A stretch of 64,000 bases of DNA from Struthio camelus (lineage: Eukaryota; Chordata; Aves; Struthioniformes; Struthionidae): NCBI RefSeq assembly GCF_040807025.1, contig NC_090942.1:208962640-209026639 (forward strand), written 5' to 3'. The position numbers were made by a program, and so were the translations under genes. This document shows positions 1-64,000 of the stretch, piece by piece. The notes beneath the pieces were generated by a model. The model was not told the origin of the DNA. It ran no database searches and saw nothing but the letters and a program-made list of their open reading frames with translations. The first letter of the stretch is position 1. The number at the start of each line of letters is the position of its first letter.

Positions 1-702
1 CTAATTCATATATAGAAATGTTACATGCTACCAAATTAGGTGCCTTACAAATTCTATTATATTTTTGCCGTTGCCTGTATAAAACAGCTCATAGTCTGAT
101 AAGAAAACAAGATCTACTTTATTTGAAAAGATCCACGTTCTTTAAAACCATGCAGACAGGTATTTCGTCGCCATTTCTACACTTTCGTTCTGTATTAATC
201 AGATCCCTTACAGGATATTTTGTATTTTACCTGGGATTAAGATCAGGCAAACTGTCATCTAATTCTGTCAAACATCCTACTTGTCCTTTTTTAGTACTTT
301 TGCAGACTTTTAGTCCTATGGGATTCCCCTTGTATTCCAAGCTCTATTAAAATTTAACACCAGCAAGCAAGACATCTTATCTACGATATGTGGAGGTAAA
401 GTTAATGAATCCTGTTGATTTTAGAACATTTCTCCATTTCTCCATGAGTGATGCTGTTTAACATCTGCATTTAAAAATGCTAGACTTTTACCATCCTCCT
501 GTGACATCTCTATTGATTTTACTTGGAGGCAGCTGCATTTTCTCTCAGCTGCTTACTTGTTACTGTACTAGGAAACCAGAAGGACAGGACTTCCCATGTC
601 TCTGTGTATACATATAATATATATTGTATAACATGCTTACATAATGTTTGTATCTGTGATACCTCCGTATGTGTTGGGAAGACCCAGAAACGTATGGCAT
701 AA
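1..702. other. AT-rich non-coding DNA
   Basis: No coding exon, RNA gene or clear repeat was recognised. The open frames are short and not protein-like. Confidence 0.5.
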
Positions 703-1035
703 AATCACAGAATCTCAGAATGGCTGGAGTTGGAAGGGACCTCTGTAGAACATTCAGTCCAACTCCCCTGATCGAAGTAGGGTCAGCTAGAGCTCAAGGC
801 CTTACCCGGTTGGGTTTTGAATATGTCCAAGGAGGGAAACTCCACAACGTCTCAGGGCAACCCATTCTAGTATTTGATAAGATCCTCTTGAGCTTTCTCT
901 TTGTTGGCCTGAACAGTCCCAGCTCACTCAGCCTCTTCTTGCATGGCAGATGATCCAAGACTTTAATCATCTTTGTGACCATTTACTGGATTCATTCCAG
1001 TACATCCATGTTTCTTTTCTACTGCAGAGCCCAGG
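703..1035 (-). mobile_element. CR1 LINE 3' fragment, reverse orientation
   Basis: Read on the plus strand the block begins with the reverse complement of a CR1 tail (atcacagaatctcagaatgg, then tggaagggacct). It continues through the reverse of the CR1 3' untranslated region to a 5'-truncated end near 1035. CR1 is the main LINE of bird genomes and inserts as 5'-truncated copies ending in short ATTCTRTGA-like repeats. The copy is old and incomplete, and no functional frame remains. The right boundary is approximate because another CR1 copy in the opposite orientation begins about 10 bp further on. Confidence 0.8.
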
Positions 1036-1045
1036 ACTCTGGGCA

Positions 1046-2340
1046 TGATCTCACCAGTGCTGAGGAGATGGGAATGTGGAGGTAAGAAGGTGATCAGGAG
1101 TAGTCAGCATGGATTCATCAAGGTGAAATCATTCTTAACCAATCCGATAGACTTCTGTGATGGAATGACTAGCTGGGTAGATGAGGGCAGAGCAGTGGAT
1201 GTTGTCTTTCTGGACTTCAGCAAGGCTTTTAACGGTATCTCCCATAACATCCTCATAGGCAAGTTCAGCTAGTGTGGGTTAGATGAGTGGACGGTGAGGT
1301 GGATTGAGAACTGGCTGGATGGCAGAGCTCAGAGGGTTGTGGTCAGTAGCACAAAGTCTAGTTGGAGGCCTGTAGCCAACAGTGTCCCCCAGGGGTCAAT
1401 ACTGGGTCCAGTACTGTCTAACTTCTTCATTAGTGACTTGGATGAAGGGACAGAGTGCACCCTCCGCAAGTCTGTTGATGATACTAAACTGGGAGGAGTG
1501 GCTGACACTCCAGAGGGCTGTGCTGCCATTCAGAGGGACCTGGACAGGCTGGAGAGCTGGGCGGAGAGGAACCTCCTGAAGTTCAATAAAGGCAAGTGCA
1601 AGGTCCTGCACCTGTGGAGGACTAACCCCATGCACCAGTACAGGCTGGGGGCTGACCTGTTGGAAAGTAGCTCTGCCGAGAAGGACCTGGGAGTGCTGGT
1701 GGACACCAAGTTGACCATGAGCCAGCAGTGTGCCCTTGTAGCCAGGAGGGCCAATGGTCTCCTGGGGTGCATGAGGCAGAGTGTTGCCATCAGGTGGAGG
1801 GAGGTGATCCTGCCCCTCTCCTCAGCCCTGGGGAGGCCTCACCTGGAGTACTGTGACCAATTCTGGACTCCCCAGTCCAAGAGAGACATGGCACTCCTGG
1901 AGAGAGTCCAGTGGAGGGCTACGAAGATGACTGGGGGACTGGAGCCTCTCTCCTATGAAGAAAGGCTGCTAGAGCAGGGCCTGTTCAGCCTGGGGAAGAG
2001 AAGACTGAGGGAGAATGTGATCAGTGTGTATAAGTATCTGAAGGGAGGGTGTCAAGAGGATGGGGCCAGACTCTTCTCCGTGGTGCCCAGTGATAGGACA
2101 AGCTGCAAAACGGGAAGTTCCATCTGAACATGATGAAAAACTTCTTTCCTGTGAGGGTGACAGAGCACTGGAAAGGGTTGCCCAGAGAGGTAGTGGAGTC
2201 TCCTTCCCTGGAGATATTCAAAACCCATCTGGATGTGATCCTGGGCAATATGCTCTAGGTGACCTTGCTTGAACAGGGAGGTTGGACTAGATGACTTCCA
2301 GAGGTCCTTTCCAACCTTGGCCATTCTGTGATTCTGTGAT
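1046..2340 (+). mobile_element. CR1 LINE, 5'-truncated, with ORF2 reverse-transcriptase remnant
   Basis: The sequence encodes the C-terminal part of CR1 ORF2. It includes the reverse-transcriptase motif LDFSKAF, the stretch [11 protein letters not shown], and the region that normally holds FADD, here changed to SVDDTKL so the catalytic motif is damaged. The longest open piece is 277 codons (1294-2127), and an in-frame stop near 1270 separates it from the upstream RT piece. The element ends at 2340 in the CR1-type tail attctgtgattctgtgat. Compared with the CR1 copy at 27,080-28,590 the 5' part appears to carry an internal deletion near 1060-1075. The copy is dead but clearly of the same subfamily as the second one. 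Confidence 0.88.
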
Positions 2341-2753
2341 ACAAAGTGCCTCTCTGTCCCGGGAGGAGCCCTTTTTGTCTCACTGTTCCTTCAGTGCTCT
2401 GCCAGGGGCTGAAACCATCTGATCCACAGTAAGGCAATCTCCCCGTTTGGTAGTTAGCTCTGCTTCTCACCTTTGCTCTCTTATTTTGTTTCTTTGCTTT
2501 CTAGTTTATCTATAGTCTCAGGCTGACCCCCAAGCCAGTCCCTCCTCAGGGGAGTGATAGGCGCCACACAGGCAAGCTTGGGACTCAGGATGGTGCAACC
2601 CGTAGAAGAGGGGTTTGCTCTGGGGTGCTCCCCAAGAGTTTAGGAACCCCGGGTGCACCACGGCCAGAGCCACCACACTGTGGGGTTGCCGTAGCCTCAT
2701 GAGTGCAGAGCAAACCTAGTCAGCAAAGGAGAAGTGACACCGCAGACTCACAC
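2341..2753. other. Unassigned DNA between CR1 and LTR-like block
   Basis: No exon or RNA was recognised. It may partly belong to the LTR-like element that follows, whose left boundary is uncertain. Confidence 0.35.
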
Positions 2754-3491
2754 TGTAAGCATCTAGATACCTTGGAATTGCGTACTGATAGCTGTTGAAT
2801 GTGCGTACTGATAGCTGCTGACTGTGCACACTGATAGCTGTTAAACGTGCAACTGTTAAACATGCGCACTGATAGCTGTTGAATGTACTGATAAGCATCC
2901 TGTTGACCATCCTGTCAGCATCCATACTGTTATCAGCTAAGACCATCTGTTCCATTGTCCAGCTGTGGTCTGGCACTGATTAATGAACTAAGCCCGGGAA
3001 GGATAAAAGAGAGTAAGCCACATACCTCTGTGTGGACTCGGACTCACCGTCAGCTGGCCTGCGGACCCGACAACCCACCCATCAGTGGGGACGCCCCTGA
3101 TGCCAACTGCCAGAGAGAACCTGAATCCTCTTGGCGCAGCTCGAGCGTGGTGAGAACAATCCGGGGAAAACTATACCGGAGGGGTGGCCCATAAGGACAA
3201 GGAAAGGGCGAGAGCGGTCATTATACCGTGCATCCGAGAGCAGTCATTGTACTGTGCTTCCGTGGCTTAACCATAGAGCTCTGATATGTGTGTGTTTTTG
3301 ATTCTTTACTATACTTCTTAGCTTTGTTATACTTGTAGATTGTCTGCTGTTAATGGTTTAGTGTTGTCCAGTGTCCGTCATATGTGTAGAACCGCTTAGA
3401 TCTAATAAATTCTTACATCTGACAAAGAATGATCTCTCGAGTTCAGTGCAACTAATCCCAGAATACGAAAGAATCCCGGACGTCCCTCTAG
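2754..3491 (+). mobile_element. Probable endogenous retrovirus LTR (fossil)
   Basis: The block begins near tgtaagcatctag. It has a tandem repeat in the place expected for U3, a TATA-like ggataaaagag near 3000, a GC-rich stretch, and a polyadenylation signal aataaa near 3401. It is followed at 3492 by tggcgcgtcacaggga, which resembles a lysine-tRNA primer-binding site. This order fits U3-R-U5-PBS of an avian ERV, possibly ERVK-like. No internal genes or second LTR are seen, so it is a solo or remnant LTR. Boundaries and family are uncertain. Confidence 0.42.
2780..2886 (+). repeat. 23-bp tandem repeat, about 5 copies
   Basis: The unit is gcgtactgatagctgttgaatgt or close variants, repeated at 2780, 2803, 2826, 2849 (shortened) and 2864. 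It lies in the part of the LTR-like block expected to be U3, where repeated enhancer elements are common in retroviral LTRs. Confidence 0.85.
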
Positions 3492-6400
3492 TGGCGCGTC
3501 ACAGGGAGGTTGCAGAAGTAGTATTTGGGAAAGCAAGTCACCGGAGAAATGTATTTCTATCAGTGATAAAGTTCAGGTAAGAAGATTTTCCTTCCAAGAT
3601 TATTGACCTGACCCAACTCTCAATACCCAGATAATTTCTTTCCTATATCCCCTCTGAGTAGCTAGCCCAGAAATTAAGTAATTCTGAATAGCATCCACTT
3701 TGGGATTAAATTCATGATGGAGAAGTCCCTGCTTTGAGCTGATCATGATTTCATTTGGACAGATGTTATTCAGACCATTTTAAATGGCTTGTCATGAACC
3801 TGAGAGCCCAAGGAGAGTCATAAAGGCGAGACAGTGGAATTTTTAAGAGTTAACAAGAAGGAGAAATGGAAAATCACCTAAAAGAGAGGAGGTAGGAATA
3901 GTTTCCATCCATCAGGTAAAAAAAGGTACAAAGAAAGGAAAAGAAGCACAGGAAGTCAAAGAGAGAATTGAGCAAAAGGTAGAAACTGAGAGCTGTGGAG
4001 GATGATGCAGGAATGGAGCCCAGGACAGCACTGTCCCTGAAGAATCCAGAAGCTGATGTGAAGAAGTTTGAAAACTGGAGAAGAAGCAGTGCAGGGATGG
4101 AGAAATGCAAATATGATGTGATGTACATTTGTAGCTGTGGGGAGATAGAAGCAGGATCTTGTTTTGATTTCTAAATTGAAACTTTCACAGTGCTTTAGAA
4201 AAGAACGTACTGAGCTATGTCTTTGTTGAAAAAGCTTAGGTAACAGGAATGCATTGCCATGAAGATGGCTAAGCAGTACAATAGCGTCAGTTATAGATGC
4301 TGAGTTAAATTATATCCTGTTAGTTTTTTTTTATAGGATATGACAAAGAAGTTGCCATTTTAGAAATTATTGAGGCTGGGAAAATATTCCTCATGAGTTC
4401 TCATTTAGTTTTACACAAGTGGGAAAGAGTTTCCTGTCGCTTTTTTCCCTAAAGGATTGCTCTGCCCTGTCCACCAGATTTATGCCTGCTGTGAATGAAA
4501 GCTTTTATATGTTCACGCATTTACTTGAACAAAACCTGTCATCACATCCTAGAACTCCCCAAACAATAGGCTCATGTGAACAGAGCATACTGTTAAAGAC
4601 TTCCCAACTAATGCTGATTTATTAAAATGCCAGTGATAACTTGAAGAAACGTGTACATTATGTGAGTCATTCCTAACTAAAACAGGAAACGCAAGATCAA
4701 CAGAAGGACTGGTGAAACTTAAAATCAGCAGGTCCCTGAACCAAACAACTCAAAAATGGGGATTGACTTTTATACTGCATTTTAAAGTCTGTACACTAAT
4801 GCTATACAATTCATCTTTGTTTTCAGCAGCGCTTTAATAAAATATTATCTCAGTAGCAGTATCTCATATAGCATTAAAAGGCAAATCTATAAGGTTCATT
4901 TCTCTCCATTTGACTGCTGAGGAGTTGTAGGAAAAAATGAAAGATTTGCTTTCACAATTCACCTGAAAAGAAGTGGAGCTGATGCATAAAAACAGGAATG
5001 CAATTACATGTAACAGGAGTTCCAGTAAGGGAAGCTTTTGAAATACTAACGGGAATGTTATAGAGCAAGAAAAAGGAGGAATTTTTTAATGTTAGAAGTC
5101 ATTAATGCAAAGGGTTTTGTGAAGTATTCCTGTATATATGTGTGTGTACATATATGTACATATGTATGTGCACACACTTCTCAAGGATAGATATATATGA
5201 ATGTGTACATAGATAAGTAATTTTATCCAATGATCAAAGAGTGGGAAAGTTGTAATGCCAAGCACCTGAAAATATATGACTGCATGACTAAATGTTTAAT
5301 TCTGTGATTGCATATTCTCTTCACATGGGTACCATCCCTCGTTTAGTGCATAAGATGGACTGTGTTCAACTGAACAGTATTTTGCTTTACATTCATTGTT
5401 CAAGCTGTGACCTTGTATTTTATTTGTATATACTTCTCTGAAAATAAAATTAATTACTTCCTTGTGGTGTTTCCATGGCAATCATCATGTGGAATAGAAG
5501 TATTTCTAACATACCAATTTAGTTTCACAAAAATATTGTGAGATGAAGGACTGTTTTTGTCCCCATTGTACATCCTGGGAACGGAGGCACACAGAGATAT
5601 CAACTGAATATGAAGCTTTTTCAAAATACTTTGAATTGTATAGCATACTTTATACTTAAACCACAGATGGAAATGCTCAGCACTGCAGAAAAACAGACCC
5701 CAGAGTTGCTAGTCAAGTATCCAGAAAACATGAAACATGGAATTAGTTACCCCTCATGAAAATCTTGTCTTATGTTACTTATCTATATTCAAACTGGCGT
5801 TGAGCAGCAGATTCAGGGATAAGATCAGTCCTTTAGGGCAATCAACGAGCTGATCTCTGAGGCTCTAATGTGATTGGGGGATATTACAAATCTATGACCA
5901 AGTTTCGTAAGAGCAGTCTGTTTAGCAGGTGTCTAGAGCAGCCAGGAGAAGGATGTTGTTGAATCTGGAGGTGGAAAGGGGAACGACTTAAACATTTCTC
6001 CTTTTCGCATGTAATATTGTTATTCAAGTCCTAAAACTCTTTCCCTGGTTTGGGTGCCTGAATTAACTACTGGGTGTCTTTTTAACTTTAGACAACTAGC
6101 TCATACCTAGTTTTCAAAACCGCACCTACTTTTACAGAATGACATAAGGGATTAAAGAGCTCCAGAAAACAGGTTGCAATCTCCAGCCTGAAAGGGATCA
6201 AACCTATATTTTCCACTATCTTGGTTTGTGTGCTAATGATTAGGTTTAATGGTGTATCCAAAGGCAACATTTCATATTCCATTAAAGCTTTTGTTTCAGC
6301 CTGAAGTCATTCACCCAAGAACTTGCTTCTACTTTGGTTATCTGTTGCATATAGTGTAATGGATGTGATTCTCTGTTCAAGTCCTGGGTAGGTCTATGTG

Positions 6401-7536
6401 CCTGGAAAAGTAGGTGACCAATATTCCCAGAAGTAAAAGACCACACAAAGCTCAGAATGACCTAAATCAGACCAATGAGACCAGGCTAGACAAGTAGGGA
6501 CAAGTGAGAGGAGTGATGCTCTGCAAGAAATAAGCAAAGTAAGATCCAAAACCTTCCTGGGCTAAATAGCTTTTCAGAAGGACTTTGCTGATGTTAAGAA
6601 TACACTTCATGTTAGAAGGAATAACAGATAGGGCTGTGACTATCACAGAGAAATTTATGACATATTGTTTATTTATTCATACTGGATCCTGCTTCACCAA
6701 AGAGTATTTTCAGTGAAAATGTTGAATGGCAAGAGGATTGCTTTGGAAGATGAGAGGAACACTAATCCCTCTAAGTCTTGCTACGAGGCTATGACAACCG
6801 CTCTGCTTCCAAGCAAAAGTCAGAAATGAATACAGTCACAAAATGAGCTGAGGCAAAGTAGTCACAGAAGAAAGGAGCTGCATATTACATTTCATCAATA
6901 TAAGACACTCTTTGAAAGGAGAGATAGCGTGTTAGCAATGTGGGCAGCCATTAAGAGAGACTTACGGCAGGAACGCAAAAGACAGCTCTTTAATCTAAAA
7001 ACAATTTATGTGAAGTGCTTCAGCACTGTGATACCATGTGTGTAATGTTCATGGACTGCCCATCAGAGTGCATTCAGTCTAGGAGTGATGCCACTAACCA
7101 ACTGTATGAATAATACTCAATAATGTTTAGTCTGTGAGACCTGGAACATAGAAAAGGCACCACTTGTGCAGGTCCTTGTAGCCTCAGTCCTGCTCATACC
7201 AGTAAGCTGATGCAGTTATGAATTTCTGGTTGGATCCTGTATAAGCAGTTTCACCCAGGCTGGTAACTGACTTAAAGAAACAGTGATGATAAGCAGAAGT
7301 AAAATAAGTAACATTTATGCGAAAATAAATATGAAATACCCAGCCTTTGTCTTGCCTGATATTGTAATGCTAGCTAGATGGAGCAAAAACATGTGGGTAG
7401 CCAATGCTGACATAGATCCTCTGCTGTAATAATGTGCATTGTGGAAATACACAGGGCATGATTCTGCATCTTGTTGGCCTTACAGCAGTTTAAACCTGTA
7501 GTTTTTATTTTTGCTGCCACACTCTTCCTATGGTGC

Positions 7537-7632
7537 AAGTAAGACAAAGGAATTAAACAATAGAGGAATTTCTCCTTTAATTAACAGAAGTAAGACAAAA
7601 AAATTAATAATAGAGGAATTTCTCCTTTGATT
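7537..7632 (+). repeat. Short tandem duplication of about 47 bp
   Basis: Two near-copies lie a few bases apart. Each begins aagtaagacaaa, contains tagaggaatttctccttt and ends in an attaa or gatta variant. They differ at a few positions. No function is evident. Confidence 0.8.
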
Positions 7633-10600
7633 ACTTTTCTTACTGTAAAAGGAAGTTAAAAAAGAAGGTATTGTTAAATCTCATAGAAATGGAGAAAAAA
7701 AGATCAACTCTTGGAGTTCTTAGTGTGAATGGCTAGACTGCCAAAGGTTTAAGGAATATTTATTGGACTTTCGGAAACTGTAGGATTTGGTAACTAGTAA
7801 TGTCTCAAGACATTTTTCGTGTTCTGATGGAACTTAACTTTCCCTCTAACAATAACCCATGTGTTCACCTACCCTTTACTTGCTTTTAACTTTTACAAGG
7901 TCCCCTTCATCAGATGCACATTCTAGGTACTTTTCATGAATAACTCTTGTGATCCCACTTTTCTATCAATTTTACTTAACCAATCAACAATATTGAATCG
8001 ACCTATTTCATTGTAATCATAAAGAACTACACCTGCAAATTTGATCAATGTCTTAATGAGGCCCCATTTCTTGCTAAGCAGTTCCTGAACATACTGAATT
8101 AGTACTACAGAGCATTATTCTTTGCTTTTACTTCCTATCAAGAGTAGCAGTAGTGTAATTTTTATGAAGACTGATATCCAGTAAACTGGGTAATTTCTAG
8201 CTCTGCATAATAATACGCACTGTGATTTGCAGTGAATTACTTTATGGTTTATACAAGCAAGATATTTTCTATAATTTCCACCCAGAATAGTAGCTCCATA
8301 TAAGGCTGGAAGCAATGCAAAAATAGTGGTTTTAACAGATGATTTTGGTTTCTCCTGAGTGAATGCTGGAGAGTGATCCAATTTTTTAGAAATTTGCTGT
8401 AGAAAGATACCTTTTATATATTTATATTCACATCTTGTTATTGTTTACGACCAGGGGTTTAAACTGAGTTTAAACTATTGTGCAACACTGCCTACTCTTG
8501 CAATTTCAGCAACTCCTGAAGACAGTAATCTTAGCAATATATATACATACATAGACGTATACAACACACACAGGTTATACTATACCATAAAATGTAGCAA
8601 GCTCATCGTAGCGTACCTTTCACAAACAAAAATTACTGTCTGATATTAGAAGAACAAACATATTAGCTCTTGATATATAATATTATTTTTAAATGCTGCT
8701 TTTCTGATTTCTTGGATGAGGGTTGGAGGTTACAATGCAGCGAAAAAGAAGAACAAATTCAACTACTGAGTCAGTGTACTGGGAATACAATTTATTACAA
8801 GAGCTAATACGGCGCTCCATGTTAGGATAACATCTTAATGCTTTGCAGTCTTTAATATATTCTTCCTTACCATGTACCTGTGAAACAGAGGAATACCGCT
8901 GTCCACAATGGACAGTAAAAGGAAATGTTGAACCACAAAGGTAGGATTTAGATGGCTTAAATTTCTCTTAAATCTTTGACCTTAGCGTCATTTACTGGAT
9001 GCCCATGAAGGCCCAGAGACAACCAACTAGAAAATCAGTCATGGGGAATTGAAGCTAACGGATTATGGTCTTGAGTGACTTACCCACCACATTATAAGAA
9101 ATCTTTAGTTAAGGGAAGGACTCAGGGTTTTTTATTTCTGGATTCACAGTCATATCTTTACCATTGGATTATCAAATCTAATTTTACCCCAAAGAATGGG
9201 AGATTCATACAGTTGTTTCTATCCAAGTTCCTTATGCAGCTTCATTCAAGTTTGGTTTATACACACGGATTCAAACACTTCAAGGAATGCTGGAATCGAT
9301 GTGAAATTGTGCTTGGAGACTGAGCCTCTGTGTGAGTGCTCACATTTGTAAGAAGGACTGAGTCTGCAGCCATTCCCTTAACAGGCAGAAATGGGAGTTA
9401 TAAGAAGTTCTAAGAACGTGAAATATATTCAAATAAGTTCTAATTAGAACTTACAGAAATAAGAGTTCTAGAAAGAATTCTCTGCCCACCCAGGCAGGTC
9501 CAGCCTTACACATGGCCCAAAGGCATGGGGTGGCGGGCAGCTCCCGCCTGGGTACACAACTCTGCCTAGAGCAGGAGAAAAGGGTGGAAAACAAAAGCAG
9601 AGTGAACTGTGTAACAGTGACATTACTTCTGAGGCTGATGAGCCAACTGGGAATTTTCAGTAAAAGGATGATACGCCAAGCACCAAGAAAGGGAAAAAAC
9701 ACCGGGAGGAAGGAGGGAGAGAGACGGAGCAGGGTGCAAGAAGATTGTAATAGTGACAAATGTAGCATCACAATTTTGCTATGTTTTACTACACCTCAGC
9801 ACATTTTTCCTTTTCTCCAGTCACAATATCTCTGCCTTATTGGTGCACTGCTGTACCTTAGCCACAGCGTGACAGCTGAACTTAGGGCAATCGATTACTA
9901 TTTGACTAAAGACATGCTTCATATTATCTTTAATACTATAGGGACAGTGGTCTTCTTCTGGCAAACTGCAACATACTTGAACACATGCTGATCCCATTTT
10001 CCTGCCAGTCTTGAGTTCTCCTGAAATGTTAGCCCGGTGTATAATGTCAGTGGGTGCAGGGGGAGGATAGTTTGGGTGGCCTAGTTCCTCTGCATCACCT
10101 GGCCACTGAGACCTTTATCTATCTCTACTATTCTGATTTTGTGTTTGTCTGAGCACTGGAGAATCATGCCCAGAGATCATATTGCTAAATGCAGTACTGA
10201 GAAGATAATTTCATAGCAGTTTCTCACTTTCCATGTGTCCTGGGGTATTTTCCTCCATAGGACTGGCCTAATGATAGGAATGCAGTTGAAAATTTCTGTG
10301 ATTACTTTCAACAGATAATGTGAGAGAAGCTGGTCCTGATCTTACTCTGCTGTCAAACCATCGATTTCAGAGAAGAGTCACTGGTCTAAAATTGGCGTGG
10401 TTGACCACTGAGTCAGGATCTTGGTTTCTATTTGATTGATAAGAATGTCAGATGTGAGAACTCAATGCTACGGAAAGACATTAGCATAGAAATGATAACA
10501 TTAATCTTATACAAAGGAAAGAAAATTGGGAAAATTTTAAATGATGTTGCAATTGGAAATACAAAAAAAGCAAACTTTGATATGTACCACACAAGGATTT

Positions 10601-11035
10601 TGAACTCCAGCAGCTAACAGCGTGGATGAAGAAAGCTGAGATTAGATTTTTAGCATTTTGAAGTTAGATAATGTAACTATACATGTTTCCTAGCACAATA
10701 AAAAAGCGACTTACTTTCTTCATGTGAGACTTTACTCACTGGAACTTCAAAAGAAAATATAAACTTCACTTTTTATTGTTTCTAAACTGGAACATTTTTG
10801 CCTCAGTGATTCATATGACATGAATACATGGTCTTAAATATACTTCTTTTCTCATTAAAATAAAAGCATGAGCTTGTGTCACCCACCACAAGCTATTTAA
10901 AGTTTCTCGTTATTTAAGGTCACTGGTTTTCAAACAGGAAGTGGAAGCATGCTGTGGGAAAAATCTCTAGTGTAAATGTTTGAAAAATACTGACAGAGTG
11001 TAAAGATCAACTACGCACAAAGGAATTAGAAGTAA

Positions 11036-11040
<5 letters not shown>

Positions 11041-11074
<34 letters not shown>
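11041..11074 (+). repeat. (GT)n microsatellite
   Basis: An uninterrupted GT dinucleotide run of 17 repeats, followed by the imperfect gagtatgtgtg. Confidence 0.97.
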
Positions 11075-11077
<3 letters not shown>

Positions 11078-14000
11078 TATGTGTGCACCAAATCACAGAA
11101 AGCCAGCATCTTCTAAGATAATATTTCTGGTTTTTTTTACTATGATTTCTATGTTTCTTGTTAATTAATCATTCCTCAGTAAAAATCATGGTGGATTTAC
11201 GCTATCTCCTGCTATTATTTATTCACATTCTTTGTAAACTTACTATGTAGAGTAACATTCTAATGAACTCCTGAGTCATCCCTGAGGGAAATATAGCTAT
11301 GCTACTGCATAGCCTACATTCCTTTGGCAAAATCCCTCAGTCTGACATGGCTGGACCACTGTTCAAAAAGGCATGAAAGATTCATGGGGTTAGAGATAGG
11401 CAGCACAAACAAGAGGAAGTCTGACTCTCTAGTTAGTGAGATGGGTACTCCCCAGGGAGAGGAGGAATCCTGGATTTGTTCCTATCTCCTACTGTTGACT
11501 CTCCAAGGAAAGTGCCTAAGCAGATTCAGAAGAAGGGATGGATCTTCTTAGGAACTTTCCATCCCACTGTGCTTCTGAGTTCTGTTCCTACTACGTGATT
11601 TCTTTCAGTCCTCAAGAATCTTGCTTTGCTCTCAATAGCAACCAAGGGAGAAATTATAGGTTGTATTAGCTTTGGTGAGGAAGTGGGTACTTCATTGCCA
11701 GCGTCTAGCTGCTATTTCCTGCCACTGTGCCACTGCTGGCAAAGTTGTGCCTGTACAATTGCCGTGGGACTGCACAGTAAACTGATCACTGATATGTTCT
11801 AGTTAACTGCTGTACTTTTTTAGGCTTAGTCTTAATTCGGCTTGTTTCAGCGCTCATGTTTACAGAGCTGCTCAACAAACAGCTATCTCAACGTAGCTAA
11901 TAGGACTGCAAGGTGTGGCACAGGAGGGAGGGAACCAGTGGAGGGGGAGGCAAATTCGATAAGATGAATCATGAACAGCAAACCTTCAGGCCAAGTGATC
12001 TGAACACAACAGACCCAGTTCCCCATCCCTCTTCCTTGGACATTCAGTGTAGGAAGGCTACTTTGATTGGGATGGAGTTGCCTTATTCCAGCTCAAGCCT
12101 CAGGAAACTGCTCTTGCTAATGGGATTATGCATAGTTCCAGCTAGCCACGTCACTGCCATTGCAGCTTGCTAGGAGGTAACAGCCTTCCCTGCTGTCTTC
12201 AAGCTCAAAGTTCAAGAGCTTTATAGACCCTGTTGGGATTAGCCATGCAAGACCAAGCACCTGGGCAAAGGTGCTGAAGGGAAGTTATGCAGGGGACTGA
12301 GCGGCCAGGACCACTGTGGTTAGCTTGATGGTGCTGCCTGCAGGCTTGGACTAGGCCTGCTGTTGCCCAGTCACCCTTTCAGGCATCCTCCTGCCACTTT
12401 TCTTAAGGATAAGAAGTACATTTTTTATTTTCCATTCGGGAATTAATATCTCTGCTTAGTCCTTGCTATCAGCCTTGTGATTTCATACTTCTTGAGCATC
12501 CTGGGATAGAGATAACCTTGTTTAAACAGTTAAAATCCAACAAATGAAGGCTGAATTATGCTTATACCTTAGGTTTTGTAATTTCTGTTTTTTTCTTCAG
12601 ATTCCCACTAGAGATCCTGACTTTACCTCCAAGCTCAACTTCATAAGTCTATGCTCAGGCAAAGCATTTATTTTGGGAACACGCTGAGCTTATTTGTTAT
12701 CTGTCTCTTCTCATTCCTCAGAAGCCCAATTTTTCCTTTTCTCTCTTTTCATTTATCCCCTGGCTTCTTTAACCATAGATTTCTTTCACAATCAGCCATT
12801 TCTTAAATCCTCTATAGACTATAGACTCTCCATTTACACCTACTATCTTTTTTAGTTTTAAGGCTTCCATAAAAATTATTTTTCTCCCCTCACCTGGCAT
12901 ATATATTCCAGCTAGATCTTGCCTTCTTGACCTGTTGATTAGATATCTGCTACCTTTTTAGACATTGGGTATATGTAGACTTTAGAGCACACTTTGAAGG
13001 AAAGAATTATTAAAGGTATGGAGGTGAATAGAAAAGGCATTAAAATGCCACATGGCTTTACTGTGCCTCATTAACCCAGTATCTTTATTTGATAAGACTA
13101 ATTCCTGCCTACACAAAAGAAGTGATATCTAATCTATCTGGGCATCAGGATAGCACATGATATAGAATCACTATGGAAATTACTAATTAAATGGAAGAAG
13201 ATGGGGATTAATGCAGAAATTATAAAGTGTGTCGTGAATTGACTAAGTAGAAGATGGCAATAGGTGGAGCTGAAAGGGTAAGCATCAGCCATGAGGGATT
13301 TTACTAGTGGAGTTCCTCGAGGATAATCTTTGAGATTGCTTTCTTTAATACTTTGATTCATGACTTGGGCATACAGCATTTGAAACGTAAGAATAAATCC
13401 CTTTACCAAGTGGAGAATGATTACTGAAGTAAAGGAGGAACAGAAAACAGGAGGTATAGGATGGCACTGGACATTATTTTCTCAGTTTGAGGAGGACCGT
13501 GGATCTCAGGCCTTCTCCCTACTGCTCCATCACATACCAGTGATGCTCTGCCTAATACTACTTCTTGGATAAGTCTGTCTTGAGCACCTGTGTCAGTACC
13601 TTCCAAAACCGTCCGTGCAACTTCATAATGAAAATCTCTGAACCATTATGGAGAGATTGCTGGTATGGTGCAGAGGTACGGTGTGCTAAGCATTCAGGCA
13701 AAGCCTGCTGTTTAAAACCTCAGCTTCTTGAAGAAAAGAAATTCTTTGTTTTGTCAGCCATCATGAAACTTCTCTTAACACTACAAAAACTCTGAATAAG
13801 AGTTACATGACTTTAATATATATAATGCAAATATTAAGAAATCAGCTTCTGCGCTTGAAGATAGACCCTGGAAAATGAAATGTAAGGTGCTTTAAAGCAA
13901 CCTGGAGTCTGGTACAGCTTCAAGGTTGTTTCATCTGTGCCCTATTGTTAGCAGACCTCAGTGTCTAACTTGCAAGGGAATTCGTATGCCCTTCCATTTC

Positions 14001-17000
14001 TGGATCTGTTTTTTTGATGTCCCATACTTACCCTTGCCTCCCTGAGGTTAATACTGGCAACATGTGAAGATCTCACTTACTGAAAGTGCCTTGGAAGAGT
14101 TTCTATGGGCATATTTCTCAGCAGCACAAACCTTATCCCAACCCTAATTTCCTCCCCCTCCATTGCACTGATAAAAATGTTTGTAGTGACACAAGGGGAA
14201 ATGAATCAGAGCCTATTTCTTCGTTCTTTCAGGTCCTCTTCCCTGGGTGCTGAAGACTTTTGGTGAATAAAACCTATTGGACTTTGAAGAAACTGCTTTA
14301 TTATTTCTGAATACTGTTGCTGCTCACACACAGCAAAATGTGATTCTTGTAATTGGAAAACTCGCTGGACCTTTGAAAAGGATAGCTCCATTGGACCTAT
14401 ACAAAGAGAGATCGATGATGACAGGTGTAACTCCATGGCCTAGTCAAGGAAAGAGTGGAATTTGGGGTCCCATTCCAAAATGAAATAAAGGCGAATGATT
14501 GTCACTTGGTACATCTTTGAAGGATCAGCTCACCCGGATATATTCAATACTTTTCTCCATGTCACTAATATACGAATATACATCGATAAATCCAGGTTAC
14601 TTGAAATTATTGATCAAAGTTAGAACAAACAGCGAAATGTTTAATATTTCCATAGGTACATGACCTGTCTTTTACAGTCAGTGAGAACAACTACAGAGAG
14701 CAATATCTGCAAACCGATAGTAATATTATATAAAGCTGACATATTAGTCTCTTAATTTCCACTATGGAAATCTCTAGAGAGTGATCCATTACATTAGTGG
14801 CGAGCAGCTCTGTGCCAGCCTTCAGCTGCTCTCCATGCCGTAGCTTGTTTCCCAGCATCATTTATGACATCCAAAACTTACGTGACTGTAGGAAATGTTG
14901 GTGCTATTTTGGTGTGAGACCAGGAAAAAAGATTAATCTCCTTCAGCCCTCAGAAGGATGACATAAAGCATCTGCATTATTACTACTTTAATGTGGTTTT
15001 ACACTTCTACAAATACTAGCTTTGGTTTATCTTTCACATAGGCTACTATAAATCAACTACAATTACACCAATGTAAAACTGTTGAAAATTGGTAGATTCA
15101 CTATATATTCATGTTCAAAGTTTTAAGAAGATTCAATTTTGTAAGAAAAAAATGTTTCACAACACTTTTTGGCTATTGTTCAGGGTGATGCTTCAATATT
15201 TACAATGAGTATGTTGAGTTCAGGTATGGAAATGATATAGATATAGAAAAGATCCAGCAATAAAAAAGCTACAAAATTCAAAAAAATCCACGGTACATAT
15301 GTGAAAATTTGAAGGACTGTAATATTACCTTATAGATAATTATTTCAACACTAAAAATAATTATTCAACAGTCTAAATAGTAGAAGCCTGAAATAGTAAC
15401 AAACAACGCACAAAGAGTAAGTTCCTAAAAATGTGTGCATACTGAGGTGAGATGGAATTTCCAAAAAATTGACTAAAAAATGGGATTCCATCAGAAAATT
15501 TGAGACTTGAAGTTTTTTTGTATCCTATTTTTCATTTAGTAGTAACTAAAATTAAACCTCTTTTGTGGCAGATTTTCTTTTTTAAATGAAACCTCCAAGC
15601 TTTTTTTTGAGGGAAAAAAGTAAAAAAATTCTGAGCAACTCTTATATTCCCTTCTGATTTCCTAACTATATTCTTATAAACTGGATAGGGCATAATCTTA
15701 AACTCAGCTCTATTAATAATGCTACTTACAGGCACATATGTTTTAAGAAGTGGAACTGACAGGATGTATTTAATATGAGCCATAATTTACTATTATTTGA
15801 AATAACAATCAATCTAAGTATTCATGAAGGACAGGAGGAAATTTTAAAGGATAAATATAAACAATTTTCTTTATGACTGATCTTATACAGAAGAAAGCTA
15901 AAACCACGTCAATATTACAGGTTTATTCTTCCCACTTTTATGCCTTTCTTGCTATTGTTGTTTCAAACAAAATGTGAAAGATGAAACTACCAGAAGATGA
16001 ATCAATCCAACTTCCTTGAAATCCTTTCCCTACTAGTAATATATGACATCATAAGTAACACGGGAAGAACAAAACCTTTTCCATTTTCCTCAAGAAATCT
16101 TCAGAGACAAAAAAATCTCATGGCATAATTCAGAGCATAAACTCTCCAAGTCATTGCTGATCATTTTTCCAGCTTTTGAACCAGGTGGTAATGCAAAATT
16201 CTTCCTGAAAGCCAGTAACTTGCACAAATGTACCCAGCAGCACAACTCTCTAGGTGGCATCCAGATACAGATATAAACTCTTCCTGGTTTGTGCTGCCCA
16301 AGGTGCTTGACATCACTGGTGGACTTAGTTGCATGAGTAGTGATTCAATAGCTTTGTCAGCATTTTCATTGGTTCTGTTCATATTCAGCATTATACAGCA
16401 GGGACATAGGCCTCAGATAGTCTTTCAGATCTACTGGGGTATGCCGAGAGTGAACATTTAGTGTGTGACTTCTTACATGTGAAATGTATGAAAAAAACTT
16501 TATTCTGTGTTCCTATCTGCTGTCCTCGATAACTCAGAGCAGGAGGAAACACCGGCACAGCTTACGTAACCCGTCTGGCTCATTGAAGCCCAAGAGAGTG
16601 AAAAGGAAACTTGTCATCTTTAGTCAGTGAGAAATGAACCAGTGCCATTTCCCTGGAATGGGGATTAATTTCTAGTGGAAAAAGTTTTAGGCTAGTGGTG
16701 AGACAATCCTTGAACTAGCAAACTCATGAGCAAGCACAGTAGCAACGAGTGTCCTTATAACCAGGGATTTAAAGAGCTTGGAAGACGGTAAAATTACTTT
16801 AAAAATTGTTTCTCAAGGAAATTCCTGTACTCTGAAGGAAATTTTTGTCATCTGGTTATAGGAATAGAGAAATAATTTTGAAAATTTGGATTTGCACAAA
16901 AAATGAAGATTATATTAGCACAAACATTTGCTGTTTCACGTGTTGTCCAAAATGGCCTTTCCTCTTTCTAATGCACTTCCGGGAGTGCAGGTTTGCTATA

Positions 17001-17394
17001 GTGAACTGCTGCCCCTGCAGCCCATTTGCTTATTAATTTGAATTATGTCAACAAGACTGCTGAAAGCTGGTTATTTCTTAAAGCAAAACATATGTGCTAC
17101 AAACCTTGGCCTTCCTTTTCAAGCTAATGCACGCAAGGAGTTTAATTCTGAACTAATAGTGGGTGCCTAATTTCTCTGTAGAACTACCTGCTGCTCCCAC
17201 AGAGATCACAGAAAGCAGCAGTATTGGACCCATTGGCTCTCCATGGTTCAACAGTGACAGTGTACTCAAGGCAGAGACCTTTTGCACTCATAAAATAGAA
17301 ACATGCTAAGCAGGATTTAGTTAAGGTTTGCTTGCTTTGAACTCAGATATAAGTAGACTAATATGGTAACCAATGTATAAGTATTTTTTACCTG

Positions 17395-18295
17395 GTGGCC
17401 GGGTAAAAATAGCATTACTGCGCTGGTAACAGGTCACATGGCTGATGCTGTGCCTTACACTATGTCTTATGGGAACTGTGCAAGCTCTGATCTATCTTGT
17501 TACCAACTTGTTAAGAGAACTTGTGCAACTTGGTACCCAGTGTCTCCTATAAGGATGTACAGACGAAGCATGGGATAACAGCAAAGGTCTTGAAAGTATG
17601 GGCAGGTTGAAAAGAGAGGCTCGAGAACTATCGCCAACTAGGTGATGGTCACCTGCTGGTCATTGAAGAAGGGCAACCTTAAGAGCTGCGAAGAGACTGC
17701 TTTTGCTATAAGACAGGAAGATGCATCTAAGCGAGAAAGACAGACAGTGAAGAAGCATGATACCTGCCACAGCCTGGAAAATAATCCCTCTAAGCATCAT
17801 GCAGTACATAGTTCAGGGGCGGGGGCCACAGGCTGAGAATTGCCCGGAGAGTGAAACTTCTTATGGAGGGAGGTGATCTCAGAGGGGAGGACAAAAGAGG
17901 GAAGATAGCTGGCTTTAGCAGCTGCCACCCCTGTCAAAGAGCTCTCACGACTGACTACCTCTGCCTGGGGGACTCAGACCATTGAGGACCAGACCCATCA
18001 ATGCTGGCTATGCGGCACTGGCTTTATGGGACTGTACACTCACAGCTAATTCAGGATAAGACTGTTAAAGGCTAATTGCTGTGATACGTAGTGATAACCA
18101 TTGATAACGAGTAAGAACTAATTATTAGCAATGTGTATTGTTAATGAATGTCAATCTAGTAACTATTTTGTTTTGAAGTTTGAAGTTGACTTGATTTATT
18201 AGTCTTCTGAATACTCCTGTTACAGTGATCCCCAGTTTGCTGATATATGCATATATTCCATTGCAACAACAGGCATACAACGAAGACACATTTGG
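17395..18295 (+). mobile_element. Possible LTR-like relic
   Basis: This compositionally distinct block stands out from its AT-rich surroundings. It has a TATA-like tcctataagg near 17,549, a second gaggacaaaagaggg near 17,887, and a stretch around 17,967-18,000 (gggggactcagacc) that recalls the R/U5 part of avian ERV LTRs. It ends in tgcaacaacaggcatacaacgaagaca, followed by tggcgg at 18,294. No internal viral genes are seen. Family and limits are guesses. Confidence 0.28.
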
Positions 18296-21200
18296 CGGAT
18301 GTTATTATCTAGGGACTTTCTGGTAGAAGAGTTAGGATTTCCCTAACTATGATCCTAACTCTTTAAGCTTAGATAAGATGAGTATAATGACTGGCTGTGA
18401 CCTCTGCATGATATAGACCAAAGTACTTCTCCCATTATTGTGTCATGTAATTTGTTCATCTGTGGATGGAACAGGCCTGTGTTACAAAGGTGTAGTTCAA
18501 CTTTTCTTTACTCTGTCTTGGAAATGAAGAAATCTATCCATTTTACTCATCCATTATCAGGGTTTTGCAGAACAGATGATTCTTATGTTGATCTAGTCGA
18601 AGCTTTATCTTCACTTGTCTTGGATCTTACCTTGCTTTTGATGGACTAGAGTCACACCTCAGAACTCTTTTGCAAAATTTTAATAACACAGAAACCTGAA
18701 TGTTCCCTCACATATACTGAAACATATTATCAGGATTGCATCTTGTCTTCTTTGTTTCTTATTGCTTTTGCAGAAGGTGCTAACAGCATTCAACTGTATT
18801 TTATGGCAACATTTCTACTTGCAAAGTTTTACATTGTCTATAGTATCACAACTAATGATGACTTGCTCAGCAATAACAGTAAAATTGATTTTATTAGGGT
18901 TGAGAAATAACATAGAGGACATCAATGGTAAAAACAATCCTCTAGTCTATACTCACCAATTTCAAGATTGCCGATCTGCATACGATGCAGCTAGCCTTCT
19001 TCTCCAATAACTTAATCCAACAAAGAACTTGTCTATTTAATGTAGTAATTGAGGAATCTAAGTCCAGCATTATGACTGGGATTTTATCTCATCTGACTTT
19101 AAATCTCAGTTTTGTTGATTCCTACATCTGAACTAGACACCTGAGTTAGGATTTGTTTTTAACCGATAGAAGATCGATGATTTCAGAGTGAGTTTTATCA
19201 GACCTGTTTTAGAGGTTTATTTTAGGATCAGATGATTTATACCCTAGTTTTGCCCATGAGAGCTCTGAAAGGTGATAGGAATCAGGACTTTCCTAGTTTT
19301 GCCAGTGCTGTGCTTTAGTCATATCACCTTTTTGTACTTCAATTTTCCTAGCTATAAAAAAGGTCTATGAGGATTTATGTGTTTGTCTCAGTGCTTTGAG
19401 ATCTTCAGCTGAGAAATATTGTAGGTTGTTGTTTTATTACTGTTATTAACTCATCTCAGCTGGAAATTACTTGCTTCATATTTTACAACTCTTTCAAAAC
19501 ATTCTACACTAAAAGCTGCCCTTAGTATCTTGAGAATCAGATGTTGGACATAACGCAGGAAAAATAGATGCAAAAGAAGAAATGCAGAAATATACAGAGA
19601 ATTTAATTTAGTTTAGCCTCTGATTTTCTATGCTCTCATATTTCATATCCAGAATTTGTAGTGTAAATAATTGACAGCAAAAATTAATATGTTCATTCAT
19701 ATATTATATGTGGAAGAAGTCATTTGTGTCTGCTGGATACTAAAAAGCCATAATGTCGGAACATTTGTACCTTAAAGTGCTGTTCCATTACACATACTCC
19801 TTTTTGATGTGTCTCAGCTTATTGAAGCCTTATTCCTAGGAAGGTGGAGAGTGCATACCTCAGATGTTTACTCATTATTGAAGAAGAAGAGGGATGGTGA
19901 GAGCTTGTCTGCCCTTAAATTGTTGGTCTCACTTGAATTATACAAGCAAATCTTAAGTAGTAATCTTTTCTCACCTGGAAATGCTAAAACTCTCTGTAAA
20001 AGCATTTTATAGTGGAACAGTAACACCTACAGCAAAACCGTATAGCACTGTAAAGGGATGTCCATTCAGCAAGCAGCTTTACTAACTGACAACCTACCTG
20101 TCCTTCCTATAAAGCTTACAGACCCTCTGGCTCTTCCTGAAGAGTGGTTTATCTCAGTGCACTGCAATTTGCTTCAAGCAAAACTTTTAAAAATAGTTAA
20201 ATAGAGGATTTGAATCGTTGTGACTAAATAGACTGGGGAGCACCCATCTGAGCCATTGAGGAATGGAAGCTCTAGGGATAGTTACCTTCAGTGGGCAGGG
20301 GATGACTGTGACTAGGACACAATCAAACCTTTAGTGTCAGAGCTGGAGCCAGGGGAGGATGCAGTAAAGTTCTGTGGCTGTGCTGCCCTCTTTATATCAC
20401 ACCAGTGCAAAACCTATCTCACAATCCACCTGCATTCAGCCGGATGGGATCTTTCCGAGGGTGGATTTTCACAAGTGGTTAAATTGGCTCTGTAATTAAA
20501 GGTGAATTGATACAAAGATGAGAAGAAACTTGGCAAAATGCTGTGAGTTGCTGCTCAATGTTATTAAGTGTCATCTCACTTCTTAGCTGCTTCAGCTACT
20601 AGACTGACTCTCTGAAGTCAGCATTACTGATGCTGTGCATTTTGGTTCCCAAAGACTAAAATCTTCCCTTCTGGTATGGAGTCTTATCATTTGTCTTCGT
20701 GTCCATCTTTTAACACCAATAGAAAGTGAATTGACTGCTGCATGAACTGGAGATTGCGTGCAGCAAATCTGTAGCCTTGAATAAACTGTCAAACAGCAAA
20801 AGTAATTATGATCAACTTTCTTCAAAATAACAAGCCTGAAATAATGCCTTGGCTTTACCAGTTGCTATTTTCTCTAAGCTAATTTAACATACTAAACCTG
20901 TTATCAGGCATTCGTTCCAAAGACTTTTAGCTGTATTAATGGGTACAAGCACAAGCATATTGGCTTGCTATTTGCTGTCAGTGTGTCTAATGGGACTTGT
21001 AGGGGGTGTGCATAAAATCTCACTGTTGCTAATGAGGGCGGTAATGCTATGTTGAATTTTGGTGTTCCCAGAGCGTAGTGATTGTCTAGGCTATAAATGG
21101 TATCATGGGGTAGTGCTATACCATTACTGCTACTACTAGGTGCATTAGCAAATGCATTGTATCTGCTTTGTGTTCTCTCCTTCTGTTTTTCCTGGTAAGG

Positions 21201-24200
21201 AACTGAGCACAGCCTCCCCTGATGCAAATTAAGATAACTTGCACTACCTTTGGTGAGAGCTGAGCCTTAATGACTACCTTCAAATGTGTATGCATCTAGC
21301 ATATATTGCTAGGTTTGGCAGTAAAAAGGGGTGTCAGGGGGCAGCTGGAACATTTCTGTTTCATGTTAGCGCTGCTGACGTGAGATCTTGGCATCAGTAG
21401 CCTAGAAAGATTCTAGAGGTCCCATGGTCAAAGTTGAGATGGTGACGGTATGTGGGGGTATACTATAACAAACTCAGGCAGTATTCTCTCTTTATTCTCT
21501 CAAAACAAATGCCCAAGATAAATTGCCTTGTATAGTCGTACATCTTCTGCCTCCTGATGAGTGTGCATGCATAAGGGGAGTGCAGAGACCCAGCCCGAAT
21601 GCATTGCAGCTCAGCAGCTCCAACTACAAAAGAGGACCGCTTGCAGCTGTTAACAGTTATTCTCAGTGTGAAATTTGTCTGGAGCTGAACCAGGTCTGTT
21701 CCCCCTTGAGCCTGAGAGGGCTGGAGGATATTTGCATCAGGGAGTGCAGTCCTGGCATGGTGCAGGCTTTTCCTGGTGCCAGTGGGATAGAAGGATAACA
21801 TGCAGAGACCCAAGCTGTCTTATCATGCACTAGTACAGAGCAGGTGTAGCATAGCCACAACCATGCAGCATTACTTTAATATTGCAACTGAGCTGAATAC
21901 CTATGCCACGCGCCTATATTAATAGTACAGTGAAGCATGGGCAAAACAAGGCTATAGCTGGGTCTTAGCTGATCAGTCCTCCTGGCAGTGCTGTGCTATT
22001 TGAAGGATATCTACCACAGGCTGCTTTTGCAGGGAAAATAGACTTCTATCCTTCTTCTTCACCCTCTACTTTCTAATGATGTATCTGGAATATTCATCTC
22101 CCTGTATTTCTGTTTAGAGAAGAGGTACTATATAGCTTTTTAAAATGATTTTCATTTTTAAGGTATCTGAGAAGTCAAAACTATCTGACATCTTTTAATC
22201 GAGCACTTGCAACTCCCAGTTGGCAGCCAGCAGCTGAAATATGCAAGAGTGAGTGCCCTGCTTTCTCTGGAAGTTAATTTAGTTCATTTGATGGTACAGT
22301 AAGAAAGAGAAAGCCAGCTTTTTCCAGCAGGCTGAGTCGTCAGAGAGATTTAATTTCTAAATGGTAAATAGCAAGTGATGGCCTTTGCTACCTAACAGTG
22401 CTTGGAAACTGGCTTCCAAAGTACAGGTAACACGAGAAAGGGAAAGAAAGTAGGACACAGTCATCAGATTGTTTCAAACACTTACAGGCTGCATGGTGAT
22501 GATGAACACTAAAAGCTTTTGATAATCACTGAGCTGAGTTATTTTTGTTGTTATCATCTTGTTTCTGCCAAATGGACTGTGCCTGGCCTATGAAGAATAT
22601 AATACACTGGTTCTCAGTGTGTTAGGTTAGGAGGGATCACTGTGACTAGCTAATGTCATAATCTAAAAAAATAGGCAAGATGACTTTGATTAAAGCATAT
22701 CTGTCTTGCGGCCAAAGACAACTCCTTCTTGATAAACTTCTGTGAGCTCATTATCATCAGATTTCTGATCCCCACATATGAGCAATTTCATACTGATCGA
22801 CTCTGTGTCTTTGAATTAATAGTTATATTAGGCACCAAGTCTCTCTCCAATGCAGGAGCATGAGACACCTTAAGGTGTTTCTACTCTTGCATCTTAGTTT
22901 AGGTTGGGAGTGCACTTTAGAAGTCAATCCTGGTCAGCACCACTTACTGTGCTTCAGTTTGCTTTGTACTTTTGCCTCAGAGCACACAAACTCAATTCCT
23001 TCTGGAGCAACTAAACTGGAAGATGTGCTCCAGGATCTCACCTGATGCCCTCTGCCCACTAAGAGATATTAAATTCCCAGGGCCAGATTAGTGTTAGTGT
23101 GAAGTTAAACCTCCCAGTGTGCAATTATTGTGCATTTTGGGTCTTCAGCACCAGATGTTTATGCTTACTGATCCACTTCACTTGCACTGCACTGCTTTTC
23201 AATGTAGGTGAACTCTTTCGATAGGATCCAGAAAAAACAGTGACCAAAGCAACCCCTGGTCCCCATGCCCACTAGGGAGAAGCACAGCGTTTAACAGAGA
23301 AATAATACTGAGGGCAGAAGTATGTATGGAACTGTACTCGTCCCAAGAGCATCTGTGTGCCTGAGAACTACACGCCAAGACTTCTTCCAGAAATAAGTGC
23401 CTACATGTTTTCTTTTAAAAATGAGAGAAAGGGTCAATCTTCATGAAAGAAAATAAAATATAAACTGGGTGACAGGGCCTTTGCTATTACCCTCTTTCTT
23501 CAGTAGTTAGGAGGTTAGAAAAGTTGCTTGTCATTTAGAAGTTTCTTAAGCTAGGATCTGAAGTTTTCCTTGCTGGCTCTCTTGCATTTGAAAGTCAGAT
23601 TTTTTGTGTGTACTTGTGTATTAAGACTCAGTGGATAGGCCACTTGCTTTCCTGACTTTGGGCCTGCATCACATATTTCTTTTGCATCTGCTGAATCATT
23701 CAGTAGAGATATCAGACTATTAAATGTATTAAAATTAGCAATGTGACACAAATTCATTTTATACCATTACTACTAATTTATTATTTTAACATTGCAACTT
23801 TCATTGCTTGAAAATGTACTTAGGGACACCTTCATTTTGATAAAAGCCTAAAAATAAAATTTGAACAGCTGGGTGACTCATTAGATGGGAACATAGTTTT
23901 TGCTTCCCATGACCCGTCTCCATATTACATTGAACTTGGAGGGTCTCCCTCCAAATTTTCTAATTATTTTGCTAGAAGCTCCATTATAGAAACTGAAAAT
24001 AATCCACCAGTTTTGGTCTGATCCCACAAAATGCTGGAGAATTGTTCTGAGAATGGAAAAGCATCATTCTGACATAGCAGAAAACAGAGTGCACGGAGAA
24101 GGGTACAGTTGCATGCTACTTCATACTCTGTTTATGAGATTGTTTATTCTGCAGTAACCCAGGTACGGGGTTTTTTAAAATTACATTTTGAAAGCTTTTG

Positions 24201-25577
24201 AATAAACAGGCTGTTTGCAGTTCCAAGGCAAAAATAAACTTCTCTGCAAGATATGAAATCTTAAAGCAATAAAAGCCTTATGTGTTAAGTTCTCCCTGGT
24301 ATTCTTCTGGTCAGATTTTTCCTCTCACACACAGGAATTATACATCGGAGCATTGAAGACAACAGAGTTACAATTATATTATATTGTTCTATCTAGAAAA
24401 CGAATAGAGTCATTTTTTTTTCTTTTTTATCTGAAGACAGGGGCAAAACTCTCTTATAAATAGGTTTTATAGTAAAACTCAAAATCTGGAACTGAGTTTC
24501 TCATATCAGTGTAATCCTTAATTCCACTGTATGGAAGAAAAAAAAAAAATCAGTGGTATCACAACTGAAAGCGTTTGATGAAACCACTTCCATGTACTTG
24601 TTACAGCATGGGCTGGAGGTAAGATTGATTTTGACCTATTTTAAGTAGTGAAGTCAATGGTTACAGTATATGAAAACAAATCAGCTCCATTCGTAAATAT
24701 TCACTTTCAAATCAGCTGTTACAAAGGTGACATGAAAAGAAAATCAAGATTCTGTAGTTAATAAAGTAATTGTAGAAATGCAGCATGAGTAATATGAATC
24801 AGGGTACATATTAAGAGGAGAAGAAAATTACTTTCCTACTTCACAGCAAATTTTGACACATTGAAAAGTGTCCTATCTGAAACTATCCTAAAAATTCTCA
24901 ATTAAAACTTGACAATGTAATCAGCTTGGGACAGTAGAAACATTTGCTTTGAATTTAACATTTATTTTAAAAAGGAAACCTTTTTAGCTTAAAATATACT
25001 CTATTTTGGAATGAAAATAATTTGACTTAAAAGCAGAATTTTCATATGGAAAATAGGATATTGTGGCAATCACAAAGTAATTAGGAGAAAGAAGTGCAAC
25101 ATTTTATTTCTATCATTTTTTCCATAAGATTCATGCTTCAGATAAAGAGATATGTTTTGCCAAAAATCAGTCATTGAAAAATTCCTGATCAATTCTGGTA
25201 GATATATTCTACTTTCAGAATATCATTCATTTGAAGAGTTAGTCTGAATCATGGAAACAGTTATTTTTCAGAATCTCATTTCAGATTCTGTATTTTTCTC
25301 ATGCTGATTCTACTCTTCTGAAGTATTTAACTTGCATGACTTACATTATTGGTTGTTCTAAAAACCATGAACAGCTGCTGTGAATTACTATATCAATGCA
25401 TTCTTCATGCACAGGCAACGCTGTTAGGAGATCAAAAGCATAGCCAGTCAGAGCATTTTGTCTTCTGCTAAAAGAGACTAGCAGCGATGCGCAAGTCCAC
25501 GGTATGTTTTGTTTTTTAAAATCAGAATCAAGTGCTGATATTTGATATTGTGGGCCTGGTTTTCTAGTCATTCTTAG
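18296..25577. other. AT-rich non-coding stretch
   Basis: No recognisable exons, RNAs or transposable elements. Open frames are at most 116 codons and look random. Confidence 0.5.
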
Positions 25578-25835
25578 CCTCTTTTAGTTAGTGTAATTTG
25601 GCCTACCTTGAGCTCAGGTGTTAGCTGTGAAGTGTCCAGTATAAAGCTGTGGAGCAATCATGCTACATAGACGCTGAGAGTTGGGGGTATAAAACTCGTT
25701 CACCTGCATTAATAATACTGCTTGTGCATGTGGAAACTCTTAACTGTTCCTCAGCAAAATATTGCACTCATAAGTGTTACAGTTTTTGGAGTCCTGATGT
25801 TAAAAAGAAACTACAGTGCTCATTTTGAACTTAGC
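25578..25835 (+). repeat. Duplicated 258-bp segment, copy A (uninterrupted)
   Basis: This segment runs from cctcttttagttagtg to tgctcattttgaactta. It is repeated about 1.3 kb downstream (26,911-27,079 plus 28,591-28,684) with scattered differences. Copy A keeps the continuous sequence cttaactgttcctcagc, where copy B carries a CR1 insertion. It may be a local duplication or an old, unnamed dispersed repeat. It contains gggggtataaaac, but no gene is recognised. Confidence 0.85.
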
Positions 25836-26910
25836 TCTGGAAGAGAAATATATAAGTGCAGAGACTGAAGTGACCAACCATATCAGTATTGACAGGTTAT
25901 CTCCAGAAAGCCTCATAGTCAATAGCAAAACTCCTGCGGGTTTAGTAAGACTAGGATGTAGCCCAGCAAGAATCAATACTATCAATACTATCCCTAGCAC
26001 TGCAGAAAATGTTCATGATCTTTTGGGGCAAGTGGCCTGGAAGTCTGAAACGTCCTCTTTATATGCATGTAAGAGCCAAAAAACAAGCAGCATAAAAGCT
26101 TTTTATAAATAAGCATTTCCTCTGACCCATCATCCTGTTTCCTATGTAAATTCTGACTGAATCATTAAATCTCCCACTGTTCCCACTCTACAGCTAAATG
26201 TGAAGTTGAAGACAGGCATGTTGTTCCCACCACTCAATATATGTTTATTTTTTCAAATGCAGAATTTTAGTTTGCCATGCTCCCTTTAAGTGGATGAGAT
26301 TCCTTTTCCCTTGATTTCATTCCAATTTAACTTAGGGGGAATAATATTCTATGGTATGATATAATGGAATCTCATGTAACAGAAAACAGTGGCTACTGCC
26401 TCTTTGTGAAAACTTCACTGATTCGGGAAAAGGTCAGAGAAGGATTTCTGTCAGAAACAAGTCTTCACCAGTCTTTACAGAATATAGCAAGCACAGCTTA
26501 GTGACCAGGATGGACATAGACCCTGTATCTTTCTAGATGTGTCACAGTGTCATCTGTTTGCTTTTAATGACTTGTACGTAATTTGTTAACTAATGGCCTC
26601 TCTATTAATCAGTGTACTATCTTGATTATCAATCTTAGATCCTCCATAAATAGCAAACAGAGAGAGGCGTTGTAATTCAGAAGGCAAAATCTTGGCCTCC
26701 TGAATTTCCAAAGATTTTTCTGTGATGTGAAATCAGCGTTACCTAGGATTTAGGTTTGACATTAAGGCAGCGTTGACAAGCCTTACCACATGCCTCACGA
26801 TGAAACTCAGTTCTGCGGCTTAGCTTGTTACCTTTTAGAATAGAAGAGCTCTGACCACCTTTCATATGATCACAAACCAAGTGCCATCTGGTTATTCAAG
26901 TCACTATTTG
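25836..26910. other. AT-rich non-coding DNA between the two duplicated segments
   Basis: Nothing recognisable beyond short random open frames (for example 98 codons at 25,816-26,112). Confidence 0.5.
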
Positions 26911-28684
26911 CCTCTTTTATTTAGTGTAATTTGGCCTGTCTTGAGCTCAGGTGATAGTTGTGAACTGTCCAGTATAAAGTGCTGGAGCAATCACACTACA
27001 TAGATTATGAGAGTTGGGGGTATAAAACTTGTTCACTTGTATTAATAACACTGCTTGTGCATGTGGAAACTCTTAACTGCCCTGATGGGATGCACCCATG
27101 AGTGCTGAGGGAGCTGGCGGACATCGTTGCTAGGCTACTCTTGATTGTCTTTGAAAGGTCATGGCAATTAGGAGAGGTGCCTGAGGACTGGAAGAAAGCC
27201 AATGTCACTATAGTCTTCAAAAAGGGCAAGAAGGAGGAGCCAGGGAACTATAGGCCAGTCAGCCTTGCCTCCGTCCCTGGAAAGGTGATGGAACAGCTCA
27301 CCGTGGAGGCCATCTCTAAGCATGTGGAGGACAAGAAAGTGATTAGAAGTAGTCAGCACGGATTAATCAAATGGAAGTCATGCTTAACCAACCTGCTAGC
27401 CTTCTCTGATGGAATGACTGGCTGGATAGATGAAGGAAATGCAGTGGATGTTGTCTCCCTGGACTTCAGCAAGGCTTTTGACACTGTCTCCCATCACATC
27501 CTTGTAGGTAAGCTCAGGAAGTGTGGGCTAGATGAGTGGACAGTGAGGTGGATTGAGAACTGGCTGAATGGCAGAGCTCAGAGGGTTGTGGTCAGTAGCA
27601 CAAAGTCTAGTTGGAAGCCTGGAGCTAGCATTCAGAACTGGGTCAGTACTGGGTCCAGTACTGCTCATCGTATTCATTAGTGACTTGGAGGAAGGGACAG
27701 AGTGCACCCTCCACAAGTCTGTTGATGATACTAAACTGGGAAGAGTGGCTGACACACCAGAGGGCTCTGCTGCCCTTCAGAGGGACCTGGACAGGCTGGA
27801 GAGCTGGGCGGAGAGGAACCTCCTGAAGTTCAATAAAGGCAAATGCACCTGTGGAGGACTAACCCCATGCAGCAGTACAGGCTGGGGGTCTGCCTGCTGG
27901 AAAGTAGCTCTGCCGAGAAGGACCTGGGAGTCCTGGTGGACACCAAGTTGACCATGAGCCAGCAGTGTGCCCTTGTGGCCAAGGGCCAATGGTATCCTGG
28001 GGTTATATTAGGCAGAGTGCTGCCAGCAGGTGGAGGGAGGTGATCCTCCCCATCTCCTCAGCCCTGGTGAGGCCTCACCTGGAGGACTGTGTCCAGTTCT
28101 GAGCTCCCCAGTCCAAGAGAGACATGGCACTACTGGAGAGAGTCCAGTGGAGGGCTACGAAGATGACTGGGGGACTGGAGCATCTCCTATATGAGGAGAA
28201 GCTGAGCGAGCTGGACCTGTTCAGCCTGGGGAAGAGAAGACTGAGGGGGAACGTGATCAGTGTGTATAAGTATCTGAAGGGAGGGTGTCAAGAGGATGGG
28301 GCCAGACTCTTCTCCGTGGTGCCCAGCGATAGGATGAGAGGCAACAGATACAAACCGCAAAATGGGAAGTTCCATCTGAACATGAGGACAATCTTCTTTA
28401 CTGTGAGGGTGACTGAGCACTGGAACAGGTTGCCCAGACAGGTTGTGGATTCCTCTTCCCTGGAGATATAAAAGAGCCATCTGGACACAATCCTGTTCAA
28501 CTTACTCTAGAGGACCCTGCTTGAGCAGGGGGGTTGGACTAGATAGTCTCCAGAGGTCCCTTCCAACCTCAACTATTCTGTGATTCTATGAACTGTTTCT
28601 CAGCAAAAAAATTGCATACACAAGTGTTATAGTTTTTGGAGTCTGGATGTTGCATGGAAACCATAGTGCTCATTTTGAACTTAC
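26911..28684 (+). repeat. Duplicated 258-bp segment, copy B, split by a CR1 LINE
   Basis: The left part (26,911-27,079) and right part (28,591-28,684) together match the continuous copy A at 25,578-25,835. Between them sits a 1,511-bp CR1. Copy B therefore shows the filled state and copy A the empty state of the same site. Confidence 0.85.
27080..28590 (+). mobile_element. CR1 LINE, 5'-truncated, with target-site duplication
   Basis: The element begins ccctgatgggatgcaccc and ends ttctgtgattctatg, a normal CR1 3' terminus. The bases aactg occur on both sides (27,075-27,079 and 28,591-28,595) and only once in the empty copy A, so they are a 5-bp target-site duplication. It holds an ORF2 remnant. 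A 192-codon frame at 27,102-27,680 includes WKKANV, NYRPVSL, LDFSKAFD and the thumb-side WIENWLNG. Downstream, shifted frames continue through SVDDTKL (the damaged FADD site) to the C-terminal [13 protein letters not shown] full CR1 is several kilobases, so this is a 3' third and is frameshifted. Confidence 0.93.
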
Positions 28685-31050
28685 GTCTTGCATTATCACG
28701 TGTTTTTCCAAGATGGTGAGCATAAACATGATTCATGACTATGACTCTACTGATGAAGAGAAATTTATGAAACTGCAGAAATCATTCCTTTGACCCAGGT
28801 CTGAGACAGGAGGTTACTAGTGCTGAGGGTTCTTCAAAATGAAGTGTCTAACCAGCGCTCTCTGCCCTTCCTCCCATGTTTGGGGTTAAAAGATAGAAAT
28901 CTAAGTGTGTCCTGAGAAAATTTACCTTATTTCAATGCTGAGTTTTACTGAATATATTGAAGAAATATTTAGGAGTTTTCTTGCTCTTCAAGTTGCCAGC
29001 ACCATGGTAACATTGGGGCAGTCATCTGTTCCATGGCCTCCTAAGTTCATGGCTTAAAAGTAGCTATGGGAGGTGAAGAGATTGTAAAAGGCAGAAGTAT
29101 TCTCTACAAGCAATTCTGTGTTTAAAAGTAGACAAGTATAAGTCCTGTTTGGTACACTTCATCCAAAAACAAGTGTTGCCTTAGTTAAGAAGGTGCTAGA
29201 CTCTGTTTAACAGTTATCATATATCTTACTCCCTGGATCTTATGGAGCACTGTTAACTGGGCCATTTTTTAAGCTCTAAGTAAACGTAAAAAGGTCAGGA
29301 GAACTTTCTGAACTTATGCTGGCATTCTTTTAGAGCAGGTGGAGATGACATTCTTTGAAAGTGACTTGTTCAAATGACTCCCTTTCAGTATCAGTAATCC
29401 TATGCCATAATCACAGAAAATTTCAAGGGAATCTGAGTAACCCTCTGAATTTTAAACCTCTCAGACAAGTTACTCTTTGAGAGTGACCTTTTAAATCACT
29501 TTATGAATTAGAAATAGCAGTGTTTCACGTACAAAGGAAATGTACAGTACACTTGAAGAGGATCACAGTAGGTCGTGGAAAACAGACTCTATTACCCAAG
29601 GGAGCAATTCCCCTCTGGCTCACAGTCTCCATTTGTAAACGCCATGTGGCCTGGATGTCAAAACACTTGGCATCTCTGCTTTAAATGATTTGTCATGATT
29701 GCTTTTAAAGTTCAGAGCAATTGTTCACGGCCTCCCTTGAAAACCCACAATAAATATTATCATTGCAGATGAACTTGATGGTCTTTGAAGCTGTTTTGAT
29801 TCTAAAAATGGTAATAGAGCCTACGCACAATATTTCATTTTCCAAAATTATCTTGTATACTTACAGCACAAAAAACATGTACAATTGCTTTTTTCCACCT
29901 GAGATTCATTACTCAAGAAGTACTGCGGTAGGCTGCACTCTGCCGTCACTTTGCATTCCAGTGCAATTTCACACAGGGAATTTAATCCTGAACAGCAAAC
30001 AAGACAAAGGGCCTGATTCCGCATCAGTAAAACCAGAAACCTTTATAGCTAAGCTCAGTAGGAGCAGTATCAAAGTATTACAGCTAAATGCTAGGTGGTG
30101 CTTTGGTGGCAGGACCACTAATACTCCACTGCACAGGGAAATCAGCAGAGAGCTTGTAGTGACCAGTTTCTGAAGGATGAAAACTAGAAAACAGATCTTA
30201 TTTTTTTTTCTCCTTGTGTGAAAAGTAACCTCAAGAGTCATTGTAGAGTAAACCAGTTTGACAGCAAAAGGAATAACTGTGGGATGAGAACTGCTGGAAG
30301 GAAAAATGCAGTTATCACTTTTTGGCAAATATCCTAGAATCCTTTTCATGGATTCTTTGTTTCTAACACACAAAAGGCTTCTCCCCCCCAGATCCTCTTT
30401 CAAACCAGCAGAAAGGTCTAAGCTTGGAAAGCAGAACAGTGGGAAGAGTGATTAGAAAAGCCTCAGTTATTAAAAGGAAGTTTAATCTATAGCTGTTTTG
30501 TGTATTGTGATTACCAACATTTCCAGCCCCAGATATTGCACAATGATGAAACAGGACCTTAAGCATGAGAATGACTTAAAAGTTACATTTAATGTATGGA
30601 TGAAAATACTCAGAGCAAAGTTTAAGCTCATCAAGCTTAAATGAAAACCGCCTGCATAAAATCACAGGTGCTTGGAAACAACATTCTCTTGAGATATCCA
30701 AGTTTTGTTTTATCCTTCCTAGTTTTCTTTTATCCAGTTTATTTTGCCATAAGGTAGCTAAAATTTCAAATACTATCTGACAAAAAAGTCTTGAGGCTGT
30801 GGTCTCATTTTGTTAAGTAAATTAAGGTGAAATATTGGTGCTATGATTGTCTAGATGCATTTTTTGCTTTTTACTTGTTTTAAACTAACCTACCAGGGTT
30901 TCTTGTTTCTTCCTGTTCTTAATTTGTTTTGATTCTTTGCTTTGCTTTTTCCAAATTTAGTTTTATTTTTTATTACGATTTTGTTGAGTTTCATTAATAG
31001 GAACCGTTCTATCATTCTCTTTTGGTTTTTGAAACAATATATGCTCTATT
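28685..31050. other. AT-rich non-coding DNA up to the array edge
   Basis: No exon or RNA was recognised. The last few hundred bases are very T-rich. The sequence right of 31,050 is shared by all array units, while the sequence left of it is present only once in the window. Confidence 0.5.
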
Positions 31051-31506
31051 TTGCATGAAGGACACTATACTGAATGAAGCTGCTGTTCTGTATAATTTTC
31101 CATCTGGAAGCAATAGTCAATTTCAGTCTGATCTAACCCTCTGTCAGATAGGTTTAAATAGTAAAAAAAGACTAGGTTCAATTTTTAAGGATCTACACTA
31201 AAAAACTAAACTAAAAACAGGTAGAGAAACTCTGGGAATGAGGCAAATGTTAGTCAAGCAAATTCCTCTGCTGAAACAAAAAAAAATAGCAACTAACGAA
31301 AAATTAGGACAAGCAGACCAATTAGTATCAGATTTCATGAAAGAAATAAATTATGCCCTGATTTTAGAGGAATTATCAACCTTTCATAAGAACGTTTAAA
31401 GTGAAACAGGTAAGTTCTATTTAACTAAAACTGGGTCCTATATTCATTTGATTTTAAATTCAAGAATTTGGAATATCAAAAACACTTTGTCTACCTGTGA
31501 ATGGGG
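31051..31506 (+). repeat. AT-rich spacer of unit 1
   Basis: AT-rich DNA shared by all five units. It contains two short open stretches, 31,055-31,201 (48 codons) and 31,238-31,399 (53 codons), that read somewhat like protein, and a splice-donor-like aacaggtaagt near 31,406. I do not recognise either product. The stretches are not kept equally in all five spacers, so they are probably not selected genes. Confidence 0.7.
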
Positions 31507-31550
31507 TGCAGCAAAAGGGAACCACCCTGTGTCTCACTATTAGTAAAGAG
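31507..31550 (+). pseudogene. 44-bp relic of the PHF7-like gene 3' end (unit 1)
   Basis: This piece (tgcagcaaaagggaacc through agtaaagag) matches 36,817-36,860 of the gene's 3' untranslated region with about five differences and includes the same agtaaa signal. Homology stops on both sides. It lies upstream of the gene, where a 3' end is not expected. Equivalent relics are at 40,553-40,596, 49,640-49,683, 50,948-50,991 and 59,914-59,957. Confidence 0.8.
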
Positions 31551-31638
31551 TTGGGTTGCCCCAAGGGAAGAAGTGACGTCCCACCAGGTAGCCAAGGGCT
31601 TTGCTTGGGCCTTTTCTCCTCCCCGGCAGCACTGGCCT

Positions 31639-32492
31639 GTCACAGTGGGGGAAGTGTGTCACCCCAGCGGTGGTGGTGCGTGACAGTGGGGGTCTGTGTC
31701 ACCCCAGTGGTGGTGGCGGGTCACAGTGGGGATCTGTGTCACCCCAGCGGTGGTGGCAGGTCACAGTGGGGGAAGTGTGTCACCCCAGCGGTGGTGGCGG
31801 GTCATAGTGGGGGAAGTGTGTCACCCCGGTGGCAGTGGTGGGTCACAGTGGGGGAAGTGTGTCACCCCGGCAGCGGTGGTGCGTGACAGTGGGGGTCTGT
31901 GTCACCCCAGTGGTGGTCCCAGGTCACAGTGGGTGAAGTGTGTCACCCCGGTGGCGGTGGTGGGTCACAGTGGGGGAAGTGTGTCACCCCGGCAGTGGTG
32001 GTGGGTCACAGTGGGGATCTGTGTCACCCCAGTGGTGGTCCCAGGTCACAGTGGGTGAAGTGTGTCACCCCGGTGGCGGTGTTGGGTCACAGTGGGGGAA
32101 GTGTGTCACCCCAGCGGTGGTGGCAGGTCACAGTGGGGGAAGTGTGTCACCCCAGTGGTGGTGGCAGGTCACAGTGGGGATCTGTGTCACCCCAGTGGTG
32201 GTGGCGGGTCACAGTGGGGGATCTCTGTCACCCCAGCGGTGGTGGCAGGTCACAGTGGGGGAAGTGTGTCACCACAGCGGTGGTGGCGGGTCACAGTGGG
32301 TGAAGTGTGTCACCCCAGCGGTGGTGGCGCGTCACAGTGGGGATCTGTGTCACCCCAGCGGTGGTGGCGTGTCACAGTGGGTGAAGTGTGTCACCCCAGC
32401 AGTGGTGGCGGGTCACAGTGGGGATCTGTGTCACCCCAGTGGTGGTGGCAGGTCACAGTGGGGGATCTGTGTCACCCCGGTGGCGGTGGTGG
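31639..32492 (+). repeat. 5' minisatellite of unit 1, 40/41-bp repeat, 21 copies
   Basis: Each repeat starts gtcacagtggggg, continues aagtgtgtcacccc or atctgtgtcacccc, and ends agcggtggtggcgg or a variant. 41-bp and 40-bp versions are mixed. The array is G-rich on the plus strand and ends exactly where the CpG-rich promoter begins (gtcacaatgaggcagg). Confidence 0.97.
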
Positions 32493-32961
32493 GTCACAAT
32501 GAGGCAGGTGAGGCGGGCGGCCCAGGCGGTACTAAAAGGGCCGCGGGGCGCGGGCAGCCCCAGGCGGGAGGCAGCGCCTCCGAGCACGGGACAGGTGAGG
32601 GCAGGGGAGGTGCCGCTGCCCCGCGCAGGGCCGGGCCCGGGGCGCTGCTGCAGCCCCGCTGGGCTCAAGGGCTGCGGCCGCGCTGCCCTGGGGCCTGGCC
32701 CGCTCCTGGCCCTGCGGCAGAGGCGGAGACCCACCGCCCCGGCCCGGCGGGAGGCGGGAGAGCCCAGGCAGGGGCTAGCGCGGGGCTGCCGCGGGAGCAG
32801 CAGCGGGGCCCCTCGCCCCGGGGGCTGGCGCTGGGCTGGAAAGTCACCCTGGTGCCGCTGCCCCGCCAGGGTCGGCGCAGGAGCGTGGGGAGCGGAGAGC
32901 CCGGCGCGGCTGGGCCAGGGCTTTTCCGCAGCACTCGCCGTCGACCCGCGTGGAGCGCGCC
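32493..32961 (+). promoter_or_regulatory. CpG-rich promoter and 5' leader of PHF7-like copy 1
   Basis: This 469-bp block is very GC- and CpG-rich. It holds a TATA-like tactaaaag at 32,530-32,538. A good splice donor, acag followed by gtgagg, ends at 32,594, and an acceptor, cttttccgcag, ends at 32,931. These suggest a short non-coding first exon (about 32,560-32,594) spliced to 32,932, 30 bp upstream of the start codon. The transcription start is inferred only from the TATA-like position. Confidence 0.6.
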
Positions 32962-35900
32962 ATGAAGCGCAAGGCCCCCGACTCGAGGGAGGAGGGTGAG
33001 AGCGAAGGGAGCGCCGAGGTGCCCGCAGCCCGCGGCCGGGCCAAGGGCTCGGGGGGCGGCTGGCGGGCGGCGGCGGGGAGGCCGGAGCGGCGCAGCGTGC
33101 CCGCAGCAGGACCCGTGCTCTCGCGCGCGCGAGGCCTGGGGCGTGGGGAGGGCCGTGCGGGGAGGAGGGCTGTGCCGGGGGGAGGAAAGGCCGGTGCTGC
33201 CCAGGGCTGGCCGGGAGCGAGAGGGGCCGGGAGAGGCGAGGGGAAGGCGAGGGCAGGTCGTGCCTGGGAGCCCCTGCGCCCGGGGCGGGAGCCTCCTCTG
33301 GGTCAGCGTGGGGCTGCCGGGGAGCCGTGGGGCGGCAGCCAGCACGTGGAGGGCGTCTGGGCAGCGGGGTGAGGGCAGGCCCTTGCGGGGGAAGCCCTCC
33401 AGGACCCTTTCGCAGGCCCCCGCGAGGCGCTCAGTGCTTGTGGCGTTTGCTCTCCCCTCCGCAGCGTGCGTGCTGTGTCGCCGGGCCGATTCCGACCCAG
33501 ATAAGTATGGGGAGAAACGGCGGCAGGACGGTCTCTGCGCCCATGAGAACTGCCTGGTGAGTGTCCCTGGGGCTGCCTCCAGCTTCCCGCGGTGGCCCAG
33601 CCCAGCAGCCTGCCATCTCCACACCCAGCCGGGCAGCTTTGGGGCGTGGGGGTGCGCCTGGCTCTGGGGCTGTGGAAATCCCATCCCAAGAGCTCTGCGA
33701 GTGCCGACTCCTCCTCGACGCCTCCGGGAGTGCCTTTGCTGCCCTCTGCTCGGGCTCTCGTCGTCTGCCCCAGCACGGCGTGTGCTCCGCTCAGCAGGGC
33801 CCAGCAGGCCAGCGCTGCCTGCAGGAGTGTCCGCCAGCCCCTCGCCCGGGCTCTCTGCGCCGCTGCCTTCCCAGCGCTCAGCACAGCCTGGCTGCCCACC
33901 TCTCCCACTCTTTGTGCTACTTGTTGTGGAGCAGCTCAAAGGCCCAGGAGCATTGCAGCTCGCTCAGTGCCAGGGAACTGAGCGTGGTGTGCCCCGGCCC
34001 TCTCGCCAGTGCCTCAGCACCGGCCGGCAGCAGTGGGCCGTGCCTGCCTGACCTACTGAGCTCTGGGACTTTTCTGTTTTTCAGTATCTTGCCAGCGGGC
34101 TCCCTGTGAGAGGCACCAACGAGCTGGGAGCCAACAAGTTCCTTCCGGCGGATATCAGGCGGGCAGTGAAGCGGGCAACTCGGAAGGTGAAGAGCTCGTC
34201 GGGGTGTGGGGAGGTCTGTGCCAGCATGGGTTTGTGCAAGCTCAGCCTGTGCCCTGGGGAGGAAACCTCGGGCTTTTCCGTCAGCTCCGGGCAACGCTCC
34301 CGCAAGCGGCAGGAGCTGCAGAGAGGCTCCAGCAGAAGCAGGAATGCCAGTGCCTGAGGTGGCTCTGCAGGACGGGACCCAGCAGTGCCCACGTGCCTGC
34401 AGCCTTCCCAGAGGTGTGGGGCAGGCCTTGGGGGCCCTGAGCGTGTCTCTGATGGGGCCTGCTGTGCTCTTTGCAGCGCTGCTACGTCTGTGGTGAGCGG
34501 GGAGCCACCATTAGCTGCCGGCAGAAGGGCTGCAAGCGCAGCTTCCACTTCCCCTGCGGCTGCGAAGATGGCTGCGTCTCGCAGTTCTTTGGGCAGCGCA
34601 GGTAAGAGCTGACGAGCCTCGTGCTGGGCCGCCTTTGCCTCCTTTGCCCTGCTGGCAGCACTGGCCAAGAGGGCGAAGCAGCTGCTTGCTCTGCTCTGCG
34701 GTGACCCTGCAGGAGCCCTGCCAGGGCCAGAGTCAGGGCATGGAGGGCTCCTTTATGCACCCCTTTTGCCTCCTCTGGGTGCAGGAGCAGAGTGGGAGGG
34801 TCTGTCCTCAGCCATGCCCTGGCAATCCCTTGTTCTCGGCTCCCGGGGGAGCTGGGGAAGCAGCAGCTGTGGCTGGGGGCTGGAGAGCCAGTGTGTTGGT
34901 CAGGCCTTCTGTCTGCAGGCAAGGTCCCTGAGCTTGGCGTGAGTGCGCCAGAGCCCACCTCAGAGGGGTGATGGCGGGGCCTCAGCTAGAATGTGCCGGG
35001 ACCCTTGGGTGGGAGATGCATGGGCAGGAAGGGGATGGGAAGAGAGACATGCACACATTGCGCAGGCAGCAGCCAGCCTCTACAGCCTGTGGGGTCGTCT
35101 TGTCCAGAAAGGCGGGAGGACTCCATGCGTCCTGACCTCGCCCACCCCTTCTGTGTTGCACCCAGGTCCTTCTGCCGGGAACATCGCCCAGAACAAACAG
35201 TGCAGGTGCAGCAGGATGGGGAGACCTCCTGCGTCATTTGTCTGGAGCCCGTGGAGGAACAGCTCTCCCACCACACTCTGGTGTGCCCTGCGTGTAGGCA
35301 CGCGTGGTTCCATCGGGGCTGCATCCAGGTAGGAGGCCCTTCCAGCGCCCCTTGGGCATGGCGGGTGCCCAGCAGTGGGCAGTGCCCCACTCACGTGGCT
35401 TGTGCCTCTCTTGCAGCAACAGGCTCTCAGCGCTGGCTTCTTCTGCTTGCAGTGCCCGCAGTGTAACGACAGGGAGACCTTCCTGTGGGAAATGTCTGCC
35501 ATGGGGATCCGAGTGCCCCTCCGGTTGGTTCTCTTCTGCCCTTGCCCCGTGCCCACGAGACAGAAGGAGGGCACGAGCACGAGGGGCAGGGGAGGCTCAT
35601 GCCCTTGCTTTGCTTCAACCTGTCAGACAACCCACCTGGGAGGCAGAGGGGGCCTTTGCTGAGCTCAATGAGAGGCACAGCCGCTGTGACGCCAGCCGGT
35701 GCCTTTCTGCGCGAGGCAGAGAAGAGGCAGCAGAAGAGGGGTAAGTCAGCAAAGCAGCAATTTCCCCACTGCCCATGTGGTGGCAGGTGCCCTAGTGGCA
35801 GTCTCGCGGCATCTCTGAGGGTCTTTGGAAGGTGGATGGACGCCCTCCAGGGGCGGAAGAAGAGGCAAAGGGACAGCCCTTTTCCATGGGGAGGCTGTGC

Positions 35901-36646
35901 TGCCAGGGCAGGAGGGATGGCCCTGCTAGCGCTGGCCAAGCAGTGCGCCAAGGAGTGGAGGGTTCGCCTGGGGCTGTGCCCAGGCTCTTCACCTCCCCAA
36001 GAGCTCTGGGAGCAAGGCCTCTCGGCACTGAGGTGGCACCAAGCCGGGGAGCTCTGCCAGGCACCCTCTTGCTCGAGTCTCTTTGTCCTTGGCCGCCTCC
36101 CTGGTGTCACCGCCAGCACTGGCTGCCACTTTGGCCACCAATCCGTTTGCTCTCCCAGGCCGTGGGAGCTGCTCCTGTGCTGCTCCTGTGCTGCCAGAGG
36201 CACGCACCGACGCTGCTCCGCCTTGAGGCCCACCACAGCCACGTGGGAGTGTGACGACTGTGCGGGTCTGGGCACTGGTAAGCGGAGAAGCTGTGTCCCC
36301 CTGGGTGCCCCCGGGCCACAGCCAGGGCCAGGCAGAGCCTTAGCATGGGTGCTCAGGGCGGGCTTGGCAGAGCGGTCTCTACTGCCAGGGGGCCACCGCT
36401 CTGGCCTCCCCTGCCCTGGGAGTGTGGGGGCGTGGGGCCGTGCTGCTGACCTTCCTGCCTCTCCTTGCAGCCTCCAGCGCGCAGTCGGGGCCGGCCACCT
36501 CCAGCAGCAGCAGCAGCCAAGCGGCATCATCCCCCAGCTCCCAGGCTCCTGCGAGCAGCAGCCGGGCAGGCCGGACTGGGCCAGAGCGAAGGCCAGGCCG
36601 CTCGCGGTTAAGGCGCCGCTCACAACATCCCTACAGCCGGCCCTGA
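32962..36646 (+). CDS. PHF7: PHF7-like PHD/RING-finger protein, copy 1 (nine coding exons)
   Basis: Exons: 32962-32995, 33465-33556, 34085-34186, 34477-34601, 35166-35328, 35417-35523, 35627-35740, 36159-36277, 36471-36646. All introns are GT-AG, phases join without error, and the sum is 1,032 nt (343 residues plus TGA). The start ATG has G at -3. Residues 13-41 form the C2HC knuckle of an extended PHD (C13, C16, H38, C41), followed by PHD ligands C78, C81, C90, C95, H100, C103, C121, H124. A RING/PHD finger follows (C140, C143, C158, C161, H167, C170, C185, C188), then MGIR near 201 and a third PHD (C228, C233, C254, C256, H262, C265, C277, C280). Residues 287-343 are Ser-rich, then Arg-rich (RSRLRRR), a possible nuclear signal. 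There is no HECT domain, so PHF7 fits better than G2E3. In mammals PHF7 reads histone H3 methylation and ubiquitinates histones in spermatids. Activity here is inferred. Confidence 0.92.
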
Positions 36647-36851
36647 AACGTCAGCGCTGCCCCAGCCCACACGGGCTCCTTCTTGGCAGCTCTGCGGGCC
36701 AGGCCTTGTGGCAGCCCCAAGGGATGCCACTGCTCCCCAGCCGTGGCACCTGCTGCCTGCGCCCGGCCTGCGTCCACAGTCCAGATGCGCTGCCTCACCC
36801 AAGAGGGGCGCTCCCTTGCAGCCACAGGGAACCACCCTGTGTCTCACTGTC

Positions 36852-36857
36852 AGTAAA
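36852..36857 (+). terminator. Likely polyadenylation signal of copy 1 (agtaaa)
   Basis: The variant hexamer agtaaa lies about 205 bp after the stop codon and is followed by a GT-rich stretch (gagctgtggccttc). No AATAAA is nearby. It is the only signal shared with the upstream relics. Confidence 0.5.
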
Positions 36858-37106
36858 GAGAATTGTATTTGAGTACCGTAGCAAGAGCTGTGGCCTTCTT
36901 TAAGTGCCGAGTGAGATCCAGGGATGCAAGTCACCTTTGTTGCAGAGTTAGAATTGCTGTAGAGCTGCGGTATACACCCCGCGTGCCCAGGGCCCTGAAG
37001 TCCTGAGTAGCCAGGGTGGCCCAGGAACTCGCCCACTGGTCTCTGTACTGAGGAGACTGTGGGTCAATTTGGGACAACGGATCAAGTGGAGACAAGGTCA
37101 CTGCCT

Positions 37107-37505
37107 GCAGAGACTGAGAGAGGTGGGACTGTTTAGCTTGGAGAAGGGCAGGCTCCCAGGGGGAGCCCGTCAATGTTGAGAAGTACCTGATGGGCGGGTG
37201 TAAAGCAGACGGAGCCAGACTCTTCTCGGGGCACTCCGTGAGTGGATGAGAGGCAGTGGGCACAAACTGGCACGCAGGCAATTCTCTCTGACCCTAAGAA
37301 AACCCTTCTTCCTTGCGAGGGTGGTGGAACATTGGAACAGGCTGCCCCAAGAGGTTGTGGAGTCTCCATCCTTGGAGATGCTGGAAAGCTGACCAGCCAC
37401 GGTCCCCAGCAACCTGCTCCAGCAGACCCTGCTTGAGCAGGGGGCTGGCACCAGAGGATCTCCAGGTGTCCCTTCCAACCCTTCCAACTCTTCTGTGCTT
37501 TTGGG
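37107..37505 (+). mobile_element. CR1 LINE 3' fragment in unit 1
   Basis: CR1-type sequence: gactgagagaggtgggactg, ttagcttggagaaggg, aacattggaacaggctgcccc, and the 3' part ggatctccaggtgtcccttcc. The terminal repeats are worn. It is present at the same place in every complete gene unit, so it predates the tandem duplication. Confidence 0.85.
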
Positions 37506-39334
37506 AACTCCGAGCCACTGGCACAATGCCTTTGACTGATTGTCACAAGAGCTCTCCAAGTGGCACTTTCTCTCGGGCTTCTCCTGCTTTGCCTGGCTTC
37601 CTCCATAGGTGCAAGCTGGGTGCTTGTGTGTGTTGATCAGCACCTTGCGTGGAGGCTGTGGCCATCCCAGAAACTGCGTGTTCGGCCATTCTGTCGGCCG
37701 GGGCTCAGCTGCGGGGGCCGGTCTGTCTAGCTCACAGGGTGGGTCTCTTCTTTACATGAGACAGGGTGTGCCCGGGGGCCCCTTGGTGGCCTCCTTGGAC
37801 AGGTCCGGAGCCCTGAGGCATGTTCCAAGTTCTTCTTTGTCCCGCGCATCCACCACCTCCGTGGGTGTGGTGTAGTCCTCCTGCAGACTTGAGGTTGCTC
37901 ATTGCAAAGGTTATAGCCTTATGAGTGGTCCCCTGCCAAGTCATCTGGCTTAGCATCCAACCCCTTGGTCCCCCTCAGGGCTCCCTGTAGTTTTTGTTTC
38001 CTTCCTTCAGCTGTGACCGCAGTTCTTCTCACTGACCACGTGGCTGCGGCTGATCTGTTTTATTTTAAGGGGTGCAGCCACATTTCCCCCTCGAGCCTAA
38101 TGGCATAGCAGAGGCCTGCTATGGCAGGAGAGAACCTGAGAGGTGGAGACATAGGATGCAACAGAGGAGTACAGGCATGGGGGGATAAGGCATGGGGCAC
38201 AGGCCGTCCTTGGAGACGCCACCCCTACCCACAAGTCCCCACTGGGCAGCTAAAGAAGGGGCGACCTGGCGCTGGAAAAGAAAAACATTGTCAGGGTTAA
38301 CCGAGAGAGCAAAGAACAAGTGTCTGACCTGAGTAAAATGCACCCCATGTGGTAAGTGTTAAAGGTGGAGCTCATGTGGAGCTGCAGGGCAGCGAAGGAA
38401 GGGCAAGGTGCAAAAGGATGTTGGCAAGCGTCTCCAAATGGCCCACAGTGGGTGCTAGCATGAGGAAGAAACCATCAGCGTGAACATGAGCCTCCTGCCA
38501 AAGGCCCAAGGACTCCAGGGGCTGCCAACTCACTGCAACGCCCTTCCCTCCACCTCCTCCAGACTGGAAGCCCCGACCTTGGGCGCCAGAGGAGTAGGGG
38601 AAGGGTGAGACAGAAAAGAGGCAGAGCCTGAGCACTGTGTGCAGACAGTTTTGAACTGTATTATTATTCTAAGAGGATCATTACTGACGCTTGGGTCTAG
38701 GTGGACCAATGCTCGGCCACAGAAGGGCTTCGTACTGCACTGTGGGCAGAGCCCACTTGACCTGGGCCCACTTGTCTTCCGCTTTCCAGATGGGCCAGCC
38801 TCAGCTTGAAATTGCCAATGTAACAAGGCAAAGTTCAAGTAACACAGCAGTTGATTCATGAAACCAGAGGAATTCATGTAACCGGACCAAGGAGGACTTT
38901 CATGCCTGAACTGCCTAGGCAGGATATTTTCGGAAAACATCCACCCGAAAAGCAAGCAAGCAAGCAAGCAAGCATGTGAGGCGTGCAGGCAAAAAACTGT
39001 GTGGTCCTTTGGGCAGGCATAATTACTTTGTTCTCTGTTTCTTCAAGGGTTCGCCCTCAGTTTGGGACAAGATTTGATGGAAAAGCAGATGTTCAGCTGC
39101 CTACTTCTCATCAGGACTGTCTTGACTGGCAAGGCATGGGCATTCGGCTTGTCAAGCAGCCCCTAGCTGTGTGTTGGATTTCTCAGGAAGAGGGCCCAAA
39201 AGGATTCTCTGTCAAACTTCCGTGTTAGCAGGACAAGGACAAGGTTGCCCCAAAGGAAGAAGTGGCACGTACCTCCTCCTTGGGTAGCCAAGGGCTTTGC
39301 TTGGGGCTTTTCTCCTCCCCGGCAGCACTGGCCT
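37506..39334 (+). other. Unrecognised 3' flank of unit 1
   Basis: Mixed-composition DNA without a recognised gene. It holds an 81-codon open frame at 38,983-39,228 (starting MQAKNCVV) of unknown meaning, kept with the same translation in units 2 and 4. The last 100 bp (ggttgccccaaaggaagaag to cactggcct) resemble the 90 bp in front of the 5' minisatellite. Confidence 0.5.
38950..38973 (+). repeat. (AAGC)6 microsatellite, unit 1
   Basis: Six perfect AAGC repeats. The same length occurs in units 2 and 4. Confidence 0.95.
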
Positions 39335-40096
39335 GTCACAGTGGGGGAAGTGTGTCACCCCAGCGGTGGTGGTGCGTGACAGTGGGGGTCTGTGTCACCC
39401 CAGTGGTGGTGGCGGGTCACAGTGGGTGAACTATGTCACCCCAGCGGTGGTGGCGCGTCACAGTGGGGGAAGTGTGTCACCCCAGCAGTGGTGGCGCGTC
39501 ACAGTGGGGATCTGTGTCACCCCAGCGGTGGTGGCAGGTCACAGTGGGGGAAGTGTGTCACCCCAGTGATGGTGGCAGGTCACAGTGGGGGATCTGTGTC
39601 ACCCCGGTGGCGGTGTTGGGTCACAGTGGGGGAAGTGTGTCACCCCAGCGGTGGTGGTGCATGACAGTGGGGGAAGTGTGTCACCCTGGCAGTGGTGGTG
39701 GGTCACAGTGGGGGAAGTGTGTCACCCCGGCAGTGGTGGCAGGTCACAGTGGGGGAAGTGTGTCACCCCAGCGGTGGTGGCAGGTCACAGTGGGGGATCT
39801 GTGTCACCCCAGCGGTGGTGGTGCGTGACAGTGGGGGAAGTGTGTCACCCCAGCGGTGGTGGCGGGTCACAGTGGGGATCTGTGTCACCCCAGCAGTGGT
39901 GGCAGGTCACAGTGGGGGAAGTGTGTCACCCCAGTGGTGGTGGCAGGTCACAGTGGGGGAAGTGTGTCACCCCGGCAGTGGTGGCGGGTCACAGTGGGGA
40001 TCTGTGTCACCCCGGCAGTGGTGGCAGGTCACAGTGGGGGAAGTGTGTCACCCCAGTGGTGGTGGCAGGTCACAGTGGGGAATCTGTGTCACCCCT
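39335..40096 (+). repeat. 3' minisatellite of unit 1, about 18.7 copies
   Basis: Same 40/41-bp repeat as the 5' arrays. It ends in a partial repeat (cacccc) directly joined to ttgcatgaagg of the next unit. It has the same length (762 bp) as the 3' array of unit 4, and the two look identical or nearly so. Confidence 0.96.
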
Positions 40097-40552
40097 TTGC
40101 ATGAAGGACACTATACTGAATGAAGCTGCGGTTCTGTATAATTTTCCATCTGGAAGTAATAGTCAATTTCAGTCTGATCTAACCCTCTGTCAGATAGGTT
40201 TAAATAGTAAAAAAAGACTAGGTTCAATTTTTAAGGATCTACACTAAAAAACTAAACTAAAAACAGGTAGAGAAACTCTGGGAATGAGGCAAATGTTAGT
40301 CAAGCAAATTCCTCTGCTGAAACAAAAAAAAATAGCAACTAACGAAAAATTAGGACAAGCAGACCAATTAGTATCAGATTTCATGAAAGAAATAAATTAT
40401 GCCCTGATTTTAGAGGAATTATCAACCTTTCATAAGAACGTTTAAAGTGAAACAGGTAAGTTCTATTTAACTAAAACTGGGTCCTATATTCATTTGATTT
40501 TAAATTCAAGAATTTGGAATATCAAAAACATTTTGTCTAGCTGTGAATGGGG
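40097..40552 (+). repeat. AT-rich spacer of unit 2
   Basis: Same as the unit 1 spacer with a few base changes. The gene-3'-end relic follows at 40,553-40,596. Confidence 0.7.
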
Positions 40553-40596
40553 TGCAGCAAAAGGGAACCACCCTGTGTCTCACTATTAGTAAAGAG
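40553..40596 (+). pseudogene. Gene-3'-end relic, unit 2
   Basis: Same 44-bp piece as at 31,507-31,550. Confidence 0.8.
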
Positions 40597-40684
40597 TTGG
40601 GTTGCCCCAAGGGAAGAAGTGACGTCCCACCAGGTAGCCAAGGGCTTTGCTTGGGCCTTTTCTCCTCCCCGGCAGCACTGGCCT

Positions 40685-41335
40685 GTCACAGTGGGGGAAG
40701 TGTGTCACCCCAGCGGTGGTGGTGCGTGACAGTGGGGGTCTGTGTCACCCCAGTGGTGGTCCCAGGTCACAGTGGGTGAAGTGTGTCACCCCAGCAGTGG
40801 TGGCGCGTCACAGTGGGGAAAGTATGTCACCCCAGCAGTGGTGGCGGGTCACAGTGGGGATCTGTGTCACCCCAGCGGTGGTGGCAGGTCACAGTGGGGG
40901 AAGTGTGTCACCCCAGCGGTGGTGGCGGGTCATAGTGGGGGAAGTGTGTCACCCCGGTGGCGGTGGTGGGTCACAGTGGGGGAAGTGTGTCACCCCGGCA
41001 GTGGTGGTGCGTGACAGTGGGGGTCTGTGTCACCCCAGTGGTGGTCCCAGGTCACAGTGGGTGAAGTGTGTCACCCCGGTGGCGGTGTTGGGTCACAGTG
41101 GGGGAAGTGTGTCACCCCAGCAGTGGTGGCGGGTCACAGTGGGGGAAGTGTGTCACCCCAGCGGTGGTGGCGGGTCACAGTGGGGATCTGTGTCACCCCA
41201 GCGGTGGTGGCGTGTCACAGTGGGTGAAGTGTGTCACCCCAGCAGTGGTGGCGGGTCACAGTGGGGATCTGTGTCACCCCAGTGGTGGTGGCAGGTCACA
41301 GTGGGGGATCTGTGTCACCCCGGTGGCGGTGGTGG
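40685..41335 (+). repeat. 5' minisatellite of unit 2, 16 copies
   Basis: 651 bp of the 40/41-bp repeat, directly against the promoter of copy 2. Same length and repeat order as in unit 5. Confidence 0.97.
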
Positions 41336-41804
41336 GTCACAATGAGGCAGGTGAGGCGGGCGGCCCAGGCGGTACTAAAAGGGCCGCGGGGCGCGGGCAG
41401 CCCCAGGCGGGAGGCAGCGCCTCCGAGCACGGGACAGGTGAGGGCAGGGGAGGTGCCGCTGCCCCGCGCAGGGCCGGGCCCGGGGCGCTGCTGCAGCCCC
41501 GCTGGGCTCAAGGGCCGCGGCCGCGCTGCCCTGGGGCCTGGCCCGCTCCTGGCCCTGCGGCAGAGGCGGAGACCCACCGCCCCGGCCCGGCGGGAGGCGG
41601 GAGAGCCCAGGCAGGGGCTAGCGCGGGGCTGCCGCGGGAGCAGCAGCGGGGCCCCTCGCCCCGGGGGCTGGCGCTGGGCTGGAAAGTCACCCTGGTGCCG
41701 CTGCCCCGCCAGGGTCGGCGCAGGAGCGTGGGGAGCGGAGAGCCCGGCGCGGCTGGGCCAGGGCTTTTCCGCAGCACTCGCCGTCGACCCGCGTGGAGCG
41801 CGCC
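41336..41804 (+). promoter_or_regulatory. CpG-rich promoter and leader of copy 2
   Basis: 469 bp, as in copy 1. TATA-like tactaaaag at 41,373-41,381, possible leader donor after 41,437 and acceptor before 41,775. Confidence 0.6.
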
Positions 41805-44800
41805 ATGAAGCGCAAGGCCCCCGACTCGAGGGAGGAGGGTGAGAGCGAAGGGAGCGCCGAGGTGCCCGCAGCCCGCGGCCGGGCCAAGGGCTCGGGGGGC
41901 GGCTGGTGGGCGGCGGCGGGGAGGCCGGAGCGGCGCAGCGTGCCCGCGGCAGGACCCGTGCTCTCGCGCGTGCGAGGCCTGGGGCGCGGGGAGGGCCGTG
42001 CGGGGAGGAGGGCTGTGCCGGGGGGAGGAAAGGCCGGTGCTGCCCAGGGCTGGCCGGGAGCGAGAGGGGCCGGGAGAGGCGAGGGGAAGGCGAGGGCAGG
42101 TCGTGCCTGGGAGCCCCTGCGCCCGGGGCGGGAGCCTCCTCTGGGTCAGCGTGGGGCTGCCGGGGAGCCGTGGGGCGGCAGCCAGCACGTGGAGGGCGTC
42201 TGGGCAGCGGGGTGAGGGCAGGCCCTTGCGGGGGAAGCCCTCCAGGACCCTTTCGCAGGCCCCCGCGAGGCGCTCAGTGCTTGTGGCGTTTGCTCTCCCC
42301 TCCGCAGCGTGCGTGCTGTGTCGCCGGGCCGATTCCGACCCAGATAAGTATGGGGAGAAACGGCGGCAGGACGGTCTCTGCGCCCATGAGAACTGCCTGG
42401 TGAGTGTCCCTGGGGCTGCCTCCAGCTTCCCGCGGTGGCCCAGCCCAGCAGCCTGCCATCTCCACGCCCAGCCGGGCAGCTTTGGGGCGTGGGGGTGCGC
42501 CTGGCTCTGGGGCTGTGGAAATCCCATCCCAAGAGCTCTGCGAGTGCCGACTCCTCCTCGACGCCTCCGGGAGTCCCTTTGCTGCCCTCTGCTCGGGCTC
42601 TCGTCGTCCGCCCCAGCACGGCGTGTGCTCCGCTCAGCAGGGCCCAGCAGGCCAGCGCTGCCTGCAGGAGTGTCCGCCAGCCCCTCGCCCGGGCTCTCTG
42701 CGCCGCTGCCTTCCCAGCGCTCAGCACAGCCTGGCTGCCCACCTCTCCCACTCTTTGTGCTACTTGTTGTGGAGCAGCTCAAAGGCCCAGGAGCATTGCA
42801 GCTCGCTCAGTGCCAGGGAACTGAGCGTGGTGTGCCCCGGCCCTCTCGCCAGTGCCTCAGCACCGGCCGGCAGCAGTGGGCCGTGCCTGCCTGACCTACT
42901 GAGCTCTGGGACTTTTCTGTTTTTCAGTATCTTGCCAGCGGGCTCCCTGTGAGAGGCACCAACGAGCTGGGAGCCAACAAGTTCCTTCCGGCGGATATCA
43001 GGCGGGCAGTGAAGCGGGCAACTCGGAAGGTGAAGAGCTCGTCGGGGTGTGGGGAGGTCTGTGCCAGCATGGGTTTGTGCAAGCTCAGCCTGTGCCCTGG
43101 GGAGGAAACCTCGGGCTTTTCCGTCAGCTCCGGGCAACGCTCCCGCAAGCGGCAGGAGCTGCAGAGAGGCTCCAGCAGAAGCAGGAATGCCAGTGCCTGA
43201 GGTGGCTCTGCAGGACGGGACCCAGCAGTGCCCACGTGCCTGCAGCCTTCCCAGAGGTGTGGGGCAGGCCTTGGGGGCCCTGAGCGTGTCTCTGATGGGG
43301 CCTGCTGTGCTCTTTGCAGCGCTGCTACGTCTGTGGTGAGCGGGGAGCCACCATTAGCTGCCGGCAGAAGGGCTGCAAGCGCAGCTTCCACTTCCCCTGC
43401 GGCTGCGAAGATGGCTGCGTCTCGCAGTTCTTTGGGCAGCGCAGGTAAGAGCTGACGAGCCTCGTGCTGGGCCGCCTTTGCCTCCTTTGCCCTGCTGGCA
43501 GCACTGGCCAAGAGGGCGAAGCAGCTGCTTGCTCTGCTCTGCGGTGACCCTGCAGGAGCCCTGCCAGGGCCAGAGTCAGGGCATGGAGGGCTCCTTTATG
43601 CACCCCTTTTGCCTCCTCTGGGTGCAGGAGCAGAGTGGGAGGGTCTGTCCTCAGCCATGCCCTGGCAATCCCTTGTTCTCGGCTCCCGGGGGAGCTGGGG
43701 AAGCAGCAGCTGTGGCTGGGGGCTGGAGAGCCAGTGTGTTGGTCAGGCCTTCTGTCTGCAGGCAAGGTCCCTGAGCTTGGCGTGAGTGCGCCAGAGCCCA
43801 CCTCAGAGGGGTGATGGCGGGGCCTCAGCTAGAATGTGCCGGGACCCTTGGGTGGGAGATGCATGGGCAGGAAGGGGATGGGAAGAGAGACATGCACACA
43901 TTGCGCAGGCAGCAGCCAGCCTCTACAGCCTGTGGGGTCGTCTTGTCCAGAAAGGCGGGAGGACTCCATGCGTCCTGACCTCGCCCACCCCTTCTGTGTT
44001 GCACCCAGGTCCTTCTGCCGGGAACATCGCCCAGAACAAACAGTGCAGGTGCAGCAGGATGGGGAGACCTCCTGCGTCATTTGTCTGGAGCCCGTGGAGG
44101 AACAGCTCTCCCACCACACTCTGGTGTGCCCTGCGTGTAGGCACGCGTGGTTCCATCGGGGCTGCATCCAGGTAGGAGGCCCTTCCAGCGCCCCTTGGGC
44201 ATGGCGGGTGCCCAGCAGTGGGCAGTGCCCCACTCACGTGGCTTGTGCCTCTCTTGCAGCAACAGGCTCTCAGCGCTGGCTTCTTCTGCTTGCAGTGCCC
44301 ACAGTGTAACGACAGGGAGACCTTCCTGTGGGAAATGTCTGCCATGGGGATCCGAGTGCCCCTCCGGTTGGTTCTCTTCTGCCCTTGCCCCGTGCCCACG
44401 AGACAGAAGGAGGGCACGAGCACGAGGGGCAGGGGAGGCTCATGCCCTTGCTTTGCTTCAACCTGTCAGACAACCCACCTGGGAGGCAGAGGGGGCCTTT
44501 GCTGAGCTCAATGAGAGGCACAGCCGCTGTGACGCCAGCCGGTGCCTTTCTGCGCGAGGCAGAGAAGAGGCAGCAGAAGAGGGGTAAGTCAGCAAAGCAG
44601 CAATTTCCCCACTGCCCATGTGGTGGCAGGTGCCCTAGTGGCAGTCTCGCGGCATCTCTGAGGGTCTTTGGAAGGTGGATGGACGCCCTCCAGGGGCGGA
44701 AGAAGAGGCAAAGGGACAGCCCTTTTCCATGGGGAGGCTGTGCTGCCAGGGCAGGAGGGATGGCCCTGCTAGCGCTGGCCAAGCAGTGCGCCAAGGAGTG

Positions 44801-45489
44801 GAGGGTTCGCCTGGGGCTGTGCCCAGGCTCTTCACCTCCCCAAGAGCTCTGGGAGCAAGGCCTCTCGGCACTGAGGTGGCACCAAGCCGGGGAGCTCTGC
44901 CAGGCACCCTCTTGCTCGAGTCTCTTTGTCCTTGGCCGCCTCCCTGGTGTCACCGCCAGCACTGGCTGCCACTTTGGCCACCAATCCGTTTGCTCTCCCA
45001 GGCCGTGGGAGCTGCTCCTGTGCTGCTCCTGTGCTGCCAGAGGCACGCACCGACGCTGCTCCGCCTTGAGGCCCACCACAGCCACGTGGGAGTGTGACGA
45101 CTGTGCGGGTCTGGGCACTGGTAAGCGGAGAAGCTGTGTCCCCCTGGGTGCCCCCGGGCCACAGCCAGGGCCAGGCAGAGCCTTAGCATGGGTGCTCAGG
45201 GCGGGCTTGGCAGAGCGGTCTCTACTGCCAGGGGGCCACCGCTCTGGCCTCCCCTGCCCTGGGAGTGTGGGGGCGTGGGGCCGTGCTGCTGACCTTCCTG
45301 CCTCTCCTTGCAGCCTCCAGCGCGCAGTCGGGGCCGGCCACCTCCAGCAGCAGCAGCAGCCAAGCGGCATCATCCCCCAGCTCCCAGGCTCCTGCGAGCA
45401 GCAGCCGGGCAGGCCGGACTGGGCCAGAGCGAAGGCCAGGCCGCTCGCGGTTAAGGCGCCGCTCACAACATCCCTACAGCCGGCCCTGA
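41805..45489 (+). CDS. PHF7: PHF7-like PHD/RING-finger protein, copy 2
   Basis: Exons: 41805-41838, 42308-42399, 42928-43029, 43320-43444, 44009-44171, 44260-44366, 44470-44583, 45002-45120, 45314-45489. Every exon lies exactly 8,843 bp from its partner in copy 1, so there is no length change across the whole gene. The predicted 343-residue protein has the same zinc ligands in all three fingers. The one coding change I noticed against copy 1 is silent (third base of the Pro186 codon, CCG in copy 1, CCA here at 44,301). Intron 1 differs at several bases, for example ggctggtggg near 41,902. Nothing suggests that it is broken. Confidence 0.92.
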
Positions 45490-45694
45490 AACGCCAGCGC
45501 TGCCCCAGCCCACACGGGCTCCTTCTTGGCAGCTCTGCGGGCCAGGCCTTGTGGCAGCCCCAAGGGATGCCACTGCTCCCCAGCCGTGGCACCTGCTGCC
45601 TGCGCCCGGCCTGCGTCCACAGTCCAGATGCGCTGCCTCACCCAAGAGGGGCGCTCCCTTGCAGCCACAGGGAACCACCCTGTGTCTCACTGTC

Positions 45695-45700
45695 AGTAAA
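45695..45700 (+). terminator. Likely polyadenylation signal of copy 2 (agtaaa)
   Basis: Same hexamer and position as in copy 1. Confidence 0.5.
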
Positions 45701-45949
45701 GAGAATTGTATTTGAGTACCGTAGCAAGAGCTGTGGCCTTCTTTAAGTGCCGAGTGAGATCCAGGGATGCAAGTCACCTTTGTTGCAGAGTTAGAATTGC
45801 TGTAGAGCTGCGGTATACACCCCGCGTGCCCAGGGCCCTGAAGTCCTGAGTAGCCAGGGTGGCCCAGGAACTCACCCACTGGTCTCTGTACTGAGGAGAC
45901 TGTGGGTCAATTTGGGACAACGGATCAAGTGGAGACAAGGTCACTGCCT

Positions 45950-46348
45950 GCAGAGACTGAGAGAGGTGGGACTGTTTAGCTTGGAGAAGGGCAGGCTCCC
46001 AGGGGGAGCCCGTCAATGTTGAGAAGTACCTGATGGGCGGATGTAAAGCAGACGGAGCCAGACTCTTCTCGGGGCACTCCGTGAGTGGATGAGAGGCAGT
46101 GGGCACAAACTGGCACGCAGGCAATTCTCTCTGACCCTAAGAAAACCCTTCTTCCTTGCGAGGGTGGTGGAACATTGGAACAGGCTGCCCCAAGAGGTTG
46201 TGGAGTCTCCATCCTTGGAGATGCTGGAAAGCTGACCAGCCACGGTCCCCAGCAACCTGCTCCAGCAGACCCTGCTTGAGCAGGGGGCTGGCACCAGAGG
46301 ATCTCCAGGTGTCCCTTCCAACCCTTCCAACTCTTCTGTGCTTTTGGG
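45950..46348 (+). mobile_element. CR1 LINE 3' fragment in unit 2
   Basis: Orthologous within the array to the fragment at 37,107-37,505. Confidence 0.85.
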
Positions 46349-48176
46349 AACTCCGAGCCACTGGCACAATGCCTTTGACTGATTGTCACAAGAGCTCTCC
46401 AAGTGGCACTTTCTCTCGGGCTTCTCCTGCTTTGCCTGGCTTCCTCCATAGGTGCAAGCTGGGTGCTTGTGTGTGTTGATCAGCACCTTGCGTGGAGGCT
46501 GTGGCCATCCCAGAAACTGCGTGTTCGGCCATTCTGTCGGCCGGGGCTCAGCTGCGGGGGCCGGTCTGTCTAGCTCACAGGGTGGGTCTCTTCTTTACAT
46601 GAGACAGGGTGTGCCCGGGGGCCCCTTGGTGGCCTCCTTGGACAGGTCCGGAGCCCTGAGGCATGTTCCAAGTTCTTCTTTGTCCCGCGCATCCACCACC
46701 TCCGTGGGTGTGGTGTAGTCCTCCTGCAGACTTGAGGTTGCTCATTGCAAAGGTTATAGCCTTATGAGTGGTCCCCTGCCAAGTCATCTGGCTTAGCATC
46801 CAACCCCTTGGTCCCCCTCAGGGCTCCCTGTAGTTTTTGTTTCCTTCCTTCAGCTGTGACCGCAGTTCTTCTCACTGACCACGTGGCTGCGGCTGATCTG
46901 TTTTATTTTAAGGGGTGCAGCCACATTTCCCCCTCGAGCCTAATGGCATAGCAGAGGCCTGCTATGGCAGGAGAGAACCTGAGAGGTGGAGACATAGGAT
47001 GCAACAGAGGAGTACAGGCATGGGGGGATAAGGCATGGGGCACAGGCCGTCCTTGGAGACGCCACCCCTACCCACAAGTCCCCACTGGGCAGCTAAAGAA
47101 GGGGCGACCTGGCGCTGGAAAAGAAAAACATTGTCAGGGTTAACCGAGAGAGCAAAGAACAAGTGTCTGACCTGAGTAAAATGCACCCCATGTGGTAAGT
47201 GTTAAAGGTGGAGCTCATGTGGAGCTGCAGGGCAGCGAAGGAAGGGCAAGGTGCAAAAGGATGTTGGCAAGCGTCTCCAAATGGCCCACAGTGGGTGCTA
47301 GCATGAGGAAGAAACCATCAGCGTGAACATGAGCCTCCTGCCAAAGGCCCAAGGACTCCAGGGGCTGCCAACTCGCTGCAACGCCCTTCCCTCCACCTCC
47401 TCCAGACTGGAAGCCCCGACCTTGGGCGCCAGAGGAGTAGGGGAAGGGTGAGACAGAAAAGAGGCAGAGCCTGAGCACTGTGTGCAGACAGTTTGAACTG
47501 TATTATTATTCTAAGAGGATCATTACTGACGCTTGGGTCTAGGTGGACCAATGCTCGGCCACAGAAGGGCTTCGTACTGCACTGTGGGCAGAGCCCACTT
47601 GACCTGGGCCCACTTGTCTTCCGCTTTCCAGATGGGCCAGCCTCAGCTTGAAATTGCCAATGTAACAAGGCAAAGTTCAAGTAACACAGCAGTTGATTCA
47701 TGAAACCAGAGGAATTCATGTAACCGGACCAAGGAGGACTTTCATGCCTGAACTGCCTAGGCAGGATATTTTCGGAAAACATCCACCCGAAAAGCAAGCA
47801 AGCAAGCAAGCAAGCATGTGAGGCGTGCAGGCAAAAAACTGTGTGGTCCTTTGGGCAGGCATAATTACTTTGTTCTCTGTTTCTTCAAGGGTTCGCCCTC
47901 AGTTTGGGACAAGATTTGATGGAAAAGCAGATGTTCAGCTGCCTACTTCTCATCAGGACTGTCTTGACTGGCAAGGCATGGGCATTCGGCTTGTCAAGCA
48001 GCCCCTAGCTGTGTGTTGGATTTCTCAGGAAGAGGGCCCAAAAGGATTCTCTGTCAAACTTCCGTGTTAGCAGGACAAGGACAAGGTTGCCCCAAAGGAA
48101 GAAGTGGCACGTACCTCCTCCTTGGGTAGCCAAGGGCTTTGCTTGGGGCTTTTCTCCTCCCCGGCAGCACTGGCCT
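46349..48176 (+). other. Unrecognised 3' flank of unit 2
   Basis: Same as in unit 1 apart from a one-base deletion near 47,492. The 81-codon frame is at 47,825-48,070 and an (AAGC)6 run at 47,792-47,815. Confidence 0.5.
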
Positions 48177-49183
48177 GTCACAGTGGGGGAAGTGTGTCAC
48201 CCCAGCGGTGGTGGTGCGTGACAGTGGGGGTCTGTGTCACCCCAGTGGTGGTGGCGGGTCACAGTGGGTGAACTATGTCACCCCAGTGGTGGTGGCGCGT
48301 CACAGTGGGGGAAGTGTGTCACCCCAGCAGTGGTGGCGCGTCACAGTGGGGATCTGTGTCACCCCAGCGGTGGTGGCAGGTCACAGTGGGGGAAGTGTGT
48401 CACCCCAGCGGTGGTGGTGCGTGACAGTGGGGGAAGTGTGTCACCCCAGCAGTGGTGGTGGGTCACAGTGGGGGAAGTGTGTCACCCCGGCAGTGGTGAC
48501 AGGTCACAGTGGGGGAAGTGTGTCACCCCAGTGGTGGTGGCAGGTCACAGTGGGGGATCTGTGTCACCCCGGTGGCGGTGTTGGGTCACAGTGGGGGAAG
48601 TGTGTCACCCCAGCAGTGGTGGCGGGTCACAGTGGGGATCTGTGTCACCCCAGCAGTGGTGGCAGGTCACAGTGGGGGAAGTGTGTCACCCCAGTGATGG
48701 TGGCAGGTCACAGTGGGGGATCTGTGTCACCCCGGCGGCGGTGGTGGGTCACAGTGGGGGAAGTGTGTCACCCCAGCGGTGGTGGTGCGTGACAGTGGGG
48801 GAAGTGTGTCACCCCGGCAGTGGTGGTGGGTCACAGTGGGGGAAGTGTGTCACCCCAGCGGTGGTGGCAGGTCACAGTGGGGGAAGTGTGTCACCCCAGT
48901 GGTGGTGGCAGGTCACAGTGGGGGATCTGTGTCACCCCAGCGGTGGTGGCGGGTCACAGTGGGGATCTGTGTCACCCCAGCAGTGGTGGCAGGTCACAGT
49001 GGGGGAAGTGTGTCACCCCAGTGGTGGTGGCAGGTCACAGTGGGGGAAGTGTGTCACCCCGGCAGTGGTGGCGGGTCACAGTGGGGATCTGTGTCACCCC
49101 GGCAGTGGTGGCAGGTCACCGTGGGGGAAGTGTGTCACCCCAGTGGTGGTGGCAGGTCACAGTGGGGAATCTGTGTCACCCCT
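48177..49183 (+). repeat. 3' minisatellite of unit 2, about 24.7 copies
   Basis: At 1,007 bp this is the longest array in the window. It differs in length and repeat order from the 3' arrays of units 1 and 4. One forward frame stays open for 366 codons (48,234-49,334), as expected for a stop-free repeat. Confidence 0.96.
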
Positions 49184-49639
49184 TTGCATGAAGGACACTA
49201 TACTGAATGAAGCTGCGGTTCTGTATAATTTTCCATCTGGAAGTAATAGTCAATTTCAGTCTGATCTAACCCTCTGTCAGATAGGTTTAAATAGTAAAAA
49301 AAGACTAGGTTCAATTTTTAAGGATCTACACTAAAAAACTAAACTAAAAACAGGTAGAGAAACTCTGGGAATGAGGCAAATGTTAGTCAAGCAAATTCCT
49401 CTGCTGAAACAAAAAAAAATAGCAACTAACGAAAAATAAGGACAAGCAGACCAATTAGTATCAGATTTCATGAAAGAAATAAATTATGCCCTGATTTTAG
49501 AGGAATTATCAACCTTTCATAAGAACGTTTAAAGTGAAACAGGTAAGTTCTATTTAACTAAAACTGGGTCCTATATTCATTTGATTTTAAATTCAAGAAT
49601 TTGGAATATCAAAAACATTTTGTCTAGCTGTGAATGGGG
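49184..49639 (+). repeat. AT-rich spacer of unit 3
   Basis: Shares a variant (gaaaaataagg near 49,431) with unit 5 but not with units 1, 2 or 4. Confidence 0.7.
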
Positions 49640-49683
49640 TGCAGCAAAAGGGAACCACCCTGTGTCTCACTATTAGTAAAGAG
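49640..49683 (+). pseudogene. Gene-3'-end relic, unit 3
   Basis: Same 44-bp piece as in the other units. Confidence 0.8.
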
Positions 49684-49771
49684 TTGGGTTGCCCCAAGGG
49701 AAGAAGTGACGTCCCACCAGGTAGCCAAGGGCTTTGCTTGGGCCTTTTCTCCTCCCCGGCAGCACTGGCCT

Positions 49772-50491
49772 GTCACAGTGGGGGAAGTGTGTCACCCCAG
49801 CGGTGGTGGCGGGTCACAGTGGGGATCTGTGTCACCCCAGCGGTGGTGGCAGGTCACAGTGGGTGAAGTGTGTCACCCCAGCGGTGGTGGCGGGTCATAG
49901 TGGGGGAAGTGTGTCACCCCGGTGGCGGTGGTGGGTCACAGTGGGGGAAGTGTGTCACCCCGGCAGTGGTGGTGCGTGACAGTGGGGGTCTGTGTCACCC
50001 CAGTGGTGGTCCCAGGTCACAGTGGGTGAAGTGTGTCACCCCGGTGGCGGTGTTGGGTCACAGTGGGGGAAGTGTGTCACCCCAGCGGTGGTGGTGCGTG
50101 ACAGTGGGGGAGTGTGTCACCCCGGCAGTGGTGGCAGGTCACAGTGGGGGATCTCTGTCACCCCAGCGGTGGTGGCAGGTCACAGTGGGGGAAGTGTGTC
50201 ACCACAGCGGTGGTGGCAGGTCACAGTGGGTGAAGTGTGTCACCCCAGCGGTGGTGGCGGGTCACAGTGGGGATCTGTGTCACCCCAGCGGTGGTGGCGC
50301 GTCACAGTGGGGGAAGTGTGTCACCCCAGTGGTGGTGGCAGGTCACAGTGGGGGAAGTGTGTCACCCCAGCAGTGGTGGCGGGTCACAGTGGGGATCTGT
50401 GTCACCCCAGCAGTGGTGGCAGGCCACAGTGGGGGAAGTGTGTCACCCCAGTGGTGGTGGCAGGTCACAGTGGGGAATCTGTGTCACCCCT
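49772..50491 (+). repeat. Single minisatellite of geneless unit 3, about 17.7 copies
   Basis: The array starts like a 5' array and ends like a 3' array, consistent with a fused recombinant array. Confidence 0.96.
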
Positions 50492-50947
50492 TTGCATGAA
50501 GGACACTATACTGAATGAAGCTGCGGTTCTGTATAATTTTCCATCTGGAAGTAATAGTCAATTTCAGTCTGATCTAACCCTCTGTCAGATAGGTTTAAAT
50601 AGTAAAAAAAGACTAGGTTCAATTTTTAAGGATCTACACTAAAAAACTAAACTAAAAACAGGTAGAGAAACTCTGGGAATGAGGCAAATGTTAGTCAAGC
50701 AAATTCCTCTGCTGAAACAAAAAAAAATAGCAACTAACGAAAAATTAGGACAAGCAGACCAATTAGTATCAGATTTCATGAAAGAAATAAATTATGCCCT
50801 GATTTTAGAGGAATTATCAACCTTTCATAAGAACGTTTAAAGTGAAACAGGTAAGTTCTATTTAACTAAAACTGGGTCCTATATTCATTTGATTTTAAAT
50901 TCAAGAATTTGGAATATCAAAAACATTTTGTCTAGCTGTGAATGGGG
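50492..50947 (+). repeat. AT-rich spacer of unit 4
   Basis: Same as the unit 2 spacer with few or no differences. Confidence 0.7.
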
Positions 50948-50991
50948 TGCAGCAAAAGGGAACCACCCTGTGTCTCACTATTAGTAAAGAG
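50948..50991 (+). pseudogene. Gene-3'-end relic, unit 4
   Basis: Same 44-bp piece as in the other units. Confidence 0.8.
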
Positions 50992-51079
50992 TTGGGTTGC
51001 CCCAAGGGAAGAAGTGACGTCCCACCAGGTAGCCAAGGGCTTTGCTTGGGCCTTTTCTCCTCCCCGGCAGCACTGGCCT

Positions 51080-51853
51080 GTCACAGTGGGGGAAGTGTGT
51101 CACCCCAGCGGTGGTGGTGCGTGACAGTGGGGGTCTGTGTCACCCCAGTGGTGGTCCCAGGTCACAGTGGGTGAAGTGTGTCACCCCAGCAGTGGTGGCG
51201 CGTCACAGTGGGGAAAGTATGTCACCCCAGCAGTGGTGGCGGGTCACAGTGGGGATCTGTGTCACCCCAGCGGTGGTGGCAGGTCACAGTGGGGGAAGTG
51301 TGTCACCCCAGCGGTGGTGGCGGGTCATAGTGGGGGAAGTGTGTCACCCCGGTGGCGGTGGTGGGTCACAGTGGGGGAAGTGTGTCACCCCGGCAGTGGT
51401 GGTGCGTGACAGTGGGGGTCTGTGTCACCCCAGTGGTGGTCCCAGGTCACAGTGGGTGAAGTGTGTCACCCCGGTGGCGGTGTTGGGTCACAGTGGGGGA
51501 AGTGTGTCACCCCAGCAGTGGTGGCGGGTCACAGTGGGGGAAGTGTGTCACCCCAGCGGTGGTGGCGGGTCACAGTGGGGGATCTCTGTCACCCCAGTGG
51601 TGGTGGCGGGTCACAGTGGGGGATCTCTGTCACCCCAGCGGTGGTGGCGTGTCACAGTGGGTGAAGTGTGTCACCCCAGCAGTGGTGGCGGGTCACAGTG
51701 GGGATCTGTGTCACCCCAGTGGTGGTGGCGGGTCACAGTGGGTGAAGTGTGTCACCCCAGCAGTGGTGGCGGGTCACAGTGGGGATCTGTGTCACCCCAG
51801 TGGTGGTGGCAGGTCACAGTGGGGGATCTGTGTCACCCCGGTGGCGGTGGTGG
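51080..51853 (+). repeat. 5' minisatellite of unit 4, 19 copies
   Basis: 774 bp, two 40-bp repeats fewer than unit 1 and three repeats more than units 2 and 5. Confidence 0.97.
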
Positions 51854-52322
51854 GTCACAATGAGGCAGGTGAGGCGGGCGGCCCAGGCGGTACTAAAAGG
51901 GCCGCGGGGCGCGGGCAGCCCCAGGCGGGAGGCAGCGCCTCCGAGCACGGGACAGGTGAGGGCAGGGGAGGTGCCGCTGCCCCGCGCAGGGCCGGGCCCG
52001 GGGCGCTGCTGCAGCCCCGCTGGGCTCAAGGGCCGCGGCCGCGCTGCCCTGGGGCCTGGCCCGCTCCTGGCCCTGCGGCAGAGGCGGAGACCCACCGCCC
52101 CGGCCCGGCGGGAGGCGGGAGAGCCCAGGCAGGGGCTAGCGCGGGGCTGCCGCGGGAGCAGCAGCGGGGCCCCTCGCCCCGGGGGCTGGCGCTGGGCTGG
52201 AAAGTCACCCTGGTGCCGCTGCCCCGCCAGGGTCGGCGCAGGAGCGTGGGGAGCGGAGAGCCCGGCGCGGCTGGGCCAGGGCTTTTCCGCAGCACTCGCC
52301 GTCGACCCGCGTGGAGCGCGCC
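51854..52322 (+). promoter_or_regulatory. CpG-rich promoter and leader of copy 3
   Basis: 469 bp, same elements as in copy 1. TATA-like tactaaaag at 51,891-51,899. Confidence 0.6.
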
Positions 52323-55300
52323 ATGAAGCGCAAGGCCCCCGACTCGAGGGAGGAGGGTGAGAGCGAAGGGAGCGCCGAGGTGCCCGCAGCCCGCGGCCGG
52401 GCCAAGGGCTCGGGGGGCGGCTGGCGGGCGGCGGCGGGGAGGCCGGAGCGGCGCAGCGTGCCCGCGGCAGGACCCGTGCTCTCGCGCGTGCGAGGCCTGG
52501 GGCGCGGGGAGGGCCGTGCGGGGAGAAGGGCTGTGCCGGGGGGAGGAAAGGCCGGTGCTGCCCAGGGCTGGCCGGGAGCGAGAGGGGCCGGGAGAGGCGA
52601 GGGGAAGGCGAGGGCAGGTCGTGCCTGGGAGCCCCTGCGCCCGGGGCGGGAGCCTCCTCTGGGTCAGCGTGGGGCTGCCGGGGAGCCGTGGGGCGGCAGC
52701 CAGCACGTGGAGGGCGTCTGGGCAGCGGGGTGAGGGCAGGCCCTTGCGGGGGAAGCCCTCCAGGACCCTTTCGCAGGCCCCCGCGAGGCGCTCAGTGCTT
52801 GTGGCGTTTGCTCTCCCCTCCGCAGCGTGCGTGCTGTGTCGCCGGGCCGATTCCGACCCAGATAAGTATGGGGAGAAACGGCGGCAGGACGGTCTCTGCG
52901 CCCATGAGAACTGCCTGGTGAGTGTCCCTGGGGCTGCCTCCAGCTTCCCGCGGTGGCCCAGCCCAGCAGCCTGCCATCTCCACGCCCAGCCGGGCAGCTT
53001 TGGGGCGTGGGGGTGCGCCTGGCTCTGGGGCTGTGGAAATCCCATCCCAAGAGCTCTGCGAGTGCCGACTCCTCCTCGACGCCTCCGGGAGTCCCTTTGC
53101 TGCCCTCTGCTCGGGCTCTCGTCGTCCGCCCCAGCACGGCGTGTGCTCCGCTCAGCAGGGCCCAGCAGGCCAGCGCTGCCTGCAGGAGTGTCCGCCAGCC
53201 CCTCGCCCGGGCTCTCTGCGCCGCTGCCTTCCCAGCGCTCAGCACAGCCTGGCTGCCCACCTCTCCCACTCTTTGTGCTACTTGTTGTGGAGCAGCTCAA
53301 AGGCCCAGGAGCATTGCAGCTCGCTCAGTGCCAGGGAACTGAGCGTGGTGTGCCCCGGCCCTCTCGCCAGTGCCTCAGCACCGGCTGGCAGCAGTGGGCC
53401 GTGCCTGCCTGACCTACTGAGCTCTGGGACTTTTCTGTTTTTCAGTATCTTGCCAGCGGGCTCCCTGTGAGAGGCACCAACGAGCTGGGAGCCAACAAGT
53501 TCCTTCCGGCGGATATCAGGCGGGCAGTGAAGCGGGCAACTCGGAAGGTGAAGAGCTCGTCGGGGTGTGGGGAGGTCTGTGCCAGCATGGGTTTGTGCAA
53601 GCTCAGCCTGTGCCCTGGGGAGGAAACCTCGGGCTTTTCCGTCAGCTCCGGGCAACGCTCCCGCAAGCGGCAGGAGCTGCAGAGAGGCTCCAGCAGAAGC
53701 AGGAATGCCAGTGCCTGAGGTGGCTCTGCAGGACGGGACCCAGCAGTGCCCACGTGCCTGCAGCCTTCCCAGAGGTGTGGGGCAGGCCTTGGGGGCCCTG
53801 AGCGTGTCTCTGATGGGGCCTGCTGTGCTCTTTGCAGCGCTGCTACGTCTGTGGTGAGCGGGGAGCCACCATTAGCTGCCGGCAGAAGGGCTGCAAGCGC
53901 AGCTTCCACTTCCCCTGCGGCTGCGAAGATGGCTGCGTCTCGCAGTTCTTTGGGCAGCGCAGGTAAGAGCTGACGAGCCTCGTGCTGGGCCGCCTTTGCC
54001 TCCTTTGCCCTGCTGGCAGCACTGGCCAAGAGGGCGAAGCAGCTGCTTGCTCTGCTCTGCGGTGACCCTGCAGGAGCCCTGCCAGGGCCAGAGTCAGGGC
54101 ATGGAGGGCTCCTTTATGCACCCCTTTTGCCTCCTCTGGGTGCAGGAGCAGAGTGGGAGGGTCTGTCCTCAGCCATGCCCTGGCAATCCCTTGTTCTCGG
54201 CTCCCGGGGGAGCTGGGGAAGCAGCAGCTGTGGCTGGGGGCTGGAGAGCCAGTGTGTTGGTCAGGCCTTCTGTCTGCAGGCAAGGTCCCTGAGCTTGGCG
54301 TGAGTGCGCCAGAGCCCACCTCAGAGGGGTGATGGCGGGGCCTCAGCTAGAATGTGCCGGGACCCTTGGGTGGGAGATGCATGGGCAGGAAGGGGATGGG
54401 AAGAGAGACATGCACACATTGCGCAGGCAGCAGCCAGCCTCTACAGCCTGTGGGGTCGTCTTGTCCAGAAAGGCGGGAGGACTCCATGCGTCCTGACCTC
54501 GCCCACCCCTTCTGTGTTGCACCCAGGTCCTTCTGCCGGGAACATCGCCCAGAACAAACAGTGCAGGTGCAGCAGGATGGGGAGACCTCCTGCGTCATTT
54601 GTCTGGAGCCCGTGGAGGAACAGCTCTCCCACCACACTCTGGTGTGCCCTGCGTGTAGGCACGCGTGGTTCCATCGGGGCTGCATCCAGGTAGGAGGCCC
54701 TTCCAGCGCCCCTTGGGCATGGCGGGTGCCCAGCAGTGGGCAGTGCCCCACTCACGTGGCTTGTGCCTCTCTTGCAGCAACAGGCTCTCAGCGCTGGCTT
54801 CTTCTGCTTGCAGTGCCCACAGTGTAACGACAGGGAGACCTTCCTGTGGGAAATGTCTGCCATGGGGATCCGAGTGCCCCTCCGGTTGGTTCTCTTCTGC
54901 CCTTGCCCCGTGCCCACGAGACAGAAGGAGGGCACGAGCACGAGGGGCAGGGGAGGCTCATGCCCTTGCTTTGCTTCAACCTGTCAGACAACCCACCTGG
55001 GAGGCAGAGGGGGCCTTTGCTGAGCTCAATGAGAGGCACAGCCGCTGTGACGCCAGCCGGTGCCTTTCTGCGCGAGGCAGAGAAGAGGCAGCAGAAGAGG
55101 GGTAAGTCAGCAAAGCAGCAATTTCCCCACTGCCCATGTGGTGGCAGGTGCCCTAGTGGCAGTCTCGCGGCATCTCTGAGGGTCTTTGGAAGGTGGATGG
55201 ACGCCCTCCAGGGGTGGAAGAAGAGGCAAAGGGACAGCCCTTTTCCATGGGGAGGCTGTGCTGCCAGGGCAGGAGGGATGGCCCTGCTAGCGCTGGCCAA

Positions 55301-56007
55301 GCAGTGCGCCAAGGAGTGGAGGGTTCGCCTGGGGCTGTGCCCAGGCTCTTCACCTCCCCAAGAGCTCTGGGAGCAAGGCCTCTCGGCACTGAGGTGGCAC
55401 CAAGCCGGGGAGCTCTGCCAGGCACCCTCTTGCTCGAGTCTCTTTGTCCTTGGCCGCCTCCCTGGTGTCACCGCCAGCACTGGCTGCCACTTTGGCCACC
55501 AATCCGTTTGCTCTCCCAGGCCGTGGGAGCTGCTCCTGTGCTGCTCCTGTGCTGCCAGAGGCACGCACCGACGCTGCTCCGCCTTGAGGCCCACCACAGC
55601 CACGTGGGAGTGTGACGACTGTGCGGGTCTGGGCACTGGTAAGCGGAGAAGCTGTGTCCCCCTGGGTGCCCCCGGGCCACAGCCAGGGCCAGGCAGAGCC
55701 TTAGCATGGGTGCTCAGGGCGGGCTTGGCAGAGCGGTCTCTACTGCCAGGGGGCCACCGCTCTGGCCTCCCCTGCCCTGGGAGTGTGGGGGCGTGGGGCC
55801 GTGCTGCTGACCTTCCTGCCTCTCCTTGCAGCCTCCAGCGCGCAGTCGGGGCCGGCCACCTCCAGCAGCAGCAGCAGCCAAGCGGCATCATCCCCCAGCT
55901 CCCAGGCTCCTGCGAGCAGCAGCCGGGCAGGCCGGACTGGGCCAGAGCGAAGGCCAGGCCGCTCGCGGTTAAGGCGCCGCTCACAACATCCCTACAGCCG
56001 GCCCTGA
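52323..56007 (+). CDS. PHF7: PHF7-like PHD/RING-finger protein, copy 3
   Basis: Exons: 52323-52356, 52826-52917, 53446-53547, 53838-53962, 54527-54689, 54778-54884, 54988-55101, 55520-55638, 55832-56007. All lie exactly 19,361 bp from copy 1. The predicted 343-residue protein is unchanged. Variants in intron 1 and the silent site in exon 6 (54,819, A) match copy 2. Variants just after the stop codon (56,012, T) and in the 3' flank match copy 1. The gene is thus a mosaic of the two types. Private intronic changes include ggggtggaag near 55,212. Confidence 0.92.
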
Positions 56008-56212
56008 AACGTCAGCGCTGCCCCAGCCCACACGGGCTCCTTCTTGGCAGCTCTGCGGGCCAGGCCTTGTGGCAGCCCCAAGGGATGCCACTGCTCCCCA
56101 GCCGTGGCACCTGCTGCCTGCGCCCGGCCTGCGTCCACAGTCCAGATGCGCTGCCTCACCCAAGAGGGGCGCTCCCTTGCAGCCACAGGGAACCACCCTG
56201 TGTCTCACTGTC

Positions 56213-56218
56213 AGTAAA
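56213..56218 (+). terminator. Likely polyadenylation signal of copy 3 (agtaaa)
   Basis: Same hexamer and position as in copy 1. Confidence 0.5.
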
Positions 56219-56467
56219 GAGAATTGTATTTGAGTACCGTAGCAAGAGCTGTGGCCTTCTTTAAGTGCCGAGTGAGATCCAGGGATGCAAGTCACCTTTG
56301 TTGCAGAGTTAGAATTGCTGTAGAGCTGCGGTATACACCCCGCGTGCCCAGGGCCCTGAAGTCCTGAGTAGCCAGGGTGGCCCAGGAACTCGCCCACTGG
56401 TCTCTGTACTGAGGAGACTGTGGGTCAATTTGGGACAACGGATCAAGTGGAGACAAGGTCACTGCCT

Positions 56468-56866
56468 GCAGAGACTGAGAGAGGTGGGACTGTTTAGCTT
56501 GGAGAAGGGCAGGCTCCCAGGGGGAGCCCGTCAATGTTGAGAAGTACCTGATGGGCGGGTGTAAAGCAGACGGAGCCAGACTCTTCTCGGGGCACTCCGT
56601 GAGTGGATGAGAGGCAGTGGGCACAAACTGGCACGCAGGCAATTCTCTCTGACCCTAAGAAAACCCTTCTTCCTTGCGAGGGTGGTGGAACATTGGAACA
56701 GGCTGCCCCAAGAGGTTGTGGAGTCTCCATCCTTGGAGATGCTGGAAAGCTGACCAGCCACGGTCCCCAGCAACCTGCTCCAGCAGACCCTGCTTGAGCA
56801 GGGGGCTGGCACCAGAGGATCTCCAGGTGTCCCTTCCAACCCTTCCAACTCTTCTGTGCTTTTGGG
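56468..56866 (+). mobile_element. CR1 LINE 3' fragment in unit 4
   Basis: Equivalent to the fragment at 37,107-37,505. Confidence 0.85.
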
Positions 56867-58695
56867 AACTCCGAGCCACTGGCACAATGCCTTTGACTGA
56901 TTGTCACAAGAGCTCTCCAAGTGGCACTTTCTCTCGGGCTTCTCCTGCTTTGCCTGGCTTCCTCCATAGGTGCAAGCTGGGTGCTTGTGTGTGTTGATCA
57001 GCACCTTGCGTGGAGGCTGTGGCCATCCCAGAAACTGCGTGTTCGGCCATTCTGTCGGCCGGGGCTCAGCTGCGGGGGCCGGTCTGTCTAGCTCACAGGG
57101 TGGGTCTCTTCTTTACATGAGACAGGGTGTGCCCGGGGGCCCCTTGGTGGCCTCCTTGGACAGGTCCGGAGCCCTGAGGCATGTTCCAAGTTCTTCTTTG
57201 TCCCGCGCATCCACCACCTCCGTGGGTGTGGTGTAGTCCTCCTGCAGACTTGAGGTTGCTCATTGCAAAGGTTATAGCCTTATGAGTGGTCCCCTGCCAA
57301 GTCATCTGGCTTAGCATCCAACCCCTTGGTCCCCCTCAGGGCTCCCTGTAGTTTTTGTTTCCTTCCTTCAGCTGTGACCGCAGTTCTTCTCACTGACCAC
57401 GTGGCTGCGGCTGATCTGTTTTATTTTAAGGGGTGCAGCCACATTTCCCCCTCGAGCCTAATGGCATAGCAGAGGCCTGCTATGGCAGGAGAGAACCTGA
57501 GAGGTGGAGACATAGGATGCAACAGAGGAGTACAGGCATGGGGGGATAAGGCATGGGGCACAGGCCGTCCTTGGAGACGCCACCCCTACCCACAAGTCCC
57601 CACTGGGCAGCTAAAGAAGGGGCGACCTGGCGCTGGAAAAGAAAAACATTGTCAGGGTTAACCGAGAGAGCAAAGAACAAGTGTCTGACCTGAGTAAAAT
57701 GCACCCCATGTGGTAAGTGTTAAAGGTGGAGCTCATGTGGAGCTGCAGGGCAGCGAAGGAAGGGCAAGGTGCAAAAGGATGTTGGCAAGCGTCTCCAAAT
57801 GGCCCACAGTGGGTGCTAGCATGAGGAAGAAACCATCAGCGTGAACATGAGCCTCCTGCCAAAGGCCCAAGGACTCCAGGGGCTGCCAACTCGCTGCAAC
57901 GCCCTTCCCTCCACCTCCTCCAGACTGGAAGCCCCGACCTTGGGCGCCAGAGGAGTAGGGGAAGGGTGAGACAGAAAAGAGGCAGAGCCTGAGCACTGTG
58001 TGCAGACAGTTTTGAACTGTATTATTATTCTAAGAGGATCATTACTGACGCTTGGGTCTAGGTGGACCAATGCTCGGCCACAGAAGGGCTTCGTACTGCA
58101 CTGTGGGCAGAGCCCACTTGACCTGGGCCCACTTGTCTTCCGCTTTCCAGATGGGCCAGCCTCAGCTTGAAATTGCCAATGTAACAAGGCAAAGTTCAAG
58201 TAACACAGCAGTTGATTCATGAAACCAGAGGAATTCATGTAACCGGACCAAGGAGGACTTTCATGCCTGAACTGCCTAGGCAGGATATTTTCGGAAAACA
58301 TCCACCCGAAAAGCAAGCAAGCAAGCAAGCAAGCATGTGAGGCGTGCAGGCAAAAAACTGTGTGGTCCTTTGGGCAGGCATAATTACTTTGTTCTCTGTT
58401 TCTTCAAGGGTTCGCCCTCAGTTTGGGACAAGATTTGATGGAAAAGCAGATGTTCAGCTGCCTACTTCTCATCAGGACTGTCTTGACTGGCAAGGCATGG
58501 GCATTCGGCTTGTCAAGCAGCCCCTAGCTGTGTGTTGGATTTCTCAGGAAGAGGGCCCAAAAGGATTCTCTGTCAAACTTCCGTGTTAGCAGGACAAGGA
58601 CAAGGTTGCCCCAAAGGAAGAAGTGGCACGTACCTCCTCCTTGGGTAGCCAAGGGCTTTGCTTGGGGCTTTTCTCCTCCCCGGCAGCACTGGCCT
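56867..58695 (+). other. Unrecognised 3' flank of unit 4
   Basis: Same as in unit 1. The 81-codon frame is at 58,344-58,589 and an (AAGC)6 run at 58,311-58,334. Confidence 0.5.
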
Positions 58696-59457
58696 GTCAC
58701 AGTGGGGGAAGTGTGTCACCCCAGCGGTGGTGGTGCGTGACAGTGGGGGTCTGTGTCACCCCAGTGGTGGTGGCGGGTCACAGTGGGTGAACTATGTCAC
58801 CCCAGCGGTGGTGGCGCGTCACAGTGGGGGAAGTGTGTCACCCCAGCAGTGGTGGCGCGTCACAGTGGGGATCTGTGTCACCCCAGCGGTGGTGGCAGGT
58901 CACAGTGGGGGAAGTGTGTCACCCCAGTGATGGTGGCAGGTCACAGTGGGGGATCTGTGTCACCCCGGTGGCGGTGTTGGGTCACAGTGGGGGAAGTGTG
59001 TCACCCCAGCGGTGGTGGTGCATGACAGTGGGGGAAGTGTGTCACCCTGGCAGTGGTGGTGGGTCACAGTGGGGGAAGTGTGTCACCCCGGCAGTGGTGG
59101 CAGGTCACAGTGGGGGAAGTGTGTCACCCCAGCGGTGGTGGCAGGTCACAGTGGGGGATCTGTGTCACCCCAGCGGTGGTGGTGCGTGACAGTGGGGGAA
59201 GTGTGTCACCCCAGCGGTGGTGGCGGGTCACAGTGGGGATCTGTGTCACCCCAGCAGTGGTGGCAGGTCACAGTGGGGGAAGTGTGTCACCCCAGTGGTG
59301 GTGGCAGGTCACAGTGGGGGAAGTGTGTCACCCCGGCAGTGGTGGCGGGTCACAGTGGGGATCTGTGTCACCCCGGCAGTGGTGGCAGGTCACAGTGGGG
59401 GAAGTGTGTCACCCCAGTGGTGGTGGCAGGTCACAGTGGGGAATCTGTGTCACCCCT
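58696..59457 (+). repeat. 3' minisatellite of unit 4, about 18.7 copies
   Basis: 762 bp, matching the 3' array of unit 1 in length and repeat order. Confidence 0.96.
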
Positions 59458-59913
59458 TTGCATGAAGGACACTATACTGAATGAAGCTGCGGTTCTGTAT
59501 AATTTTCCATCTGGAAGTAATAGTCAATTTCAGTCTGATCTAACCCTCTGTCAGATAGGTTTAAATAGTAAAAAAAGACTAGGTTCAATTTTTAAGGATC
59601 TACACTAAAAAACTAAACTAAAAACAGGTAGAGAAACTCTGGGAATGAGGCAAATGTTAGTCAAGCAAATTCCTCTGCTGAAACAAAAAAAAATAGCAAC
59701 TAACGAAAAATAAGGACAAGCAGACCAATTAGTATCAGATTTCATGAAAGAAATAAATTATGCCCTGATTTTAGAGGAATTATCAACCTTTCATAAGAAC
59801 GTTTAAAGTGAAACAGGTAAGTTCTATTTAACTAAAACTGGGTCCTATATTCATTTGATTTTAAATTCAAGAATTTGGAATATCAAAAACATTTTGTCTA
59901 GCTATGAATGGGG
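59458..59913 (+). repeat. AT-rich spacer of unit 5
   Basis: Carries the gaaaaataagg variant shared with unit 3, and its own change gctatgaatgg near 59,902. Confidence 0.7.
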
Positions 59914-59957
59914 TGCAGCAAAAGGGAACCACCCTGTGTCTCACTATTAGTAAAGAG
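59914..59957 (+). pseudogene. Gene-3'-end relic, unit 5
   Basis: Same 44-bp piece as in the other units. Confidence 0.8.
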
Positions 59958-60045
59958 TTGGGTTGCCCCAAGGGAAGAAGTGACGTCCCACCAGGTAGCC
60001 AAGGGCTTTGCTTGGGCCTTTTCTCCTCCCCGGCAGCACTGGCCT

Positions 60046-60696
60046 GTCACAGTGGGGGAAGTGTGTCACCCCTGCGGTGGTGGTGCGTGACAGTGGGGGT
60101 CTGTGTCACCCCAGTGGTGGTCCCAGGTCACAGTGGGTGAAGTGTGTCACCCCAGCAGTGGTGGCGCGTCACAGTGGGGAAAGTATGTCACCCCAGCAGT
60201 GGTGGCGGGTCACAGTGGGGATCTGTGTCACCCCAGCGGTGGTGGCAGGTCACAGTGGGGGAAGTGTGTCACCCCAGCGGTGGTGGCGGGTCATAGTGGG
60301 GGAAGTGTGTCACCCCGGTGGCGGTGGTGGGTCACAGTGGGGGAAGTGTGTCACCCCGGCAGTGGTGGTGCGTGACAGTGGGGGTCTGTGTCACCCCAGT
60401 GGTGGTCCCAGGTCACAGTGGGTGAAGTGTGTCACCCCGGTGGCGGTGTTGGGTCACAGTGGGGGAAGTGTGTCACCCCAGCAGTGGTGGCGGGTCACAG
60501 TGGGGGAAGTGTGTCACCCCAGCGGTGGTGGCGGGTCACAGTGGGGATCTGTGTCACCCCAGCGGTGGTGGCGTGTCACAGTGGGTGAAGTGTGTCACCC
60601 CAGCAGTGGTGGCGGGTCACAGTGGGGATCTGTGTCACCCCAGTGGTGGTGGCAGGTCACAGTGGGGGATCTGTGTCACCCCGGTGGCGGTGGTGG
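60046..60696 (+). repeat. 5' minisatellite of unit 5, 16 copies
   Basis: 651 bp, same length and repeat order as in unit 2. One difference seen: cacccctgcgg near 60,067. Confidence 0.97.
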
Positions 60697-61165
60697 GTCA
60701 CAATGAGGCAGGTGAGGCGGGCGGCCCAGGCGGTACTAAAAGGGCCGCGGGGCGCGGGCAGCCCCAGGCGGGAGGCAGCGCCTCCGAGCACGGGACAGGT
60801 GAGGGCAGGGGAGGTGCCGCTGCCCCGCGCAGGGCCGGGCCCGGGGCGCTGCTGCAGCCCCGCTGGGCTCAAGGGCCGCGGCCGCGCTGCCCTGGGGCCT
60901 GGCCCGCTCCTGGCCCTGCGGCAGAGGCGGAGACCCACCGCCCCGGCCCGGCGGGAGGCGGGAGAGCCCAGGCAGGGGCTAGCGCGGGGCTGCCGCGGGA
61001 GCAGCAGCGGGGCCCCTCGCCCCGGGGGCTGGCGCTGGGCTGGAAAGTCACCCTGGTGCCGCTGCCCCGCCAGGGTCGGCGCAGGAGCGTGGGGAGCGGA
61101 GAGCCCGGCGCGGCTGGGCCAGGGCTTTTCCGCAGCACTCGCCGTCGACCCGCGTGGAGCGCGCC
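60697..61165 (+). promoter_or_regulatory. CpG-rich promoter and leader of copy 4
   Basis: 469 bp, same elements as in copy 1. TATA-like tactaaaag at 60,734-60,742. Confidence 0.6.
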
Positions 61166-64000
61166 ATGAAGCGCAAGGCCCCCGACTCGAGGGAGGAGGG
61201 TGAGAGCGAAGGGAGCGCCGAGGTGCCCGCAGCCCGCGGCCGGGCCAAGGGCTCGGGGGGCGGCTGGCGGGTGGCGGCGGGGTGGCCGGAGCGGCGCAGC
61301 GTGCCCGCGGCAGGACCCGTGCTCTCGCGCGCGCGAGGCCTGGGGCGCGGGGAGGGCCGTGCGGGGAGGAGGGCTGTGCCGGGGGGAGGAAAGGCCGGTG
61401 CTGCCCAGGGCTGGCCGGGAGCGAGAGGGGCCGGGAGAGGCGAGGGGAAGGCGAGGGCAGGTCGTGCCTGGGAGCCCCTGCGCCCGGGGCGGGAGCCTCC
61501 TCTGGGTCAGCGTGGGGCTGCCGGGGAGCCGTGGGGTGGCAGCCAGCACGTGGAGGGCGTCTGGGCAGCGGGGTGAGGGCAGGCCCTTGCGGGGGAAGCC
61601 CTCCAGGACCCTTTCGCAGGCCCCCGCGAGGCGCTCAGTGCTTGTGGCGTTTGCTCTCCCCTCCGCAGCGTGCGTGCTGTGTCGCCGGGCCGATTCCGAC
61701 CCAGATAAGTATGGGGAGAAACGGCGGCAGGACGGTCTCTGCGCCCATGAGAACTGCCTGGTGAGTGTCCCTGGGGCTGCCTCCAGCTTCCCGCGGTGGC
61801 CCAGCCCAGCAGCCTGCCATCTCCACGCCCAGCCGGGCAGCTTTGGGGCGTGGGGGTGCGCCTGGCTCTGGGGCTGTGGAAATCCCATCCCAAGAGCTCT
61901 GCGAGTGCCAACTCCTCCTCGACGCCTCCGGGAGTCCCTTTGCTGCCCTCTGCTCGGGCTCTCGTCGTCCGCCCCAGCACGGCGTGTGCTCCGCTCAGCA
62001 GGGCCCAGCAGGCCAGCGCTGCCTGCAGGAGTGTCCGCCAGCCCCTCGCCCGGGCTCTCTGCGCCGCTGCCTTCCCAGCGCTCAGCACAGCCTGGCTGCC
62101 CACCTCTCCCACTCTTTGTGCTACTTGTTGTGGAGCAGCTCAAAGGCCCAGGAGCATTGCAGCTCGCTCAGTGCCAGGGAACTGAGCGTGGTGTGCCCCG
62201 GCCCTCTCGCCAGTGCCTCAGCACCGGCCGGCAGCAGTGGGCCGTGCCTGCCTGACCTACTGAGCTCTGGGACTTTTCTGTTTTTCAGTATCTTGCCAGC
62301 GGGCTCCCTGTGAGAGGCACCAACGAGCTGGGAGCCAACAAGTTCCTTCCGGCGGATATCAGGCGGGCAGTGAAGCGGGCAACTCGGAAGGTGAAGAGCT
62401 CGTCGGGGTGTGGGGAGGTCTGTGCCAGCATGGGTTTGTGCAAGCTCAGCCTGTGCCCTGGGGAGGAAACCTCGGGCTTTTCCGTCAGCTCCGGGCAACG
62501 CTCCCGCAAGCGGCAGGAGCTGCAGAGAGGCTCCAGCAGAAGCAGGAATGCCAGTGCCTGAGGTGGCTCTGCAGGACGGGACCCAGCAGTGCCCACGTGC
62601 CTGCAGCCTTCCCAGAAGTGTGGGGCAGGCCTTGGGGGCCCTGAGCGTGTCTCTGATGGGGCCTGCTGTGCTCTTTGCAGCGCTGCTACGTCTGTGGTGA
62701 GCGGGGAGCCACCATTAGCTGCCGGCAGAAGGGCTGCAAGCGCAGCTTCCACTTCCCCTGCGGCTGCGAAGATGGCTGCGTCTCGCAGTTCTTTGGGCAG
62801 CGCAGGTAAGAGCTGACGAGCCTCGTGCTGGGCCGCCTTTGCCTCCTTTGCCCTGCTGGCAGCACTGGCCAAGAGGGCGAAGCAGCTGCTTGCTCTGCTC
62901 TGCGGTGACCCTGCAGGAGCCCTGCCAGGGCCAGAGTCAGGGCATGGAGGGCTCCTTTATGCACCCCTTTTGCCTCCTCTGGGTGCAGGAGCAGAGTGGG
63001 AGGGTCTGTCCTCAGCCATGCCCTGGCAATCCCTTGTTCTCGGCTCCCGGGGGAGCTGGGGAAGCAGCAGCTGTGGCTGGGGGCTGGAGAGCCAGTGTGT
63101 TGGTCAGGCCTTCTGTCTGCAGGCAAGGTCCCTGAGCTTGGCGTGAGTGCGCCAGAGCCCACCTCAGAGGGGTGATGGCGGGGCCTCAGCTAGAATGTGC
63201 CGGGACCCTTGGGTGGGAGATGCATGGGCAGGAAGGGGATGGGAAGAGAGACATGCACACATTGCGCAGGCAGCAGCCAGCCTCTACAGCCTGTGGGGTC
63301 GTCTTGTCCAGAAAGGCGGGAGGACTCCATGCGTCCTGACCTCGCCCACCCCTTCTGTGTTGCACCCAGGTCCTTCTGCCGGGAACATCGCCCAGAACAA
63401 ACAGTGCAGGTGCAGCAGGATGGGGAGACCTCCTGCGTCATTTGTCTGGAGCCCGTGGAGGAACAGCTCTCCCACCACACTCTGGTGTGCCCTGCGTGTA
63501 GGCACGCGTGGTTCCATCGGGGCTGCATCCAGGTAGGAGGCCCTTCCAGCGCCCCTTGGGCATGGCGGGTGCCCAGCAGTGGGCAGTGCCCCACTCACGT
63601 GGCTTGTGCCTCTCTTGCAGCAACAGGCTCTCAGCGCTGGCTTCTTCTGCTTGCAGTGCCCACAGTGTAACGACAGGGAGACCTTCCTGTGGGAAATGTC
63701 TGCCATGGGGATCCGAGTGCCCCTCCGGTTGGTTCTCTTCTGCCCTTGCCCCGTGCCCACGAGACAGAAGGAGGGCACGAGCACGAGGGGCAGGGGAGGC
63801 TCATGCCCTTGCTTTGCTTCAACCTGTCAGACAACCCACCTGGGAGGCAGAGGGGGCCTTTGCTGAGCTCAATGAGAGGCACAGCCGCTGTGACGCCAGC
63901 CGGTGCCTTTCTGCGCGAGGCAGAGAAGAGGCAGCAGAAGAGGGGTAAGTCAGCAAAGCAGCAATTTCCCCACTGCCCATGTGGTGGCAGGTGCCCTAGT
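61166..64000 (+). CDS. PHF7: PHF7-like PHD/RING-finger protein, copy 4 (3' end outside the window)
   Basis: Exons visible: 61166-61199, 61669-61760, 62289-62390, 62681-62805, 63370-63532, 63621-63727, 63831-63944. The window ends in intron 7. All exons lie 28,204 bp from copy 1 and 19,361 bp from copy 2. The 245 full codons present give the same residues as the other copies and cover the extended PHD, the RING/PHD finger and the first two ligands (C228, C233) of the third finger. Intron 1 carries private changes (ggcgggtggcgg and ggggtggccgg near 61,265-61,285). Exons 8 and 9 are expected just beyond the window. Confidence 0.9.

Follow-up and report, generated by a model that had tools for sequence, protein, structure and literature searches.

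A head-to-tail array of near-identical PHF7-like genes in the ostrich genome

We analyzed a window of 64,000 nucleotides on contig NC_090942.1 (C1; positions 208962640-209026639) of the 1.45-Gb ostrich genome, in which direct repeats fill the sequence from position 31050 to the window end. Self-BLAST of the window returned a 13.6-kb direct repeat pair (31050-44639 versus 50491-64000) at 98.7% and further direct repeat pairs of 8.3 kb at ∼98%. Four PHF7-like copies lie head to tail on the forward strand of this region, with start codons (ATG) at 32962, 41805, 52323, and 61166 and ATG-to-ATG distances of 8,843, 10,518, and 8,843 bp. Copy 1 extends from start to stop codon over 32962-36646 and encodes 343 aa, with exons 1-5 at 32962-32995, 33465-33556, 34085-34186, 34477-34601, and 35166-35328 and exons 6-9 at 35417-35523, 35627-35740, 36159-36277, and 36471-36646. 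Copies 2 (41805-45489) and 3 (52323-56007) repeat this layout, shifted by 8843 and 19361 bases, respectively, and encode an identical protein, whereas copy 4 is represented in the window by exons 1-7 (61166-64000), its exons 8 and 9 falling outside. The initial annotation had described four nine-exon copies, three of them complete, arranged head to tail about 9-10.5 kb apart, and the starts and spacings given here agree with that description; the array start that it placed at 31051 is 1 base from the left edge at 31050.

Adding the adjoining 40 kb of genome allowed the array to be traced past the window. The count of four copies thus holds inside the window but not for the full array, which extends rightward and comprises six complete copies and a seventh that is broken off in exon 2. 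Seven starts were located with one exact search string, a complete copy standing behind six of the seven, and they are spaced by 8,843, 10,518, 8,843, 9,618, 8,885, and 12,274 bp. Copy 4, in which the window edge falls after exon 7, is complete in the genome (gene end at window-scale 64850), as are copies 5 and 6 in the right flank. In copy 7 (L011, C1:209054582 onward), the match to the unit runs through the upstream segment, exon 1, and intron 1 and stops a few bases into exon 2; this is the right end of the array. An older PHF7-like copy lies at C1:206.87 Mb (L023, 5204-9103); it is 93% identical to the unit, and its exons 1 and 2 are unmatched. We rejected the idea that this truncated copy and copy 7 are halves of one gene, both because of that identity of only 93% and because the positions do not meet, the former beginning at unit position 34098 and copy 7 ending at 33482.

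The nine exons measure 34, 92, 102, 125, 163, 107, 114, 119, and 176 bases (stop included), giving a product of 343 residues. In all six complete copies, the eight introns are GT-AG, the acceptor AG precedes the start of exon 9 (36471 in copy 1), and the stop codon lies within exon 9. An end of exon 1 at 33018 was replaced, since the donor at 32996 yields a frame that agrees with the NCBI protein. The top protein match in a database search with the product was “PHD finger protein 7-like isoform X2 [Struthio camelus],” which equals the 343-residue product exactly once residues 173-184 (12 residues) are removed. Exon 6 opens with the 36 bases that encode these residues, and since those 36 bases close with CAG, an inner acceptor would account for the difference. 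Judged by this match, the array gene is already annotated in ostrich at NCBI.

A Pfam scan of the spliced protein placed zf-HC5HC2H (E 3e-19, residues 38-125) and zf-HC5HC2H_2 (E 2.5e-9, residues 12-113) above their cut-offs, indicating that the N-terminal extended PHD finger is present. RING_2 scored under its cut-off (22.3 versus 27.3 bits); the RING region is covered by the match to the PHF7-UBE2D2 fusion structure 8jwu, and Cys-140, Cys-143, Cys-158, Cys-161, His-167, Cys-170, Cys-185, and Cys-188, which we take to be the zinc ligands from their RING spacing, are present. No PHD model in the Pfam scan matched the C-terminal finger; residues 215-284 match 1weq (PHD finger protein 7; E 9e-20), with Cys-228, Cys-233, Cys-253, Cys-256, His-262, Cys-265, Cys-277, and Cys-280 kept. 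The cysteines and histidines of the RING and PHD fingers are, overall, largely retained. The best match among solved structures was again PHD finger protein 7 (8jwu, E 2.4e-82); PHF7 structures cover residues 8-305 of 343, and 127 of 282 residues aligned with solved PHF7 8jwj are identical (45%). The same scan gave no HECT match, returning zinc-finger families only. By this domain content (extended PHD, RING, and PHD, no HECT), the array protein is a PHF7, and the PHF7-like assignment made initially is backed alike by the domain matches, the solved PHF7 structures, and the NCBI ostrich record.

Searching the entire genome with the protein returned 143 rows, in which we counted by hand at least 54 separate RING-exon matches, some with stops in the match; this figure is a lower bound, as 118 of 3052 candidates were scored, and gene integrity was established within the NC_090942.1 array alone. 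The matches are distributed over C1 (8, six of them in the array), C7 (13), C14 (9), C16 (9), C41 (13), C2 (1), and C40 (1), and other ostrich PHF7 records at NCBI also belong to C7, C14, and C16. PHF7-like arrays are found on four contigs besides C1, one of which is the probable Z. Three DM-domain hits lie inside ∼100 kb of C41; the Z of birds carries a DMRT cluster that would give such a trio, and for this reason C41 is probably the Z chromosome. Ostrich thus has, as in the bird-type PHF7 expansion, numerous clustered copies spread over several of its chromosomes.

These other loci differ in arrangement. On C41, 31.38-31.43 Mb and 31.66 Mb together hold ten tandem PHF7-like matches, mostly ∼5.4 kb apart, and two further matches on the opposite strand. 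On C7 (43.94-44.14 Mb) and C14 (22.07 and 23.12-23.15 Mb), matches occur on both strands and largely alternate, an arrangement resembling inverted pairs, unlike the head-to-tail array on C1. Two similar matches at C40:61274352 and C41:80745318, both on large contigs, each carry two TAG and one TAA stops; as a guess, they are perhaps a pseudogene common to two sex chromosomes.

The copies in the array are extremely similar. Any two gene spans are separated by 1-11 differences in 3,685 bases and by no gaps, so that the equal exon and intron lengths noted earlier extend to all six complete copies, and yet all six spans are distinct. Their coding sequences fall into three versions with 2 variable sites, both synonymous, and the 343-residue proteins, previously described as free of differences, are identical in all six; in the introns, 16 of 2,653 sites vary. 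The 457-bp upstream segment, a presumed promoter (32505-32961 for copy 1), differs at 0-2 positions in each pairing of the complete copies and also precedes copy 7. In the downstream segment of ∼2.6 kb (36647-39242 after copy 1), 8 of 2,596 columns are variable after alignment, a 1-base gap in copy 2 accounting for ∼318 differences that appear in an ungapped comparison and that alignment removes. The 589-bp spacers, of which ten were found, have 8 variable positions and at most 6 differences in any pair. Because these non-coding parts are as alike as the genes, the whole unit, and not the gene alone, is young or homogenized. The recent amplification proposed in the initial annotation, or homogenization, is well supported by these near-identical spans and the single protein encoded by all six copies.

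Part of the downstream segment (∼37111-37509) recurs outside the array, 67-72% alike, beside LINE-like reading frames. In the left flank of the window, LINE-like reverse-transcriptase reading frames were recognized by eye at 1273-2127 and 27102-28591, and the segments 1074-2339 and 27322-28591 are 86% alike.

A unit, 8.8-12.3 kb from one start to the next, consists of the upstream segment, the nine-exon gene, and intergenic 589-bp spacers and 41-bp minisatellite blocks. Within the window, all on the forward strand, spacers lie at 31050-31638 (the left array edge), 40096-40684, 49183-49771, 50491-51079, and 59457-60045, and minisatellite blocks lie at 31639-32498 (upstream of copy 1), 39335-40095, 40685-41341 (upstream of copy 2), 48177-49182, 49772-50490, 51080-51859 (upstream of copy 3), 58696-59456, and 60046-60702 (upstream of copy 4). 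Tandem Repeats Finder, applied to the array including the flank, returned fifteen minisatellite blocks ranging from 16 to 68 units; the largest block (67539-70320) encloses one of the ten spacers and is really two, so the largest plain block has ∼33 units. Spacers and minisatellite blocks vary in number and length from unit to unit, whereas gene lengths are constant, which fits unequal exchange in these repeats. We propose that unequal crossing over, for which the minisatellite and spacer repeats are the most likely sites, would have multiplied the unit, and that its recent action has probably kept the copies near-identical; the 41-bp blocks are plausible substrates for it. The coincidence of the left array edge with the start of a spacer fits a crossover in the spacers but does not prove it. 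A short piece of the 41-bp minisatellite is also found upstream of a single paralogue at C1:22.65 Mb.

Searching other birds with the product, as had been suggested, returned relatives in rhea, kiwi, cassowary, emu, tinamous, duck, and goose. We built a quick tree of 44 rows from the array protein and 43 proteins chosen from the best 120 of 376 found, with SH-aLRT as the only support measure. The array groups with rhea, kiwi, cassowary, and emu sequences (7 rows, SH-aLRT 98); a second ostrich chromosome-1 gene, kiwi, and tinamous join next (11 rows, SH-aLRT 95), followed by duck and goose (13 rows, SH-aLRT 97). The two chicken chromosome-1 proteins that were included are placed elsewhere. The presence of ratite and tinamou sequences and two waterfowl sequences in one lineage points to an old origin, and the lineage is probably older than the array.

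A role can be proposed by homology. According to the accessible text of PMC6792021, the PHD of mouse PHF7 binds H3K4me2/3, its RING ubiquitinates H2A, and the protein is required for histone removal in spermatids; the portion of PMC13061254 available to us describes PHF7 activity on H3K14 and a requirement for the RING, PHD, and extended PHD in vitro. The term “chromatin reader” used in the initial annotation therefore suits the PHD side of the protein but is incomplete, as the PHF7 of mammals also acts on histones as a RING E3 ligase. The array protein would most likely work like its mammalian counterpart, as a RING E3 ligase that binds histones and acts in male germ cells after meiosis, ahead of histone exchange, and several identical copies would just raise the dose of one protein. 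Expression of chicken PHF7 copies mainly in testis is reported in the part of PMC6609395 that we consulted, and testis use of the ostrich copies is proposed by analogy with chicken.

Such extreme similarity could also arise if the assembly had multiplied fewer copies or laid two haplotypes in tandem, and the gene spans of copies 4 and 6 do differ at only 1 of 3,685 bases. Two haplotypes could nevertheless not supply six complete copies, no two of the six gene spans are the same, and the units vary in length and in their spacer blocks. In addition, the closest rhea relative (82% identical) is the representative of a sequence cluster with five members from a single contig, whether copies or isoforms. 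We regard an assembly artifact as very improbable. Somewhat less remote, but still unlikely, is that the identity reflects youth or homogenization alone, with no selection on the protein and some copies possibly non-functional. The non-coding segment downstream varies as little as the genes do, so that selection is not needed to explain the similarity, and the evidence for it is weak: nonsynonymous variation is found at 0 of ∼785 sites, against an expectation of ∼4.7 from the intron rate, and a one-sided Fisher test of nonsynonymous against intron sites reaches only P = 0.016, or 0.035 with the downstream sites added. This test weakly suggests selection on the protein. Speaking against youth or homogenization as the sole cause, all six copies are intact with no nonsynonymous change, and dN/dS against paralogues at five other loci (L025-L029), with exon 1 left out, is 0.30-0.41, values to be read knowing that the exons used in L026, L027, and L029 may derive from two neighboring copies and that exon 3 of L026 was not found. 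Against the older pieces at C1:206.87-206.88 Mb, dN/dS is 0.66 (L023, no exon 2 match) and 0.56 (L024, two exons only).

Genetic conflict might instead drive the family, for instance if copies on the Z and on autosomes, expressed in spermatids, opposed one another. We consider this very unlikely, as the protein does not change within the array and an amplified dose accounts for the same pattern. A more elaborate possibility, to which we give slightly less credence still, is that the PHF7 arrays on C1, three further contigs, and the probable Z act antagonistically as a dosage system expressed in the germline, one array responding through minisatellite-driven change in copy number to change at another; if so, copy number would affect sperm or Z transmission.

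We favor, with a probability of about 0.88, the reading that the NC_090942.1 locus is a tandem array on C1 of PHF7-like genes belonging to the known bird PHF7 multigene family, shaped by unequal crossing over and having a mammalian-like role. PHF7 amplification is not peculiar to this locus, and the pattern is published for several birds; what is new is an ostrich example of an avian amplification already known. A literature search, with most subscription journals outside its coverage, found no paper on an ostrich PHF7 array. Ostrich traces back to the deepest divergence of living birds, and its PHF7 array is cleanly assembled. With six identical proteins and variable minisatellite spacers, the array is convenient for measuring copy-number change and dose in sperm development.

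Compared with solved PHF7 (8jwu, 8jwj, 8jws, and 1weq), the cysteines and histidines of the extended PHD and C-terminal PHD align with those of the ostrich protein; in the RING, solved PHF7 has Ser, Cys, and Cys where the ostrich protein has Cys-158, Ala-160, and Cys-161. G2E3, whose RING resembles that of PHF7 in the accessible portion of PMC13061254, is described in that of PMC12794477 as a close relative of PHF7 but one that bears a HECT domain, for which the ostrich protein gave no match. Among birds, the available parts of PMC6609395 predict 63 Phf7 co-orthologues in chicken, 38 in zebra finch, 17 in turkey, and 6 in duck, those of PMC12794477 give 60 PHF7 copies in chicken, 16 of them on the Z, and those of PMC10360393 report a PHF7 expansion in turkey, citing Fouchecourt 2022. 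As far as these three sources could be consulted, the chicken family (∼60 copies, including PHF7A1, PHF7A2, and PHF7B1) shares with the ostrich array a common family, clustered copies on several chromosomes including the Z, and the lack of a HECT domain. The ostrich array differs from the chicken family in belonging to a ratite and tinamou lineage, with duck and goose next, and in that its six proteins are identical.
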